From contig NZ_LVWJ02000014.1 in assembly GCF_001625015.1 (NCBI RefSeq), positions 1,612,001 through 1,676,000 on the forward strand: a DNA stretch of 64,000 bases. Reading direction: 5' to 3'. The translations under genes were made by a program, and so were the position numbers. The notes beneath the pieces are model-generated. The model was not told the origin of the DNA. It was given only the letters and a program-made list of their open reading frames with translations, and did no database searches. This document shows, one piece after another, positions 1-64,000 of this stretch (the stretch's first letter is position 1; each line of letters opens with the position of its first letter). Source of the stretch: Lewinella sp. 4G2. Lineage in GTDB: Bacteria; Bacteroidota; Bacteroidia; Chitinophagales; Saprospiraceae.

Positions 1-2
1 AC

Positions 3-452
3 AACCACTTTTCCTACGGGGCCGTCAACCTCACCCTGCAGCTGAATTACAGCTACGGCGGGGATGAACTGATTGACCGGCTGACGATCACGGACGGGCA
101 GCAGATCAACTTCAACAACCAGTCCGTCAACCAACTCGACCGCTGGCAGCAGCCGGGTGACGTGACGGACGTCCCCCGCCTCAGTATCGACAACGCGCCG
201 GTCTCCCGTTCCAGTCGACTGGTATTCCGGTCCAATTACCTGCAGTTCAGTACGCTCAGTTTGGGGGTGGACCTCAAGCGCGCGGGCTGGCTGCCCAAGG
301 GTTTTGCCAGTGGCCGGGTCTTTGCCCTCGTCAACAATCTCGGCTACCTCTACGACGAGGAGCGCCGGGAAGGGCGCAATGGGATCCGCGAATACCGTTT
401 CACCTTTCCCCAGCAACGGTCGCTGACCGTGGGGCTAAAACTGGGCTTATGA
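3..452 (+). CDS. SusC/RagA-type TonB-linked outer-membrane receptor, C-terminal end (partial)
   Basis: The open frame enters from the left edge in the third base and runs to TGA at 450-452, giving about 149 residues. It ends like a SusC-family beta-barrel: a conserved stretch around RWQQPGDVTDVPRL followed by SRSSRLVFRSNYLQFSTLSLG and a final barrel strand ending in Leu. SusC proteins form the TonB-energised outer-membrane pore that imports oligosaccharides or peptides captured by the SusD lipoprotein. The next gene starts in the ATGA overlap at 449, as expected for a translationally coupled susC-susD pair. The N-terminal carboxypeptidase-like and plug domains are outside the window. The substrate cannot be told from this fragment. 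Confidence 0.9.
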   Translation, partial: NHFSYGAVNLTLQLNYSYGGDELIDRLTITDGQQINFNNQSVNQLDRWQQPGDVTDVPRLSIDNAPVSRSSRLVFRSNYLQFSTLSLGVDLKRAGWLPKGFASGRVFALVNNLGYLYDEERREGRNGIREYRFTFPQQRSLTVGLKLGL

Positions 453-1951
453 GTTGGCCACGGCGTTTATGGATCGGGACAACGGAAAGCCATTCTTTCC
501 GAACGCCATTCAGGCTCCTCGGTATGCTGGCCCTCCTACTGTGCCTGGCTGCTTGCGACGATTTCCTGGACGTGGATAGCCCCAACGATATCTCCCGGGC
601 CGAGCTTTTTGAAACGGTTCGCGGCGCCAACGCGGCCGTGGCCGGACTCTACCTGGGTTTGGGGGACGGCGCTTACTATCAGTTTCGCTTTCCTATCTAC
701 GCAGATCTGCCGGGTAACCTCAAACTACCCAGCCAGAGTGGGGGTAGCCTCGGCTCCTCCACCGGCACCCAGCGGGGATTGCAAGCCCTACGGATGCGCA
801 CCATCACGCCGGCGTTGGACCAGACTAATCTGAGTGGCTTTTACCAGAACGCTTACGAAGTCATCTTTCAGGCCAGCGACATTCTGGACGGCCTAGCCAA
901 CGTAACGGACGGCGCCCCCGGTGAGGTAGCCAGTCTGGCGGCCGAGGCACGGGCTATCCGGGCGCTGGTCCATTTTGATCTGGTGCGTCTCTTCGCTCAA
1001 GCGCCCGGTTTTACGGAAAACGCGAGCCACGAGGGCATTGTCATTATTGATGACCTACCCGGTATTTTCGATCTGCCGGCCCGCCGTTCCGTTGCCGAGT
1101 CCTACGCCGCCATCCTGGCTGATCTCGATATTGCGCGGGCGGATCTTGACGCCACCTTCAGCCGCCGTTCCAACGAGCCCATTTGGTTGACGCCGGCCGT
1201 GGTCGATGGGCTCATCGCCAGAGTCAGCGCTTACGTGGGTGATTGGGAAACGGTAGCGGCTGCCGCCGGCCGGGCGATCACCGCTTCCGGGCTTGCGCTC
1301 ACGCCCGCCGAGCAGTACGTGGACGGTTGGGCGGAGGGAGGCCTTTCGGAGATCCTGTGGGAATTAGATCTGCAGCGACTGGTGGAGGATGGGGAGGACG
1401 TCAATTTCCAGAGCCCGGCTTTAATCGTTGGTGCGGGTAACCCACTGCCTTTAATGGAGATCAGTGAGGATCTCCTCAACGAATTTGCGCCGGAGGATTT
1501 GCGCCGGGAGCTGTTCATCCCTAACGAAGACGGGGTGATGCTATCCGGTAAGTGGCCCTTCGCGGTCAATGAGATCCGGAACCCACCACTGCTCAGGTTG
1601 AGTGAGTTGTACCTACTTCGGGCCGAGGCCAACGTGGAGTTGAGTAACCTGGCGGCGGCTACGGAGGATTATCTCGCGGTGCACGGCCGGTCCGTCGCTA
1701 ATCCCACCGTCCCGACCGATCTCGCTGCACTGCGCTTGGCCATTCGGCAGGAGCGGCGGCGGGAGTTGGCGCTGGAAGGCCACCACTTTTTTGATCTTGG
1801 GCGCTGGGGCGAGTCACTCGTGCGGGAAGACTGCCTTCCAGAAATAGAGGGCGACTGTATCCTTAGCTATCCGGATTTCCGTTTCGTGCTGCCCCTTCCC
1901 TTCGATGCTACCCGGCGTAATCCTAATCTGAGCCAGAACCCGGGGTACTAA
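449..1951 (+). CDS. SusD/RagB-family outer-membrane nutrient-binding lipoprotein
   Basis: 500 residues, partner of the upstream SusC. A hydrophobic segment at about residues 24-35 ends in LCLAAC, so Cys36 is the likely lipidated residue, followed by DDFLDVDSP, the usual SusD start. The C-terminal part shows the SusD hallmarks RQERRRELALEGHHFFDLGRWG and a tail ending NPNLSQNPGY. SusD caps the SusC channel on the cell surface and hands over ligand. The ATG overlaps the SusC stop by four bases; an internal Met26 just before the hydrophobic stretch would give a more usual signal peptide length and is an alternative start. No ligand can be assigned. Confidence 0.93.
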   Translation: MSWPRRLWIGTTESHSFRTPFRLLGMLALLLCLAACDDFLDVDSPNDISRAELFETVRGANAAVAGLYLGLGDGAYYQFRFPIYADLPGNLKLPSQSGGSLGSSTGTQRGLQALRMRTITPALDQTNLSGFYQNAYEVIFQASDILDGLANVTDGAPGEVASLAAEARAIRALVHFDLVRLFAQAPGFTENASHEGIVIIDDLPGIFDLPARRSVAESYAAILADLDIARADLDATFSRRSNEPIWLTPAVVDGLIARVSAYVGDWETVAAAAGRAITASGLALTPAEQYVDGWAEGGLSEILWELDLQRLVEDGEDVNFQSPALIVGAGNPLPLMEISEDLLNEFAPEDLRRELFIPNEDGVMLSGKWPFAVNEIRNPPLLRLSELYLLRAEANVELSNLAAATEDYLAVHGRSVANPTVPTDLAALRLAIRQERRRELALEGHHFFDLGRWGESLVREDCLPEIEGDCILSYPDFRFVLPLPFDATRRNPNLSQNPGY

Positions 1952-2085
1952 AAGGGCTGCGCGCGTATCGGGAACCGTTAAAGCTAGAATTATTCTAAGT
2001 AAGCATCGCACAACACCGCATTTACGTGGTTATCTTTGGTGACCCACCCGATCCCAATCGCTAGCCAATTACTCAGCACCCGCGG

Positions 2086-2102
2086 CAGCGACACATTATT
2101 AG
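2086..2102 (+). repeat. 17-bp dispersed motif, copy 1
   Basis: GCACCCGCGGCAGCGAC, one mismatch to GCACCYGCGNCAGCGCC; intergenic, between susD and the lipoprotein gene. Confidence 0.8.
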
Positions 2103-2147
2103 TCCCGCACTCAATCGGGGCGCCCACTTGAACTTGAAACCCGCCGG

Positions 2148-3077
2148 ATGAAATTCCGATTCCTCACCTTATTTACGTCCCTACTACTGATCGCCGCGTG
2201 CTCGCCGGAGGAGGTAGACGTCAATCCCGCGCCCAGCTTGCTCGGTTTTGGCGACCAGGCGGGGACGGTGGCGGTGACCGGCGACACGGCCCGGGCCAAG
2301 ATTTTGTGGACGCGCGCTACGGACCGGGAAGTGGAACTGGCCTTTGAATTGCGGGGTGATGGGGTTTCCGGAAACGACCTGGAGGTACTCACACCCAGCC
2401 CGCTACGCATCCCCGCTGGGGCGACCGAAGCCGATATTGAGCTTCGCGTAGCGCCGGGCAGCGATCCGGAGAGGCTGGAGCGATCCGGCGTGATCCAGTT
2501 ACTGGAAGGCAACTGGTACCGCCTGAGTGAGCGCGATACGTTTACCTTCAACTACTCCGTTCCGCACACCGCCGAACTGAGTTTGTGGGCCCCCGAAATT
2601 CCGTTCCCAAAACTCTGGGGCTACACCAGTTTTGGTCCGGACCCGGTGCCGGATGGCTCCTCGCTGAGTGCCGGCCGCCACTTCGCTTTTGGCCACGCGA
2701 GCACTACCCAGGCCAACGTCCTCGGCATGTTCAACACCCAGGTCGGCAAGAGCACCAACGCTCTCAACCTCCACCGCATTTATGCGGATTATGATGTTTC
2801 TTCGGCTTCCGCCAATATCCGGATTCCCAATCTATTCCGCCTGGTTCCCACATTTTTGGGCGCTGACGCAGGTGCCGTGGAGGTGATCGAACAACGGGTT
2901 ACCGTGGTGCGTAAAGCCAGCTCCGGACTCCCCCCGTTCACGATTGGCATCTCCGGTGAAGGAACGTATGACGAGACTACCGGAGCCATCTCCGTAGCCA
3001 TTTTGTTCGACGAATCCGAACTGGGCGTTACCGAACCAGTCTTGCGCCGGTACGTCTACGAATCCCAGGAACGCTAA
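2148..3077 (+). CDS. SusCD-associated surface lipoprotein of unknown function
   Basis: 309 residues with an N-terminal signal ending in LLLIAACS (lipidated Cys18 expected). Residues of roughly 25-130 read as beta-rich, with a Calx-beta-like pattern (VTGDTARAKILWTRA ... LRIPAGATEADIELRV). The rest has no family I recognise. Its place, third after susC and susD on the same strand, is that of SusE/SusF-like accessory lipoproteins, so a role in ligand binding at the surface is a reasonable inference but not shown. A copy of the dispersed 17-bp motif lies inside it at 2859-2875, and another lies just upstream in the gap after susD. Confidence 0.75.
   Translation: MKFRFLTLFTSLLLIAACSPEEVDVNPAPSLLGFGDQAGTVAVTGDTARAKILWTRATDREVELAFELRGDGVSGNDLEVLTPSPLRIPAGATEADIELRVAPGSDPERLERSGVIQLLEGNWYRLSERDTFTFNYSVPHTAELSLWAPEIPFPKLWGYTSFGPDPVPDGSSLSAGRHFAFGHASTTQANVLGMFNTQVGKSTNALNLHRIYADYDVSSASANIRIPNLFRLVPTFLGADAGAVEVIEQRVTVVRKASSGLPPFTIGISGEGTYDETTGAISVAILFDESELGVTEPVLRRYVYESQER
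2859..2875 (-). repeat. 17-bp dispersed motif, copy 2
   Basis: Exact match (Y=T, N=T), opposite to the direction of the lipoprotein gene that contains it. Confidence 0.9.
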
Positions 3078-3117
3078 CTATTAACCTTTTTATCCTCAAC
3101 CTAAATACATTCCTTAT

Positions 3118-5784
3118 ATGCGCCTATTTACCTTTTTAACCCTGTTGTTCTGTGCGGCCACCGGCTTGCAAGCGCAGGAAGTCACCCTGCTCCAGGACAT
3201 CTTCCCGGGCGGGACGAACAGCTCCCCCAACAACTTCTTCCAGTACGGAGATAAGACCCTTTTCCGCGCCGGTACCGAAAACGAGGGCACCGAGCTATGG
3301 ATCACCGACGGTACCGCTGCGGGTACGATGCTGGTGAAAGATATCAATGACGACCCAAGCTTCCGCCGGGGAAATTCCAACCCGAATAACTTTACGGAGT
3401 ACCAGGGTAAAGTGTACTTCACCGCCGGTGCCCCGGGTACGGGCAGCGAACTGTGGGTTACCGACGGCACGTCCGATGGAACCCAATTGGTCAAAGACAT
3501 CCAGCCCGATGAAGGCAGTGGTAACCCCTTCGATTTTATCGTCTTTAATGACCTGATCTACTTCACGGCCAACAACGGAAACGACGCCAATAGCTCCGAG
3601 CTGTGGGTCTCCGACGGCACCGAAGCGGGCACCAATTTGGTGGTGGACATCAACCCCGGTGGCCCGGGCAACCCCATCAATAAATTTGAATACCTGGGCT
3701 TCATCTTCTTCGCCGGTAACGACGGGGTGAACGGTCGGGAACTCTGGTTCACCGACGGCACCGCCGAGGGAACGGAGATCTTCTTCGACATCAATCCTGG
3801 CCCGGGCAATTCAAACCCTTCCGACTTCCTGGACTTCGGAGGCCGCCTGATGTTTGCCGCCGATAATGGAACGATCGGACGGGAGTTGTACAACTTCAAC
3901 GCCGTAGCCAATACCATCGGCCCCATCTTCGATCTACTGGAAGGGGAGGACAGCTCCCGGCCCGATAATCTGTTTGCCGTGGGCAACCGGGTCTTCTATA
4001 CCGGGCAACGTGCTGCCGGTGTCGATGGGCTTCACTTCGTGGATTTCACGGCGGGTTCCATCTTCTTTAACGTTGCCAACCAGAACGGACCTTCCAACGT
4101 GGACCAGGTAACGGAAATCGTACCCGGCCGCGCCTACGTTATGGTCGCCGATACGGGTGCCGTAGAGGACCAGTCTTCCTTCCTTTTAGTAGACAACCTG
4201 ACGGGTGGCCTACAAATTGAGGCAGATGAAGATCTCTTTGGAGACCTCGGTGGATTAGATCCACAAGACCTGGTCTTCACTGGTTCCTCACTTTACTTCA
4301 GCTACGAATCAGATGCTACCGGCCGTGAATTGGCCGGCGTGGACCTATTTGCGGAAGGAGCTACCCCAGTTCGCTTCAATGAAGTGGCCGCCGGCGCTTC
4401 CAGTGGTGAGATCGATGATATTCACCTTTTGGGCACGCAACTGATTTTTGAGGCCAACGACCAAAGCACCGGCCGCGAACTTTACACGGCGGATATCAAC
4501 GCCGCTTACGTCAATCTGGAAACGGAAGGCGGTGAAACCATTGCGAACGGTGATACGCTGGACTTCGGCGACATCAACTTCGGGGAGATTGATAGCCTCT
4601 TAGCCATCCTGAACAACACGGGTAATGCGGACGCATTGTTCCTCAACTTTACCGGGCTATTCGATACGGAGATCATCCTCCCCCAACTCGTCAATGCGGA
4701 CCGGGGGGAAGCCACCTTTTTACCGCCCGCTCCTGACAATGCTTACCTCCGCTTTTTGGTGTTACCGCAGCAGGAGGGAGCCTTCGTCGATACGGCGCTG
4801 GTGAGTTTCGTTACGGCATCGGGCCCGAACTCCATTCAGTTTTTCGTGACGGGTAACGTCATTGCCCCCAGCGTTGAGGCTTTTGCGGACGACGTGCGCA
4901 TTCTGCGGGGGGATACCATGTCCTTCGCGGATACGCCAGTGGGGCAGGGTTCCGTCCGGGCACTTACTTTCAACAACTCCGGTGCGGGTGACTTCGTCAT
5001 CTTTGAAGCGGAGCTGACGGAAGGTGATTTCTTCTCCATCCCGACGGACGTTACTGCCCGCGTGGCTACCGATGATTCGTTTACCCTGCCGATTACCTTC
5101 TCCGCCACTACGGACGTTGAGGTGCGGGATAGTCTGCTCGTATCGACTAATATCGGCCAGTTTGCGGTTGTGCTTACGGGTAGCTCCAATGCAGCTCCCG
5201 ACATTACCGTGGTGGCACTGGATCGTAATCTGGCGACCGGCGATGGCCTGGAATTCCTGGACGTACCGGCCCGTACGGACTCTACCGTTATCGTTACGGT
5301 ATCCAACCCGGGTACGGCGACGCTGGTGATTGATTCAATCCGTTTTGCTGACGGACAGTTCTTCAGCACTACGGCGGATATGCTGACCCTGGCGGTAAAT
5401 GAGGTGGCCTCCTTCCCCCTGACGTTCAGCCCAACTGAGGTGGCTACGGTGACCGACTTGATGACCTTGTACTCGAATGCGGGTGACTTTGAGATCAATC
5501 TCTCGGGCATGAGCATCGTCAACTCAGTCGTGGACCGGGGCTTACCGGTGAAGCGCGTCTTCCCTAACCCGACTACCGGCGTGATCCGGGTGGAACTGGA
5601 GTCACCAGTTCTGACCGGTCAGTTCCGGGTGACGAATGCCGTGGGGCAGGTCCTGCAACAGGGCAACTGGCCAGAGGGACAGCTTTTCCACGATTTGGAC
5701 CTTTCCAATCTGTCCGCTGGTCCTTACCAGGTGGAAGTCATTTCCGGAGCCGCCAAGATGACGGCGCGGGTGATGAAACGGTAG
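3118..5784 (+). CDS. T9SS-exported ELWxxDGTxxGT-repeat protein with HYDIN-like domains
   Basis: 888 residues. A signal peptide (MRLFTFLTLLFCAATGLQAQ) is followed by at least four ELWxTDGTxxGT repeats (for example ELWITDGTAAGT, ELWVTDGTSDGT, ELWVSDGTEAGT, ELWFTDGTAEGT) in the first 230 residues, a pattern of propeller-like repeats in secreted Bacteroidota proteins. From about residue 460 to 800 there are three Ig-like repeats of the ASPM-SPD-2-Hydin type (DTLDFGDINFGEID..., DTMSFADTPVGQGS..., DGLEFLDVPARTDS...). The last 75 residues are a T9SS sorting domain (VFPNPTTG ... GPYQVEVISGAAKMTARVMKR). It is therefore expected to cross the outer membrane by T9SS and be attached or released. It lies 40 bases after the lipoprotein and may be co-transcribed with the SusCD cluster. 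Ligand unknown. Confidence 0.88.
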   Translation: MRLFTFLTLLFCAATGLQAQEVTLLQDIFPGGTNSSPNNFFQYGDKTLFRAGTENEGTELWITDGTAAGTMLVKDINDDPSFRRGNSNPNNFTEYQGKVYFTAGAPGTGSELWVTDGTSDGTQLVKDIQPDEGSGNPFDFIVFNDLIYFTANNGNDANSSELWVSDGTEAGTNLVVDINPGGPGNPINKFEYLGFIFFAGNDGVNGRELWFTDGTAEGTEIFFDINPGPGNSNPSDFLDFGGRLMFAADNGTIGRELYNFNAVANTIGPIFDLLEGEDSSRPDNLFAVGNRVFYTGQRAAGVDGLHFVDFTAGSIFFNVANQNGPSNVDQVTEIVPGRAYVMVADTGAVEDQSSFLLVDNLTGGLQIEADEDLFGDLGGLDPQDLVFTGSSLYFSYESDATGRELAGVDLFAEGATPVRFNEVAAGASSGEIDDIHLLGTQLIFEANDQSTGRELYTADINAAYVNLETEGGETIANGDTLDFGDINFGEIDSLLAILNNTGNADALFLNFTGLFDTEIILPQLVNADRGEATFLPPAPDNAYLRFLVLPQQEGAFVDTALVSFVTASGPNSIQFFVTGNVIAPSVEAFADDVRILRGDTMSFADTPVGQGSVRALTFNNSGAGDFVIFEAELTEGDFFSIPTDVTARVATDDSFTLPITFSATTDVEVRDSLLVSTNIGQFAVVLTGSSNAAPDITVVALDRNLATGDGLEFLDVPARTDSTVIVTVSNPGTATLVIDSIRFADGQFFSTTADMLTLAVNEVASFPLTFSPTEVATVTDLMTLYSNAGDFEINLSGMSIVNSVVDRGLPVKRVFPNPTTGVIRVELESPVLTGQFRVTNAVGQVLQQGNWPEGQLFHDLDLSNLSAGPYQVEVISGAAKMTARVMKR

Positions 5785-5878
5785 GCTATTGCTTTATTCA
5801 GCCATCGCTGAATAGGGCGCACCAATTGTTTAAGGGTGGAGGTTCTTGTCTCCCATCTTTACACACCAATCCTCACGG

Positions 5879-5921
5879 GCGGGGCGGTCGGGCAATAGTG
5901 CCGGGCCGCCCCGCCTTTTTT
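5879..5921 (+). terminator. Rho-independent terminator after the T9SS repeat protein
   Basis: A 10-bp GC stem, GGCGGGGCGG at 5879-5888 pairing with CCGCCCCGCC at 5906-5915, is followed at once by six T. A weaker AT-rich hairpin (TATTCAGC at 5795-5802 with GCTGAATA at 5807-5814) lies just after the stop codon. Confidence 0.9.
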
Positions 5922-5954
5922 ATCTTTACTGAACCCTATTCGTAATAAAACGCC

Positions 5955-7112
5955 ATGAAAACCTCCTATTTAGCCATCCTGGTTGGTGCACTCCTCGCGT
6001 CCTTACTCTGCACCTGCGGCAGCGCCACGGTGAGGAACGACGTGGAGGTGAGCGATTTGCGCGCGGCCTACGAAAAACCACCGGCGCAGTGGCCCGCACC
6101 GACGTTGGACCAGGGGGTAGAACACCGAGAATTAGGCATCCTGAAGCGGGACCAACTCGTGCCGGTGCCGGCGAGTACCCAGGAGTTGATCGCCGACCAG
6201 AAGGCGCTCGTCAAACTCGGGAAACGGTTGTTCTTCGATCCCGTGCTGTCCGAAAGTAACCAGGTAAGTTGCGGCTCCTGCCACGACCCGGATCTGGGGT
6301 GGGGGGATGGCCGTCGTCGGAGTTTTGGCCACGACCGCTCGCGTGGCTTACGCAATGCCCCAAGCCTGCTCAACGCTGGCCACTGGACGAGCCTGTTCTG
6401 GGACGGCCGCTCACCCTCCCTGGAGGAACAAGTACTCGGGCCGTTGCAGGACTCGAAAGAAATGATGTCCAACCTTGATGACTTAGGACCGGAATTAACG
6501 GCGATCCCGAGTTACGTACGAGAATTCAAAGACGCCTTTGGCGTGGCTACCATCGATGCTAAACGCGTCGCCATCGCTCTCTCCGCCTTTGAACGCACCC
6601 TGCGCAGCCGGACGAGCCGTTTCGACCACTTCGTGAATGGCCGCTACGAAGCACTGACGAACCAGGAAATTCGGGGCTTGGACCTGTTTCGGAAGAAAGC
6701 CCGCTGCCTGAATTGTCACAACGGCCCGCTGCTTTCGGACCAGCAATTTCACAATCAGGGTACCCACCTGCTGGGCCGCCCGGAAGAGGACCTGGGGCGC
6801 TTCGGGGTGACGGGCGAATGGGGAGACGCCGGGAAATTTCGGACGCCCATGCTGCGGGATATTGTGTTTACGGGGCCTTACTTCCACCACGGGAACGTCG
6901 TAGAACTGCGGGAAGTCATCCAGCTCTATAATTCAGGGATGCCGCAGGTGATCCCCCGTGGGATCCGGGAAGATGCGGAGCGCCTGCCGATTCACGACCC
7001 CTTATTGCAGCCGTTGAACCTGACAGAAGAAGAGATTGATGACCTCGTCGCCTTCATGGGCGCGATCAGTACCCGCCCAAGAGCGATGAAGATCCCCGAA
7101 GTGAAAAGATAG
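5955..7112 (+). CDS. Di-haem cytochrome-c peroxidase (CcpA/MauG family)
   Basis: 385 residues. Two c-type haem motifs are visible, CGSCH at residues 106-110 and CLNCH at 251-255, in the spacing of bacterial di-haem peroxidases, with family signatures such as LFFDPVLS, NAPSLLN and FRTPMLRDI. These enzymes act in the periplasm and reduce hydrogen peroxide with electrons from small cytochromes or, in MauG relatives, oxidise partner proteins. A hydrophobic export signal ends near LLASLLCTC, so the protein may be lipid-anchored. A copy of the 17-bp motif (6010-6026) encodes CTCGSA exactly at the end of this signal. The gene converges with the M23 peptidase gene, leaving 9 bases between stop codons. 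Confidence 0.92.
   Translation: MKTSYLAILVGALLASLLCTCGSATVRNDVEVSDLRAAYEKPPAQWPAPTLDQGVEHRELGILKRDQLVPVPASTQELIADQKALVKLGKRLFFDPVLSESNQVSCGSCHDPDLGWGDGRRRSFGHDRSRGLRNAPSLLNAGHWTSLFWDGRSPSLEEQVLGPLQDSKEMMSNLDDLGPELTAIPSYVREFKDAFGVATIDAKRVAIALSAFERTLRSRTSRFDHFVNGRYEALTNQEIRGLDLFRKKARCLNCHNGPLLSDQQFHNQGTHLLGRPEEDLGRFGVTGEWGDAGKFRTPMLRDIVFTGPYFHHGNVVELREVIQLYNSGMPQVIPRGIREDAERLPIHDPLLQPLNLTEEEIDDLVAFMGAISTRPRAMKIPEVKR
6010..6026 (+). repeat. 17-bp dispersed motif, copy 3
   Basis: Exact match (Y=T, N=G), at the signal-peptide end of the di-haem peroxidase. Confidence 0.9.
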
Positions 7113-7121
7113 CCGCTGCGT

Positions 7122-8018
7122 CTAAAAGCGGAGGGCGGCGACTGGATCTACGGGTTCGCCCCGGTGCCAGATCTCGAAATGAAGATGAGGGCCGGAGGTG
7201 AGTTCTCCCGTGTTACCGATGATGGCTACCGCCTCCCCGACCTTGACGCGCTCGCCCACTTTCTTAAGGAGTTGAGAATTATGCTTGTAAAAGGAGATCA
7301 GATTGTTATCGTGCTGAATACCGATGACGTTTCCGTTAGCGCTGGTGAACTCTGAAATGAAGACTACGCCGTCGCGGCAGGCCTTGATGGGTGTATTCTT
7401 CGGCGCGAGGATGTCGACCCCCAAGTGATCCGTGGCACGGTCGAAGGCGGCACTGATCTCGCCGTTGACCGGTGCGGCAAGGTAGATTTGAGATAAGGGG
7501 ACATTGCCGGTGCCAGCAATCACGTTGGCACCGGGTTGGCGGGCAGCTGCGCCCAGACGCTCCAGGTCCATCTCACGGCGGAGGCGGACTTCGTCTTCGC
7601 TGGCCCCGAGAATTTCGGCGTTGGAGGTGTCCGCCAGGGTTTGGATATCCGGGATGTCCTCCCCAGTCGTGGCTTCTCCACGGAGGGTTTTGATCAGAGT
7701 AGAAATGTACAGATCCTGCGCCTCAACGTGTTCGCTCATTTCCTTCATCAACCCTTCCATTTCGACCATCTCCTGGCGGTGAACGCGGTTGCCGTAGCCG
7801 GGAATGTAGCTTCGCAGTGGCGTGAAGGCGATTAGTAGAAATAGCAGGAAGGCGAATACGCCTAATGCAAGCATAGCGTAGATCAGGAGGCTAAGCGGCG
7901 TAAGGTTATACTGGCCAATCTCCCGGTAACTCTTGATGTCACGCAGCACGACCTGATACTCATCATTGCGCTTGTTGATGAGCCTGCGCCACCAGGAATC
8001 TGCTTGGGGTGTATCCAT
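7122..8018 (-). CDS. Membrane-anchored M23 family metallopeptidase
   Basis: 298 residues. One membrane segment (about residues 42-66) follows a 40-residue cytoplasmic tail; a short coiled-coil-like stretch (about 80-155) leads to a C-terminal LytM/M23 domain. Zinc-site residues are visible: His198 and Asp202 in DHLGVD, and His278-Leu-His280 in GPHLHFEIW, with His246 in YKHNSQL as probable catalytic base. M23 enzymes cut peptidoglycan cross-bridges; members with this layout act in the periplasm in cell-wall turnover or division. All catalytic residues look intact, so it is probably active rather than a regulatory LytM protein. The start at 8018 faces the CIA30 gene across about 140 bases. Confidence 0.92.
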   Translation of the reverse strand: MDTPQADSWWRRLINKRNDEYQVVLRDIKSYREIGQYNLTPLSLLIYAMLALGVFAFLLFLLIAFTPLRSYIPGYGNRVHRQEMVEMEGLMKEMSEHVEAQDLYISTLIKTLRGEATTGEDIPDIQTLADTSNAEILGASEDEVRLRREMDLERLGAAARQPGANVIAGTGNVPLSQIYLAAPVNGEISAAFDRATDHLGVDILAPKNTPIKACRDGVVFISEFTSANGNVIGIQHDNNLISFYKHNSQLLKKVGERVKVGEAVAIIGNTGELTSGPHLHFEIWHRGEPVDPVAALRF

Positions 8019-8162
8019 GGTGCGAAGTTAGGTAACGTGCGATACTCTAATGGGCTGCAGAGAAAAGCTGCACTAAGCAAGCCATACGAACCCAGGGAGG
8101 TAGCCTCCGGTTAGCACTAGCGACGGGTATCCGTCCCCCAACACCATCTAAATACCATCCCC

Positions 8163-8720
8163 ATGTACAACCCTACCGATCCCGCCCAGGACGCTGCCGC
8201 CACCAATCCTGAATCCAAGGACACGTCCGCGCTGACCACCCTCTACAACTGGCCCGAGCAGGGTAAAGGGAAATGGCGGATTCAGGACGATGTCGTCATG
8301 GGCGGCCGCTCCGACAGCCACTTCGAGATGACGGACGATGGCCACGGCCGGTTCTACGGTAAGGTTTCTCTCGAGAACAATGGTGGTTTCTGTTCCGTCC
8401 AGCGCACAAATGAGGATGATCCGTTCGTCGTGAAGGGCAAGTCTGTTTTCTCCGTCCAGGTCAAAGGAGATGGGAAGAACTACAACTTCCGCGTCCGGAC
8501 GCCCAATGGTCGCCACGCTTATGCCTTTACCTTTTTTGCGAAGCCGGGGCAGTGGGAGACCGTCATGATCCCCTTCGCCGCGATGGAGGGTACCTACCGG
8601 GGCCGGGATGTGGACGTGCCGAATTACGCGGGGGAGGACATCACGGAGATTCAAATCTTGATCGGTAACGGAAGAGCCGAGTCTTTTGAGCTGTTGCTGA
8701 AGGATATTTCGGTGATGTAG
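8163..8720 (+). CDS. CIA30-like (complex I intermediate-associated protein 30) family protein
   Basis: 185 residues. The core reads W-RIQDDVVMGGRSDSHFEM ... GKVSLENNGGFCSVQ ... FRVRTPNGRHAYAFTF, the beta-sandwich pattern of the CIA30 / NADH:ubiquinone oxidoreductase intermediate-associated family, which resembles a carbohydrate-binding fold. Mitochondrial members help assemble complex I; bacterial members are uncharacterised and often unrelated in function. No signal peptide is visible, so a cytoplasmic location is likely. It ends opposite katG, sharing a strong two-way hairpin. Function in this organism is unknown. Confidence 0.8.
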   Translation: MYNPTDPAQDAAATNPESKDTSALTTLYNWPEQGKGKWRIQDDVVMGGRSDSHFEMTDDGHGRFYGKVSLENNGGFCSVQRTNEDDPFVVKGKSVFSVQVKGDGKNYNFRVRTPNGRHAYAFTFFAKPGQWETVMIPFAAMEGTYRGRDVDVPNYAGEDITEIQILIGNGRAESFELLLKDISVM

Positions 8721-8770
8721 TGACTATTTCTAGCCGGCCGGACTTTTTTCCGAGAGAGGCTGAAGATGAA

Positions 8771-8823
8771 AAAGGGGAATAAGAAGTAGGATGCTGGCGC
8801 ACCTCTACTACTTATTCCCCTTT
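8771..8823. terminator. Bidirectional terminator between CIA30-like gene and katG
   Basis: Two 19-base arms (8771-8789 and 8805-8823) pair with a single mismatch; the arms begin with AAAGGGG and end with CCCCTTT, so each strand gives a hairpin with a short U-rich tail. It sits in the 212-bp gap between convergent genes. Confidence 0.8.
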
Positions 8824-8932
8824 CTTAGGTTTCCACTAAAACTTGAAAGGGGAGGACAAATGAGCAGCGTGGCGTAAAAACCGTACTTCTCATTCGTCTT
8901 CCCCTTCTGAGTCTTCTCAGCGGAATACTACA

Positions 8933-11207
<2,275 letters not shown>

Positions 11208-11414
11208 TCCGCGAAAATAACAATCTCGCAGCGGGTGTGCTAACAAGGGGGAGCCAGATTGGGTTGGCCCCTAAAGGCAGTTTGTTGGGGAATTTTGGTG
11301 GGATGACGCTCACCGTCACAATCGCCAATTCCAAGCATTAAGTGGCTGAAAATTCCACAGCATTCTCCGTGGTTACCTAACGGCTTAGCGCTATTCATAT
11401 CGACTCCGGAATGC

Positions 11415-11759
11415 TCACCCCCGCCGAATCCGGTAGCCATTGAAGTTAGCCGCTGATTTCTGTTGCGCCGCCCAGACGGCAAAGGGGGCGCCGATCAGGA
11501 TGGCGGAGATCAGGATCCAGCCCATGTAGAACAAGACTAGCATCAGGATAGCGACAATCACGCCAACGACTATTGGAATGACCTTATTCGGAGCCGCGGA
11601 AATATCATTCGGGTGGATCGTTTTCGACTCGTGGCAGTGGCTACAGGTAACGCGCAGTTCCGTGCCGTCCTCCCGCTCGAGTTCTACCCGGTCGGTGGCA
11701 TAAGACTTGTAGCGGGTATCCTCGTGGCAGTTAGTACAAGTGAAGTAGGGGGCGTTCAT
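11415..11759 (-). CDS. Small membrane protein with two CxxC zinc-ribbon pairs
   Basis: 114 residues from Met at 11759 (MNAPYFTCTNCHED...). An upstream in-frame extension to 11879 exists but overlaps a hairpin and reads as non-coding. CTNCH and, about 35 residues later, CSHCH form a zinc-ribbon-like pair, here in a CxxCH form that could also suggest haem binding, but there is no export signal before them. Two hydrophobic segments follow (about 60-80 and 82-98), ending in a basic tail. Function unknown; perhaps a membrane-tethered metal or nucleic-acid binding protein. Confidence 0.65.
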   Translation of the reverse strand: MNAPYFTCTNCHEDTRYKSYATDRVELEREDGTELRVTCSHCHESKTIHPNDISAAPNKVIPIVVGVIVAILMLVLFYMGWILISAILIGAPFAVWAAQQKSAANFNGYRIRRG

Positions 11760-11810
11760 GGTTGGTAGCGAGGTGAGTGGCTCAAGATAATGATCGGCAC
11801 TTAGTGGGCA

Positions 11811-11871
11811 AAAAAGAGAGCCGGTGAAGAAAACCCCAATGGAGATTCTACCGGCTCTACCTACAAACCTA
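11811..11871 (-). ncRNA. Candidate mini-transcript or attenuator: promoter element directly followed by terminator hairpin
   Basis: Read on the minus strand, TAGGTTTG (11871-11864) matches the Bacteroidota -7 element TAnnTTTG. Within a few bases comes a hairpin of AGAGCCGGT and ACCGGCTCT (11850-11858 with 11817-11825), an inner CTCC/GGGG stem, and a run of T (plus-strand A11-A15). This would give a transcript of roughly 45 nt, or an attenuated leader of the zinc-ribbon gene starting at 11759. No clear TTG is seen at the -33 distance. The rest of the 399-bp gap (11760-12158) shows no gene. Confidence 0.35.
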
Positions 11872-12158
11872 CTTCGCAATAATTGTACCCCTGTATGCGG
11901 CGGCGGGGAGCTCCGTTACTGTGGGCAAAGAAAAAGTCGATGGGGGAGGTGGGAACTACCCATCCGGGTAGGTTATGAGCTGCGGTTAACATTCACCTTT
12001 ACGGCTACCGATTAATAAGCGTCGCAGCCCCGGATAACGGGGCCGTTCGCAACACCTCCACCCGATTGTTACCAGTAACCATTTCTTTCTCCGGGGCTAT
12101 TATCCGCGCCATCAATGCGTCGGAACACCTAAATGGCTTATATTCACCTGCATACATT

Positions 12159-12785
12159 ATGGAGCGCACTGTCAAAAGCATTCTGATTGTAGAGGATGAG
12201 GCCATCATTGCCCTGGAGATTGAATTGGCTCTCCGCCAACTCGGATACCGAGTGGTGGGGAAGGCCGCCAACGGCGACAAAGCGCTGGATCTCCTGGCCA
12301 GCACCAACCCCGATCTCGTACTGCTGGACATCGACATTAAGGGCACCCTGAACGGCGTGGACCTGGCGCGCATCATCCGCAGCAACTACCATTTCCCCTT
12401 CGTGTTCCTGACGGCGCTCTCGGACCGGGCCACCCTGAATAGTCTACGGGATACGCTGCCCTACGGCTACATCGTCAAACCCTTCAACGAGAGTGATCTA
12501 TACACGACGATCGAGATTGCACTGGATAAATTTAAGGCGGAACATCAGCCCAGTTTTCCGAGTAGGGAAGCGCTCAACAGTCAATTGCCCGAGCCCTTAT
12601 CGGAGCGGGAATACGAGGTGCTGCGCCACATCGATGAGGGGTACGCCTACCGGGAAATCGCGGACCGGCTCTTCGTGAGCGTAAATACCATCAAGCACCA
12701 CCAGAAGTCCCTTTTTGCTAAAATGCAACTTCATTCCCGCCACCAGGTGAGCCATTACCTGCGTAACCTCGATAGCTCAATTTGA
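12159..12785 (+). CDS. Response regulator, receiver plus LuxR-type DNA-binding domain
   Basis: 208 residues from ATG 12159 (MERTVKSILIVEDEA); an in-frame ATG at 12066 would add 31 residues before the receiver domain and is unlikely. The receiver domain (about 6-122) has the acidic pair in VEDE, phospho-acceptor Asp57 in LLDID, and Lys107 in YIVKPF. A LuxR/FixJ helix-turn-helix follows (about 147-200: LSEREYEVL ... REIADRLFVSVNTIKHHQKSLFAKM). It should control transcription when phosphorylated, most likely by the kinase encoded 10 bases downstream. Target genes are not evident. Confidence 0.92.
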   Translation: MERTVKSILIVEDEAIIALEIELALRQLGYRVVGKAANGDKALDLLASTNPDLVLLDIDIKGTLNGVDLARIIRSNYHFPFVFLTALSDRATLNSLRDTLPYGYIVKPFNESDLYTTIEIALDKFKAEHQPSFPSREALNSQLPEPLSEREYEVLRHIDEGYAYREIADRLFVSVNTIKHHQKSLFAKMQLHSRHQVSHYLRNLDSSI

Positions 12786-12795
12786 ACCTTCCGCT

Positions 12796-14697
12796 ATGCG
12801 TAATCGACCCGTCCTTTCCTACAGCCTATTGTTGCTTGCTCTCTTCCTGGGCACCTGCGCCAGCGCCCAAACGGAGGATAAGCGAGCGGACCTGTCCCTC
12901 CTAGGTAAACGGCTAAGTAAGGAAGTGCCCGGATCCGACGCCGCCGCGGCCGTGCTCGATACCATCCGGCAAGTGAGTGAAGAACTGGGTACGGACTTCA
13001 GCAAGGCCTACTACCTCGAGCAGCGCGTGATCGCTAACCAGCACAAAATGGACACCGCAGAAATGCGGCAGATCCTGGAGGAAGCGCTTGCGCTCTACGA
13101 AAAGGATGCCGACGACTCCGGCCGTGCCCGTGTATATGGCCGCCTGGGTTACGTGGGGTTCCGCAGCCGCAACTACCTCATGGTGTACGAGATGGCCGCC
13201 GAACAACTCAAAGCCGCTAAACTGGCTAAGGACGATCAGCAGATCGGTACGGCCCTGGGAAATCTGGGGCTCTCCAGCAAATTGATCGGCAATAAACCGC
13301 AAGCCCGGCGCTACTACCTGGAAAGCATCGAACACGCCAAGCGTACCAGTGATACGATCTCTATGGTAAAAAGCTACCACAACCTTGGCAATCTGCACCC
13401 GGGGAAAGACCCGGCACAGATCGATAGCTCCTTAATGTACGGTAAACTGGCTACCGACCTGTTGCTGGTTTTCAACCCAAACGACCACGATATGCTCGCC
13501 CGCCGCTACGGGGCTGACGGAAGAGCATACATCAGACGTGGCGACCTCGTTCGGGGCCGCGAGATGATTGAGCGCTCACTTGAAATGTACCGAAAAGCGG
13601 GTGACCCGCTGTACGTTTTTGGCGAAACCCACTATCTCGGTCGGGTGAACCGTAAACTAGGCAATCTGAAGGAAGCCGGCCGCTTACTATTTGATGCGGC
13701 GGAGCAGTTAAAGAGCGTCCCACGAGCAGACCCGAGCTATTTGTACTCGGAACTCGGGCTATACTACCGAGAAATTGAGCAAGCTGATAGCACGGCAAAG
13801 TACATGGGGATGTACGCTGATGCCATCAGGGATCAGAGCAAGGACAAACAGGCTGCCAAAATCGCCTCCCTCGAGACCAAATTCCGCACCCAGGAGCAAC
13901 GCGCCGAAATCGAACGCCTCGCCCTGGAGGATGAGCTGAACGAAGTGCGCATCACTCGCCAGCGCCAGTGGCTTGTACTCGCCGGCCTGGCCGTCATCCT
14001 CATCAGTCTGTTGGCCTACCGCCTCCTGCGGCAACGCAAGCGGATCGCGGCCCAGAACGACCAGATCTCCCTCGCCCTGGGGCAAAAGGAAATGCTCATC
14101 CGGGAGATCCATCACCGGGTGAAGAACAACCTCCAACTCGTTTCCAGCTTGCTCTCCCTGCAGAGCCGTTACCTGGAAGACGAAGGGGCCGTAGCTGCCC
14201 TTAAAATGGGTAACAGCCGGGTGCGAAGCATGGCGCTCATTCACCAGCGGCTGTATCTCGAAGATGAGGTGAACACCCGCGTCAACGCCAAGGATTACTT
14301 CGAAAAGCTGGCCGACGAACTGGTCGGCAACCTCTCCGGGCCGGGCCGGGACCTCTCCCTCTCCGTTCGCGTCGAGAACCTCGATCTCGACATCGACACC
14401 ATCATCCCCCTTGGCCTCATCGCCAACGAGTTACTGACGAACGCGCTGAAGTACGCCTGGGCCGAAGGGCAACCGGGCCATTTGGTCCTGGCGCTGTCGC
14501 AGGTGCCGGGTGAGGACCAACTCCGCCTCATCGTTGAGGATGACGGCGTAGGGATTAAGGGTGACCCGGTAGAGAACCCGTCATCCTTCGGCTATTTATT
14601 GATCAGTAGCCTGGTGGGGCAACTGGAAGGAAAGATCGAGGTGAATAGTGAGGGTGGGGGGACGAGCGTAGTGGTGACGGCGCCGCGAGCGGTTTGA
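12796..14697 (+). CDS. TPR-containing sensor histidine kinase (HisKA_2 / HATPase_c)
   Basis: 633 residues. A signal peptide (to about residue 24) is followed by tetratricopeptide-like helical repeats (about 80-350), a coiled coil (about 355-390), one membrane helix (about 391-412) and a cytoplasmic kinase module. The HisKA_2 dimerisation box REIHHRVKNNLQLVSSLLSLQ starts near residue 436, with the phospho-His at 439 or 440, and the ATP-binding N-box NELLTNALKYA and G-box DDGVGI follow. The family commonly phosphorylates stand-alone or LuxR-type regulators, here the gene just upstream, and the periplasmic TPRs probably bind a protein signal. Two copies of the 17-bp motif are in this gene, one encoding GTCASA at the end of the signal peptide and one near the catalytic domain. 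Confidence 0.93.
   Translation: MRNRPVLSYSLLLLALFLGTCASAQTEDKRADLSLLGKRLSKEVPGSDAAAAVLDTIRQVSEELGTDFSKAYYLEQRVIANQHKMDTAEMRQILEEALALYEKDADDSGRARVYGRLGYVGFRSRNYLMVYEMAAEQLKAAKLAKDDQQIGTALGNLGLSSKLIGNKPQARRYYLESIEHAKRTSDTISMVKSYHNLGNLHPGKDPAQIDSSLMYGKLATDLLLVFNPNDHDMLARRYGADGRAYIRRGDLVRGREMIERSLEMYRKAGDPLYVFGETHYLGRVNRKLGNLKEAGRLLFDAAEQLKSVPRADPSYLYSELGLYYREIEQADSTAKYMGMYADAIRDQSKDKQAAKIASLETKFRTQEQRAEIERLALEDELNEVRITRQRQWLVLAGLAVILISLLAYRLLRQRKRIAAQNDQISLALGQKEMLIREIHHRVKNNLQLVSSLLSLQSRYLEDEGAVAALKMGNSRVRSMALIHQRLYLEDEVNTRVNAKDYFEKLADELVGNLSGPGRDLSLSVRVENLDLDIDTIIPLGLIANELLTNALKYAWAEGQPGHLVLALSQVPGEDQLRLIVEDDGVGIKGDPVENPSSFGYLLISSLVGQLEGKIEVNSEGGGTSVVVTAPRAV
12851..12867 (+). repeat. 17-bp dispersed motif, copy 4
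   Basis: Exact match (Y=T, N=C), at the signal-peptide end of the sensor kinase. Confidence 0.9.
14490..14506 (-). repeat. 17-bp dispersed motif, copy 5
   Basis: Exact match (Y=T, N=A), antisense within the kinase ATPase domain, encoding LALSQVP. Confidence 0.9.
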
Positions 14698-15027
14698 TTT
14701 GCCAGCCATTTAGTGATGTACTTCGGGGGTGATCAGTAGGCTAGTGAGTAACGAATTGAAGACGGCCACCCAACGCGGGCGACGCTGAAAAGCTCGTGTG
14801 TGGAGTATTCTTTAAATAATTGTGATGATCGTGCCGTCGGGGGTTGGTGAAAATTGTGACCAAAATGGTTTAATATTCTTACGAGCCCCCGCAAGCGTGA
14901 CGGAATTGGCTACATTGAGGGTTATGCTATGAATGATTAGCTGCGCAGTGCGTCGTCGCTGAACCATCGTATTTTTACCAATTCTTTAGGTCTAGACTTT
15001 CAGGCTACACGACTATATCATAATCGC
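14698..15027. other. Intergenic region before the first giant surface-protein gene
   Basis: 330 bases without a credible gene. It is more AT-rich than its neighbours. TATTTTTA at 14970-14977 resembles a -7 promoter element for the gene at 15028, but no TTG is seen at the usual distance upstream. No clear terminator for the kinase gene was found. Confidence 0.5.
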
Positions 15028-18000
15028 ATGAAACAGCTTAACCATTCACGGTTTGGGAATAGGATCATCTACAGTTTAGTGATTCTACTGGCGGCGGCGG
15101 GGCTCTTTGCCGGCGTTTTGGAGGAATCTGTTAAGGGTGGCGTCCTCGAGTTAGGGACCGAATTAAACGTGAGCGCTGAGCCGAGCTCAATGCAATCCTT
15201 AGCTACAGAGAGTGCCAGGTTGGGTGGGCCCAATTTGGCTACTCATGCTTTTGGCGAAGACGGCGAGAACGTAACCGTTGCCGAAGAAGCCATGTGCGTC
15301 CCCCTGATTGTACTGGCTCCTACGCTATTAGTGGATGGGATATGCGCCCTCAGCACCACCCCCCTCGAAGGCCTCGCCCTCAACGTTGAGGACACCATCA
15401 CCGGGGGAACCTTCACCTTCACTACCCAAAGGATCGACGGTGCCACGATGATAGCCGACGCGCCGGTGATAAACGCCACCTCGATCGACGGCACCCAGTT
15501 TAACCAGGGAGATTCCGTGGTCGTCACCGTTGCCTACGACGGCACGAACGCGATGACCGCCGATGGAATGATGGCCTGTGATACTACAATCGAGTACCGC
15601 CTCATCGTCGATAACGCATTTTGTGGCTGTGACCTGGCGATTGCCGACGTGCAGAGCGTCTGTACTTTCTCTACCGCCGATCAGCGTTCCACCTACGAGC
15701 TTACCGTGGAAGTTACCGCTGATGCCATTCTGGAAGGGGAGACCGTCAACCTTATTGTCGACGACGTACTCGTCGCTTCCGCCTCACTGACTTCCGGTAG
15801 CCTCACCTTTACCGACGTGCCCATCGATAACTTGCCGGGACTGGACATTAACGTAAAAGTTGCCCTCGATGACAACCCCGCCTGTGAATTTGAGCGCTTC
15901 ATCGACCTCGTCGGCTGCTCCGGCCTTTGCGCTAACGCAACGGGTAGCAACGTAGTCGGTGGCCAGGTCTTCATTGACGACGACCTGGACGGAGAGCTGG
16001 ACGGTAATGAAACAGGGCCTGGTTTGATCCGCATCCGAATCTACGACTGCAATGATAACTTGGTCCTGACGGACTTTACCGACGGGCAGGGCAACTGGTT
16101 CGTAAACACCCTCGATGCGGGTGAACAGTACCGCGTCGAGTTCGATACCCCCAGAAACCCTGAATTGGAAAGCTCCCTGAGTGGCCCCGACAATGGTTCC
16201 GAAGTGCAATTCATCACCGTCCCTACGCCAGACGGCGACGGTAATATCCGGGAATGTGGCATCAACTACGGCCTGACCAATCCCGCCCTTTACTGTCAGG
16301 ATAACCCCTTGCTGCTGACTCCCTGTTACTACGTGGGTAACCAGAACCGCAGCAGCCCCGCCCTGATCGGCGTCTACTACGATGAGCCCGGAGGCACCAA
16401 CCCCGAAAAGTTTGGCCTGCTCGCCGCCGAAGAGATTGGTACTACCTGGGGCGTAGCCTACCAACGCGATGAACGCAAGATCTACCTCGCCAGCGTCGTG
16501 CGTAACTATATGGACTACGGCCCCTTCGGCTTCGAGGCCATCTACGTCAGCGACTTCACGGACCCCGCCGGGGATACGGGCGCCGACCCCACGGTCTCCG
16601 CTCCTGGACGCATTTTGCTAGAAACGGACCTGGGTATTGATCTGGGTACGGACCCCCGCTCGGTTGCCATCACTTCTGACGGCAGCAACCCCTTTTTCGA
16701 CAATGCCTACCTCGGCGTAGGTAAGGCCGGTATTGGCGATATCGACATTTCCGACGATGGGAATACGCTGTATGTCACCAACCTGAACGAGGCGGCGCGT
16801 AGCCTGGTCCGCATCGATGTAAGTGATCCCGACAACCCCACGCTAATCGACGAGATCGCCATCCCCAACCCCGGTTGTTCGGGCACGAATGACTTTGCGC
16901 CCTGGGCGATTAAGTATTACCAGGGTGAGGTTTACGTCGGCGTTACGTGTACGGCGGAAGACACGGGGAACCCAGCGGATATGTCCGCCACCGTTTACCG
17001 TTTTGACGGCACCACTTTCACCAGCATTGCGTCCGCCCCGCTTGATTACCAGCGTGGAGCGGCGACTTACCGGAGCAACGGTACGTTTGCCTCCGCCAAT
17101 TGGCAGCCCTGGTCCAACACCTGGGACCCGGAGCAGTTGCCGCTACCTAGTAATCCAAATAGCCGGCCACGTAGGGACTTGGTCAGCCAGCCGATGCCTA
17201 TTCTTCAGGATATTGAGTTTGGTGATGATGGCTCTTTGTACTTCAGTATCGGCGACCGCTTCAGTTTTATGGCGGCTTTTCTTCAACGGGAGTGGGGCAC
17301 CACGGGCGGCGAAGTCTACACACCGGTAGCCGCTGGAGATCTCCTCCGATTCTGCGATGAAGGGGGGACTTACGTTGTGGAAGGCTCCGGCTCCTGCCCA
17401 CAACCGGTTACGGATGCAGCCTCTCAGCAGATATCGGCCATTCCGGTGACTAACGAGTTTTTCGACGATAACTACATCAACCAATTCAACCCCCGGGCCG
17501 GCCACTCCGAGGCCTTACTTGGAGGGGTCACCACCGTTCCTGGGCGTAGTCAATTGGTGACCATTGCCTTTGACCCCATCGCCAATCGGGGGCCAGTCAA
17601 TACTAGCGGTATTCGCTTTTACAACAATGACGGAAGCGTCAGCAAAGGGCTCGTGATCGTGCCCAGCAACGCCATTTCCAACAACGCAAAGGGCGGTAGC
17701 CTGGGTGACCTGGAAGCACTCTGTGATCCGGGCCCCATCGAGTTAGGCAACTACGTTTGGTTTGATTTGGACGGCGACGGTGCCCAGGACCCCTGCGAGC
17801 CTCCGGTTGCCGGCGTAATGATGAAACTATTCCGCAAGGACGATGCCGGCGTTACCCAATTGGCCACCACCACCACGAATGCCCTCGGTAACTACTCTTT
17901 CGTCGGTGATGGCCAGGACAACGCGACTTGGTCGGGCGCTGGCGCGGGTGCCAGGGTAAGTAGTACGGAGCAGTATTTCATCGCCGCCTGTGGCGATAGC

Positions 18001-21000
18001 TTTACGCCAGGGGATTCCACCCTGGTCGTAGGAACGACCACCTACTGCCTTACGGTGCCCAATACCGGTGCCCGCAACGATGGTGACTTAAGTGACTCGG
18101 ACTTCACCGTGATGGACGTAGGGCCAAACCAATTCCCCGCCTACTGTACCGTCGGGGACGACACCAGAGGAACGAATAACAGTTTCGACCTGGGGCTGAA
18201 GCCACCTCCCTGTGAGTTGGACTTCGAAAACCTGACCGTTAATTGTACCAACGACAGCGAGTTCACCGTCTCTTTCGACCTGGATTACGACTATGACAAC
18301 GCTACGGCTGCCGGGGAGCAACTCTTCATCCAGGTAAACGGAGAAGAAGTAGGGGACAGCCCCTACACCCTGATCCAGACGGCCGGGACGATCTCCGGTC
18401 TATCCTATACCTCGACGACGCCTCAGCTTGGGGTGGACGTGCGCACCTTCTTTGCGATCAACCGCGACTGTGAAATCAGCCGGGTGATTGATCTGGTAGC
18501 CTGCACCGTCCCTTGTTCCGACCCCGCCGGTGCCGGCCAGGTTGGTGGTAACGTGTTCAACGATAATAACAATAACGGTACCCAGGACGCTACGGAGTTT
18601 GGCCAGGGCAACGTCACCGTCAAAGTCTATGACTGCGCCGACATGCTGGTGTGCGAGACCTTTTCTAACGGAGACGGTGCCTGGTCTTGCGACCTGAATC
18701 CGGGGGAAGAATACCGCGTAGAATACTCCACGCCACTGCTGCCTAACCTGGAGGAAAGTTTCGCCGGTCCGGACAACGGGACCAGCGTACAGTTCGTCAC
18801 CGGCGGCACCTGTGGGGCGGATTACGGAGTGCTGGACCCGGGTGAGTTCTGCAACCAGCAGGAGTTGCTCCTGGCCGTAAGTTGTTACGAATCCGGTAGT
18901 TTGCAAGGGAGCAATTCTGGTAATGCAGCCTTCATCGCCTTTGGTGCGGATGCTTCCGGGACGTCTACGGCTCCCCGCCAGGATGCTGACCTGAGTGAGG
19001 TAGGCAGTACCTGGGGTGGGGCGCACATCCCCCAAACCAGCCGGGTTTTTCTCGGAACGGTCCTTAAGCGCCATTCCGGAATCGCCGATGGCCTCGGGTA
19101 TCTGTACGAATTGGATTACACCGATGTTAACTCTCCCAGCCTGACTCAAAGCCTCAACTTGGAGGGCGTAGTTCCTCAAAATCGCCCCGGTCGTGCGCTG
19201 GACTTTGGCTTCGTCTGCCGGGGCCAGAACCGCTGTGATACCTTAGCCGGAAGAACGGGCATCTTCACCGATTACCGCCTTCCGGACGATCCGCTTGACC
19301 CCAGCGTGGACCTCGACGCCTTTGACAAAGTGGGTAAAGTTGGCTTCGGCGACGTCGATTACGATGCGGCCTCCGGCTTACTCTGGATGGTCAACCTCTT
19401 CGAGCGTACCCTGCTGAGTATGGACGTAAGCGCCGCTGACCCACTGGCGACGATCAATGCCTACGAGATCAACGATGCCTTTGGCATCCCCGCCTGCCCG
19501 GGTGGCGAGCCCCGGCCCTGGGGCCTGGAGTTTGATAATGGTCTAGGGTATTTGGGCTTGGTCTGCGACGCCGCCGGTAGTCAGGACATCAGCCAGTTGG
19601 AGACCTTCATCATGCAGTTCGATCCGGCTGACCCCGGCGCCGGGTACACCACGCTGGTCCGTATCCCGATCCAGGAGGAGAACCGGGGTAAGTTTGTCGA
19701 CGAACTTTTCTACCAATCGGGAGACATGAACCCCTGGGTAAATACGCTTGACGACCTGCCCGTGGATTTGCAGGATTCCCTGGCAGCGCGGGACGGATTC
19801 AACGGTGCGCTTTCCTTCAAGTTCCCGCAACCAATCATTTCGGATATTGACTTTACCCCCGACGGTGCGTTGGTGGTAAGCGTACTTGACCGTAACGCTC
19901 TGCAATTTGGCTTTCTGCAATTGACGCCCGAGTCGGGAAGTACGAGCCTGGTGAATGCTATTTCCTACGGTGATCTGTTCTGGCTCTGCCCACGCGGAGA
20001 CGGTGGCTACCGGAAGGAAGCTGATGGCGCCTGTAACCCCGGCCAACCCGACGTTACCAGTCCATTTTATCAGGGAGGAAACGATTACTTTGAATTGTTA
20101 GCGGGTGATGGTTCTCAGGATAATGCTTTGGGTAGCCACATCGTCCTGAATAATGATGGTCAGGTTGTGTACAGCGTTTTTGACCCCTACCCACCCGGAA
20201 CGGACGTAAGTGGATTCACTTTCCAGAATAACCCCTACATCAATACCCAGGGCATTCACTATAACAATCTGGTCAGTGGTGCCCACGAGGATTGGTACCG
20301 GATCGTTGCTCGCAACGACGCGCGCGACGACTACGGCAAGGGCCTGGGTCTAGGAGACCTCGTCGCCCTTTGTGATGCGCCCGCCATCCAGTTGGGTAAC
20401 TACGTCTGGCTCGACGAAGATGAGGATGGCATTCAGGATGCCTGCGAACCTCCCATCGAGGGTATGACCGTCAAGTTGTATGCCAAACCCACCTCCCCCG
20501 CACCCGCGGCAGCGCCCGTATTACTGGCTACGACGACCACGGACGCAAACGGCAACTACTACTTCGCCGGCCGCGACGACGATCAGGCCATTTGGGAAAC
20601 CGGAGTGGAAGACACCATCATCGCCGGTAACCAGTACTTCATTGCCTTTTGCGGTGATGATGGCTATAACGATGAGTCCAATATTCTTTCCGTCATGGGC
20701 CAGCTCCTCTGCATTAGCCCGACCGACGTAGTGCTTGGCGGCGACGAAAATCCTGACCTGATTGATTCGGATATTACTGAGTTGATGGTTGGCAACTTCG
20801 GCGTTTTACCCGCCTACTGTACGGTAGCGGGAGAGGCTGACACGACTAATCATACTTTTGATGCTGGTTTCAAACCCGTATTTATTTATGACCTGGCCTT
20901 ACGCAAAGAACTCTCTCCCGGCCAGGCACCTGGCTTCCGTGCTGGTGATGCGGTCAGCTTTGACGTGACCATTGTCAACCAGGGAGATACGACCGCATAC

Positions 21001-23307
21001 GGTATTCTGGTTGGGGACAGTACGTCGATTGGGCTGACCTACACCGGTTTGAGTGCCATTACCCCCGCAGGAACCGGAACGATCATTTCCGCGCGTGGAT
21101 CGGTAACGGACCTGGTGGAGGATGCCGCCGCCCAAACCTTTACCATTGATTCACTGCTGGCCAACGACAGCATTGTCGTAACGGTCACTACCCAAATTGA
21201 CGCTGCTGCGATCGATGCGCCTGAAAGATCGTTCGTTAACCGAGCCGAAATCCAGGAATTCTTTGAGGATGACGCGCGCACGGAAATGGCGGTCGATGAC
21301 GACTCCACTCCGGACAACATCTTCAGCAACGATGGGGGCGGGGAAGTCATGACCCCCTCCGACAATAGTACCGGCGGTGACGGCACCGGCGCGCCCGGCG
21401 ACGAAGACGCTACGACCGACGAAGATGATGCCGACCCCGCATCCGTCCCCGTCTACGATCTGGCGTTGACGAAAGTGCTCGCGGATCCGAATATTGACCC
21501 CGCCATGATCACGGTCGGCCAGGCGATTCCCTTCCAGATCAATGTCTTCAACCAGGGAACGGATACGGTCTTCAACGTAGAAGTGACGGACTACATCCCC
21601 TGTGGTTACACTTTCGATATGGCGGATAACCCCACTTGGACGGGTGTCTTCCCAACCGTTACTACGACGCTTGCCGGCCCATTGGTGCCCGGTGGAGGGG
21701 AGCAAGTAACGATTGTCCTGCGCTTTGCGAGTGACAACTGCGCCGGCGCTAATTCGCTCGTGAACCGGGCGGAGATCAGCAGTTTTGAAGACGCGGATGG
21801 GAATAATCCGGTCGACTTCGACTCGACGCCCGACCAGGATCCAATTAACGACCCCGGTGGCATCGTGAATGACGTGACCGATGACATCGTAACCGGCAAC
21901 GGTAACGCTTTACCTCCAAACAACGACCCGGCTACGGACGAGGACGACAGTGACCCGGCGGGCTTGAACGTGTTCGACCTGGCCATCTTCAAGGTCATCG
22001 ATTCTACGGACGCTGACAATCTCGGTCCCTACTTGATCGGGGATGTCGTGAAGTATAACATCGGCGTTACGGAACAGGGCAACCTGCCGGCAACAAGCGT
22101 CACGATTACGGACCTGGTACCACCTGGCCTGAGTTTTGACCCCAGTTTCGGGATGAATGCCTCCACTCAGGGTGGCGGCACCTGGATGGCGGGCGGCGGC
22201 GATGAAGTAAGCCTGACGATAACGGACTTCTCCAGCCTTTCTACCGCCGGAACCCCTGCTTTGGAAGGTGGGGATACGGCAATCGTATCCATCTGGTTGC
22301 AAGTAGAAATCCCACCCAACGGGGACATTGAAACCAACTACACGAACTTCGCTAACATCGCGGAAGCGAGTTACGAAAGCCCACGAACCCCCGGGACTTT
22401 CATTACCGTCACCGGTGACGGTGATAGTCCCTACGGGCTCGACGCGGGCAACGACCCCAATGAGGAGGACAATGAGACGGAAGGAAATACGCCGACCGAT
22501 GATATTGACAGCCAGGACCCTGCGTTCATTGAGGTTCTCCTCGGTGTAGCCGTAGGGGATACGACCTTTATTGACGTGAACGGTGATGGCCTGCAGGATG
22601 CCGGCGACCTGCCACTAGAAGGTGTAACAGTAACGATCTTCAACGCGGACGGTAGACCAGTAACGGTGGACTTCCTCGGTAACCCTGTCGTGCCCCAGAT
22701 GACGGGTGCAGACGGTAGCTACTTGTTTGTGGACCTCCCTAGTGGAGACTACTACGTAGAGTTTGACCTTTCTACAGCAGTCAACGGTGAATTGTACGAT
22801 TACACCCGGGCGAACGCAGGAGACGATGCGCTCGATTCCGACGTAACCCCGGCTGACCCGATGGACGACGTGGGCAATAGCGACCCGACGGGTGTCATCC
22901 CACCGGGTGATACGGTCCGGACGCTGGACGCCGGAGTTGTTTGTGCCATCCAAGTCACGGTGGCGGATCCCGCTACAATTTGCTCGACCCAACCGATTGA
23001 CCTCACGGCTGGCGCCAGTATCACCCCGACTAGTCTGGGTGGCTTCTGGACGACTACCGGAAGGGGCGTCTTCCGCGATGCCACGGGTGCGGAATTGATG
23101 CCGGACCCAGTTACGGGAGGCTACGCATTCGGGGTAGCGGCGACGTACGCGCCATCTTCAGCCGATGCAATGGCAGGATCGGTAACGTTGACCCTAACGA
23201 CGAATACCCCGCCGGCCGCTTCAACGTGTGAGCCGGTCAGTGCCTCAGTTACCTTTACGGTGTTGAAGGTGGATTGTGGATCGTTATTCTGGGACGGCCA
23301 GGATTAG
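15028..23307 (+). CDS. Giant modular surface protein (SdrD_B, propeller-like and DUF11 repeats), paralogue 1
   Basis: 2,759 residues. After a membrane/signal segment (about 13-30) come beta-rich modules. SdrD_B-type domains begin near residues 307 (GGQVFIDDDLDGELDGNE), 901 (LGNYVWFDLDGDGAQDPCEPP), 1171 (GGNVFNDNNNNGTQDATE), 1787 and 2504. Two propeller-like regions (about 420-905 and 1272-1780) hold phrases such as GIGDIDISDDGNTLYVTNL. Three DUF11 repeats start near 1953, 2142 and 2315. The DxDxDG loops of SdrD_B domains bind calcium in known members. It probably forms a long extracellular stalk or adhesin. It has no recognisable T9SS tail; its last 120 residues match those of the second giant and end VDCGSLFWDGQD. 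Cysteine content is high for a surface protein. Confidence 0.88.
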   Translation: MKQLNHSRFGNRIIYSLVILLAAAGLFAGVLEESVKGGVLELGTELNVSAEPSSMQSLATESARLGGPNLATHAFGEDGENVTVAEEAMCVPLIVLAPTLLVDGICALSTTPLEGLALNVEDTITGGTFTFTTQRIDGATMIADAPVINATSIDGTQFNQGDSVVVTVAYDGTNAMTADGMMACDTTIEYRLIVDNAFCGCDLAIADVQSVCTFSTADQRSTYELTVEVTADAILEGETVNLIVDDVLVASASLTSGSLTFTDVPIDNLPGLDINVKVALDDNPACEFERFIDLVGCSGLCANATGSNVVGGQVFIDDDLDGELDGNETGPGLIRIRIYDCNDNLVLTDFTDGQGNWFVNTLDAGEQYRVEFDTPRNPELESSLSGPDNGSEVQFITVPTPDGDGNIRECGINYGLTNPALYCQDNPLLLTPCYYVGNQNRSSPALIGVYYDEPGGTNPEKFGLLAAEEIGTTWGVAYQRDERKIYLASVVRNYMDYGPFGFEAIYVSDFTDPAGDTGADPTVSAPGRILLETDLGIDLGTDPRSVAITSDGSNPFFDNAYLGVGKAGIGDIDISDDGNTLYVTNLNEAARSLVRIDVSDPDNPTLIDEIAIPNPGCSGTNDFAPWAIKYYQGEVYVGVTCTAEDTGNPADMSATVYRFDGTTFTSIASAPLDYQRGAATYRSNGTFASANWQPWSNTWDPEQLPLPSNPNSRPRRDLVSQPMPILQDIEFGDDGSLYFSIGDRFSFMAAFLQREWGTTGGEVYTPVAAGDLLRFCDEGGTYVVEGSGSCPQPVTDAASQQISAIPVTNEFFDDNYINQFNPRAGHSEALLGGVTTVPGRSQLVTIAFDPIANRGPVNTSGIRFYNNDGSVSKGLVIVPSNAISNNAKGGSLGDLEALCDPGPIELGNYVWFDLDGDGAQDPCEPPVAGVMMKLFRKDDAGVTQLATTTTNALGNYSFVGDGQDNATWSGAGAGARVSSTEQYFIAACGDSFTPGDSTLVVGTTTYCLTVPNTGARNDGDLSDSDFTVMDVGPNQFPAYCTVGDDTRGTNNSFDLGLKPPPCELDFENLTVNCTNDSEFTVSFDLDYDYDNATAAGEQLFIQVNGEEVGDSPYTLIQTAGTISGLSYTSTTPQLGVDVRTFFAINRDCEISRVIDLVACTVPCSDPAGAGQVGGNVFNDNNNNGTQDATEFGQGNVTVKVYDCADMLVCETFSNGDGAWSCDLNPGEEYRVEYSTPLLPNLEESFAGPDNGTSVQFVTGGTCGADYGVLDPGEFCNQQELLLAVSCYESGSLQGSNSGNAAFIAFGADASGTSTAPRQDADLSEVGSTWGGAHIPQTSRVFLGTVLKRHSGIADGLGYLYELDYTDVNSPSLTQSLNLEGVVPQNRPGRALDFGFVCRGQNRCDTLAGRTGIFTDYRLPDDPLDPSVDLDAFDKVGKVGFGDVDYDAASGLLWMVNLFERTLLSMDVSAADPLATINAYEINDAFGIPACPGGEPRPWGLEFDNGLGYLGLVCDAAGSQDISQLETFIMQFDPADPGAGYTTLVRIPIQEENRGKFVDELFYQSGDMNPWVNTLDDLPVDLQDSLAARDGFNGALSFKFPQPIISDIDFTPDGALVVSVLDRNALQFGFLQLTPESGSTSLVNAISYGDLFWLCPRGDGGYRKEADGACNPGQPDVTSPFYQGGNDYFELLAGDGSQDNALGSHIVLNNDGQVVYSVFDPYPPGTDVSGFTFQNNPYINTQGIHYNNLVSGAHEDWYRIVARNDARDDYGKGLGLGDLVALCDAPAIQLGNYVWLDEDEDGIQDACEPPIEGMTVKLYAKPTSPAPAAAPVLLATTTTDANGNYYFAGRDDDQAIWETGVEDTIIAGNQYFIAFCGDDGYNDESNILSVMGQLLCISPTDVVLGGDENPDLIDSDITELMVGNFGVLPAYCTVAGEADTTNHTFDAGFKPVFIYDLALRKELSPGQAPGFRAGDAVSFDVTIVNQGDTTAYGILVGDSTSIGLTYTGLSAITPAGTGTIISARGSVTDLVEDAAAQTFTIDSLLANDSIVVTVTTQIDAAAIDAPERSFVNRAEIQEFFEDDARTEMAVDDDSTPDNIFSNDGGGEVMTPSDNSTGGDGTGAPGDEDATTDEDDADPASVPVYDLALTKVLADPNIDPAMITVGQAIPFQINVFNQGTDTVFNVEVTDYIPCGYTFDMADNPTWTGVFPTVTTTLAGPLVPGGGEQVTIVLRFASDNCAGANSLVNRAEISSFEDADGNNPVDFDSTPDQDPINDPGGIVNDVTDDIVTGNGNALPPNNDPATDEDDSDPAGLNVFDLAIFKVIDSTDADNLGPYLIGDVVKYNIGVTEQGNLPATSVTITDLVPPGLSFDPSFGMNASTQGGGTWMAGGGDEVSLTITDFSSLSTAGTPALEGGDTAIVSIWLQVEIPPNGDIETNYTNFANIAEASYESPRTPGTFITVTGDGDSPYGLDAGNDPNEEDNETEGNTPTDDIDSQDPAFIEVLLGVAVGDTTFIDVNGDGLQDAGDLPLEGVTVTIFNADGRPVTVDFLGNPVVPQMTGADGSYLFVDLPSGDYYVEFDLSTAVNGELYDYTRANAGDDALDSDVTPADPMDDVGNSDPTGVIPPGDTVRTLDAGVVCAIQVTVADPATICSTQPIDLTAGASITPTSLGGFWTTTGRGVFRDATGAELMPDPVTGGYAFGVAATYAPSSADAMAGSVTLTLTTNTPPAASTCEPVSASVTFTVLKVDCGSLFWDGQD
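17935..17951 (-). repeat. 17-bp dispersed motif, copy 6
   Basis: Exact match (Y=C, N=C), antisense in giant 1, encoding GAGAGA. Confidence 0.9.
20500..20516 (+). repeat. 17-bp dispersed motif, copy 7
   Basis: Exact match (Y=C, N=G), in giant 1, encoding APAAAP. Confidence 0.9.
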
Positions 23308-23331
23308 TCATCAACTTTAGGAAAAGTTGGC

Positions 23332-23376
23332 ATCGGGGAGTTAATCGTGATTGCGGTTAGCTCCCCGATTTGTGTT
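23332..23376 (+). terminator. Terminator after giant surface protein 1
   Basis: ATCGGGGAG at 23332-23340 pairs with CTCCCCGAT at 23361-23369 around a loop of about 20 bases with extra TTAA/TTAG pairing; a T-rich tail follows (TTGTGTTT). Confidence 0.75.
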
Positions 23377-23546
23377 TACGGGGCCTCTTATTACTTCGGG
23401 GCGATTTTCATAGTGAGTTCATGTCCCAAGATGAATGCTTGCGATAGCTGAGACCAATTGCGGGTTACGATTGAGTTCCCCATCAGATGTCCTCCCGGGC
23501 GTACGTTTTTAGTAAGTGTGACTTCAACAAATTGCGGCCGCAGAAA

Positions 23547-23775
23547 TTTTTCCACCGGCCAATAAATTGTGTGGAAAGAGTTTTCCACGGCTGTTAAACC
23601 GCATGAATGCTGGATTAATGGAGGGTTTTGGGTGAGTTATTATGAGTTATCCACACCGCTTTTCTCGTTATTAACATATTCTGCACATTTTTCCACAGTG
23701 TGGATAAAATTAGATGCGATGTTAATTACCTGTTTTACAGAAGTTTATGTTATTTCTTCCACAACGTGTGGAAAA
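23547..23775. promoter_or_regulatory. DnaA-box cluster: candidate replication origin or DnaA-controlled nrd regulatory region
   Basis: Two perfect consensus boxes are present, TTATCCACA at 23647-23655 and its reverse complement TGTGGATAA at 23699-23707. Near-consensus boxes are TTTTCCACA (23689-23697), TGTGGAAAA (23767-23775), TCTTCCACA (23755-23763), TGTGGAAAG (23570-23578), TTTTCCACG (23581-23589) and a weaker TTTTTCCACC near 23547. Six of them form three facing pairs with 1-3 bases between (23570/23581, 23689/23699, 23755/23767). The DNA between is AT-rich and could be an unwinding element. DnaA boxes also regulate nrdAB in E. coli, and nrdB starts about 350 bases on, so both readings are open. 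Confidence 0.7.
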
Positions 23776-24121
23776 CTATGCTCGTAATCCCCCGTTAGAG
23801 CACCTACCTTAGCAACCGCACGGAGGGATACAACAAAAATATCCTGTTAATCCCTTTGGGCCGGTTTATTGATACCACTTAGGCTAGGGCGGTGTTTCCT
23901 CGGAAGCGCCGCCTTAGTAAGCCTGGGTACTTCGATGCGGGTACGTATTGTGGTGCCGCGGCTTCAACAAAACACTCACCGTCGGGTCGACTATTCTCGT
24001 TTCCTCTGGCTTTCACCGCCACGAAACGTGCGGGCTTCCGACGGTCATTTATAAGGTTTCCTTCGCTGTAATACCAAGTGCATTTAACCCGATTCTTTCA
24101 TCCCTTTTACACTTAATTATT

Positions 24122-25099
24122 ATGAACGCTAAACACGAACCGATTTTGGCCGAGAACGACGGCCGCTTCGTTCTTTTTCCCATTGAGCACGACGACATCT
24201 GGAAGTATTACAAAGACAACGAAGCCTGTTTCTGGACGGCCGAAGAGATCGATCTTTCCGCCGACCTGAACGACTGGAACAACAAGCTCAACGACAACGA
24301 GCGCCACTTCATTAAGCACGTCCTGGCCTTTTTCGCCGCCTCCGACGGCATCGTCAACGAAAACCTCGCCGAGAACTTCGTAGCGGAGGTGCAATACACG
24401 GAAGCCAAGTTCTTCTACGGCTTCCAGATCATGATGGAGAACATCCACAGCGAGACCTACTCCCTGTTGATCGATACCTACATCAACGACCCCAAGGAAA
24501 AGGACTACCTCTTCAACGCCATCGAAACGATGCCCTGCGTACAGAAGAAAGCCGAGTGGGCCCTGCGCTGGATCGATAACGGCAACTTCGCCGAGCGGAT
24601 CATCGCCTTCGCCGCCGTGGAGGGCATCTTCTTCTCCGGCTCCTTCTGCTCCATCTTCTGGCTCAAGAAGCGTGGCCTCATGCCCGGCCTGACTTTCTCC
24701 AACGAGCTCATCAGCCGCGACGAAGGCATGCACTGCGACTTCGCCTGCCTGATCTATAACAACCACATCGTCCACAAACTGGAGCCCGGCGTAGTCACCG
24801 GTATCATCAAGGACGCCGTGGCCATCGAAAAGGAATTTGTCAGCGATTCCCTGCCCGTCAACCTGATCGGCATGAACTCCGACATGATGTGCCAGTACAT
24901 CGAATTCGTCGCCGACCGCCTGTTGGTAGAGCTGGGCCAGGAAAAGGTGTGGAACGTAGAGAACCCCTTCCCGTGGATGGATATGATCAATCTACAGGGT
25001 AAGACCAACTTCTTTGAGAAGCGCGTTGGGGAGTACCAGAAAGCTGGGGTTACGGCGGATCAGTCGAAGCAGATGTTTTCGCTTGATGAAGACTTTTAG
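24122..25099 (+). CDS. nrdB: Ribonucleotide reductase class Ia small (R2) subunit
   Basis: 325 residues from ATG 24122. It carries the di-iron and radical site of R2: Asp75, Glu106, His109, Glu167, Glu201, His204 and the radical Tyr113 in [16 protein letters not shown]. The sequence is of the eukaryote-like R2 type found in Bacteroidota (for example [21 protein letters not shown] and [11 protein letters not shown]), and ends in SLDEDF, a typical R2 tail that docks on the large subunit. Together with NrdA it makes deoxyribonucleotides in the cytoplasm under aerobic conditions. It is separated from nrdA by a 571-bp insert rather than the usual short gap. The DnaA-box cluster upstream may control it. 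Confidence 0.97.
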
Positions 25100-25152
25100 G
25101 ATATGCGATATGCGATTCTCGATATGTGATTCTTGATTTAGCTACCGCACGT
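25100..25152 (+). repeat. Left inverted-repeat arm of the S23 element
   Basis: Built of 7-base units (GATATGC, GATATGC, GATTCTC, GATATGT, GATTCTT, GATTTA-) followed by GCTACCGCACGT. Confidence 0.85.
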
Positions 25153-25155
25153 TAC

Positions 25156-25554
25156 ATGAGCCCGTCAAAATATACTCAGTCCGCTCAATTGGAGACTCGC
25201 CTCGTTGACTTTGCCGTACGCATCGTCCGATTATGCCGAAGCCTTCCAAATGACTTTGCTGGGATTCATTTTGGTAAGCAAATGTTGCGGTCAGGTAGCT
25301 CGCCAGCCTTACACTATGGAGAAGCACGTGGCGCAGAATCAGATAAAGATTTCCGCCATAAATGCAGTATTGCTCTGAAAGAACTCAGAGAAACCTACAT
25401 CAACCTCAAGATTGTCAATCAATCTGGTATTTACTCCGGTGCCCAATTGCTTGATATTCTGGATGAAAACAACCAACTAATCAGCATTTTCGTCAAAACC
25501 GTCAGAACGATGGACGACAGGATTGCAAATTCAAAATTAGATAGGGCGAAATAG
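25156..25554 (+). CDS. Four-helix-bundle protein of the S23 / 23S-rRNA intervening-sequence family
   Basis: 132 residues from ATG 25156; a GTG at 25126 would add 10 residues but lies inside the repeat arm. Family features are LVDFAVRIVRLCRSLPNDFAG near the start, GKQMLRSGSSPALHYGEARGAESDKDFRHKCSIALKELRET in the middle, and a helical tail. Members form pentameric four-helix bundles and are related to Avd, the accessory protein of diversity-generating retroelements that binds nucleic acid; no reverse transcriptase is present here. It is more AT-rich and uses codons less biased than nrdB and nrdA, in line with an acquired gene. Its cellular role is unknown. Confidence 0.88.
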   Translation: MSPSKYTQSAQLETRLVDFAVRIVRLCRSLPNDFAGIHFGKQMLRSGSSPALHYGEARGAESDKDFRHKCSIALKELRETYINLKIVNQSGIYSGAQLLDILDENNQLISIFVKTVRTMDDRIANSKLDRAK

Positions 25555-25574
25555 ATTCAGCTCCGGGGATTTCC

Positions 25575-25618
25575 GACGTGCGGTAGCGCGAACGAAGTGA
25601 GCAGAGACGTGCGGTAGC
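25575..25618 (+). repeat. Direct repeat at the right end of the S23 element
   Basis: GACGTGCGGTAGC occurs at 25575-25587 and again at 25606-25618, with GCGAACGAAGTGAGCAGA between. The second copy is the inverse of the left inner arm. Confidence 0.85.
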
Positions 25619-25659
25619 CAAATCGCATATCGAGAATCGAGAATCGCATATCGCATATC
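25606..25659 (-). repeat. Right inverted-repeat arm of the S23 element
   Basis: Read on the minus strand it gives units GATATGC, GATATGC, GATTCTC, GATTCTC, GATATGC, GATTTG-, then GCTACCGCACGTC. Compared with the left arm the central units are shuffled, while the outer 24 bases match exactly. Confidence 0.85.
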
Positions 25660-25670
25660 AAAGACAGATC

Positions 25671-28202
25671 ATGAAAGTTATTAAAAGATCGGGAAGACCC
25701 GAAGACGTCTCCTTCGACAAAATCACTGCCCGCATCAAAAAGCTATGCTACGGGCTGGATGAAAATTTCGTCGACCACATCAACGTATCCAAAAAAGTTA
25801 TCCAAGGGCTGTACGATGGGGTAACCACCGTCGAGCTCGATAACCTGGCCGCCGAAACGGCCGCGAGTATGAGCACCGTCCACCCGGACTACGCGCAACT
25901 CGCCGCACGGATCGCCATTTCCAACCTGCACAAGGAAACCGACAAGAGTTTCTCTGCAACAATGGAAGGGCTCTACAACTATGTGGACCCCAAGACGGGG
26001 GATGCCGCCGGCCTCATCGGTGACGACACCATGCAGGTGATCCGCGACAACAAGTCCCGCCTCGACGCGGCGATCATCTACGATCGCGATTTTGAGTTCG
26101 ACTACTTCGGGTACAAAACCCTCGAGCGGTCTTACCTGATGCGCATGGACGGCGCCGTCGTGGAGCGCCCCCAGCAGATGCTGATGCGCGTCGCGGTGGG
26201 TATCCACCAGGACGACATCGAATCCGCCATCCAGACCTACCAGTTGATGAGCGAGAAGTGGTTCATCCACGCCACGCCGACGCTGTTCAACTCCGGTACG
26301 CCGAAGCCACAGATGTCCTCCTGCTTCCTGTTGAGCATGACGGATGACTCCATCGAGGGCATTTTCGAAACCCTCCGCCGTTGCGCCAGGATTAGCCAGG
26401 CTGCCGGTGGTATTGGTTTGAGCATCCACAACGTCCGCGCGACGGGCTCCTACATCAAGGGTACGGGTGGTACGTCCAATGGTATCGTTCCGATGCTGAA
26501 GGTCTTTAACGACACGGCGCGGTACGTCGACCAGGGTGGGGGCAAGCGCAAGGGCGCTTTCGCCGTCTACCTCGAGCCGTGGCACGCGGACATCTTCGAT
26601 TTCCTCGACCTCAAGAAGAACCACGGCAAGGAAGAGATGCGCGCCCGCGACCTGTTCTACGCCCTGTGGATGAACGACCTGTTCATGGAGCGCGTCAAGA
26701 ACGACGGCCAGTGGACGCTCTTCGACCCCAACGAAGCGCCCGGCTTGTTTGACGCTTACGGTGGTGAGTTCGAAGCACTCTACCACCAGTACGAAGCGGA
26801 AGGCCGCGGCCGCAAGACCATCAAAGCCCAGGATCTTTGGTTCGCCATCCTCGATTCTCAGATCGAGACCGGCACACCCTACATCCTTTACAAGGACGCG
26901 GCGAACAAAAAGTCCAACCAGAAGAACCTCGGAACGATCCGTTCTTCCAACCTCTGTACGGAGATCATGGAGTACACCAGCCCCGACGAGGTGGCCGTGT
27001 GTAACCTGGCTTCCCTCGCCCTGCCGAAGTACGTCAAGGAGGACAAGACCTACGACTTTGAGCGCCTGATCGAGGTGACGCGCGTCGTTACCCGTAACTT
27101 GAACAAGGTCATCGACCGGAACTACTACCCGATTGAAGAGGCCCGTAACTCCAACATGCGTCACCGCCCAATTGGCCTCGGCGTGCAGGGATTGGCCGAT
27201 GCCTTCATCATGCTGCGGATGCCCTTCGATTCCGACGAGGCGCGGCAGTTGAATAAGGACATCTTCGAAGCGATCTACTTCGCTGCTTGTACCGAATCTA
27301 TCGCCATCGCCAAGCGGGAAGGGCACTACGAGTCCTACCCCGGCTCCCCCGCCAGCAACGGTGAATTGCAATTCGACCTCTGGGGCGTTACCCCTTCCGA
27401 CAAGTACGACTGGGCCGGCCTCAAGGCGGACCTCGCCGAACACGGGATGCGCAACAGCCTCCTCGTCGCCCCCATGCCGACGGCTTCCACCAGCCAAATC
27501 CTGGGCAACAACGAATGTTTCGAGCCCTACAGCTCCAATATGTACACGCGGCGGACGCTCTCCGGAGAGTTCGTGGTCGTCAACAAGCACCTGCTGCACG
27601 ACCTGATCGGCCTCGGCCTGTGGGACAACGCCATGCGCAACCGCCTCATGGCCAGCAACGGGTCCATCCAGGACTTCGACGACGTGCCACAGCACTTGCG
27701 CGACCTCTACAAGACGGTTTGGGAGATCAGCCAGAAAGTGGTTATCAATATGGCCGCCGACCGGGGAGCCTACATCTGCCAGAGCCAGAGCATGAACCTC
27801 TTCGTAGAGAATGTCAACTTCTCCAAGCTCAGCTCGATGCACTTCTACGCCTGGAGCAAGGGCCTCAAAACGGGGATGTACTACCTCCGCACCAAAGCTG
27901 CCCGCGATGCCATCAAGTTCACCGTGGACAAGACGGCCGTCAAGCAACCTAAACTCCAGCAACAGGCTGAAGAGGGGCAGGGCGAAGTCAAGGCCAAATC
28001 CCAACGTAAGGACGCCGATCCTTCCGCTCCGCAGGGTGGTTCTCCCGCCGCCGTGGCCACCGCTTCGATCCCCAGCACCGCACCCGCGGCAGCGCCCGCT
28101 AGCACCGCCGGAGGATTCACCGATCTGAGTGCCGCCGACGTGGAAAACGTAGGGAAAGCGTGTAGCCTGGACGACCCAGACTGTATCGCTTGTAGCGCCT
28201 AA
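25671..28202 (+). CDS. nrdA: Ribonucleotide reductase class Ia large (R1) subunit
   Basis: 843 residues. An N-terminal ATP-cone ([18 protein letters not shown]...) gives allosteric control by ATP/dATP. The catalytic barrel has the redox cysteines in [17 protein letters not shown] (about residue 218) and the thiyl-radical region [11 protein letters not shown] (about 428), and the tyrosine relay in [20 protein letters not shown] flexible linker rich in Ala, Pro and Ser leads to a cysteine-bearing tail, [13 protein letters not shown], which shuttles electrons from thioredoxin or glutaredoxin. The 17-bp motif at 28080-28096 encodes APAAAP inside this linker. It forms the R1R2 complex with NrdB. 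Confidence 0.97.
28080..28096 (+). repeat. 17-bp dispersed motif, copy 8
   Basis: Exact match (Y=C, N=G), in the NrdA linker, encoding APAAAP. Confidence 0.9.
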
Positions 28203-28222
28203 TTCTAGCTTCTACAGAGCTT

Positions 28223-28262
28223 ATCGCCCCCGTTGGTTTCATTACCGGCGGGGGCGATTTTG
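28223..28262 (+). terminator. Terminator after nrdA
   Basis: ATCGCCCCCG at 28223-28232 pairs exactly with CGGGGGCGAT at 28249-28258, followed by a short T run. Confidence 0.85.
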
Positions 28263-28317
28263 GTTGTTGCGGGGCCGACGAAGGTTTCATGCTGGCCTTG
28301 AAATGATTCCCACCTGA

Positions 28318-28347
28318 TTGCCACCCGATTAAACTTAGCTATCTTTA
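28318..28347 (+). promoter_or_regulatory. Bacteroidota-type promoter for giant surface protein 2
   Basis: TTG at 28318-28320, a 19-base spacer, then TATCTTTA at 28340-28347 fit the primary-sigma promoter pattern TTG-N19-TAnnTTTG with one mismatch in the last base. A start of transcription near 28354 would leave a leader of about 170 bases. Confidence 0.6.
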
Positions 28348-28373
28348 GTTACCCATAGTTTGTCAATAAAGTG

Positions 28374-28447
28374 CCGGGAGTCTCATGCCCGGCGAACGCA
28401 CGGTCTGATTTAACCTACCCCTACGGTAATTATCCGTGGGGATTTTT
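28374..28447 (+). promoter_or_regulatory. Structured leader with attenuator-like hairpin before giant surface protein 2
   Basis: Two hairpins occupy the leader. The first pairs GCCGGG with CCCGGC (within 28374-28394). The second pairs CCCC-t-ACGG (28418-28426) with CCGTGGGG (28434-28441) and is followed by ATTTTT, which looks like an intrinsic terminator inside a 5' untranslated region. I do not recognise a known riboswitch class. It could be an attenuator, or a second terminator for read-through from nrdA. Confidence 0.45.
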
Positions 28448-28521
28448 AGCTAAACCCGCTAATTGAAACGGACCCCGTATTGTTGCTTGCTGCTTGAATG
28501 AACTTGATCATAATCGTCCCC

Positions 28522-31500
28522 ATGAAGTATAGTTTTTATACCTGTTGTCTTGCACTGTCCCTTGTTTGTTCCCTTCCGCTTTCAGCCACGCCCGATTGGG
28601 TGCCGGCTACGGAGAACGCGTCCGGTTCGTGGCGAGGAATCCCCTATACCCTTGCTTCCGTAAATGACAATACGGCGACTGACTATCTGCCCCTTCTTCG
28701 GGCAAAGGCGGGTTGGGCTGGAGTGGCCGCCATCGGTGGAAACGTGTTTTTCGACGCGAACAATGACGGCGCTGCCGCGGGTGCCAGCGAAGTAGGTCAG
28801 GCAGGAATTACCGTCACGGTATACGACGCCGCCGGGAACGAAGTGTGCGCGACGGTGACGGATGGCAACGGAGATTGGACCTGCACCGCCCTGGCGGACG
28901 GAGCCACCTTCCGCGTAGAATTTGCCGCCCCGGCTACGTCCAACCTGAGCGCCGCCGCCGTGGGAGCGGATAATGGTACCGACGTACAATTCGTGACGGC
29001 GGGAGATATGGACATCAGCTTTGGCGTATTCGATCCAGTAGGTTTTTGCCAGGATAATCCCCAATTGGCGACGGTCTGTTTCACTTCCAATTCAGACGCC
29101 GCTTCGGCAACGACCATCGTCATGGTGGAAGACGAAAACACCACGGATTTCGTACCCCGCGACCGGGTAGAAAGCGCCTCCGGGCAGGGTGGCCGCCGCC
29201 GTTGGGCCTGGACGCAGGGAAGTACCAACTTGAACGCGAATTACCCCATCATCGCTGAGCAAGGGAGTACTAAAGGGGAGGTCGGGACCACCTTCGGGCT
29301 GGCCTGGAATCCCTTCCAGAACAGCCTGTACTCCGGTGCCTACTACCGCGCCTTCGCCCCCATGAACGCGAATGCATCCAGCAACGGATTCGGGGAGGGC
29401 GTGATCTTCCGGCTCCCCGTCAATAACCGCGTAGTGGCGGACCCCGAAGTTTGGATCGACCTGGAAACCGTGCTCGGAGATGACGTCGCTGGCGTCTACG
29501 TACAGGATCCTTCCGGTTTCAACGCCAACCGTAACAACGTGGGCTACATAGGCCTTGGCTCCATCAAGGTAGCCGGTGACGGCAGTGAGCTCTACGCCGT
29601 CAACCTGGCTTCGCGGGAGGTGTACGTCATCCCCGTCAACGACGACGGCACGGCGGACGGCGCCGGCATCAAAACCTTCACCCTCCCCGCCGCCTGCGCG
29701 GGTACCTGGCCCGACGGCCGCCCACTGACGACGGCGCTCGGCCTGGGCGTTCACCCCGTAAGTGGCAGGGTGTACGCAACAACGACCTGTACCGGCCCAG
29801 CCGTGACGGACGTGACGGGTTACGTGTACTCCTTCGACCCTTCGGCCACCCCTGCGGGACCGGCGGACTTCAGCCTGGAACTGACCATTCCCCTCAACAT
29901 CAACCACCCGGCAACGGAAGGTTTTGGCTGGTCCCTCCACGAACTGCACGAATGGGAAACGCTGACGAGGCCGTACAGCACCAGCATCGGGACCAGCCAC
30001 TTCCAGGCCTGGCTGGGTGAGGTGGCCTTTGACCGCAACGACGCCGGGGGCTACGGGATGATCGTCGGGGAGCGGAACCGCTTCATGGATATGGTCAATG
30101 GCTCCCAGGAAGTGGCCGCCGGTATGATCTTCCGGGCCTGTGGCGACGAAGGGAGTTGGATGGTGAGTAACGCCGCGAGCTGCCCACCCTACACCTCCAC
30201 GGTCAACTGGTCATTTGATGCCCCCACTTCGGCGGGTAACAATACGGACGCCTCTGCTCGCTTCTTCCAGCACGTGGGCGTGGAGGGGGCCATGTCCGCC
30301 GGTACCGTAGTGGTTTACCCCGATGGCTCCGAGGTGGTGACGCCGGCCATGGACAACGTCAGTACTCAGGCAAACTCCGGTATTGCGTGGCTCTTTACCG
30401 AAACCGGGTTCCGTTCGCGCGACCTGCGGCTGATCCAGAATGCCGGTGGTTCCGCCCAATTCCAAAAAGCAAATAACTGGGGTGGGATCGCCATCCTGTG
30501 CAACACCGCCGAATTGCAGATTGGCAATTACGCCTGGATCGATGACAACCAGAATGGGGTGCAGGATGCCTTCGAACTTCCCCTCACCAACCTGCCCGTA
30601 ACGCTGTTCCGCCAGGAGACCGATGGTACCCTCACTCAGATCAGTACCACGACAACTGACGGTACCACCGGCCAGTACTTCTTCAATGATATTGAGCGAA
30701 ACACCGACTACGTCATCGCCTTTGGCACCCCCGACGCATCGGGCACCCTCACCGTTGACGGTGAGCCCCTGACGGCCGCTCCCAAAAATACCGGGGCGGG
30801 TAGCCGGCCAACGCTCAATGATTCCGACGTAGAATTTACCACGATCGACGGGCAGATGCTGCTGGCCATCACCTACACCTCGGCCGATACCAGTATCCAC
30901 TCTCTCGACGCTGGTTTTCAGCCCATGCTTTCTCCCGACTGTGAGATCACCTACAACCAGGTAAGCTCTTCGGAATGCGATCCGGCCACGATGACCTTTG
31001 ACCTCAACTTCAGCATCAACTGGGAGGATGCTCCCCGCCGGGGCGACTTTGAGTACGAGGTAGACGGAAGTGGCACCTTCGTCACCCTGCCCCGCAGCAA
31101 TCCGGACGCCATGGCCACCGAAGAAGTTATCACCATCCCCGGCCTGAGTTGCGCGACCAAGACCGTAGAGCTGCGATTCCAGAACCAGCCCGATTGCTCC
31201 CGTGAGGTGGCCTTTTTCTTTGGCCCGATCGATCCGGCGGGTTATATCTACTGCGTGCAGGACGGGGAAATTGTAACCGGAGGCACCGTATCGGTCGCCA
31301 CCCCCGCCAATGGCGCCTTTGAGTTCCTGACGATGGATGGTGAACTACTGGATGGTTCCAACGGCCGCTATGCCTTCGTGGCCATCGGCCCTCCCGGTAG
31401 CCCGGTTGTCGATGGGGAATACACCATTACCTATACGGGGCCACTGGGCGAGATCCTGGAACCCAACCCTGCCACTTACGGCGATGGCGACGACGTGCTC

Positions 31501-34500
31501 GACCCCACCGCAGGAACGCCCGACAATCTGAACGGAGACGATCCGCTGGAGATTGGTTCGGACATCAACGCTGCCGGCGACCAGTTGCAGGATTTTGCCC
31601 TGGCTTCCAACCCTTACTTCACGCGCTTCAATCTGGCCGGTGGGGACCCATTCGTGGACCTCAATAACCTACCCATCATCTGCAACCTTTGCGACGTGGC
31701 GGTGGTGCCGGATTTTGAGATCGCCTGTTCGTTCAATACGGCAACCAATACGAATGAATACACAATCACCAATCTCTCCGCGGTAACGGCCGAGGAACCG
31801 GCGGGCGAAGACCTCGTCGTCACGTTTGACGGTACGGAAGTGGCGCGAATCGCCCCCGATGCCAGTGGTACGACTGCCTTCCCGCCCATTACGGTAACGG
31901 CGGACCCCGGGGTGGCCTTCCCGCTCAGGGTGGCCTTTTCGACCCTCTCGGCCTGTGGCTCCACGACGCTCGTCAACCTGGACGCCTGTACGCCGGACTG
32001 CGTGGACGGCCCGGAAAGCCTGGGCGGTAACGTCTTTAATGATTTCGATTATAACGGCGCTGACGCAGGTGCCGGGGAACCGGGGCAAGTAAACGTACTG
32101 GTGCAGGTCTATGACTGTGAGGGCAACCTCGCCTGTGAAGTGTACACCAACGCGGAAGGAAACTGGTCCTGCAACGGGCTGACGGCCGGTGAGGATTACC
32201 GGGTGGAGTTCTCCACTCCACTGCAGCCCTTCTTACAACCCAGTATTGCCGGGGCCGATAACGAGACGAATACGCAACGGGTAACGGTGCCCACTTGCGA
32301 AGTAGACTATGCGGTGGTCAACCCCGCGGATGTATGTTTTGACCAACGGGTAGTGACACCGTGTTACATCAACCAGTCCGCCGCCGCACAGGCCGGTGGA
32401 GAGGTACTCGTCGACTTTGCCTACAACGGTACGGGGAGCATCCGCCAGGTTGCCTCGGGCGCGGAGATCGGCGCTACCTGGGGTGTAGCCTTCTCCGGGG
32501 CCGCTCAGACCCTATACGTAGCGGAAGTCATCCGCCGTCACTCCGGAACCGCCTCTACCAATCAGAACGTGATCTATTCGATTGATTACAGCAGCGGGAC
32601 GCCGAGTACGCCGGTTCCCTTCATCACGCTGAGTGGGGTGGGGGGCGTCCCCCGTGATTTGGCGGGAGCGCAGAACACGGATGCGGCTGCCTTCTTCGGC
32701 GCCGGCACCTCAGGTATCGGAGATATTGACCTGAACGAAGATGGCACCACCCTGTACGTAACCAATCTGGACGCGGGCCGGGTGGAGATCATCGATGTGG
32801 CTACGGCTACCATCACCGGTTCGATCACCTTTCCGGACGTCGGTAGCTGTACCCTACGCCCCTGGGCCCTGAAGGTGTTGGATGGTGAGATATACGCCGG
32901 CGCGGTGTGTGAGGATGCGCTGCGGGCCTACGTATTCCGGGCCAATGGCAACCAGTTTGAGGTGCTCGATCTGAACACCGCCGATTTGGGGGAGGACTAT
33001 TTCGATCTCTCCTACGTGCGGGAGACAGTCTGGGCCTTGAACCCCACCTTCTTCGGTTCCAATGAGTGTAATGCCAACCAATTGATTCCTACCGCTACGC
33101 AGTGGAACTTGTGGAGAAACTCTTACCCACCCGCTATTTGTGGAGATCCCTTCGGTGATGGAATCGACTACACCATTTTCCCCCAAGCTATCCTGGCCGA
33201 CATTGAGTTTGACGATGACGGTTCCATTGTGCTGGGTTTCCTCGACCGCACCGGTCTGCAGGGAGGTTTCCGTCAGCCAGATCTGGACGGAAATGGCGAA
33301 TTCATCACCATCGCTGGTGGCGACATCATCAGGATCTGTGCCACCGAAACGGGCTATGCGCCGGAAGGAACGACGGGCTGCGCCCAGAATGACACCGGTG
33401 ACGATCCAAATTACGACCCGATTGGCTCCGGTAATTTCGCGCCCAACCGCGCGTTGGACGACGGCGCTGAATTCTACAACGGTGACGATTGGTTAAATAA
33501 CAACGGCCAGGGCGAGCACTACGAAACTGCCGTTGGGGGATTGGTACTGCTGCCCAGATCCGGCGAAGTGGCCGTATCTGTTTACGACCCCATCAACGGA
33601 CGCTTTAACTCCGGTGGGGTAAAGTGGCTAAGCAACACGACCGGGGAAGCCTTACGTGCGCGGGAACTCTACCAGATCAGCGCCAACCCAGGGACTTTCG
33701 CCAAGGCAGCTGGCATCGGTGACCTTGAACTCATCTGTGCCCCGCTCCCCATTCAGATCGGTAACTACGTATGGGAGGATACGGACCAGGATGGCGTTCA
33801 GGATGCCTGTGAGGACCCAATCGCGAATATCCCGGTGTCCCTCTACAATAAGAACACCATGATGTTCGAAGCCGTAACAACTACGGGAACAAAAGGGCGC
33901 TACTATTTCGATGACGTAGAGAGTAATACCGATTACGCCATCGTCTTCGGCTATGACCATACCACCATGACCGGCCCGTGGGATAATACCCGCGACAAAT
34001 TGATCCTGGACGGTACGACTTACGTACTCACCACCAACGATGCGGATGGCACAAATCCCCTCGGACCGGACGCCAATGACCTCAATGATTCGGACGGCCA
34101 ACTAATGGACATGGCGGGGCTGACTCAGTACCCCATTATCAGCTACCGGACGGCGGATACGACCGACCATACCCTGGATCTCGGGCTCTTCCCCATTGAG
34201 TACGACCTGGCCCTGCGGAAAACGCTATCGCCCGGTCAGGCGGCTGGCTTCCGCCCCGGTGACGCCGTGAGTTTTGATATTGAGGTAATCAACCAGGGGG
34301 ATACCGTAGCCTACGACATCGTAGTGGGAGACAGCATTCCTTCCGGAGTGACCTACACTAGTGTCTCCCCCGCCGCGGGTACGGGAGCCCTCAGTTCCGC
34401 CGCGGGCGTGATGCTTGACTTCGTCGACGATTACGCGACGTCGGAAAGCTTTACGATTGATTCCCTGAATGCGGGTGACTCCGTCATCTTTACCATCAGT

Positions 34501-37239
34501 GTTACCATTGATGCCATCGCGACGAGCCAGGACTTACGGCCCTTCATCAATACGGCCGAAATCCAAGCGTTTGACGACGATCAGAACCCGGGTAATACCC
34601 CACCCGAAGACGTGGATTCCACTCCCGATACCAACTTCGGTAATGATGCTGGTGGAGAACCGCAGTCCGACGCCGATAACGATACTGAAGGTGACGGTAC
34701 CGGTACCATCGGTGATGGTGTCGCCGCTACCGACGAGGACGATGCGGACCCCGCCCTCATTCCCATTTTTGACCTTGCGCTCGTAAAGGCCATTGATGCG
34801 GGAAGTCTGAGCCCTACCGGTAATTATCCCGGTGGTACGGACATCACCTTTAACGTCGACGTCTGTAACCAGGGGACGGAACCCGTCACCAACGTGTGGA
34901 TCAAGGATTACATCCCCTGTGGTCTGGATGCGAACGGGCCAATAATGGATGGGCTCAACCCGGGTTGGTCCCGCTTTAGCCCCGCCGGTTCCGGGCCCCA
35001 GACGGTGAACGACTCCGTATTCTTCCAAATCACTACAGAAATTGCGCCCGGTGATTGTGAGCGGGTACCGATCGTGCTCCGCCGCCGTTTCAACACCGGC
35101 CTTTCCGCCGGCTGCCCGGCCATCCCGCTGGATGACTTCCTGACTAACGTGGCGGAAATCCGCCAGTTTGAGGATACGGAGGGCAACTCCCCTCCAGACT
35201 TTGATTCTACGCCGGACGGCGACGAGGATAACGACCCCGGTGGTATGGTCGCTGACGTCACGGATAATATCCTGACCGGTGACGGTACCGGCGCGGTGCC
35301 TAGTAACGACCCCGCTACCGACGAAGACGACGCCGACCCCGCCGGACTGGACGCTTTTGATCTGGCCATCTTCAAGGTGATCGACACCCTGGCCAGCCCC
35401 TCCCCCTATCTCTTCGGGCAGATCGTTAAGTTTGACATCGGCGTAATCAGCCAGGGCAACCTGGAAGCGGACGAGGTGGTCATCACCGATCTCGTACCAC
35501 CGGGCCTATCCTACGACCCCACCTTTGGGATGAATGCGGCTACTGGCTGGGTAGGCGCTACTGGTGCGGACGAAGTAACGTTAACCATTGACCCGACGGA
35601 GGCAGGTATCAACGTCACGAACGACGGCCAGCCCCTGGGCTTCTTTGATACGGCCATTGTCAGTATCTGGCTCCAGATCGATCCCGTCGCGGATCCAATG
35701 GGTGATAGTGACTACATCAACCTGGCCGAAATCACCAGTGGCACCTTCACTAACCCGACGACCAATGATCCGGTAACGGTTACCGCTGACGGTGATTCTC
35801 CTTATGGCCTCGGCCGTGGCAACGATACGGGTGCCGGCGTAAACACGGACGACGATAACGAAACGCTGGACGATGCACCCGGTGAGGACATTGACAGCCA
35901 GGATGGTGCCTTCGTCGAAGTAGTCGGGCTTACCCTCGGTAGCACCGTCTTTGTCGACGCGGACAACAATGGACTGCAGGATGGCGTAGCCGATACTGGC
36001 ATCGCCAACGTAACCGTACAACTCTTCGACGCGGCCACGATGATGCAGATCATGACCGGCCCCGACGGACTGGTAGGAACGGCCGACGACGCCGATGCTA
36101 CCCCAGTCACTACGGACGAAAACGGAGACTACCTCTTCGGTAACCTCGCCCCCGGCGATTACTACGTGGTCATCCCAATGGACGCCGTACCGACCGACTT
36201 CCCCCTCTCCTCCAACGCAACCTCGACGGGCTTTACTGAAGAAGACCCCGACGGTGCCGACCCCGATAATCCGGCGGATGATAGGGACGGAGATGACAAC
36301 GGCCTCCAAACCGGCGGCAGTGGAACTTCCGTCACCTCCGGCGTGATCACTCTGTCCGTAGGGGATGAACCTACTGCAGCCGACGGTGAAACCGAGCAGG
36401 GTAGTGGCCAGGATGAACGACCGGAACTCGGCTTCCTGGACGACAATGGTAACATGACCTTGGACTTCGGCTTCTTCGCTCCCGTAGCCGTTGGGGATAC
36501 CGCCTTCGTGGACCTCAACGACGATGGCCTCCAAACACCCGGGGAGCCCGGGATCGGTGGCGTCACGGTTACCCTCCTGGACAGCGATGGCAATCAAGTG
36601 ACAACGGACGCTGACGGAAATACCATCACTGGAACGACGACAACCAATCCGGATGGCAGCTATGGTTTCGACAACCTACCCCCTGGCGCCTACTCTGTAG
36701 TATTCGACATCAGTACAGCGGACAATGCTGAGTTCTACACTTTCACCTCCCCCAATGCGGGAGCGGACGACGGCCTAGATTCTGACAATACCACCTTGTT
36801 GGCTGATTCGGTGGCGCAGAGCGACCCCACTTCCGCGCTGCTGAGCGGGGAGGTGGATCTTACTTTGGACGTCGGGGTACGTTGTAACCTGCAACTCAGC
36901 CTCGCCGAGCCGTTTACGATCTGTGGTACCCAACCCATCGACTTGCTGAATGGCGTTACGATCAATCCAGACATCTCGACCACTTTTGGTGCTACCTGGA
37001 CGACTCCGGATGGTAGTGGCGCATTTCTGGATGATAACGGTGACGTACTTGCACCTCCCTACCGCTTCGGTACGGCAGTCCGTTACCAGCCCGGCCGTAC
37101 TGACGGTCCTCGCGGTTCGGTAACCTTCGTGCTGACCACGGACGACCCCGACGGCCCCTGTGAGGCCATCAGCGATTCGGTCACCATCCAGGTGCTCAAC
37201 GTGGATTGCGGTAATTTCTTTTGGGACGGTGGGGAGTAA
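28522..37239 (+). CDS. Giant modular surface protein (SdrD_B, propeller-like and DUF11 repeats), paralogue 2
   Basis: 2,905 residues from ATG 28522, which gives a clean signal peptide (MKYSFYTCCLALSLVCSLPLSA); an ATG at 28498 adds eight residues. The order of modules mirrors paralogue 1: SdrD_B (about 68-175), propeller-like region (180-660), SdrD_B (from about 665), Ig-like linker, SdrD_B (from about 1165), propeller-like region (1275-1740), SdrD_B (from about 1745), three DUF11 repeats (near 1893, 2085, 2280), two SdrD_B (near 2472 and 2655) and the shared C-terminal domain ending VDCGNFFWDGGE. Expected to be exported and surface-exposed, perhaps in adhesion or biofilm. Two 17-bp motif copies sit in calcium-loop positions of its first and third SdrD_B domains. 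Confidence 0.88.
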   Translation: MKYSFYTCCLALSLVCSLPLSATPDWVPATENASGSWRGIPYTLASVNDNTATDYLPLLRAKAGWAGVAAIGGNVFFDANNDGAAAGASEVGQAGITVTVYDAAGNEVCATVTDGNGDWTCTALADGATFRVEFAAPATSNLSAAAVGADNGTDVQFVTAGDMDISFGVFDPVGFCQDNPQLATVCFTSNSDAASATTIVMVEDENTTDFVPRDRVESASGQGGRRRWAWTQGSTNLNANYPIIAEQGSTKGEVGTTFGLAWNPFQNSLYSGAYYRAFAPMNANASSNGFGEGVIFRLPVNNRVVADPEVWIDLETVLGDDVAGVYVQDPSGFNANRNNVGYIGLGSIKVAGDGSELYAVNLASREVYVIPVNDDGTADGAGIKTFTLPAACAGTWPDGRPLTTALGLGVHPVSGRVYATTTCTGPAVTDVTGYVYSFDPSATPAGPADFSLELTIPLNINHPATEGFGWSLHELHEWETLTRPYSTSIGTSHFQAWLGEVAFDRNDAGGYGMIVGERNRFMDMVNGSQEVAAGMIFRACGDEGSWMVSNAASCPPYTSTVNWSFDAPTSAGNNTDASARFFQHVGVEGAMSAGTVVVYPDGSEVVTPAMDNVSTQANSGIAWLFTETGFRSRDLRLIQNAGGSAQFQKANNWGGIAILCNTAELQIGNYAWIDDNQNGVQDAFELPLTNLPVTLFRQETDGTLTQISTTTTDGTTGQYFFNDIERNTDYVIAFGTPDASGTLTVDGEPLTAAPKNTGAGSRPTLNDSDVEFTTIDGQMLLAITYTSADTSIHSLDAGFQPMLSPDCEITYNQVSSSECDPATMTFDLNFSINWEDAPRRGDFEYEVDGSGTFVTLPRSNPDAMATEEVITIPGLSCATKTVELRFQNQPDCSREVAFFFGPIDPAGYIYCVQDGEIVTGGTVSVATPANGAFEFLTMDGELLDGSNGRYAFVAIGPPGSPVVDGEYTITYTGPLGEILEPNPATYGDGDDVLDPTAGTPDNLNGDDPLEIGSDINAAGDQLQDFALASNPYFTRFNLAGGDPFVDLNNLPIICNLCDVAVVPDFEIACSFNTATNTNEYTITNLSAVTAEEPAGEDLVVTFDGTEVARIAPDASGTTAFPPITVTADPGVAFPLRVAFSTLSACGSTTLVNLDACTPDCVDGPESLGGNVFNDFDYNGADAGAGEPGQVNVLVQVYDCEGNLACEVYTNAEGNWSCNGLTAGEDYRVEFSTPLQPFLQPSIAGADNETNTQRVTVPTCEVDYAVVNPADVCFDQRVVTPCYINQSAAAQAGGEVLVDFAYNGTGSIRQVASGAEIGATWGVAFSGAAQTLYVAEVIRRHSGTASTNQNVIYSIDYSSGTPSTPVPFITLSGVGGVPRDLAGAQNTDAAAFFGAGTSGIGDIDLNEDGTTLYVTNLDAGRVEIIDVATATITGSITFPDVGSCTLRPWALKVLDGEIYAGAVCEDALRAYVFRANGNQFEVLDLNTADLGEDYFDLSYVRETVWALNPTFFGSNECNANQLIPTATQWNLWRNSYPPAICGDPFGDGIDYTIFPQAILADIEFDDDGSIVLGFLDRTGLQGGFRQPDLDGNGEFITIAGGDIIRICATETGYAPEGTTGCAQNDTGDDPNYDPIGSGNFAPNRALDDGAEFYNGDDWLNNNGQGEHYETAVGGLVLLPRSGEVAVSVYDPINGRFNSGGVKWLSNTTGEALRARELYQISANPGTFAKAAGIGDLELICAPLPIQIGNYVWEDTDQDGVQDACEDPIANIPVSLYNKNTMMFEAVTTTGTKGRYYFDDVESNTDYAIVFGYDHTTMTGPWDNTRDKLILDGTTYVLTTNDADGTNPLGPDANDLNDSDGQLMDMAGLTQYPIISYRTADTTDHTLDLGLFPIEYDLALRKTLSPGQAAGFRPGDAVSFDIEVINQGDTVAYDIVVGDSIPSGVTYTSVSPAAGTGALSSAAGVMLDFVDDYATSESFTIDSLNAGDSVIFTISVTIDAIATSQDLRPFINTAEIQAFDDDQNPGNTPPEDVDSTPDTNFGNDAGGEPQSDADNDTEGDGTGTIGDGVAATDEDDADPALIPIFDLALVKAIDAGSLSPTGNYPGGTDITFNVDVCNQGTEPVTNVWIKDYIPCGLDANGPIMDGLNPGWSRFSPAGSGPQTVNDSVFFQITTEIAPGDCERVPIVLRRRFNTGLSAGCPAIPLDDFLTNVAEIRQFEDTEGNSPPDFDSTPDGDEDNDPGGMVADVTDNILTGDGTGAVPSNDPATDEDDADPAGLDAFDLAIFKVIDTLASPSPYLFGQIVKFDIGVISQGNLEADEVVITDLVPPGLSYDPTFGMNAATGWVGATGADEVTLTIDPTEAGINVTNDGQPLGFFDTAIVSIWLQIDPVADPMGDSDYINLAEITSGTFTNPTTNDPVTVTADGDSPYGLGRGNDTGAGVNTDDDNETLDDAPGEDIDSQDGAFVEVVGLTLGSTVFVDADNNGLQDGVADTGIANVTVQLFDAATMMQIMTGPDGLVGTADDADATPVTTDENGDYLFGNLAPGDYYVVIPMDAVPTDFPLSSNATSTGFTEEDPDGADPDNPADDRDGDDNGLQTGGSGTSVTSGVITLSVGDEPTAADGETEQGSGQDERPELGFLDDNGNMTLDFGFFAPVAVGDTAFVDLNDDGLQTPGEPGIGGVTVTLLDSDGNQVTTDADGNTITGTTTTNPDGSYGFDNLPPGAYSVVFDISTADNAEFYTFTSPNAGADDGLDSDNTTLLADSVAQSDPTSALLSGEVDLTLDVGVRCNLQLSLAEPFTICGTQPIDLLNGVTINPDISTTFGATWTTPDGSGAFLDDNGDVLAPPYRFGTAVRYQPGRTDGPRGSVTFVLTTDDPDGPCEAISDSVTIQVLNVDCGNFFWDGGE
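28768..28784 (-). repeat. 17-bp dispersed motif, copy 9
   Basis: Exact match (Y=C, N=G), antisense in giant 2, in the SdrD_B loop NNDGAAAGASE. Confidence 0.9.
32056..32072 (-). repeat. 17-bp dispersed motif, copy 10
   Basis: Exact match (Y=T, N=T), antisense in giant 2, in the SdrD_B loop YNGADAGAGE. Confidence 0.9.
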
Positions 37240-37259
37240 TCACCAGAGATTCTAGCGTA

Positions 37260-37296
37260 AAAAAGGGCACGAGATACTTCATCTCGTGCCCTTTTT
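37260..37296. terminator. Bidirectional terminator between giant 2 and the TonB-receptor pseudogene
   Basis: A perfect 16-bp stem, 37260-37275 with 37281-37296, starts with AAAAAGGG and ends with CCCTTTTT around the loop ACTTC, so both strands end in a U run. Confidence 0.95.
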
Positions 37297-37318
37297 ATGT
37301 CCCGTTGAGTGACGAAGA

Positions 37319-39310
37319 TCACCAACGCCACTTCACCCCAGCCACTCCATTAATCCCCGCCGCAGGCTGGAAATACCTTCCCCCGAACCGGGGATTCAAA
37401 TCATTGCCGAAACTCATTTCCTGATCAAGCAGGTTGTTGCCGGAGAGAAATACATCCCAGCGGCCAGCGCGCCAGCCAAGACGGGCCCGGAGGAGGTGGT
37501 AGGCATTCCCGAAAACGGTACCAGCGTCGTTGAGCGGAATGGCATCGGTGTAGTTGTAGTGCACGTTTGCGTAGAGGCCAGTTGCGAAGCCGTAATCCAC
37601 CAGTAGGTTAATTGTGTGGGGGGCGGAACCGGGAAGTTGCGCGCCACTGACGTCGTTACCGTCGCGGACGAAATCGCGGTAGGTGAATTCCTGGTAGGTA
37701 TAGTTCGCCCCGAGTTGCAACTGCTCGAGTAAGGCGTAACGTCCGCTGATTTCAATCCCGTACTGGCGGGTCCCCCCGGCGTTCTGGAATAAGCGCGTAT
37801 CCCGTTCGTCCGAAAATGTGGTGATGGATTCCCGTAGATTGAAGTGATAGATCGCGAGTTCGTAGCTTATTCGATCAAGATTGCCCTTGGCCCCGACTTC
37901 GTAGTTTACCCCGCGTTCGGGGGCGAGGGTGACGTTCAGGCTGCCCTCGTTGGTACGGAATTCGTCGAGCGTGGGCGGGCTGAAACCATCGGCTACGCTG
38001 GCGTAAATACTCACGGACCTCAATTCCTTCAGGACGGCCAGGCGTGGGCTAAGTACCAAGCCAAAATCACTTTCCGCCGCTCCCGGCTGGGCGTTGGCGT
38101 CAAACGTCCGGTCTACCTGATAGCGGAGGGTATTGGCGCTGAGGCCAGCCGTCACCCGCCAGCCGGCGGATAGGTCCAGGATGGCCTGGGCGAAGCCGAT
38201 CCCCTGGCGGGTGTCGATCTCATCGCTGAAATTGAGGTCCGCCGGTTGGCCACCGTCGTTGCCAAAGTTATTGGCCATTCGGTACTGAAGTTGGTACTCG
38301 CCACCGACGCTGGTCTTGAGGGCGGCGGTACCCAGGGCGAAGGTCCGTTCGAAGGTCGTCCGGCCGCCGGCGCCGAGGTTGGTTTCCCGTTTGTAGTCGA
38401 AGTTGAAGGGGTGGTCGAAGTAAAAGCCGGTGGCGTAGATGGTGGACTCGTTGGTCCATTGATCGCCGGTCCAGTTTTGGGTGAGGCCGATCAGTGCGTT
38501 GTGGTAATTGATGCTGGCGTTGGTAACTGCAGAACCGGGTCGGGCCTGCCTCCGGTTCTCCTCTAGTTACTCGGCATTTAGTCCACCGGGGAGGTCGTAG
38601 CTCAGGTCGGTGTAGAGGGCGGAGAGCCTTAGTTTTCGGTTTTTACCGGCCATAAAGTGTTGGGCCAACTCAACTGTTTGCCGGAAGAGACCACTGTGGT
38701 CGCGGTATCCGTCCGTCCGTTGGGCGGCGTACCGGAGTTGGTGGGTTCGGTTGCCCTTCCCACCCTGCACCTGCGCCAGCGCCCGAAAAAAGCCGTAGCT
38801 GCCGCCGTTGATCTCGGTGCTTACCCGATTACTCAGCGTATCCGTGCTGAGGAGGAGCGTGCCGGCCGTACTCGCCCCGTAAAGACTGCCGGCGGGGCCC
38901 TTGATGACCTCGGTCCGGTCGACGTTGCCGGCGTCGAGGAAGTTGAGTTGCGTGTCGCCGCCGGGCTCGGTGAAGGGAATGCCGTTCCAGTAAACCTTGA
39001 GATTACGGACGCCGAAAGGGGACCGTAAAGTGCTGCCCCGCACGCTGACGCGGTAGCTGCCCGGCGCCCGTTGTTCGAAGCGGACGCCGGCAATGGTGTT
39101 CATGGCGGGGAGGAGGTCGTTGCCAGGGAAGTTGGCGATGGCTTGTTGGTCGAGGGTGGCTACGGCCGCCGCCACCCGTTTGGCGGAAGATCCGCTGCGG
39201 TAGGCCTGGACGGTGACTTCCTGGAGGTCAGTCGCCAGAGTGTCCTGGGCGCTTAGGGATATTGCGGAAAAGCAAACAATGAGGAGTAGGGTAAAGCGGC
39301 TCGAAGTCAT
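37319..39310 (-). pseudogene. TonB-dependent outer-membrane receptor interrupted by one in-frame stop
   Basis: The first 247 codons (39310-38570) encode a signal peptide, a plug domain (LQEVTVQAYRSGS ... NTIAGVRFEQRAPGSYRVSVRG ... DRTEVIKGPAGSLYGASTAGTLLL) and the first barrel strands. A TAA at 38569-38567 stops the frame after LPGGLNAE. The same frame then continues without shift, LEENRRQARPG..., through the rest of the barrel to a normal receptor end (FGGRYFQPAAGINGVAGVKWRW) at 37319. Receptors of this family usually read LNAE-(Q/E)-...NRRQARP here, so a CAA-to-TAA change is likely. The two parts together are about 662 residues, full length. A base-calling error or suppression cannot be excluded. 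Confidence 0.85.
38767..38783 (+). repeat. 17-bp dispersed motif, copy 11
   Basis: Exact match (Y=T, N=C), antisense to the TonB-receptor pseudogene, whose strand reads ALAQVQ. Confidence 0.9.
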
Positions 39311-39361
39311 GGACGAAGGTAACTGCAGAGGCAGCGTAGAGTTCTTTTAGAAAATAAAGGA

Positions 39362-40378
39362 TTATTCGTTGCCGGGCGCATAAAGACCCGCAGCGCGTTT
39401 TAATATTCCCTTGATGCGCTTTCGCAACCGCTTCGGCGCCAACACCTCCACGCCTTCTCCAAACCCGAGGATCAGCCGCTCTATTTCATAATTGAGTTGT
39501 AAGGTTACTTTGATTTCCAGGCTGCCATCTTCACTCCGCGGCAGACTTACCTGGCTATGGTGTAATGGTTTCGTCAATACGTAGGGTGCGTTGTGGTGGT
39601 CAAAGCGTAGCCGGATGGGTACGGGGCGGTTGCCGATCACGGTCACGCCGAAAGTATCCCGGTAATACGTAGTGGCATCAAAGTCGCGGCGTACGTAGTC
39701 GGTACGCAGGTCTACGGAAATACTTTTTATTCGATCCAACGCCAGGGTGTATAATTTTTCTTCTTCCGCCTTTCGCCCGACCAGGAACCAACGATTATTG
39801 AATTCTTTTAATAAGTAGCCGTGAAATCGAAAGCGATTACTCTTGCGGGCTACGAACGATTGGTAATCAATCCAGACCACCACTTTTTTTGCGATGGCCT
39901 GATAGAGTACGTCGAGGTGCTCCAGCCCCACCAGTGATTCATTTTTATCAATATGAATGATGGGTTCCAGCTCGTTATCGTTTCGGTAAACCTTATCCTC
40001 CAATTTTTGAATGACGCCGTTTAATTCATTAAATAAATTAAAATCACGAAACTGCCGCAGCATGGTGACGGATTCGGTCAGCACCGCCATATCCGATTCC
40101 GTTAGCGGTACGTTGGCAATTTTATAGTCCGGGTCCGCGTAACGGTAGTATTTTCGGTTATATACCTCAATTGGTGCGTTGTAGCCCAGTTTATCGCTCC
40201 GCATCAATTGAATATCGAGTTGGACGGTTCGTTTGCTCACGTCCACATCGCGGCCTTCGAGTTCATAAAGGGCATCGGAGCAGGCATCGATGAGGTCCTG
40301 CAGCGCCCACTGCCGGCCATTGTTTTGGAGGCAGCGGTCGATGGTGCGGTAGCGGATCAAGGCATTTTTGGTGGTCAT
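39362..40378 (-). CDS. WYL-domain transcriptional regulator
   Basis: 338 residues. An N-terminal winged-helix region (about 1-70, LIRYRTIDRCL ... VSKRTVQLDIQLMRS) is followed by a WYL/PafC-like domain (about 130-240, IDYQSFVARKSNRFRFHGYLLKEFNNRWFLVGRKAEEEKLYTLALDRIKSI) and a C-terminal WCX-like part. WYL proteins sense ligands, often nucleic-acid fragments or nucleotides, and regulate DNA-repair or defence genes. It is transcribed away from rtcB across a 169-bp gap, so RNA-repair control is the natural guess, comparable in layout to RtcR-rtcBA of enterobacteria though with a different regulator family. Confidence 0.9.
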   Translation of the reverse strand: MTTKNALIRYRTIDRCLQNNGRQWALQDLIDACSDALYELEGRDVDVSKRTVQLDIQLMRSDKLGYNAPIEVYNRKYYRYADPDYKIANVPLTESDMAVLTESVTMLRQFRDFNLFNELNGVIQKLEDKVYRNDNELEPIIHIDKNESLVGLEHLDVLYQAIAKKVVVWIDYQSFVARKSNRFRFHGYLLKEFNNRWFLVGRKAEEEKLYTLALDRIKSISVDLRTDYVRRDFDATTYYRDTFGVTVIGNRPVPIRLRFDHHNAPYVLTKPLHHSQVSLPRSEDGSLEIKVTLQLNYEIERLILGFGEGVEVLAPKRLRKRIKGILKRAAGLYAPGNE

Positions 40379-40445
40379 CTTATTATTCGGTTACGGTGTA
40401 GCCTGAGGCGGTGGGCGCCCCGACTGAGTGCGGGACTAACTGCGT

Positions 40446-40462
40446 GGCGCTGTCGCGGGTGC
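40446..40462 (-). repeat. 17-bp dispersed motif, copy 12
   Basis: Exact match (Y=C, N=A), intergenic between the WYL regulator and rtcB. Confidence 0.9.
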
Positions 40463-40469
40463 CGGGTAA

Positions 40470-41954
<1,485 letters not shown>

Positions 41955-41979
41955 TAGTTGGACTTAGTTAATTTTAATA

Positions 41980-42019
41980 AGTAGCTCTTCTCAGCAATGG
42001 GAAGGGCTACTGCTTTTTT
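41980..42019 (+). terminator. Terminator after rtcB
   Basis: AGTAGCTCTTC (41980-41990) pairs with GAAGGGCTACT (42001-42011) with one G-T pair, followed by GC and six T. Confidence 0.88.
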
Positions 42020-42070
42020 GCCCGTTACCAAATTCTTACGATACCGGTTTATTGTGGTTGAGGACGTTAA

Positions 42071-42078
42071 TAATTTTG
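42071..42078 (+). promoter_or_regulatory. -7 promoter element for the lipoprotein gene at 42160
   Basis: TAATTTTG matches TAnnTTTG exactly; a TTG at 42052-42054 lies 16 bases upstream, shorter than the preferred spacing. Confidence 0.45.
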
Positions 42079-42159
42079 AAAGATGATAACCCGTGCTGGC
42101 TAACACTAGGCTTACGGACTATTTTTAAGCACCTGATTAACGAATCATAACACCACGCC

Positions 42160-42900
42160 ATGAAGCACTTTACCCTGTTTTTATTTTTCGCATGCCTCAT
42201 CCTTTCCTCCTGTAGCCCGTTGCGGGTCGTCCGGTTAGAACCCGTCCCCGCTCAAATTGATAGCTACGAATACGGTAACGCCGTAGCCGTAGCTAACCTG
42301 CCCACTGCGGAGGTCAAGACCAGTTTTTTTGATTCCGATTCGGAGGTGGTCATCTTCCACGTGGAGATCAAGAATACCGGAGACCAGGCGATTACCTATG
42401 ACCCCGCCGAGGCAAGCATCACTACACCCGACGGTGAATTTTTCTCGGCCATTGACCCGGAGGTAGAAATTCTCGAGCTTGATCTTGGGGAGATCCGCCG
42501 TATTCGAACTAACCGAACCCTTGCCATTGCGGGCGTTGCCCTGGCCGTCACTGGAGCCGTCGTGGCCGGTACGGTTGACGATGGTGGCGCCGACGCAGTA
42601 AGCGGCTTCGCTACCGTCCAGCAACAACTGTATACGGACCTGACCTTTGCCGTAGTTGACGCCGCGGTGTTAGGTCTCACCAGCCGTCAGTTTCCCCTCA
42701 ATCCGGAGGACTTGCCCGGGAGTGAGGAGCGGGATTTTTGGCTGCAGTACGCCATGCGTATCACGACGATCAAACCGGGTGAAGTAGCAATAGGTAAGTT
42801 GGCCTTCCCGCGTTCTATTCTGGAGGGAGAGCACGAAGTAGCACTGCCCGTAGCTGGTGAGGTGGCTAAGTTCAACTACCTCCAACGCGTTTATCGATAA
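42160..42900 (+). CDS. Lipoprotein of unknown function
   Basis: 246 residues. The signal MKHFTLFLFFACLILSSCS has a clear lipobox (LSSC, Cys18). A beta-rich first half (VVIFHVEIKNTGDQAITYDPAEASITTPDG) resembles small domains that follow the phrase 'ionic/other non-additive' in secreted lipoproteins but is not assignable. A hydrophobic Ala/Val/Gly stretch (about 124-142, TLAIAGVALAVTGAVVAGTV) could be a membrane helix. I do not recognise the family. It is followed after about 80 bases by the carbonic anhydrase gene, which has its own promoter element. Confidence 0.7.
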   Translation: MKHFTLFLFFACLILSSCSPLRVVRLEPVPAQIDSYEYGNAVAVANLPTAEVKTSFFDSDSEVVIFHVEIKNTGDQAITYDPAEASITTPDGEFFSAIDPEVEILELDLGEIRRIRTNRTLAIAGVALAVTGAVVAGTVDDGGADAVSGFATVQQQLYTDLTFAVVDAAVLGLTSRQFPLNPEDLPGSEERDFWLQYAMRITTIKPGEVAIGKLAFPRSILEGEHEVALPVAGEVAKFNYLQRVYR

Positions 42901-42928
42901 GGGTTGCTACTTTTCTCGGGGCCGAACA

Positions 42929-42936
42929 TATATTTG
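42929..42936 (+). promoter_or_regulatory. -7 promoter element for the carbonic anhydrase gene
   Basis: TATATTTG matches TAnnTTTG exactly and lies 43 bases before the start codon; TTG at 42904-42906 is 22 bases further upstream. Confidence 0.55.
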
Positions 42937-42979
42937 TTTTTCCTCTTTATCGAGATGTACCAATCAAACTCAACCCACC

Positions 42980-43549
42980 ATGATGAATAGTAATCAGGTT
43001 CTGGAACGGCTTAAGGCCGGCAACGAACGCTTCGTAAACGACAAACTGGACGGCCTGCTGCAGGACCGAGAACGTCGCGGTAGCCTTACCGGCGGGCAGG
43101 AACCTTACGCCATCATCCTATCCTGTGCGGATAGCCGCGTGGTGCCAGAATTAGCTTTTGACGCCGGTCTGGGGGAACTCTTCGTCGTCCGCGTTGCGGG
43201 TAACGTAGCCAACTCTTCGAGCATTGCCAGTATTGAGTACGCCGTCGCTCACATCGGTACACCGGTCATCGTCGTCCTTGGCCACGAGGCCTGCGGCGCC
43301 GTAACCGCAGCCGTCGCCGGTGGTGATAACGGATACAACCTTAACCACCTACTAGCCCACATCAATCCGGCCATCAATGCGTCTGAAGAAGGGGCCGAGG
43401 TCAACGACGTCGTGCGCAAGAATGCGGAGATGACGGCTAAGGAACTGCAAGCCCGCTCGGCCATCATCCGTGATGCGGTGAACAACGGTAAACTGGAGAT
43501 CGTACCAGCCTACTACAACCTTTCCGATGGCAAAGTGGATATGCTCTAG
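42980..43549 (+). CDS. Beta-class carbonic anhydrase
   Basis: 189 residues from ATG 42980. An upstream in-frame ATG at 42857 lies within the lipoprotein gene and before the promoter element, so it is rejected. Zinc ligands are Cys49 with the Asp51-Arg53 dyad in SCADSR, and His102 and Cys105 in GHEACGA. It converts CO2 and water to bicarbonate, supplying carboxylases and helping pH control. Length and motifs are those of ordinary bacterial beta-enzymes. No signal peptide, hence cytoplasmic. Confidence 0.95.
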   Translation: MMNSNQVLERLKAGNERFVNDKLDGLLQDRERRGSLTGGQEPYAIILSCADSRVVPELAFDAGLGELFVVRVAGNVANSSSIASIEYAVAHIGTPVIVVLGHEACGAVTAAVAGGDNGYNLNHLLAHINPAINASEEGAEVNDVVRKNAEMTAKELQARSAIIRDAVNNGKLEIVPAYYNLSDGKVDML

Positions 43550-43570
43550 TAGCGTCCAGTCAACTCAATA

Positions 43571-43612
43571 AAGCACCCCGGCCGGATTCTGATCCAGTCG
43601 GGGTGCTTCGTT
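43571..43612. terminator. Terminator between carbonic anhydrase and the convergent T9SS gene
   Basis: AAGCACCCCG (43571-43580) pairs exactly with CGGGGTGCTT (43599-43608), then CGTTT. It lies between convergent stop codons and may serve both. Confidence 0.85.
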
Positions 43613-43652
43613 TAGGGTAGGGCTTCTTCGTAATTATCCTGGCCTGCCTTAA

Positions 43653-44705
43653 TTAATCGATAATCACCTTTACACTTCCAGCTACCTGCTCTCCGGTAAC
43701 TCTTAGTATGTAAGTGCCAGTTGGAATACTCGATCCACCCAAACGCAGGCTTAGCTCGGAGATGCCCGCCGGATAATGTGCCTCGCCATAATCACGAATT
43801 AATCTGCCGTTTAAGTCCCATAGCGCAATGCGTAAAGTCCCTGGTGTGGTGAGGGAAAAAGTAGTCGTAGCCACCTCCCGTAACGGATTAGGGAAAACAG
43901 ATAGGGGTAGGGGGGCAAGCGTAGTCTGTGACGTATTCACCAGGAAACCGGGAGAGACGGAAGCCAGACTTCCTCCAATTACCAGACGATCGTAGTCCAC
44001 CAAAAGAGGAGGAGTACCTTCTACTTTTAGCTGGACGCCGTCGACACCATTATTCGCCCGGAAAGTATTCGCGGGCGTACGAACGTTGGCGGTACTGACG
44101 TCCGGGTCAGCACCAAGAGTAGCTAGGTCCGGGTCCACCCAGAGGTAGGCCATTTCTGCTCCATTATTACCACTGGTTTCGATCTTCAGCAGCAGGGTAT
44201 GAATGCCTTCGGCGGCGATGTTGGTTTCGAAATTTACTCCACCGGGTAGAACGATGGCAATGCGGCCGTTGCCGAATTTTTTGCCGACGGATATGACCTG
44301 TTGGTTATTCTGCGTCAGGGTAAGGTTGCCGACGTTGCCGTTAGCGGAGCCGGGGAGCCAGTTCATAATGCAGGATACCCAGTACTCACGCCCATCGTCC
44401 AGCTGGCGGCGCATCCGGCGGTTGTAGCGGATACCGGCCCGGACGAACTCCAGTGAAGCGCGGGTTCCTCCGTCGGAAGGACCGATCAAGTCCGTTGGGA
44501 TATCGCCACGGCGAATGATACCATCGTCGCCGATTTCCCGCTCCCAGGGGCTCGTCCAGCCCTGTTCACTGCCACCGTCGAGTTCGAACATCCCGTTGAG
44601 GGGCGCATAGTCGAAGCCCTCGAATGCGTAGACGGTATCTACCTGTGCGCTCAGGAAGCCGGGAATTATAGCCAATAAATAGAACAGATTTTTCATGGTC
44701 GTCAT
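43653..44705 (-). CDS. Secreted protein with T9SS sorting domain, downstream of sulfatase
   Basis: 350 residues from Met at 44705 (or 347 from 44696, MKNLFYLLAIIPGFLSAQ, which is the cleaner signal peptide). The frame is open further upstream but that part overlaps the sulfatase gene. The body is beta-rich (VYAFEGFDYAPLNGMFELDGGSEQGWTSPWE ... LVDYDRLVIGG) and resembles concanavalin/LamG-like secreted domains. The last 80 residues are a T9SS sorting domain (VFPNPLREVATTTFSL ... GTYILRVTGEQVAGSVKVIID). It begins 7-16 bases after the sulfatase stop, so the two are probably one transcript and may act on the same polymer. Confidence 0.85.
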   Translation of the reverse strand: MTTMKNLFYLLAIIPGFLSAQVDTVYAFEGFDYAPLNGMFELDGGSEQGWTSPWEREIGDDGIIRRGDIPTDLIGPSDGGTRASLEFVRAGIRYNRRMRRQLDDGREYWVSCIMNWLPGSANGNVGNLTLTQNNQQVISVGKKFGNGRIAIVLPGGVNFETNIAAEGIHTLLLKIETSGNNGAEMAYLWVDPDLATLGADPDVSTANVRTPANTFRANNGVDGVQLKVEGTPPLLVDYDRLVIGGSLASVSPGFLVNTSQTTLAPLPLSVFPNPLREVATTTFSLTTPGTLRIALWDLNGRLIRDYGEAHYPAGISELSLRLGGSSIPTGTYILRVTGEQVAGSVKVIID

Positions 44706-44712
44706 GGCTAAA

Positions 44713-46158
44713 TCAATTACAGTTGCTGGGGTCAAAATTAGGATTGGGGATGGCAGGTCGGGCACCGACGCTATCCCGCCAGGCTTCCAACTTGGCTCGT
44801 AATTCCTGGGCGCGGGGTACTGTTGCCCCGTCGGCCGGATTCGCTTCCCCAGGGTCTGCCTCCAGATTAACGTAGTAAGAGCTATCAACATCAGAGTACC
44901 AATCAATGTACTTTTCGTTCCCTTCAATGATGGCCCCCGCCGGCATACCCCGTTGCGGGCTGTAGTGGGGGAAGTGGAAGTAGAGGGTACGCTGGCCATC
45001 TAAGTCCGGCGTCTGGGTAATGCTGGGAATCACTTCACCATCGGGTGTGGTTTCCGGATTACCCGCCAGGGCCGTGATGGTAGGAAAATAGTCTACGTTG
45101 CTGTTGGGGCGGTTAATTTCCGCCGGGCTCAGACGACCGGGCGCGTAGACGATGAGGGGGACCCGCAACCCACCTTCGTAGATGTACCCCTTACCATCCC
45201 GCAGCGGGCCACTATCTGTGGGTGGCGTATTCTCGGCGAAGGCCGCAACCTCTTCTACCGTAAGGGCACCGTGGTCGGAGGTAAATAAGATGATGGTATT
45301 TTCCATTAGCCCCCGGGCTTCCAGGGAATCGACGAGGCGGCCTACTTGGCTATCGATGGTTTCCACCATGGCGGCGTATTCGGCGTTGGGGAATTCCCGG
45401 TTAGTGGGCGCTAGGATTTCTTCGTACTTCTGCACGAGCTCCGGCGGGCCTTCAATGGGGACGTGCGGGCTGTAGTAGTTCAGGTTGAGGAAGAAGGGAG
45501 TGTCATCAGTAGGGAGCGCGTCCAGCGCCAGCGTGGTGATGGCATCCGTCAGGTAGTCATCTCCAGCAGCCGTGGTATTAAGTTCGGGGAAGGGGTTACC
45601 GTTGAAGAAGGGGCGGAAAAAGCTATTGGGTAAACCCTGGCCACCGGCCGCCAAACTCACGTCGTATCCGTGGCGCAGTGGGCCGTAAGCAAAGCCACCC
45701 AGGTGCCACTTACCAACGTAAAGTGTGCGGTAGTCCTGGTCCTGCAGAGCCTCCCCAATGGTGCGGTAAGCGTAGGCTAAGCGGATGGCATTGCGGGGAG
45801 CGATCACCGGCTGACAGTCCGTTGGCGTTGGTGTTCCCCGGAGGTGTTCGGTCATGCCCGTCCGTGCTGGAGCGAGGCCCGTTTGGATGGCTGCCCGGCT
45901 CGGGGAGCAAATGGGAGCAGCGCAGTAAGCGGCGTTGAACTTGAGACCGGCGGCAGCCATGGCGTCCAGCCGCGGCGTTTCGATGATGTCGTTACCGTAA
46001 CAGCCCAAGTCGTACAGGCCCAGGTCGTCCGCTACGATCAGGATGATGTTGGGCCGGTCCATACCCGTTGGAGTGGGCGCGACTGCACCGGTGGGGCGGA
46101 GGACAAAGCCCATTCCCAGCAAGACGAAGGCGAAGAGGCCGAATAGCTTTAGGGGCAT
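44713..46158 (-). CDS. Exported sulfatase (formylglycine-dependent)
   Basis: 481 residues with an N-terminal signal/anchor (about 4-26). The alkaline-phosphatase-type fold is recognisable from RPNIILIVADDLG (metal-binding Asp44 and Asp45), the maturation motif CSPSR at 84-88 whose Cys84 is converted to formylglycine, GKWHLGG, and FTSDHGALT. Such enzymes remove sulfate esters from polysaccharides or other substrates in the periplasm or at the surface. With the T9SS protein downstream it may form a small polymer-degrading operon. The substrate is not evident, and no sulfatase-maturing enzyme is in the window. Confidence 0.93.
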   Translation of the reverse strand: MPLKLFGLFAFVLLGMGFVLRPTGAVAPTPTGMDRPNIILIVADDLGLYDLGCYGNDIIETPRLDAMAAAGLKFNAAYCAAPICSPSRAAIQTGLAPARTGMTEHLRGTPTPTDCQPVIAPRNAIRLAYAYRTIGEALQDQDYRTLYVGKWHLGGFAYGPLRHGYDVSLAAGGQGLPNSFFRPFFNGNPFPELNTTAAGDDYLTDAITTLALDALPTDDTPFFLNLNYYSPHVPIEGPPELVQKYEEILAPTNREFPNAEYAAMVETIDSQVGRLVDSLEARGLMENTIILFTSDHGALTVEEVAAFAENTPPTDSGPLRDGKGYIYEGGLRVPLIVYAPGRLSPAEINRPNSNVDYFPTITALAGNPETTPDGEVIPSITQTPDLDGQRTLYFHFPHYSPQRGMPAGAIIEGNEKYIDWYSDVDSSYYVNLEADPGEANPADGATVPRAQELRAKLEAWRDSVGARPAIPNPNFDPSNCN

Positions 46159-46295
46159 AAGGATCTATTTATTTGGATTCGGGCTACCTGTACTCAAAGT
46201 GAGCAGCCTACGCTGGTAATAATAAGGCTTCAGTGGTATGGGCTAAGGTGGGATGCCGACAGTTGACCCAGGTGCCGCTTCTTAGGTGATAGAAT

Positions 46296-49200
46296 TTAAT
46301 CCCTCCGGTCAGTCACCGACTGTTTCGCGGCCTTCTCGGTATTGCGTGGCACTTTGCTTTCCTGGCGGGCGGTCTTGCGCTCATTCTTCCACCGTGAACG
46401 AAGTGCCTTCCACTCTTCGAGTTCCCCCCGTTTTTTGTAGTACTTCCTGCGACTAAGGAGAAAACCAGTTTTCGGTTTGTCTGCCTGTGGGTCCTCCTCT
46501 TCCATCTTCATAGTAAGGTAGACTTTCCATCCCGCGTGGGCGTAGCCCTCTTTGGGCGGTGCTTCATCCAGGACACCCCGGAATAGATTAGACCATACCG
46601 GCACGGAAACCAGCAGGTCGGGCCCATCCGCCAGGCTGTACTGTCCTTCCAGGAACAGTTGCAGGGCAGTGGTTTGAATTTCCATTCGTGGTATAGGCAA
46701 GACGCCGTGATTCATTTCCAGGTAGCCAGAGAGTGGAGCCAGACCTAAACGCTCGAAGCGGCGTTGCATTTTCGCTTTCTTGCCCACCTCCAGTAGTTGT
46801 GGCCAATCCGTAAGGACGATGTTCTGCAGGTCATAATTCAGGGTAGCCGTCGTGCTATCGAAAATCACCTGTTGGATGCGCTCATTCAGCCAGCCATTCA
46901 TTTCTCCGTGAAGGTTGAGCCTGCCGGAGATTTCTCCTATTTGCTTTTTGACCTCAGGGTTAACTTTTGCGAATTCGCCGACCAATTGGTCCAGGTCGAT
47001 GTTTTCGATGCGGTAATTGGCGTGAAAGGGAGATACGGCCAGGCTGTCGAGCGCGTAGACCGCGTCGATCTCCACCTTGCCATCGTCGATGAGGAAGCCG
47101 GTGCGTTCCAGCACAAGTTCATTATTGTTACGGACGCGCATGCCCGTGGCTAAATCCAAGAGCGTTGTGCGGGGGGAAAGAATGAAGGTGTCCACCTCTA
47201 GGCTCAGTTCGGGGCGGAAAGAGTTGAATACCCCACCGGTGGTCGACAGTACCTGCTTTAAGCTACTGGCCTTAGTCACCGTATCCGTTACTGTTTCGGT
47301 ACCAGCGATGGAGTTCAAAGAATCCACCACGATACTATCGGTACTTGACGTAAAGTTGTCCCGCTGCGATTGGATGAGGCTGAGCAGATCCGGGTAACTC
47401 AAGGCGTCCGCACGAATGTCGGCTTTTACGTGGAAGGGAGCTGTGGCCTCAATGGTGTCCGGGAACATGAAAGCTGCCAGCTGATCCAGGTAACCATCTA
47501 GCCGGATGGTACGGTTGGTGGAGTCGGTAACGAGTTTCAGAGAGTAATCCGCCCGTTCTTCGGCAATCTTTACGTCGAAGTGGCGCACGGGAATGTAGAC
47601 CTGCCCGGGCCGGTAGAGAATTCTGCTGCTGTCGATGGAGAGGTCCATACGACCAGTTTTCAGTAGGGCGGGGAGGTCTTCCGGGGTGCCGTCCAAATCC
47701 AGGTCGATGGCAAAGCGGCCTTCCCCAAAGAAGAAGTTCTCGGCGGCGAAGAGTACGTTGACGACCTGGGGGTCACCGTTGAGGTGGAACTTGGTCTGGA
47801 TGCTACCGTCCGTTTCGCTGGGTTCGTACTGGAGGGTGCCGGAAAACAGTTCGTCCCGCCCGTCGTCAAACAGGAGCCGGCCGTAGTTGTAGCCACCCAC
47901 GATACCAATGGAGTCGGCGATGCGGCCCCGGTGCTGGAAATCGATGTGTAGATCGGAGGGGAGTGTCTCCAACTCTTTGGGGAGAGCTACGCCGAAGTAG
48001 TCCAGACTATTCCGCAGCCGGTTGAGGTTGAGGTGCTGGGCCACGAACTCCACGTCGAAGGGGGTAACGCTCGGCTCATTCATGTCCAAACGAGCGGCGA
48101 ATTGAATGTCGCTGCCGGACCAATCAAAGGAGGTTTTCTCCAGCCGCAGGGTGTCCTCGACGAAATGGAGGCCGGTCGTAAAGTCCGTGAGGGTGAATAC
48201 GTCGTAGTACTTCACGGTATCAAACTTCATGCTGAAGTTGGGGTGGAAGGCTTTCTCGATACCCATCAGCGAGGCTTTCATGGCGGCTACCTGTTGGGCT
48301 TCCGTCAGCGTATCCAGTGGTGGGCGGCCGTCCGGACCGTACTCGCCCACTTCCCCGGCACCTGCGGCAGCGCCCTTATTCTTTTTGGGAGCGGGGCCGT
48401 CGGTGAACACGAGTTCTTCATCGTCAGAAACGAGGCGGCCGTCTTCGCCGAACAGGGCCCGGAAGTCGCGCCAGTCAAAGCGCTCGGTGTGGAAGTTTAC
48501 GTCCGTGGTAATGCGCTGAGCGGGCTGGTCCATGAGCAGCGGCACGATGTTGTCGATCTTGCCGTTGAGGTCAAAACTGAAGCCGGTGCGTAGGGGGCGG
48601 CTGACGATGCCGTAACGAATATCCTGGCCATCCTTGACCGTACGGATCGCCCGGAAAGGGAAACTGATACCGGCCGGGCCGTAGAAAACTTCGGTGTTGT
48701 AAAAGGCGATCTCCCCGTCCGTAGTCTGAATGATCTCCTCAAAATCGAGGAGCGAAGCATTGACGCCAGCCTTAAGCCGAAACTTACCCCGTTTGAAGAA
48801 AAATGCATCGTTGCGCAGGTAGTCACTCACGGCACGGGCCGGCCCGGAGATGTCCAGGTTAGCGCGTAGAATGGCATCACGGCCCGGAATCCTGACGTCG
48901 ACCCTATCGGTTTCAATGAGGACGTTGCCGAGGTAATAAGCCTTCACATTTTTGGCGCGCACGCGCAGGTTGCGGGGGCTATTGGGAATGCCTCCCTCCG
49001 CCGGAGAAAGCCGATTGATGAGCGTGCCGGTAGCGTAAACCTTGTCGAATTGGTGTTCCTTTAGGCGGACGTCCTGGCCGGACATCACGTAGTCGATTTC
49101 AAGGCGCGGGTCGTTTCCCGGGCCAAGGGGCGTAGCGATGGAAACGTGGGCGGGGAAGGCGCCCGTAACCGTATAGTCCGCCAGTTTTTCCTGAAGTTCC

Positions 49201-50072
49201 TCCGGTAGAATGGATTGCGCCGTGGCGTAATCAATTGCCTCGGAAGACACGTCGATGTAGGAGGTATCCGTCTTTTCCTTGTGGATCTCCGCGGCTAGCC
49301 GGAGATCCATACCCGCCACCGACAGGTTCGCCGGGTGCAGTGTAATGACTTCTTCCCCAAGAACTACGTCCAACGGCCCACTCAGATCCTTACCGCGCAG
49401 GTAACTTCCCTTGTCGGTGTTGAAGGCGAGGTCCGTGAAGTGGAAATCGACGTTGGCGTCGACGCACAATTCTCGCTCCTCATTTCGATCCACTACCGCA
49501 CTGAGGGACCTGGCCAGCACCTCGATGTTTTTCCGCTTTTTGGGGTGGATGAACTTGAGGTTGACGTTGTCGAGTGCAGCCGTCAGCCCCTCCCAATCCA
49601 CGCTGATGTAGTTGGGTTGGACGGCATCTTTTAGCGTATCCAGCTTGGTTTTAACCGTGTCTCGATCCGCCAGGTAACCCAGGTTGAAGACGCCGGCGGA
49701 GTCACTTTCCAGGTGCACTTGGGCATCGATCATCCGTATCTCTTGGATGCGAATGCGGCCGGCCAGCAGGTTGTCCAGATCAACCTTTGCCCGGATACGC
49801 TGGGCGTTGATGAGTTCCGGCACCCGCGTAGCCTGCGTGGTGTCGCGCACGACGAGGCTGTCGACGGTAAGGCGTACTTCGGGCCAATCCTTCCAGATCT
49901 CGAGGCGGACTTCGCGTAAGGAAACGGACATCCCCTTCGTCGCCAGGTACTCATGAAGCAACTTCTCCTGGTTGGACTCGAGGTAGTCGTTGGCGTACCA
50001 CAGCGCCACCCCGGCCCCGATGAAGAGCAGGAGCCAGAAAACCAGGAAGATGCGCAGTAGCTTCTTGAGCAT
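46296..50072 (-). CDS. AsmA-family giant membrane-anchored protein
   Basis: 1,258 residues. One membrane helix (about 5-28, LLRIFLVFWLLLFIGAGVALWYA) is followed by a long periplasmic region of repeating beta-strand pattern, with the AsmA-type start (VSLREVRLEIWKDWPEVRLTVDSLVVRD) and AsmA_2-like C-terminal segments (about 980-1150, LDLATGMRVRNNNELVLERTGFLIDDGKVEIDAVYALD). The last 80 residues are strongly basic. AsmA-like proteins such as TamB and YhdP form lipid-carrying bridges or affect outer-membrane assembly. A 17-bp motif copy encodes GAAAGAG in a Gly/Ala-rich loop near residue 570. A tract of heptamers lies in its promoter region. Confidence 0.88.
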   Translation of the reverse strand: MLKKLLRIFLVFWLLLFIGAGVALWYANDYLESNQEKLLHEYLATKGMSVSLREVRLEIWKDWPEVRLTVDSLVVRDTTQATRVPELINAQRIRAKVDLDNLLAGRIRIQEIRMIDAQVHLESDSAGVFNLGYLADRDTVKTKLDTLKDAVQPNYISVDWEGLTAALDNVNLKFIHPKKRKNIEVLARSLSAVVDRNEERELCVDANVDFHFTDLAFNTDKGSYLRGKDLSGPLDVVLGEEVITLHPANLSVAGMDLRLAAEIHKEKTDTSYIDVSSEAIDYATAQSILPEELQEKLADYTVTGAFPAHVSIATPLGPGNDPRLEIDYVMSGQDVRLKEHQFDKVYATGTLINRLSPAEGGIPNSPRNLRVRAKNVKAYYLGNVLIETDRVDVRIPGRDAILRANLDISGPARAVSDYLRNDAFFFKRGKFRLKAGVNASLLDFEEIIQTTDGEIAFYNTEVFYGPAGISFPFRAIRTVKDGQDIRYGIVSRPLRTGFSFDLNGKIDNIVPLLMDQPAQRITTDVNFHTERFDWRDFRALFGEDGRLVSDDEELVFTDGPAPKKNKGAAAGAGEVGEYGPDGRPPLDTLTEAQQVAAMKASLMGIEKAFHPNFSMKFDTVKYYDVFTLTDFTTGLHFVEDTLRLEKTSFDWSGSDIQFAARLDMNEPSVTPFDVEFVAQHLNLNRLRNSLDYFGVALPKELETLPSDLHIDFQHRGRIADSIGIVGGYNYGRLLFDDGRDELFSGTLQYEPSETDGSIQTKFHLNGDPQVVNVLFAAENFFFGEGRFAIDLDLDGTPEDLPALLKTGRMDLSIDSSRILYRPGQVYIPVRHFDVKIAEERADYSLKLVTDSTNRTIRLDGYLDQLAAFMFPDTIEATAPFHVKADIRADALSYPDLLSLIQSQRDNFTSSTDSIVVDSLNSIAGTETVTDTVTKASSLKQVLSTTGGVFNSFRPELSLEVDTFILSPRTTLLDLATGMRVRNNNELVLERTGFLIDDGKVEIDAVYALDSLAVSPFHANYRIENIDLDQLVGEFAKVNPEVKKQIGEISGRLNLHGEMNGWLNERIQQVIFDSTTATLNYDLQNIVLTDWPQLLEVGKKAKMQRRFERLGLAPLSGYLEMNHGVLPIPRMEIQTTALQLFLEGQYSLADGPDLLVSVPVWSNLFRGVLDEAPPKEGYAHAGWKVYLTMKMEEEDPQADKPKTGFLLSRRKYYKKRGELEEWKALRSRWKNERKTARQESKVPRNTEKAAKQSVTDRRD
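48358..48374 (+). repeat. 17-bp dispersed motif, copy 13
   Basis: Exact match (Y=T, N=G), antisense in the AsmA-like gene, whose strand reads GAAAGA. Confidence 0.9.
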
Positions 50073-50091
50073 GATTAAAGGTAAGCGGTTT

Positions 50092-50140
50092 ACAGTCTAC
50101 AGTCTGGAGTCTATAGTCTGGAGTCTGTAGTCTGCAGTCG
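50092..50140 (+). repeat. Tandem 7-bp repeat upstream of the AsmA-like gene
   Basis: Seven consecutive units ending in AGTCT: ACAGTCT, ACAGTCT, GGAGTCT, ATAGTCT, GGAGTCT, GTAGTCT, GCAGTCG. Confidence 0.9.
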
Positions 50141-50150
50141 GTGGGGCTAT

Positions 50151-50201
50151 AACGTAAAATAACCGCCTTCGTGCTGGGGACGAGGGCGGTTATTTTACGT
50201 T
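50151..50201. terminator. Long bidirectional hairpin terminator
   Basis: A perfect 17-bp stem (50151-50167 with 50185-50201); the arms include TAAAATAACCGCC and GGCGGTTATTTTA. It follows the T9SS-tail relic on the minus strand. Confidence 0.92.
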
Positions 50202-50223
50202 GCAGACTTTTGGTCAGGCGGAA

Positions 50224-50404
50224 TTAGCGGAAGATGACACGTTGGGCACCGAGCAGACCTCGTTCGCCATCCAAGAGGCGGAGGGTGTAGACGCCGGCCA
50301 GTAGCGTCGAGTAACTCCGCGCGGGCACTAGGCAGATCCGTGGGGCTACTGACCGCCAGGGTAAAGGTGCCGGAGTTTGGGTTCGGGAAAAGTTTTAAAT
50401 ACAA
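50224..50404 (-). pseudogene. Relic of a T9SS C-terminal sorting domain
   Basis: On the minus strand the fragment opens as LYLKLFPNPNSGTFTLAV...ELLDATGRRL, the start of a T9SS sorting domain. In the +1 frame it continues as LLAGVYTLRLLDGERGLL...AQRVIFR and TAA at 50226-50224, the normal end of such a domain. The middle strand of the domain is missing, and the frame changes at the join, so an internal deletion has occurred. The FG-GAP gene upstream already has its own sorting domain, so this tail belonged to a gene now lost. The hairpin at 50151-50201 would have been its terminator. Confidence 0.75.
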
Positions 50405-50445
50405 GGTCTTTAGGATGTAGATTTAGTAAGCTGACATTCATCGCA

Positions 50446-53274
50446 TCAGCGACCCTTACCCGCAACTACCAAGCGCCCGGCGCCACCGGTCCAGACAAAG
50501 ATGTAGCCACCGAGGGGTAGTCCCGACAGGTCAAGCATTCCATCCGTACCCAGCCGGTGACGCCCGTAGTCACGGCCCCGGAAATCGAGCAGTTGTACCA
50601 CCGTTCCTTCCGGTAAGCCCCGCAACCAGGTTTGGCCACGCGCTGGGTTAGGCGTTGCCAGTACGGATTCAGCCAGGGCGGCTACCTCCACCCAGGGGGA
50701 GTAGCTCGTGCTGCCATCCAGATCTTCCTGGCGTAAGCGATAGCGCAGGTCTCCAGGGGGTACGGTTTCATCCCTGGTTGCGTAGCGACCGTCCAATCGG
50801 GCGGCAACAAATCCGGCCTGCGCCAGCCCCGTTGGGCTCATTCGTTCCACGTAGAAGCCGGCGTTGTCGGTTTCATTCGTCGTTTCCCAGTTCAGTAGTA
50901 CGTCCGCTTTCTCCCGCTCCGCCGTAAAGCTGAGGTAGCGGACTGGCAACGTGGCCCCACCAATCGTATTCGTCGCTTGCAGATCTATTAGTTCCACCGG
51001 CGAAAGGGCGCGGTTCCAGATGGTTACCTCGTCCAGAAGTCCGTTGAAGGGGCGGTCGCCGGCGTCCGTTGGTTGGTTACCGAGGGCTACGGCAACGTTG
51101 GGCGCCTGGGCAACCCGTCCGGTTTGGGCCATGCTGGCTACTTCGGTGCCGTCCACGTAGAGCCGCATTTGCGCGCCGTCGTAGGTGGCCGCTACGAAGG
51201 TCCACTCCTCGGCTCGCAACTGTCCGGTGGGGCTGGCCAGAGTGGCCGTGGTGGTTTGCGCGTCGGTCTTCAAACGGAAGCGTACGCCGGTCGTGCTGAT
51301 CTGGCTCAGCATCCAGTAGTGCTGGTTGCCGGTCACGCCGTCGGCTTTGGAAATGAAGCGCCCTTCGGCCGTCGTCAGGGCGGTCGGGCGCACCCAGGCG
51401 GCGAGAGTTAGTCCGGCGGCGTCCACATCGATGGCGGGTAGTTCAACGCGTTCGGTCGCTACGTCGAGGGCGCCACCAAATTGGCCGTCCGCGGGCCGCC
51501 AGTTGTCGGCGGTGGTGAGGGTGCCATCCTGCCCGGCAACGAGTTCGGGTACGTTCGTGCCGGCAGTTTCGTCCAGCGGCCAGTAGGCAACCTGGGCCTG
51601 GCCGGGGTCCACAACGGTGATAATGACGACGTCCGTCGCTTGTTCGGCTTCGTCGCTTACGGCCAGTTCGAATTCGTAGCGGCCAGCCTCCGTTGGGGTG
51701 AACTGGGCGGTGGCCGTAGTCGCGTTCAGAATGGTAGTGGCCGGCCCGTCAAATTGCGTCCAGGCGTAGTTCAGGGTGGCGTCATCGAGGTCGGTACTCT
51801 CACTGCCGTCCAGCGTCACGGTGGTATTGATATTTACGGTTCGGTCCTCCCCGGCGCGGGCGATCGGCGGGAAATTTCCGTTCTGGGCGATGTTATAGTT
51901 CGCGCTGTTCACCGGGCCCGGCGCGGCATTCTGGGCGCTGGCGCGGGTGCGCAGTAAAGTGGAAGAAGCCAGGGTAAAGGGCCCCGTATACAAAGTGGAT
52001 GTGCCGTCCGGTTCGGACCCATCCGTGGTGTACCGAATGTCCTCCACCAAGCCCGTCGCGGAAAGGGTGACGGTCACCGGAGCGGTAAAATTCCCACCCT
52101 GTGGGGCGATGGATACTTCCCCGGCGCGGGGGAGGGTAGAAGTCGTGTTGTAGTACACGACCGGACGGCCGTTGTAAAAGCGGGGCGCACCAGCTACGTC
52201 GAGGTCGCCATCACCGTCGAGGTCCGCGACGTCACCCAGGTAAAGTTTGCCACCCGGATCGTAATTGGTTTCGGTGAAGTTGCCCTCCCCGTCGTTGACG
52301 AATACGTAGCAGCCGTTGGAACCAAAACTGCGGCCGAGGAAGATGTCGAGGTCACCGTCGTTGTCTACGTCACCAAGGTCGGCGAAGTGGGCGTCCCCAG
52401 TATCATCGCGGAGGATGCGGGTGACGTAGTTGACGCTACCGTCCGGATTGAGCCCGGTGTTTTCGTGCCAGGCGAGGTACTGGACGGAGCCTTCGGCCGT
52501 GCCCATGTAGACGTCCGCATCGCCGTCGCCGTCCAGATCACCGATGGCGGCTTTGACTTTGCCGAAGACGCCCGTCAGGTTGGGGTCGATGGAGTAGGTG
52601 ATCGGTACGCCGGTTTGGGCCCGCCAGTCGTCGGATTTCCAGTAGATGCCGGAGAGGACGATCTCCACGCCGGGTTCACCGTCCAGGTCGCCGACGGCCA
52701 GGCCTTCGTCGCGGCCGGCGTCGTTATCGCCGAGGATCTTCGCCGTCCAGTTGTTGATGTCGGCATTTTGGAAGTAGATCATGACCCGCTGGTCCGTCCA
52801 GGTGCGGGTAACGACGTCGAGCCGGCCGTCGCCATCCACGTCGATGACGACCATATCGTTCTGGTGGCTGACGTTGCCGGTGTACATGGTGATGCGCGTC
52901 CAGGGGGCGTAGACGTCGCCATCGGGTCCGGGATTCAGATAGAGGTAAGTGTTCCCCGGCCCGGAGTTGCGGGCGCCGTCGGAGGTCACCAAGTCGGGCC
53001 AGCCGTCGTTATTTATGTCGGCGGCTTCGGCGGCGTAGGGCCCGCCGGCGGAGGTCCCCATCTGGTATTCGGTGGTAAAATCCGGCCCGGCGTACCAGTA
53101 CTGGTTGCCGCCACAGGCGAAGAGATCGACGTTGCCGTCTCCATCAAAATCGGCTACGGCCACGTCGGCGGTGGCTCGTCCGAAGGCGGTAGGTCCGGTA
53201 AAAGTAATTTGGGCGTGAGCGGGTAGGCTGGCGAGCAAGATCCAGCTGAAGGCGAAGACGAGAAAGCGAAGCAT
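50446..53274 (-). CDS. T9SS-exported FG-GAP/VCBS, PKD and LamG domain protein
   Basis: 942 residues. A signal peptide (MLRFLVFAFSWILLASLPAHA) is followed by FG-GAP/VCBS propeller repeats (about 25-370; many DxDGDGxxD calcium loops such as VADFDGDGNVDLF and IGDLDGDGDADVY). Next come a chitobiase C-terminal-like segment (about 385-460, IRYTTDGSEPDGTSTLY), a PKD domain (about 470-555), a LamG/concanavalin-type domain (about 565-770, VAYWPLDETAG ... LDEVTIWNRALSP) and a T9SS sorting domain (about 865-942, ATPNPARGQTWLRG ... GGYIFVWTGGAGRLVVAGKGR). It is probably a surface or released carbohydrate-binding protein. A 17-bp motif copy encodes TRASAQ within the chitobiase-like segment. Confidence 0.9.
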   Translation of the reverse strand: MLRFLVFAFSWILLASLPAHAQITFTGPTAFGRATADVAVADFDGDGNVDLFACGGNQYWYAGPDFTTEYQMGTSAGGPYAAEAADINNDGWPDLVTSDGARNSGPGNTYLYLNPGPDGDVYAPWTRITMYTGNVSHQNDMVVIDVDGDGRLDVVTRTWTDQRVMIYFQNADINNWTAKILGDNDAGRDEGLAVGDLDGEPGVEIVLSGIYWKSDDWRAQTGVPITYSIDPNLTGVFGKVKAAIGDLDGDGDADVYMGTAEGSVQYLAWHENTGLNPDGSVNYVTRILRDDTGDAHFADLGDVDNDGDLDIFLGRSFGSNGCYVFVNDGEGNFTETNYDPGGKLYLGDVADLDGDGDLDVAGAPRFYNGRPVVYYNTTSTLPRAGEVSIAPQGGNFTAPVTVTLSATGLVEDIRYTTDGSEPDGTSTLYTGPFTLASSTLLRTRASAQNAAPGPVNSANYNIAQNGNFPPIARAGEDRTVNINTTVTLDGSESTDLDDATLNYAWTQFDGPATTILNATTATAQFTPTEAGRYEFELAVSDEAEQATDVVIITVVDPGQAQVAYWPLDETAGTNVPELVAGQDGTLTTADNWRPADGQFGGALDVATERVELPAIDVDAAGLTLAAWVRPTALTTAEGRFISKADGVTGNQHYWMLSQISTTGVRFRLKTDAQTTTATLASPTGQLRAEEWTFVAATYDGAQMRLYVDGTEVASMAQTGRVAQAPNVAVALGNQPTDAGDRPFNGLLDEVTIWNRALSPVELIDLQATNTIGGATLPVRYLSFTAEREKADVLLNWETTNETDNAGFYVERMSPTGLAQAGFVAARLDGRYATRDETVPPGDLRYRLRQEDLDGSTSYSPWVEVAALAESVLATPNPARGQTWLRGLPEGTVVQLLDFRGRDYGRHRLGTDGMLDLSGLPLGGYIFVWTGGAGRLVVAGKGR
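51934..51950 (-). repeat. 17-bp dispersed motif, copy 14
   Basis: Exact match (Y=C, N=C), sense to the FG-GAP/LamG gene, encoding RTRASA. Confidence 0.9.
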
Positions 53275-53314
53275 GTTGGTTTGGCTGGGGGCTTAGCCGA
53301 GAGCGAAGTTAGAG

Positions 53315-53388
53315 TTTAGATTTTAGATTTTCGTGTGCGAGGGTGGCGTAGCCCGGTCTAAAATCTAAAGTCTGGCTTCTAAAATCTC
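53315..53388. repeat. Inverted pair of 7-bp repeat tracts before the superoxide dismutase gene
   Basis: TTTAGATTTTAGA at 53315-53327 is the exact inverse of TCTAAAATCTAAA at 53357-53369, with 29 bases between. Further units (TCTGGCT, TCTAAAA, TCTC) run to 53388. The layout resembles the S23 element arms without a gene inside. Confidence 0.8.
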
Positions 53389-53474
53389 ACGGGTAAACCT
53401 CCTTGGCGCCCACGGCGTTAGCCAGGCAGCTTCCCGATTGGGGAGGTTTTCTTTTATCACCAAGCAATACGCAC

Positions 53475-54080
53475 ATGTTTCAATTACCCAAACTCCCTTA
53501 CGACTACGACGCCCTCGAACCGCACATCGACGCGCGCACGATGGAGATCCACCACACCAAGCACCACAACGGGTACACCACCAAACTGAACAAGGCCATC
53601 GACGGAACGGACCTGGCCGATAAGAAGATCGAAGAGATCCTCAAGGACGCCGGCCACCACTCCACGGCCGTACGCAACAACGGCGGTGGCTTCTACAACC
53701 ACAGCCTTTTCTGGCAGGTGATGAGCCCCGACGGCGGCGGCAAGCCTTCCGGCGATCTCGCTAATGCCATCACCGAGGACTTCGGTAGCTACGACAACTT
53801 TAAGGATCAGTTCGCCGCAGCCGCCGGCTCCCGCTTCGGTTCCGGCTGGGCCTGGCTCATCGTGGGTGAGAACGGCCACCTCGCCGTCACCTCTACCCCT
53901 AACCAGGACAACCCGCTCATGGACGTTGCCGACGACCAGGGTACACCCATCCTCGGCCTCGACGTGTGGGAGCACGCATACTACCTCAATTACCAGAACC
54001 GCCGCCCGGATTACGTGAACGCGTTCTTTGACGTGGTGAATTGGGATGAGGTTGGGAAGCGGTACCAGGACGCGAAGTAA
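53475..54080 (+). CDS. sodA: Superoxide dismutase (Mn/Fe type)
   Basis: 201 residues from ATG 53475; an upstream frame extension (53403) lacks family similarity. Metal ligands are His26 ([11 protein letters not shown]), His76 (FYNHSLFW), Asp163 and His167 (LDVWEHAYY). It turns superoxide into oxygen and hydrogen peroxide in the cytoplasm. The residues [10 protein letters not shown] and [18 protein letters not shown] are of the dimeric Mn/Fe family; the choice of metal cannot be fixed from sequence alone. Preferred codons suggest high expression. Confidence 0.96.
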
Positions 54081-54091
54081 ACTTCGCATCA

Positions 54092-54119
54092 GATTCTCGA
54101 ATCTCGATTCTCGATTAGT
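54092..54119 (+). repeat. Tandem 7-bp repeat after the superoxide dismutase gene
   Basis: Units GATTCTC, GAATCTC, GATTCTC, GATTAGT; the first and third are identical to units in the S23 element arms. Confidence 0.85.
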
Positions 54120-54135
54120 GAGGACTGATTTGCTT

Positions 54136-54191
54136 ACGTGACAGGCCCTCTCCCCCGTCCCCTCTCCAAAGGAGAGGGGAGACGTGACAGG
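54136..54191 (+). repeat. GC-rich hairpin framed by a 10-bp direct repeat
   Basis: ACGTGACAGG occurs at 54136-54145 and 54182-54191. Between them CCCCTCTCC (54159-54167) pairs with GGAGAGGGG (54171-54179) around AAA. It may end transcription of the superoxide dismutase gene, but the framing repeats suggest a small repeated element. Confidence 0.6.
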
Positions 54192-54324
54192 TGTTCCGCC
54201 GGAGGAGGTTAAGCTTTAGCGCTCAATTCAAGTGCTGTTACTGTAAATAGTAATATGCTCACATTAATCCATGAATAGCCGGACTGCTTCTTGCCGTCCG
54301 GCTATTTGTTTTATATTGATATTA

Positions 54325-55308
54325 ATGAAGAACTTTTTGCTGCGCAGGAGGGCTACTTTTGATCCGCCGCGGTTCCAGGGGTGGGGGCGGGAGCGCAGTT
54401 ATTTTGAGGGGTGGTACTTCAAGGTGGTCGTCCCGCAGGAGGAGATTGCTTATGCGTTTATTCCGGGCATCAGTTACGACGCGGCGGGGGAGGGACATGC
54501 TTTTTTGCAGGTATTGAACGGGGCGGCGGCAACGTCGGAATACCATCGCTATCCAGTGAGCGATTTTAAGCCGGCGGCAGAGGAGTTTGCTTTGAGTTTG
54601 GGCCCGCACCGATTTAGTTCCGATACTTTATTTATTGATCTTCCGGGCCTGCAATTCGATATCAATTTAATTAATCCTATTCCCTGGGAGGCGCGACCGC
54701 TCGCACCGGGGATTATGGGTTGGTACGGCTTCGTGCCGCGGATGCAGTGCTACCACGGGCTGGTAAGTTTCCACCACGAGTTGTCCGGAACAATTACGGT
54801 AAATAATAAAAAATATTCCGCTGCCGGGGGGGTGGGGTATACCGAAAAAGATTGGGGTAGCGGCTTCCCCGATGCCTGGGTCTGGTGCCAGTCCAACCAT
54901 TTATCGGGCACCAACGGGCCGGCGTGTTTGATGGCCAGCGTAGCGAGTATTCCCTGGTTGGGGACGTCCTTCACCGGCTTTCTCGCGACGTTTTATTTGG
55001 AGGGTGAACTCCACCTTTTTACCACTTGGGCGCAGTCGCAGGTGCAGTGTAAGTTGGACGGGGAGGCGGGGACCGTTAGCCTCACCTTTATCAAACCGGG
55101 GAAGCGCTTGCACATCACGGGCACCCCCGCCGCGGGAGGTGAGTTGGCCAGCCCCATCACCGCGGGAGGGATGACGGGCAAGATCAACGAATCCCTCCGG
55201 GCCGAATTGGACGTCCGGTTGGAAGTAAAGGGCGAATTAGTCTACGCCGGTACCGCCACCTGGGCCGGGCTCGAGGTGTCGGACAATGCGGCCATCTTGA
55301 CTTCCTAA
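54325..55308 (+). CDS. Tocopherol-cyclase-like family protein
   Basis: 327 residues from ATG 54325; an ATG 18 codons upstream lies in a Cys-rich stretch without similarity. Family signatures are FQGWGRERSYFEGWYFKVVVPQ near the start and GVGYTEKDWGSGFPDAWVWCQSNHL in the middle, both typical of the tocopherol cyclase / hydroxyneurosporene-dehydrogenase-like beta-barrel fold. Plant and cyanobacterial members close the chromanol ring of vitamin E; bacterial homologues in non-photosynthetic lineages are uncharacterised, and no other tocopherol gene is present. A role in lipid or quinone chemistry is only a guess. Base use differs from its neighbours, with long T- and G-rich runs. Confidence 0.82.
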   Translation: MKNFLLRRRATFDPPRFQGWGRERSYFEGWYFKVVVPQEEIAYAFIPGISYDAAGEGHAFLQVLNGAAATSEYHRYPVSDFKPAAEEFALSLGPHRFSSDTLFIDLPGLQFDINLINPIPWEARPLAPGIMGWYGFVPRMQCYHGLVSFHHELSGTITVNNKKYSAAGGVGYTEKDWGSGFPDAWVWCQSNHLSGTNGPACLMASVASIPWLGTSFTGFLATFYLEGELHLFTTWAQSQVQCKLDGEAGTVSLTFIKPGKRLHITGTPAAGGELASPITAGGMTGKINESLRAELDVRLEVKGELVYAGTATWAGLEVSDNAAILTS

Positions 55309-55364
55309 GCGGCCGTGATGAGGGCGCAGCAGAGCAGGAACAGGAAGAGATAGAATTTGTACAT
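55305..55364 (-). CDS. Possible 19-residue hydrophobic peptide
   Basis: On the minus strand ATG at 55364-55362 opens a frame to TAG at 55307-55305, giving MYKFYLFLFLLCCALITAA. It is one hydrophobic helix with a Lys near the start, like a signal peptide or single-span small membrane protein. It overlaps the stop codon of the tocopherol-cyclase-like gene. No upstream promoter was confirmed, and chance occurrence is possible. The remainder of the gap to 55577 has no gene I trust, only a motif copy at 55484-55500. Confidence 0.25.
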   Translation of the reverse strand: MYKFYLFLFLLCCALITAA

Positions 55365-55483
55365 GGTTACGGGCTTTGTCCCGTCTATTCCTTTGTTGAC
55401 CAATCCGTTACGTTGGAGGGCCAAATTTATTAGCGGTGGAATCCTGGGATTGGAGTTGCCCATTTTTACTTGCCCATTTTATG

Positions 55484-55500
55484 GTACCTGCGGCAGCGCC
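55484..55500 (+). repeat. 17-bp dispersed motif, copy 15
   Basis: GTACCTGCGGCAGCGCC, one mismatch at position 2; intergenic, before the GH3 gene. Confidence 0.85.
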
Positions 55501-55577
55501 CAAACACCCCACCCAACAATGGGTTATACCAGCAACCAACCCAGCCCTACGCGGCCCCATCTACCCAAATCAGAACA

Positions 55578-57107
55578 ATGGCTTTTTACGGACAACTCAT
55601 CAAAACCATCCTGGAAGCGAAGCACGCTTTGCTGCCCCACGAACCGTCGGACCCCACGGCGGCGCAGGAGGACCAGCTGCGGGACTTGCTCGATACAGCC
55701 AAGGACACCGCGTTCGGCAAGTACTACAACTTCGCGGGATTGCTGGAAAAAGAGGACGTGCGCAAGGCCTACCGCAAAGCCGTGCCGATCTTTGACTACC
55801 ACAAGATGAACGCCTCGTGGTGGAAGCAGCAGCGCCGTAACCCGGACATCACCTGGCCCGGCAGCCCCGACTTTTTTGCCCTCAGCAGTGGCACGACGGG
55901 GAAGAAGAGTAAGCGGATACCCGTCACCGACGAGATGCTGGCTTGCACCCAACGCGTAGGCCGCGCCCAGGCGGAGTGCCTCGCTAATTTTGAACTACCG
56001 GCGGACCTATTTGAGAAGGACATCCTGATGCTCACCAGCTCGGCCGACCTCGACGAGAAGGACGGCTGGCAGGAAGGGGAGATCAGCGGCATCAACGTGA
56101 GTAACATGCCGGACTTCATGGAGGCCGTCTACAAACCCGGTATCGAGATCGCTCAGATTGATAACTGGGACGAGCGGGTGCAACGCATCGCCGAAGAGGC
56201 ACCGAACTGGGACGTTGGCGCCCTCGCCGGCATCCCCAGTTGGATCGTGATGATGTTGCGCAAGGTGATCGAAGTCAATAAGCTGAACAACATCCACGAA
56301 ATTTGGCCCAGCCTGCAGATCTACACGACGGGCGGCGTGGCCTTCGAACCCTACCGCAAGAGTTTTGAAGCGCTGCTGGACCATCCGATCATCATCATGG
56401 ATACCTACCTGGCCAGCGAAGGCTTCTTCGCCTTCAACGCCCGCCCGGGCACCATGGCGATGGAACTTGCCCTCGACCACGGGATGTACTTCGAGTTCAT
56501 CCCCCACGACGAAACGGGCTTCGACGCCACCGGCCAGCTGCTGGACAAACCTAAAGTGGTCGACTACCGCGACGTGGAAGAAAACAAGGACTACGCCCTG
56601 CTCATCTCCACCCCCGCCGGCGCCTGGCGCTACATGATCGGCGATACGATCAAGTTTACGAATAAGGAAAAGATGGAGATCGTCATCACCGGCCGGACGA
56701 AGTACTGGCTCAACGTGGTCGGCTCCCAGCTCAGCGAAGAGAAACTCAACGCCGCCGTCGCCGCCCTCAACGAACAGACCGACAGTGAGATCAAGGAATT
56801 CACCGTCGGCGCCGTCCCTACCGAGGACGGAAACGACTACTACCACCAGTGGATCCTCGGCGTCAATAAGGAAGGCCTCGCTGCCGACCGGGCCCGGGAC
56901 ATCCTGGACGAGCACCTGCAATCCGTCAACAAGAACTACAAAGTGGCGCGGGAAAAGGCACTGAAGGGCGTCCGCGTCAAGGTCACCGCCGCCAATAAAC
57001 TCTACGATTTCCTCGAGCAAAAGAAGAACAAGAAGGGCGGGCAGATCAAGTTCCCGAAGGTGATGACGGCGGATGACCTGGAGCAGTTGCTGGACTTCCT
57101 GGACTGA
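55578..57107 (+). CDS. GH3-family acyl-adenylate/amido synthetase-like protein
   Basis: 509 residues from ATG 55578 (MAFYGQLIKT); the frame is open to 55470 but that segment overlaps a motif copy and lacks similarity. GH3 features include the phosphate-binding motif FALSSGTTGKKSKRIPVT (about 95-112), a middle YTTGGVAFEPYRKSF and the hinge region WRYMIGDTIKFTNKEKMEIVITGRTKYWLNVVGSQLSEEKL. Plant GH3 proteins activate auxin or jasmonate and couple them to amino acids; bacterial members are mostly uncharacterised but should likewise activate a carboxylic acid with ATP. No pathway neighbour identifies the substrate. Confidence 0.9.
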   Translation: MAFYGQLIKTILEAKHALLPHEPSDPTAAQEDQLRDLLDTAKDTAFGKYYNFAGLLEKEDVRKAYRKAVPIFDYHKMNASWWKQQRRNPDITWPGSPDFFALSSGTTGKKSKRIPVTDEMLACTQRVGRAQAECLANFELPADLFEKDILMLTSSADLDEKDGWQEGEISGINVSNMPDFMEAVYKPGIEIAQIDNWDERVQRIAEEAPNWDVGALAGIPSWIVMMLRKVIEVNKLNNIHEIWPSLQIYTTGGVAFEPYRKSFEALLDHPIIIMDTYLASEGFFAFNARPGTMAMELALDHGMYFEFIPHDETGFDATGQLLDKPKVVDYRDVEENKDYALLISTPAGAWRYMIGDTIKFTNKEKMEIVITGRTKYWLNVVGSQLSEEKLNAAVAALNEQTDSEIKEFTVGAVPTEDGNDYYHQWILGVNKEGLAADRARDILDEHLQSVNKNYKVAREKALKGVRVKVTAANKLYDFLEQKKNKKGGQIKFPKVMTADDLEQLLDFLD

Positions 57108-57413
57108 TGTTCCGGCAGCGTTTTACCCTAATTCAGTCAGTTCCACCGCCGATAGTGCAAAAAGGCGCATTTTTTACGCACCAAACGAAGGCGGAGCGGT
57201 TTGTTTTGCAGACCTTTGTGGTCGTTTAAACTTACCCAAGGGTTACGGCTGATCACCATCAGTTTTACGCCCTGTTTGCCCCGCGGGCCGGGTGAGTTTG
57301 GCCCGCGTTACCGGTTCCCTCCCCGGTGGCGTTTTGATTCAGGGTTCGGCCCCTCCCGGTAGCCAACAAAAGTACCGGCGGGCCTCACGGACCAGCGTTC
57401 TACCCAACTTAGC
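57108..57413. other. Leader region of the 2-oxoglutarate dehydrogenase gene
   Basis: 306 bases without a gene. CGCGGGCC (57282-57289) pairs with GGCCCGCG (57300-57307), and ACCGG/CCGGT pairs just after, so the transcript leader could be structured. GACCTTTG near 57213 is a weak -7 candidate (one mismatch). Confidence 0.4.
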
Positions 57414-60191
57414 ATGAGCAACTTTTCCCACATCGCCAACGCGCACCCTTCCTACATCGAAAATCTGTACCAGACCTTCCTGCAGGACGCGACGGCGGTG
57501 GACGAAACCTGGCGCGACTTCTTCCTCGGTTTCGACTACGCCTCCGGCCACCAGAACGGCAGCGCCAGCGGCAACAAAATGCCCGTGGCCGCCGACGGCA
57601 GCATCGACTGGGAGCACGTCGCCAAGGAAATCAAGGTATTTGCCCTAATCAAAGCCTACCGCACCCGGGGCCACATGGACGCTTCCATCGACCCCATCAA
57701 TGAATTCGACGACCCGGACGCGATCCTGGACCTGCAGGATTTCGGCCTCGCCGAATCCGACCTGGAGGTGGAGTTCCTCGCCGCCAAGCAGCTCTTCTTT
57801 GAGGGCAAGGCGCCGCTGAAGGACATCATCGCCAAACTCAACGAAGTCTACCTCGGCTCCATCGGCTTTGAGTTCGACCACATCTTCCTCCGCGCCAAGC
57901 GCCGGTGGTTGCGGACGCGCATCGAGCAGCATCAGCCCAATAAGGCCTACAGCCTGGATGGTGAGGACAAGAAACACATCCTCTCCCGCCTCAACGACGC
58001 GGTTGGATTTGAGGATTTCCTGAAGACCAAGTACGTCGCCCAGAAGCGCTTCGGCCTGGAGGGTGGCGAAGCGGCCATCGTTGGGTTGGATACCATTATC
58101 GACCAGGCGTCCATCGAGGGCGTCGAGGAAGTCGTGATCGGCATGGCCCACCGCGGCCGCCTGAACGTGCTGGCCAACATCATGGGTAAGTCCTACGAAT
58201 CCATCTTCCAGGAGTTCGAAGGCGTAACGCCCGACGACGTGAAGGGCGATGGCGACGTAAAGTACCACATGGGCTACAGCAGCATCCGCGGCACCCGCGC
58301 CGGCAAGGAAGTTAACGTCAAGCTGGCCCCGAACCCCAGCCATCTGGAGGCCGTCGGGCCCGTCGTGGAGGGTTTCGCCCGCGCCAAGGCGGACGAGCTA
58401 TACGATAACGACTACGACAAGATCCTCCCCATCCTCATCCACGGCGACGCGGCGGTGGCCGGCCAGGGCGTCGTCTTCGAAACCGCCCAGATGAGCGAAC
58501 TGGATGCGTACACCACCGGTGGCACGATCCACTACATCATCAACAATCAGATCGGTTTCACCACCGACCAGGAGGACGCCCGCACGAGCATCTACGCCAG
58601 CGGCGTGGCGAGCGTGGTGCAGGCCCCCGTCTTCCACGTAAACGGTGACGACCCGGAGGCGGTCATGTTCGTCAGCCGCATGGCCGTCGAGTACCGCAAC
58701 GAGTTTAATTCCGACGTTTTCATCGACATGCTTTGCTACCGCAAGCACGGCCACAACGAAGGCGACGACCCGGGTTATACTCAGCCGGGCATGTATCAAA
58801 AGGTCAAGAAGCACTCCGACGTCCGCAAACTCTACATCCAGCAATTGGTGGAACGGGGCGACCTGGAAAAGGCGGAAGCCCTCCAGATGGGCAAAGATTT
58901 CAAAGCCCGCCTCCAGGGCATCTTCGACAAGGTCAAGAAGCAGGAGCTCCCCTACAAGTACCAGCCACCGGAGGAAGCCTGGCGCGCGCTTAACAGCGAC
59001 CACTGGAAGATGTCCGAGTTCGAGCAGAGCCCCGAAACGGGTGTGGCCAAGGACCGGATCGAGAGCGTCCTTCAGCACCTCGTCAGCCTCCCCGACGACT
59101 TCACGCCGGTGAATAAGGTGGACCGCCTGTTCAAGAGCTACAATAAGTCCATCGAGGAAAACAAACTCGACTGGGCACTCGGCGAACTGACCGCCTACGC
59201 CACTCTCCTGCTGGAAGGCAAGGATGTGCGCATGACGGGCCAGGACGTCCGCCGCGGCACCTTCAGCCACCGCCACGCCGTGCTGGTCAGTAAGGATGGC
59301 GAAACGACCTACAACCGCCTCGACGGCATGAACGAGGACCAGGGCAAGATGCGCATCTTCAACTCCCTGCTGAGTGAATTTGCCGTCCTCGGCTTCGAAT
59401 ACGGTTACGCTACGGCGGACCCGAACAACCTCGTCGTTTGGGAAGCCCAGTTCGGCGATTTCGCCAATGGCGCGATGACGATCTTCGATCAGTTCGTCAG
59501 CAGCGGCGAAAGCAAGTGGGCGCGGATGAACGGCCTCACGGTGCTTTTACCCCACGGGTACGAAGGTCAAGGACCGGAGCACTCCAGCGCCCGCCTCGAA
59601 CGCTTCCTCCAGCTCTGCGCGGAGTACAATATGGTGGTGACGAACATCACGATGCCGGCCAACTTCTTCCACGCCCTTCGCCGCCAGTTAGCCTGGGATT
59701 TCCGTAAGCCGATGATCAACATGAGCCCGAAGTCCGGCCTGCGCCACCCAATGGCCGTAAGCCAAGTGGCGGAATTCACGGAGGGCACCCGCTTCCAGGA
59801 GATTCTCGACGACCCCACGGTGGAGAAGGCGTCCGCCGTCAAGCGCGTCCTTTTCTGTAGTGGCAAGGTCTACTTCGATCTCGCCCAACACAAGGAAAAG
59901 AACCAGCGCGACGACGTCGCCATCGTCCGCTTCGAGCAGTTGTTCCCACTGCCTCCCGGGCAGGTCAACGCCATCATCGATCGTTACGCCGGTGCCGAGT
60001 TGTACTGGGTGCAGGAGGAGAGCCGCAACGCGGGCGCCTGGTCCTACATCAGCGAGCACTTCATCTACAACGAGGCCATTGGCCGCAAACTCACCTACGT
60101 TGGCCGCCCGGCCACGGCTTCGCCGGCGACTGGCTACAAGAAAGTGCACGAGCACGAGCAGTTGGCGTTGATTGAGCGGGCGTTTGGGTAA
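57414..60191 (+). CDS. sucA: 2-oxoglutarate dehydrogenase E1 component
   Basis: 925 residues, normal length. The N-terminal arm (SYIENLYQTFLQDATAVDETWRDFF) anchors E1 to E2 in the complex. Thiamine-diphosphate enzyme signatures include GMAHRGRLNVLANIMGK, HGDAAVAGQGVVFET and NNQIGFTT, with the C-terminal transketolase-like part (HEYNMVVTNITMPANFFHALRRQ). It decarboxylates 2-oxoglutarate in the TCA cycle and passes the succinyl group to E2. The E2 gene (sucB) that usually follows is not here; the next gene is an unrelated membrane protein. Strong C-ending codon preference suggests high expression. Confidence 0.96.
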   Translation: MSNFSHIANAHPSYIENLYQTFLQDATAVDETWRDFFLGFDYASGHQNGSASGNKMPVAADGSIDWEHVAKEIKVFALIKAYRTRGHMDASIDPINEFDDPDAILDLQDFGLAESDLEVEFLAAKQLFFEGKAPLKDIIAKLNEVYLGSIGFEFDHIFLRAKRRWLRTRIEQHQPNKAYSLDGEDKKHILSRLNDAVGFEDFLKTKYVAQKRFGLEGGEAAIVGLDTIIDQASIEGVEEVVIGMAHRGRLNVLANIMGKSYESIFQEFEGVTPDDVKGDGDVKYHMGYSSIRGTRAGKEVNVKLAPNPSHLEAVGPVVEGFARAKADELYDNDYDKILPILIHGDAAVAGQGVVFETAQMSELDAYTTGGTIHYIINNQIGFTTDQEDARTSIYASGVASVVQAPVFHVNGDDPEAVMFVSRMAVEYRNEFNSDVFIDMLCYRKHGHNEGDDPGYTQPGMYQKVKKHSDVRKLYIQQLVERGDLEKAEALQMGKDFKARLQGIFDKVKKQELPYKYQPPEEAWRALNSDHWKMSEFEQSPETGVAKDRIESVLQHLVSLPDDFTPVNKVDRLFKSYNKSIEENKLDWALGELTAYATLLLEGKDVRMTGQDVRRGTFSHRHAVLVSKDGETTYNRLDGMNEDQGKMRIFNSLLSEFAVLGFEYGYATADPNNLVVWEAQFGDFANGAMTIFDQFVSSGESKWARMNGLTVLLPHGYEGQGPEHSSARLERFLQLCAEYNMVVTNITMPANFFHALRRQLAWDFRKPMINMSPKSGLRHPMAVSQVAEFTEGTRFQEILDDPTVEKASAVKRVLFCSGKVYFDLAQHKEKNQRDDVAIVRFEQLFPLPPGQVNAIIDRYAGAELYWVQEESRNAGAWSYISEHFIYNEAIGRKLTYVGRPATASPATGYKKVHEHEQLALIERAFG

Positions 60192-60226
60192 TCCCCACCC
60201 CCGGCCCCTGCCCGAGGGGGAGGGGA
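60192..60226 (+). terminator. GC-rich hairpin after sucA
   Basis: TCCCCACCCCC (60192-60202) pairs with GGGGGAGGGGA (60216-60226) with one A-A mismatch; no T run follows, so termination strength is uncertain. Confidence 0.55.
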
Positions 60227-60242
60227 GTATGCTCGCTCAAAA

Positions 60243-60713
60243 ATGTATACTGCTTGGATTGCATCAATGCAATGTCAATCGTATCGTAGTGCTGCATTGG
60301 GCGCTGGCGCGGGTGCTGTGTGGATGGGATTGAACGTAGCGCTCAGCATTAGTAATACCATTAATTGGGTAATACCGATCGTGTCGTTAGTCGTACCCGT
60401 TAGGCAAGCAATGAGGACAATCAACAACCGGGATTGGTCACTGATTTTCGTAATGCTAGCGGTAGTCTGCTGGTTAGTTGGTGTGTTGACGATGGCGTCA
60501 CCCTACTTCTCTAAGGAGGCGGAGGCTACGTGGCGAAATGTTTCCCAAATTGGAATGGTTGCTTGTATGGTGGTGGCTGCCTATCTATTGTTTTTGGCGG
60601 GGCGGGAGCGTGCGCTTGGGGTTGGCGCTTTGATGATTTTGTATGTTTTTATTTGGTTGGGGGTAGCCTCTTGGGTTTGGATGTTTTGGTTGTTGGGGAG
60701 TGTGTTTGGTTAG
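60243..60713 (+). CDS. Small multi-pass membrane protein of unknown function
   Basis: 156 residues with about four hydrophobic helices (near 29-50, 67-87, 100-117 and 126-150). No family recognised. Met28 (60324) before GLNVALSISNTINWVIPIV is an alternative start; with it, the 17-bp motif at 60300-60316 would lie in the leader instead of encoding GAGAGA. Base composition is lower in GC than sucA, and codon use differs, so the gene may be acquired or weakly expressed. Confidence 0.6.
   Translation: MYTAWIASMQCQSYRSAALGAGAGAVWMGLNVALSISNTINWVIPIVSLVVPVRQAMRTINNRDWSLIFVMLAVVCWLVGVLTMASPYFSKEAEATWRNVSQIGMVACMVVAAYLLFLAGRERALGVGALMILYVFIWLGVASWVWMFWLLGSVFG
60300..60316 (-). repeat. 17-bp dispersed motif, copy 16
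   Basis: Exact match (Y=C, N=C), at the start of the small membrane protein gene. Confidence 0.9.
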
Positions 60714-60723
60714 CCTCCCGGCT

Positions 60724-60745
60724 CCCGACCTCCAGGTCGGGTTTT
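60724..60745 (+). terminator. Terminator after the small membrane protein gene
   Basis: CCCGACCT (60724-60731) pairs with AGGTCGGG (60734-60741), followed by TTTT. Confidence 0.8.
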
Positions 60746-60840
60746 CAGATCTTTATGCACATTTTATGTTTCTTGCTTTTGTTGCACTTCTTTTCAGATG
60801 AAAAGAAGCAAAAATCTTGTCCTGTAACCGTGGCTTAACG

Positions 60841-61201
60841 CGATTTCTCGGCGGAAAGGCTAAAATCTGCAAACTCGCTAATAAATTTTTGCGCTGAGTC
60901 TAGGTCTGTTGATTACATTAAATTGTGGGTATAGCGTAAATGTTGGCGCGCTCGAACAGTGCAGATTTCTTGACGCCTTTCCGCCGAGAAATCGCTACCA
61001 CGTTTAAGGGACGGGTAACTTCGAGGGCTAGAGGTATCACATCTAACGCCTAAAATCTAACGTCTAAAGTCCCTCCAAGCCTTTCCGCTGAGAAATTGCT
61101 ACTACAGTTCAGGGACGGATGACTTCCAAGGCTTGAGGTATCCCGTCTAACTTCTAAAATCTAACGTCTAAAGTCCCTAAAAGCCTTTCCGCCGGAAACA
61201 T
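60841..61201. repeat. Tandem 104-bp repeat with a distant inverted 20-bp copy
   Basis: Two adjacent units of exactly 104 bases, 60975-61078 and 61079-61182, both open with GCCTTTCCGC and close with a heptamer tract and AAAGTCCCT; a third unit breaks off at about 61201. CGATTTCTCGGCGGAAAGGC at 60841-60860 is the exact inverse of 60975-60994. This fills most of the 557-bp gene-free gap 60714-61270. Confidence 0.85.
61042..61076 (+). repeat. Tandem 7-bp repeat inside the first 104-bp unit
   Basis: Units TCTAACG, CCTAAAA, TCTAACG, TCTAAAG, TCCCTCC. The second 104-bp unit carries the matching tract at 61146-61180. Confidence 0.85.
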
Positions 61202-61270
61202 CACTTCTGCTCAACAAAATTGCTGTTGAAAATATAAAAGCCGCTAGAACTCCCTATCTTCCAACCAAAC

Positions 61271-62290
61271 ATGAAACACCTAACGACAAAACTTACGCTA
61301 CTTTTTCTTCTATCCTGGGCATCATCGCTCACCGCACAAAACAACCCCTCTTGGCCGGACACCCTCAATGTACTCGTCCCTTTCTACTTTGAAGACGGCA
61401 TTGGTAATAAGGATACCGTATTCGTTGGGTTTAGTGACGAAGCAACAGATGCAATCAATTCACATTTGGGAGAAGTTGATATTACGGGTCAGCCATTCGA
61501 TAGCATTTTTGAAGTCCGAGTCGCGGAGTTGAATCGCAGGTATAGACCAGAATTCGGTTTGAAGTATTCTGGTAAAACGGGTTATTATAATCGAGTCTAT
61601 GATTTTCGGTCTTCTACCATCCCCTGTATTAATTATTCCTCCACTAGGATCATCGAGTTCGTAGTAAACGTTAATCACTATCCAATTAAAGTTTCTTGGG
61701 ATTCAAGCGTGTTCAGAGAAGGTGGAGATTTGTATTGTATTGCGAATTCGTTGATTACCAATAATTACGCCGAACCAATTTTGGACCGATGGTGGGAATT
61801 TGCAGCTCCCAATGATCTGGACTTTAAATGTTTAGCGGTTCAGAACAGTACTCACAGTTTTGAACCATTCGCTTCTAGATTTGTGAATTCTCCTTTTGAC
61901 CCTACGGGAGCATTTATCGTGTTACCAGAAGAAGGCAGCTCTGGGCCAGATACAATGGCCATCTTGTCATTTTCACTTAATTACGGAAATATTGAAACCC
62001 CTCCCTGCCACGACATCCTAGCCCCCGTATCCAACCCCGCCGAAGAACTTCCCTTTACGGTTTATCCCAACCCAGCCACCAGCAATTTGCGGGTCACGCT
62101 TCCGGAGAACAGCCTGGCTACCAATTTTCGGTTTGACATCTACTCTGCTTATGGTCGTCTCCTGCAATCGGGGCGGCTTGGGGTTGGTGGCTCCATTGAT
62201 GTTGCGGACCTAGCTACCGGCACCTATTGCTTGCGCCTGGTGGATGAGGCGACGGGGGAGACGGGCGTGGTGATGTGGGTGAAGCGGTGA
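61271..62290 (+). CDS. Secreted T9SS protein, tandem copy A
   Basis: 339 residues. The signal peptide (MKHLTTKLTLLFLLSWASSLTAQ) is followed by a domain of about 230 residues I do not recognise (WPDTLNVLVPFYFEDGIGNKDTVFVGFS ... DRWWEFAAPNDLDFKCL). The last 80 residues are a T9SS sorting domain (VYPNPATSNLRVTLPENS ... GTYCLRLVDEATGETGVVMWVKR). Copy B at 62590 is nearly identical from Trp-Pro-Asp-Thr onward. It should be exported through the outer membrane. GC content is lower than in the rest of the window. The gene lies directly after the 104-bp repeats. Confidence 0.85.
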   Translation: MKHLTTKLTLLFLLSWASSLTAQNNPSWPDTLNVLVPFYFEDGIGNKDTVFVGFSDEATDAINSHLGEVDITGQPFDSIFEVRVAELNRRYRPEFGLKYSGKTGYYNRVYDFRSSTIPCINYSSTRIIEFVVNVNHYPIKVSWDSSVFREGGDLYCIANSLITNNYAEPILDRWWEFAAPNDLDFKCLAVQNSTHSFEPFASRFVNSPFDPTGAFIVLPEEGSSGPDTMAILSFSLNYGNIETPPCHDILAPVSNPAEELPFTVYPNPATSNLRVTLPENSLATNFRFDIYSAYGRLLQSGRLGVGGSIDVADLATGTYCLRLVDEATGETGVVMWVKR

Positions 62291-62444
62291 TGGGGGGTGA
62301 ATGAATTTATCAACTTTTTGAGGCAAGCTCAAAGTGAGTGAGAGGACTGCGTCAAATCACCGCCTGTCAAAATTATTCTGCGATACCGCTAATCGCTGCG
62401 TATTTTACTAACGAATTATTAAGTATTCCCGAACCCTACTGCTA

Positions 62445-62585
62445 ATGAAACCAGGATTTACTCTCATCCAACTTGCTGGTAGCTACCACCATCAACTTGA
62501 CTTGTCATTCCTTCCAAATGGAGCAGGTACAATTGTAGTTGTAGTTGATGGATACCCCTATTACAAACAGTTTGTAAAGCAATAG
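62445..62585 (+). pseudogene. Possible fragment of a T9SS sorting domain
   Basis: A 46-codon frame (MKPGFTLIQLAGSYHHQLDL...) ends in VVVVDGYPYYKQFVKQ, which resembles the last two strands of a T9SS tail. A stop lies 11 codons before it, so it is no longer attached to a secreted domain. It ends five bases before copy B. A real small gene cannot be excluded. The rest of 62291-62589 shows nothing else. Confidence 0.3.
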
Positions 62586-62589
62586 CGAG

Positions 62590-63609
62590 ATGAATAACTT
62601 AAGTCTTAGGTTAATTGGTGCGCTTGTATGCTTGGCGCTAAATAGTCTGCATGCGCAGAGCAACTACGAATGGCCAGATACCCTCAATGTGCTCGTCCCT
62701 TTCTACTTTGAAGACGGCATTGGTAATAAGGATACCGTATTCGTTGGGTTTAGTGACGAAGCAACAGATGCAATCAATTCACATTTGGGAGAAGTTGATA
62801 TTACGGGTCAGCCATTCGATAGTATTTTTGAAGTCCGAGTTGCGGAGTTGAATCGCAGGTATAGTCCAAAATTCGGTTTGAGGTATTCTGGTAAGACGGG
62901 TTATTTTAATCGAGTTTATGATTTTCGGTCTTCTACCATCCCATGTATTAATTATTCCTTCACTAGGATCATCGAATTCGTAGTAAATGTTGATCACTAT
63001 CCAATTAAAGTTTCTTGGGATTCAAGCGTGTTCAGAGAAGGTGGAGATTTGTATTGTATTGCGAATTCGTTGATTACCAATAATTACGCCGAACCAATTT
63101 TGGACCGATGGTGGGAATTTGCAGCTCCCAATGATCTGGACTTTAAATGTTTGGCGGTTCAGAACAGTACTCACAGTTTTGAACCATTCGCTTCTAGATT
63201 TGTGAATTCTCCTTTTGACCCTACGGGAGCATTTATCGTGTTACCAGAAGAAGGAAGTTCTGGGCCAGATACAATGGCCATCTTGTCACTGTCACTTTAC
63301 TACGGAAATGTTCAAAGCCCTCCCTGCCACGACATCCTAGCCCCCGTATCCAACCCCACCGAAGAACTTCCCTTTACGGTTTACCCCAACCCAGCCACCA
63401 GCAATTTACGGGTCACGCTTCCGGAGAACAGCTTGGCTACCAATTTTCGGTTTGACATCTACTCTGCTTACGGTCGTCTGCTGCAATCTGGGCAGCTTGA
63501 GGTTGGTGGCTCTATTGAAGTAGCGGACCTGGCTACCGGCACCTATTGCTTGCGTCTGGTGGATGAGGCGACGGGGGAGACGGGCGTGGTGATGTGGGTG
63601 AAGCGGTGA
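62590..63609 (+). CDS. Secreted T9SS protein, tandem copy B
   Basis: 339 residues, the same length as copy A. From about 62672 to 63610 the DNA is nearly identical to 61353-62291, with only scattered changes, while the signal peptide (MNNLSLRLIGALVCLALNSLHAQ) and the DNA around it are unrelated to copy A. The T9SS tail (PNPATSNLRVTLPENS ... VMWVKR) is preserved. Both copies look intact. Recent duplication or gene conversion limited to the mature protein is the simplest reading. The function is unknown. Confidence 0.85.
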   Translation: MNNLSLRLIGALVCLALNSLHAQSNYEWPDTLNVLVPFYFEDGIGNKDTVFVGFSDEATDAINSHLGEVDITGQPFDSIFEVRVAELNRRYSPKFGLRYSGKTGYFNRVYDFRSSTIPCINYSFTRIIEFVVNVDHYPIKVSWDSSVFREGGDLYCIANSLITNNYAEPILDRWWEFAAPNDLDFKCLAVQNSTHSFEPFASRFVNSPFDPTGAFIVLPEEGSSGPDTMAILSLSLYYGNVQSPPCHDILAPVSNPTEELPFTVYPNPATSNLRVTLPENSLATNFRFDIYSAYGRLLQSGQLEVGGSIEVADLATGTYCLRLVDEATGETGVVMWVKR

Positions 63610-63760
63610 TGTAGGTCAGAGAATTTTGCGCCTTTGGAATTTTTATATTATGAAGCAGTGAGACTGATCAACTCTTCGGTGGGGCATTTACTATTTGGAA
63701 ATTCAAAATTTGTTGCGTACTTTACTTTCGCCTACTTGTCACACCACTTATCAAAATCCT

Positions 63761-64000
63761 ATGAAGCACCTGTTAACCTTACTTCTATTATTCACCACCA
63801 TAATTGTTTTCGGACAGGCTGACCCTGGGGACTACTGCGCCTCAGATTCTCTTGCTACTAGCCCCCCAGTGTCGTTAGACAAAAGCGCTCATCCTTTCTG
63901 TAACCTCGGGGTGCCGGACATAGTTAACAATTGTAAGGAAGTTTACGTGAAAGTAAACGTACATTTCTTTGTCAATGATGATGGTACTGGTTTGACGGCC
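63761..64000 (+). CDS. Secreted protein, N-terminal part (runs off the window)
   Basis: From ATG 63761 the frame is open to the edge, 80 codons. It starts with a signal peptide (MKHLLTLLLLFTTIIVFGQ), then a Cys-containing region (DYCASDSLATSPPVSL ... FCNLGVPDIVNNC) and VYVKVNVHFFVNDDGTG, a phrase that resembles the start of large T9SS-exported Bacteroidota proteins. The start MKHL is shared with copy A. A longer overlapping frame at 63634-63822 is judged spurious. Confidence 0.7.
   Translation, partial: MKHLLTLLLLFTTIIVFGQADPGDYCASDSLATSPPVSLDKSAHPFCNLGVPDIVNNCKEVYVKVNVHFFVNDDGTGLTA

Follow-up and report, generated by a model that had tools for sequence, protein, structure and literature searches.

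Uptake sequences are on record, in the sources cited below, from Pasteurellaceae and Neisseriaceae, and these sources describe Haemophilus and Neisseria as users of type IV pili. The Pasteurellaceae sequences (USS) are present in hundreds to thousands of copies on both strands with no orientation bias across the chromosome, consist of a core and weaker flanks that together span ~30 bp, and include mismatched forms (PMC7811141; PMC1939737). They are biased to gene ends (PMC2346458), and in Haemophilus the orientation of the sequence is without effect on uptake (PMC1939737). In both Haemophilus and Neisseria, such signals are attributed to biased uptake combined with recombination (PMC1939737; PMC7811141). 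The Neisseriaceae sequences (DUS) form dialects that broadly follow phylogeny and can alter an encoded residue (PMC3630211), their spacing matches the length of conversion tracts (PMC2397512), and the two strands of the DUS, when given singly to gonococci, differ in how well they transform (PMC12061091, which cites Duffin and Seifert, 2012). In Riemerella, another member of Bacteroidota, the genes reported to be required for transformation include those for ComEC, DprA, an HHH and a DUF1343 protein, plus unfamiliar proteins (PMC8459023), and this organism prefers its own DNA (PMC7965970). HIP1, the genome-wide motif of cyanobacteria, appears as a palindromic octamer in a reference title of PMC1939737. 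Here we describe an element of Neolewinella that is probably a genus-wide tag akin to these DNA-uptake sequences, spread by a drive linked to transformation; its role in uptake is what we infer from its sequence, number and arrangement.

The window is a stretch of 64,000 nucleotides (positions 1612001-1676000) of contig C14 in a 5.21-Mb, 21-contig Neolewinella (Saprospiria) genome. It contains 17 copies of the core motif GCACCYGCGNCAGCGCC, 14 of them exact and three with one mismatch, which lie between positions 2076 and 60316, eight on the plus and nine on the minus strand. The initial annotation had correctly counted the exact copies and those on the plus strand, but gave two one-mismatch copies and eight on the minus strand, and it placed the start of the first copy at 2086, 10 bases off. 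The coordinates listed here denote the core only; conserved flanks add ~16 bp on its upstream and ~5 bp on its downstream side.

2076..2092, plus strand: one-mismatch site, intergenic (pattern; PWM 28.9 bits)
2859..2875, minus strand: exact site, antisense within ORF 2148-3077 (pattern, PWM)
6010..6026, plus strand: exact site, sense, N-terminal region of the di-haem cytochrome c peroxidase ORF 5955-7112 (pattern, PWM, Pfam)
12851..12867, plus strand: exact site, sense, N-terminal region of the histidine kinase ORF 12796-14697 (pattern, PWM, Pfam)
14490..14506, minus strand: exact site, antisense near the 3' end of ORF 12796-14697 (pattern, PWM)
17935..17951, minus strand: exact site, antisense in the giant ORF 15028-23307 (pattern, PWM)
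20500..20516, plus strand: exact site, sense in the giant ORF 15028-23307 (pattern, PWM)
28080..28096, plus strand: exact site, sense, C-terminal tail of the ribonucleotide reductase ORF 25671-28202, past the Pfam domains (pattern, PWM, Pfam)
28768..28784, minus strand: exact site, antisense in the giant ORF 28498-37239 (pattern, PWM)
32056..32072, minus strand: exact site, antisense in the giant ORF 28498-37239 (pattern, PWM)
38767..38783, plus strand: exact site, antisense in the TonB plug-domain ORF 38567-39310 on the minus strand (pattern, PWM, Pfam)
40446..40462, minus strand: exact site, intergenic between the divergent ORFs 39362-40378 (minus) and 40548-41954 (plus, RtcB) (pattern, PWM, Pfam)
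48358..48374, plus strand: exact site, antisense in the AsmA-like ORF 46296-50072 on the minus strand, whose AsmA match is under the Pfam cut-off (PWM 43.0, the top score of the window)
51934..51950, minus strand: exact site, sense in the FG-GAP/laminin-G ORF 50446-53274 on the minus strand (pattern, PWM, Pfam)
55029..55045, minus strand: one-mismatch site, antisense in ORF 54325-55308 (pattern, PWM)
55484..55500, plus strand: one-mismatch site near the start of ORF 55470-57107 (pattern, PWM)
60300..60316, minus strand: exact site, in no gene according to the codon-based caller, overlapping the small ORF 60243-60713 that has no Pfam match (pattern, PWM)

That an exact match should hardly ever arise by chance, as had been proposed, holds true: 100 dinucleotide shuffles of the window contained no match, and the Markov expectation for it ranges from 0.0004 (order 5) to 0.07 (order 7). 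Over 1.26 Mb of the genome to which the window belongs, we counted 218 copies, against expectations of 0.01 (order 5), 0.94 (order 7) and 13.8 (order 8). The genome-wide count, a check put forward with the initial annotation, likewise remains far above Markov expectation, with 888 exact copies of the 17-mer divided 443/445 between the strands; the pattern read backwards, used as a control, has no exact match in the same genome. Copies become rarer with each mismatch, from 75 exact through 24 with one to nine with two mismatches in 464 kb (control: 0, 1 and 6), a series that is expected if mutations are continually restored or replaced.

The 17-mer is the core of an asymmetric element of ~38 bp, in which a pyrimidine tract precedes the core and C-A-A-A-T follows it. 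The flanks had been taken to be not conserved, which is wrong: the pyrimidine tract upstream and a C at +17 downstream recur from site to site. Among the C14 sites, the tract extends from about -16 to -2, with C at -4 in 90% and TT at -7/-6 in ~60%, and position +17 is C in 77% of the sites, followed by A/T up to +21. The 36 measured positions carry 35 bits of information (27 in the core, 6 upstream, 2 downstream); the logo is graded with no sharp boundary, and the element is not palindromic. Across 864 kb of C14 the matrix yields 208 sites scoring above 18 bits, and across 399 kb of C11 another 94, or ~240 per Mb, while the reversed sequence has none. Elsewhere, 114 such sites were found in G019 (control: 4), 130 in G005 (0) and 105 in G006 (0). 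The initial annotation had missed this ~38-bp extent, as well as the lineage dialects and the strand-specific spacing of the sites.

Among 100 relatives, the exact motif exceeds its control only in the genus itself, and a single match was found outside it. The comparison with related genomes that had also been suggested finds the motif genus-wide: 18 of the 21 members contain 140-1,407 copies of the relaxed pattern GCACCNGCGNCNNCGCC (controls: 0-18), with 1,407 in G005, 1,133 in G006, 1,017 in G014 and 998 in the genome of the window. The three motif-poor members are G001 (5 copies), G011 (6) and G007 (29). Among 296 sampled genomes of the phylum (slightly narrower pattern), the top count outside the genus is nine and the top control count eight, which puts the sampled non-members at background level or close to it. 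A scan of genome contigs returned, among the matches listed, Neolewinella lacunae, N. litorea, N. antarctica, N. agarilytica, N. persica and N. aurantiaca; the other records listed have one match each and include three of the Bacteroidia MAG Co_bin.246 and one Saprospiraceae MAG. Carriage by phages was considered and rejected, as there is no accumulation in viral contigs among the matches listed, each record having one match. No description of the motif, or of any Bacteroidota uptake sequence, was found among the matches listed in the open-access literature; a literature search by letters for one spelling of the motif gave none.

The element has dialects, which differ between lineages at core positions 11-12. 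Position 11 is A in 92% of the C14 sites, and C in 86% of those in G019, 96% in G005 and 86% in G006. The counts of the types vary by lineage, and some lineages, such as G012 and G017, have a majority of neither the A nor the CR type. Dialects broadly agree with a tree of ComEC, a single gene recovered for 19 of the 21 genomes, which has long branches and was rooted at its midpoint. The motif-poor G001 and G007 are sisters in this tree and lie inside a fully supported, otherwise motif-bearing clade, and G011 forms a long outer branch. Early presence of the element with later loss in G001 and G007 would be the simplest history to infer from this topology.

Spacing of the sites depends on their strand. 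Neighbours less than 2 kb apart mostly have opposite orientations (151 of 164, four data sets). Over five data sets (651 sites), there are 48 same-strand pairs closer than 3 kb versus 250 expected under random placement, whereas opposite-strand pairs within this distance number 259 versus 252 expected. The observed/expected ratio of same-strand pairs is 0.05 below 500 bp and 0.19-0.25 at 1.5-2.5 kb; exclusion relaxes between ~2.5 and 4.5 kb, beyond which the ratio is ~1. When strands were permuted over fixed positions, the effect was equalled in none of 2000 permutations for the matrix sites and in 0-2 of 2000 for the exact-pattern sites in bins up to 3 kb, and at 3-4 kb it was weak or gone (135 and 1551 of 2000). 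Exclusion is leakiest in G005: among the four data sets analysed first, it supplies nine of the 11 same-strand pairs below 1.5 kb. G006, added after the effect had been noticed, repeats it, with no same-strand pair below 1.5 kb where 20 are expected. Each strand by itself is more evenly occupied than random, the coefficient of variation (CV) of the spacing being 0.42-0.60. The sites thus form two independent tracks, one per strand, and exclusion along either track extends over 2.5-4 kb.

Opposite-strand pairs below 500 bp are in excess (79 observed, 42 expected), and 60 of them point outward and 19 inward. This outward excess is only a hint of directionality, because sites near gene starts are themselves biased to the sense orientation: up to 150 nt from a start, the five data sets have 85 sense and 16 antisense sites. 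A role in termination was rejected. Intrinsic terminators would form close inverted pairs behind genes, chiefly where two genes converge, but of nine pairs closer than 160 bp in 864 kb none is in a convergent gap, and both sites lie in a convergent gap in only 6 of the 79 pairs below 500 bp in the five data sets. Most close pairs occupy divergent gaps, tandem gaps or the interior of genes.

Exclusion of this kind might also be produced by a Chi-like recombination signal, if an AddAB/RecBCD-type enzyme read the element on one strand from one side and had its activity changed over a few kb. Known Chi sites have 5-8 bases, are replication-polar, are read on one strand and act over a kilobase range, and their density in E. 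coli covers a range that includes ~240 per Mb. The Neolewinella element resembles them in density, in strand-specific behavior and in range, and an exclusion over ~3 kb would fit a polar enzyme to which same-strand neighbours are redundant. However, an element of 35 bits over ~38 bp is far longer than Chi, and it shows no polarity in the 100-kb bins examined. Moreover, its near absence from two members of a motif-bearing clade (G001 and G007) would be odd for a repair signal, and weak selection on each site would hardly keep ~1,000 sites at 35 bits. We therefore regard a Chi-like function as unlikely.

The element might instead organize the chromosome, if its binder were a nucleoid or partition protein able to tolerate just one same-strand site per ~3 kb. 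Its genome-wide occurrence and the evenness of the sites on each strand agree with such a role, but the clustering of opposite-strand sites below 500 bp contradicts simple even spacing. Replication polarity, which distinguishes KOPS and other segregation motifs, was not found in the DNA examined: when 864 kb of C14 and 440 kb of G019 were divided into 100-kb bins, the strands were near-equal in each. The change of dialects and the apparent loss in one lineage also argue against both this and the Chi-like role, as do the length and the missing polarity, and an organizing function appears improbable. HIP1 is, like our element, a short motif over-represented genome-wide, but the Neolewinella element is asymmetric. 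Chi, HIP1 and segregation motifs, all of which the initial annotation had named as analogues, are consequently a poor fit to a non-polar (in the DNA examined), asymmetric and far too long element.

A different possibility is that the same-strand exclusion is a by-product of deletion between close direct copies, the element itself having any of the functions considered here. Direct repeats, unlike inverted ones, can lose the intervening DNA by deletion, in line with an exclusion confined to one strand. Deletion between repeats of 17-30 bp should, however, drop quickly with distance, whereas the exclusion at 1.5-2.5 kb is nearly as strong as below 500 bp. This explanation of the spacing is accordingly doubtful.

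Genes were called with a purpose-made, codon-based caller, according to which 161 sites comprise 101 coding, 58 intergenic and two edge sites. Intergenic DNA thus holds 36% of the sites but makes up 18% of the sequence (44% versus 16% in G019), shares that are probably inflated, since the caller likely misses short genes. Within genes, the first tenth contains 30 of the 101 coding sites (9 of 44 in G019), and two sites of the window likely spell the ends of signal peptides. All three sense frames and antisense frames 0 and 2 are used; antisense frame 1, where TGN would fall in frame, is absent among 40 antisense coding sites. The initial annotation had already reported sites in several coding frames and in intergenic gaps, and five reading frames together with the intergenic sites indeed rule out an explanation at the protein level. 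Sites are rarer in windows below 50% G+C (n=13), with 0.108 versus 0.205-0.292 per kb, as might be expected if mobile DNA were avoided. In two site-poor stretches, three of six proteins checked have surface or type IX secretion domains and one is AAA helicase-like; none of the six is clearly mobile.

Orthologues were compared as reciprocal best hits with identities of 45% or more, which gave 70 pairs (65 to G005, five to G019). Counting both sides, the partner has no gap at 25 of 27 aligned sites; six further sites fall outside the aligned part. Five sites are homologous between species, and four of these are respelled at position 11 according to the dialect, in one example with codon CAG (Gln) facing CCG (Pro). 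Judging from these alignments, then, sites arise and change their spelling where they stand, with altered amino acids as a result, which points to selection or drive acting on the DNA. A short selfish element of the MITE or REP kind, spreading by self-copying, would account for the high copy number and the restriction to one genus, but it is very improbable, because the gap-free orthologues speak against an insertion element, the non-palindromic element with its graded logo lacks the palindrome, insertion signature and sharp ends of REP/MITE sequences, and strand-specific exclusion is unexpected of insertions. The initial reading of the motif left a choice between an undescribed DNA signal present throughout the genome and a spreading repeat of very short length. 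Count, genus range, strand balance and conservation at the DNA level support the first, and the second is not supported, given origin in place and the graded logo.

Among the analogues first proposed, DNA-uptake sequences fit best. Copy number, presence on both strands, origin in place and dialects are all found in Neolewinella, and on these grounds the element behaves like DUS/USS and is, on balance, a good candidate for this class, with a putative effect on uptake. With the USS of Haemophilus and other Pasteurellaceae it shares copy number, strand balance, a core with flanks, gene-end bias and mismatched forms. It differs in being unrelated in sequence, with a G+C-rich 17-bp core and a pyrimidine tract, in belonging to a genus of Bacteroidota in which neither a secretin nor a full-length pilus ATPase was found, and in its same-strand exclusion over ~3 kb. 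Dialects among related species, some of them changing residues, are common to the element and to the DUS of Neisseriaceae, where a strand effect also has a precedent; sequence, phylum, the machinery, which in Neisseriaceae includes the pilin receptor ComP, and the strand-autonomous spacing set Neolewinella apart. In the literature searched, we found no report of such spacing for DUS or USS, and the orientation-independent uptake of Haemophilus is a precedent that does not explain the strand-specific exclusion in Neolewinella.

The type IV pilus uptake machine common to Neisseria and Haemophilus, which is not part of the functional definition of DUS/USS, was probed through PF00437 and PF00263 and by this measure was not encountered in Neolewinella. 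The secretin family PF00263 has no match in the 21 genomes of the genus, and no full-length pilus ATPase was found in them: partial matches to PF00437 cover 24-84 of 370 positions at 19-25 bits, pass the curated cut-off marginally in 11 of the 21 genomes and mostly lie in long frames. We read them as probable P-loop fragments of other ATPases. Four components known from Riemerella transformation are present. ComEC was found in all 21 genomes, and DprA, a ComEA-like HHH_3 protein and a DUF1343/NamZ protein in 20 each, the one miss being the 55%-complete G010. As the motif-poor G001, G007 and G011 possess these competence genes equally, no gene found here tracks the motif. For Riemerella, no uptake sequence is described in the material used here (PMC8459023; PMC7965970). 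Neolewinella also differs from it in DUF5689, a Riemerella surface family that was found in none of the motif-bearing genomes and only in the motif-poor G011. DUF5689 was rejected as the receptor for this reason, and no obvious receptor candidate turned up among the genes next to ComEC or next to the HHH gene.

For a tag resembling DNA-uptake sequences, we propose the following mechanism. Fragments that carry the ~38-bp element would be preferred by a receptor, located at the surface or in the periplasm, that is part of a competence system like that of Riemerella and free of type IV pili. The favoured fragment would enter as a single strand through ComEC and be recombined with the help of DprA and a putative RecA. 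Biased uptake and recombination, acting as a molecular drive, would turn permissive spots into sites and hold them near consensus. A 35-bit signal at ~1,000 places, on both strands, in permissive sequence and respelled by lineage matches the outcome of such biased uptake and recombination. The spacing could be explained if the orientation of a tag set the strand that is imported or recombined over ~3 kb, so that one site would serve one strand, or one direction, over this length. A second same-strand site within a tract of ~3 kb would then be redundant, and one on the other strand would not. The full proposition, that Bacteroidota have an independent, pilus-free lineage of self-DNA tags, each governing one strand over ~3 kb along two independent tracks, is a tentative one, which we put at somewhat less than an even chance. 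If it is true, the orientation of a tag would decide which strand enters the cell or recombines.

A DNA-uptake sequence in Neolewinella would, if confirmed as such, be the third unrelated case, in a phylum without the type IV pilus machine, and would imply that tags of this kind evolve repeatedly. Their strand-autonomous spacing would be a genome-level readout of the imported strand and of the length of the recombining tract. With species of unlike dialect and the motif-poor G001 and G007 at hand, the receptor should be findable by comparative genomics. In practical terms, adding the tag to DNA could help to render these marine bacteria transformable.

One of the competence genes common to the genus Neolewinella, the ComEA-like HHH gene on contig C11 of the window's own genome (L098:2130-3467), itself contains a motif site, which lies at C11:263021-263037 and adjoins the HHH repeats of the gene. 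Genes of the Riemerella surface protein family DUF5689 were detected in only one of the 21 genus genomes, the motif-poor outer genome G011, where three copies of the domain lie within a single frame of 708 aa (G011:C115:8691-10592, L264-L266).

On contig C14 of the window's own genome, a stretch of 28 kb (~1463123-1491183) is devoid of motif sites; among the genes inside it are those for an SprB/cohesin-type surface protein and PorP/SprF. Two giant ORFs of the window, at 15028-23307 (2,759 aa) and 28498-37239 (2,913 aa), harbor two motif sites each. The window end, where G+C is low (0.466), holds two further ORFs:

61271-62290: ORF of 339 aa with a type IX sorting domain at residues 264-327
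62590-63609: ORF of 339 aa with a type IX sorting domain at residues 264-327

These ORFs are adjacent, equal in length and identical in domain position, and look like a tandem duplicate.

Other short repeats are over-represented in stretches of three genus genomes, namely GGAGCTCCAG-type palindromes in G001 (L021-L023), CTAGTTCCTAG-type repeats in G014 (L035-L036) and GCCTACCGCCTA-type repeats in G019 (L037-L039); these may constitute different repeat families. Among the matches listed in the genome-contig scan, three contigs (L139, L190, and L197) of the Bacteroidia MAG Co_bin.246 carry one exact motif match each, and this MAG may represent another lineage with the motif.
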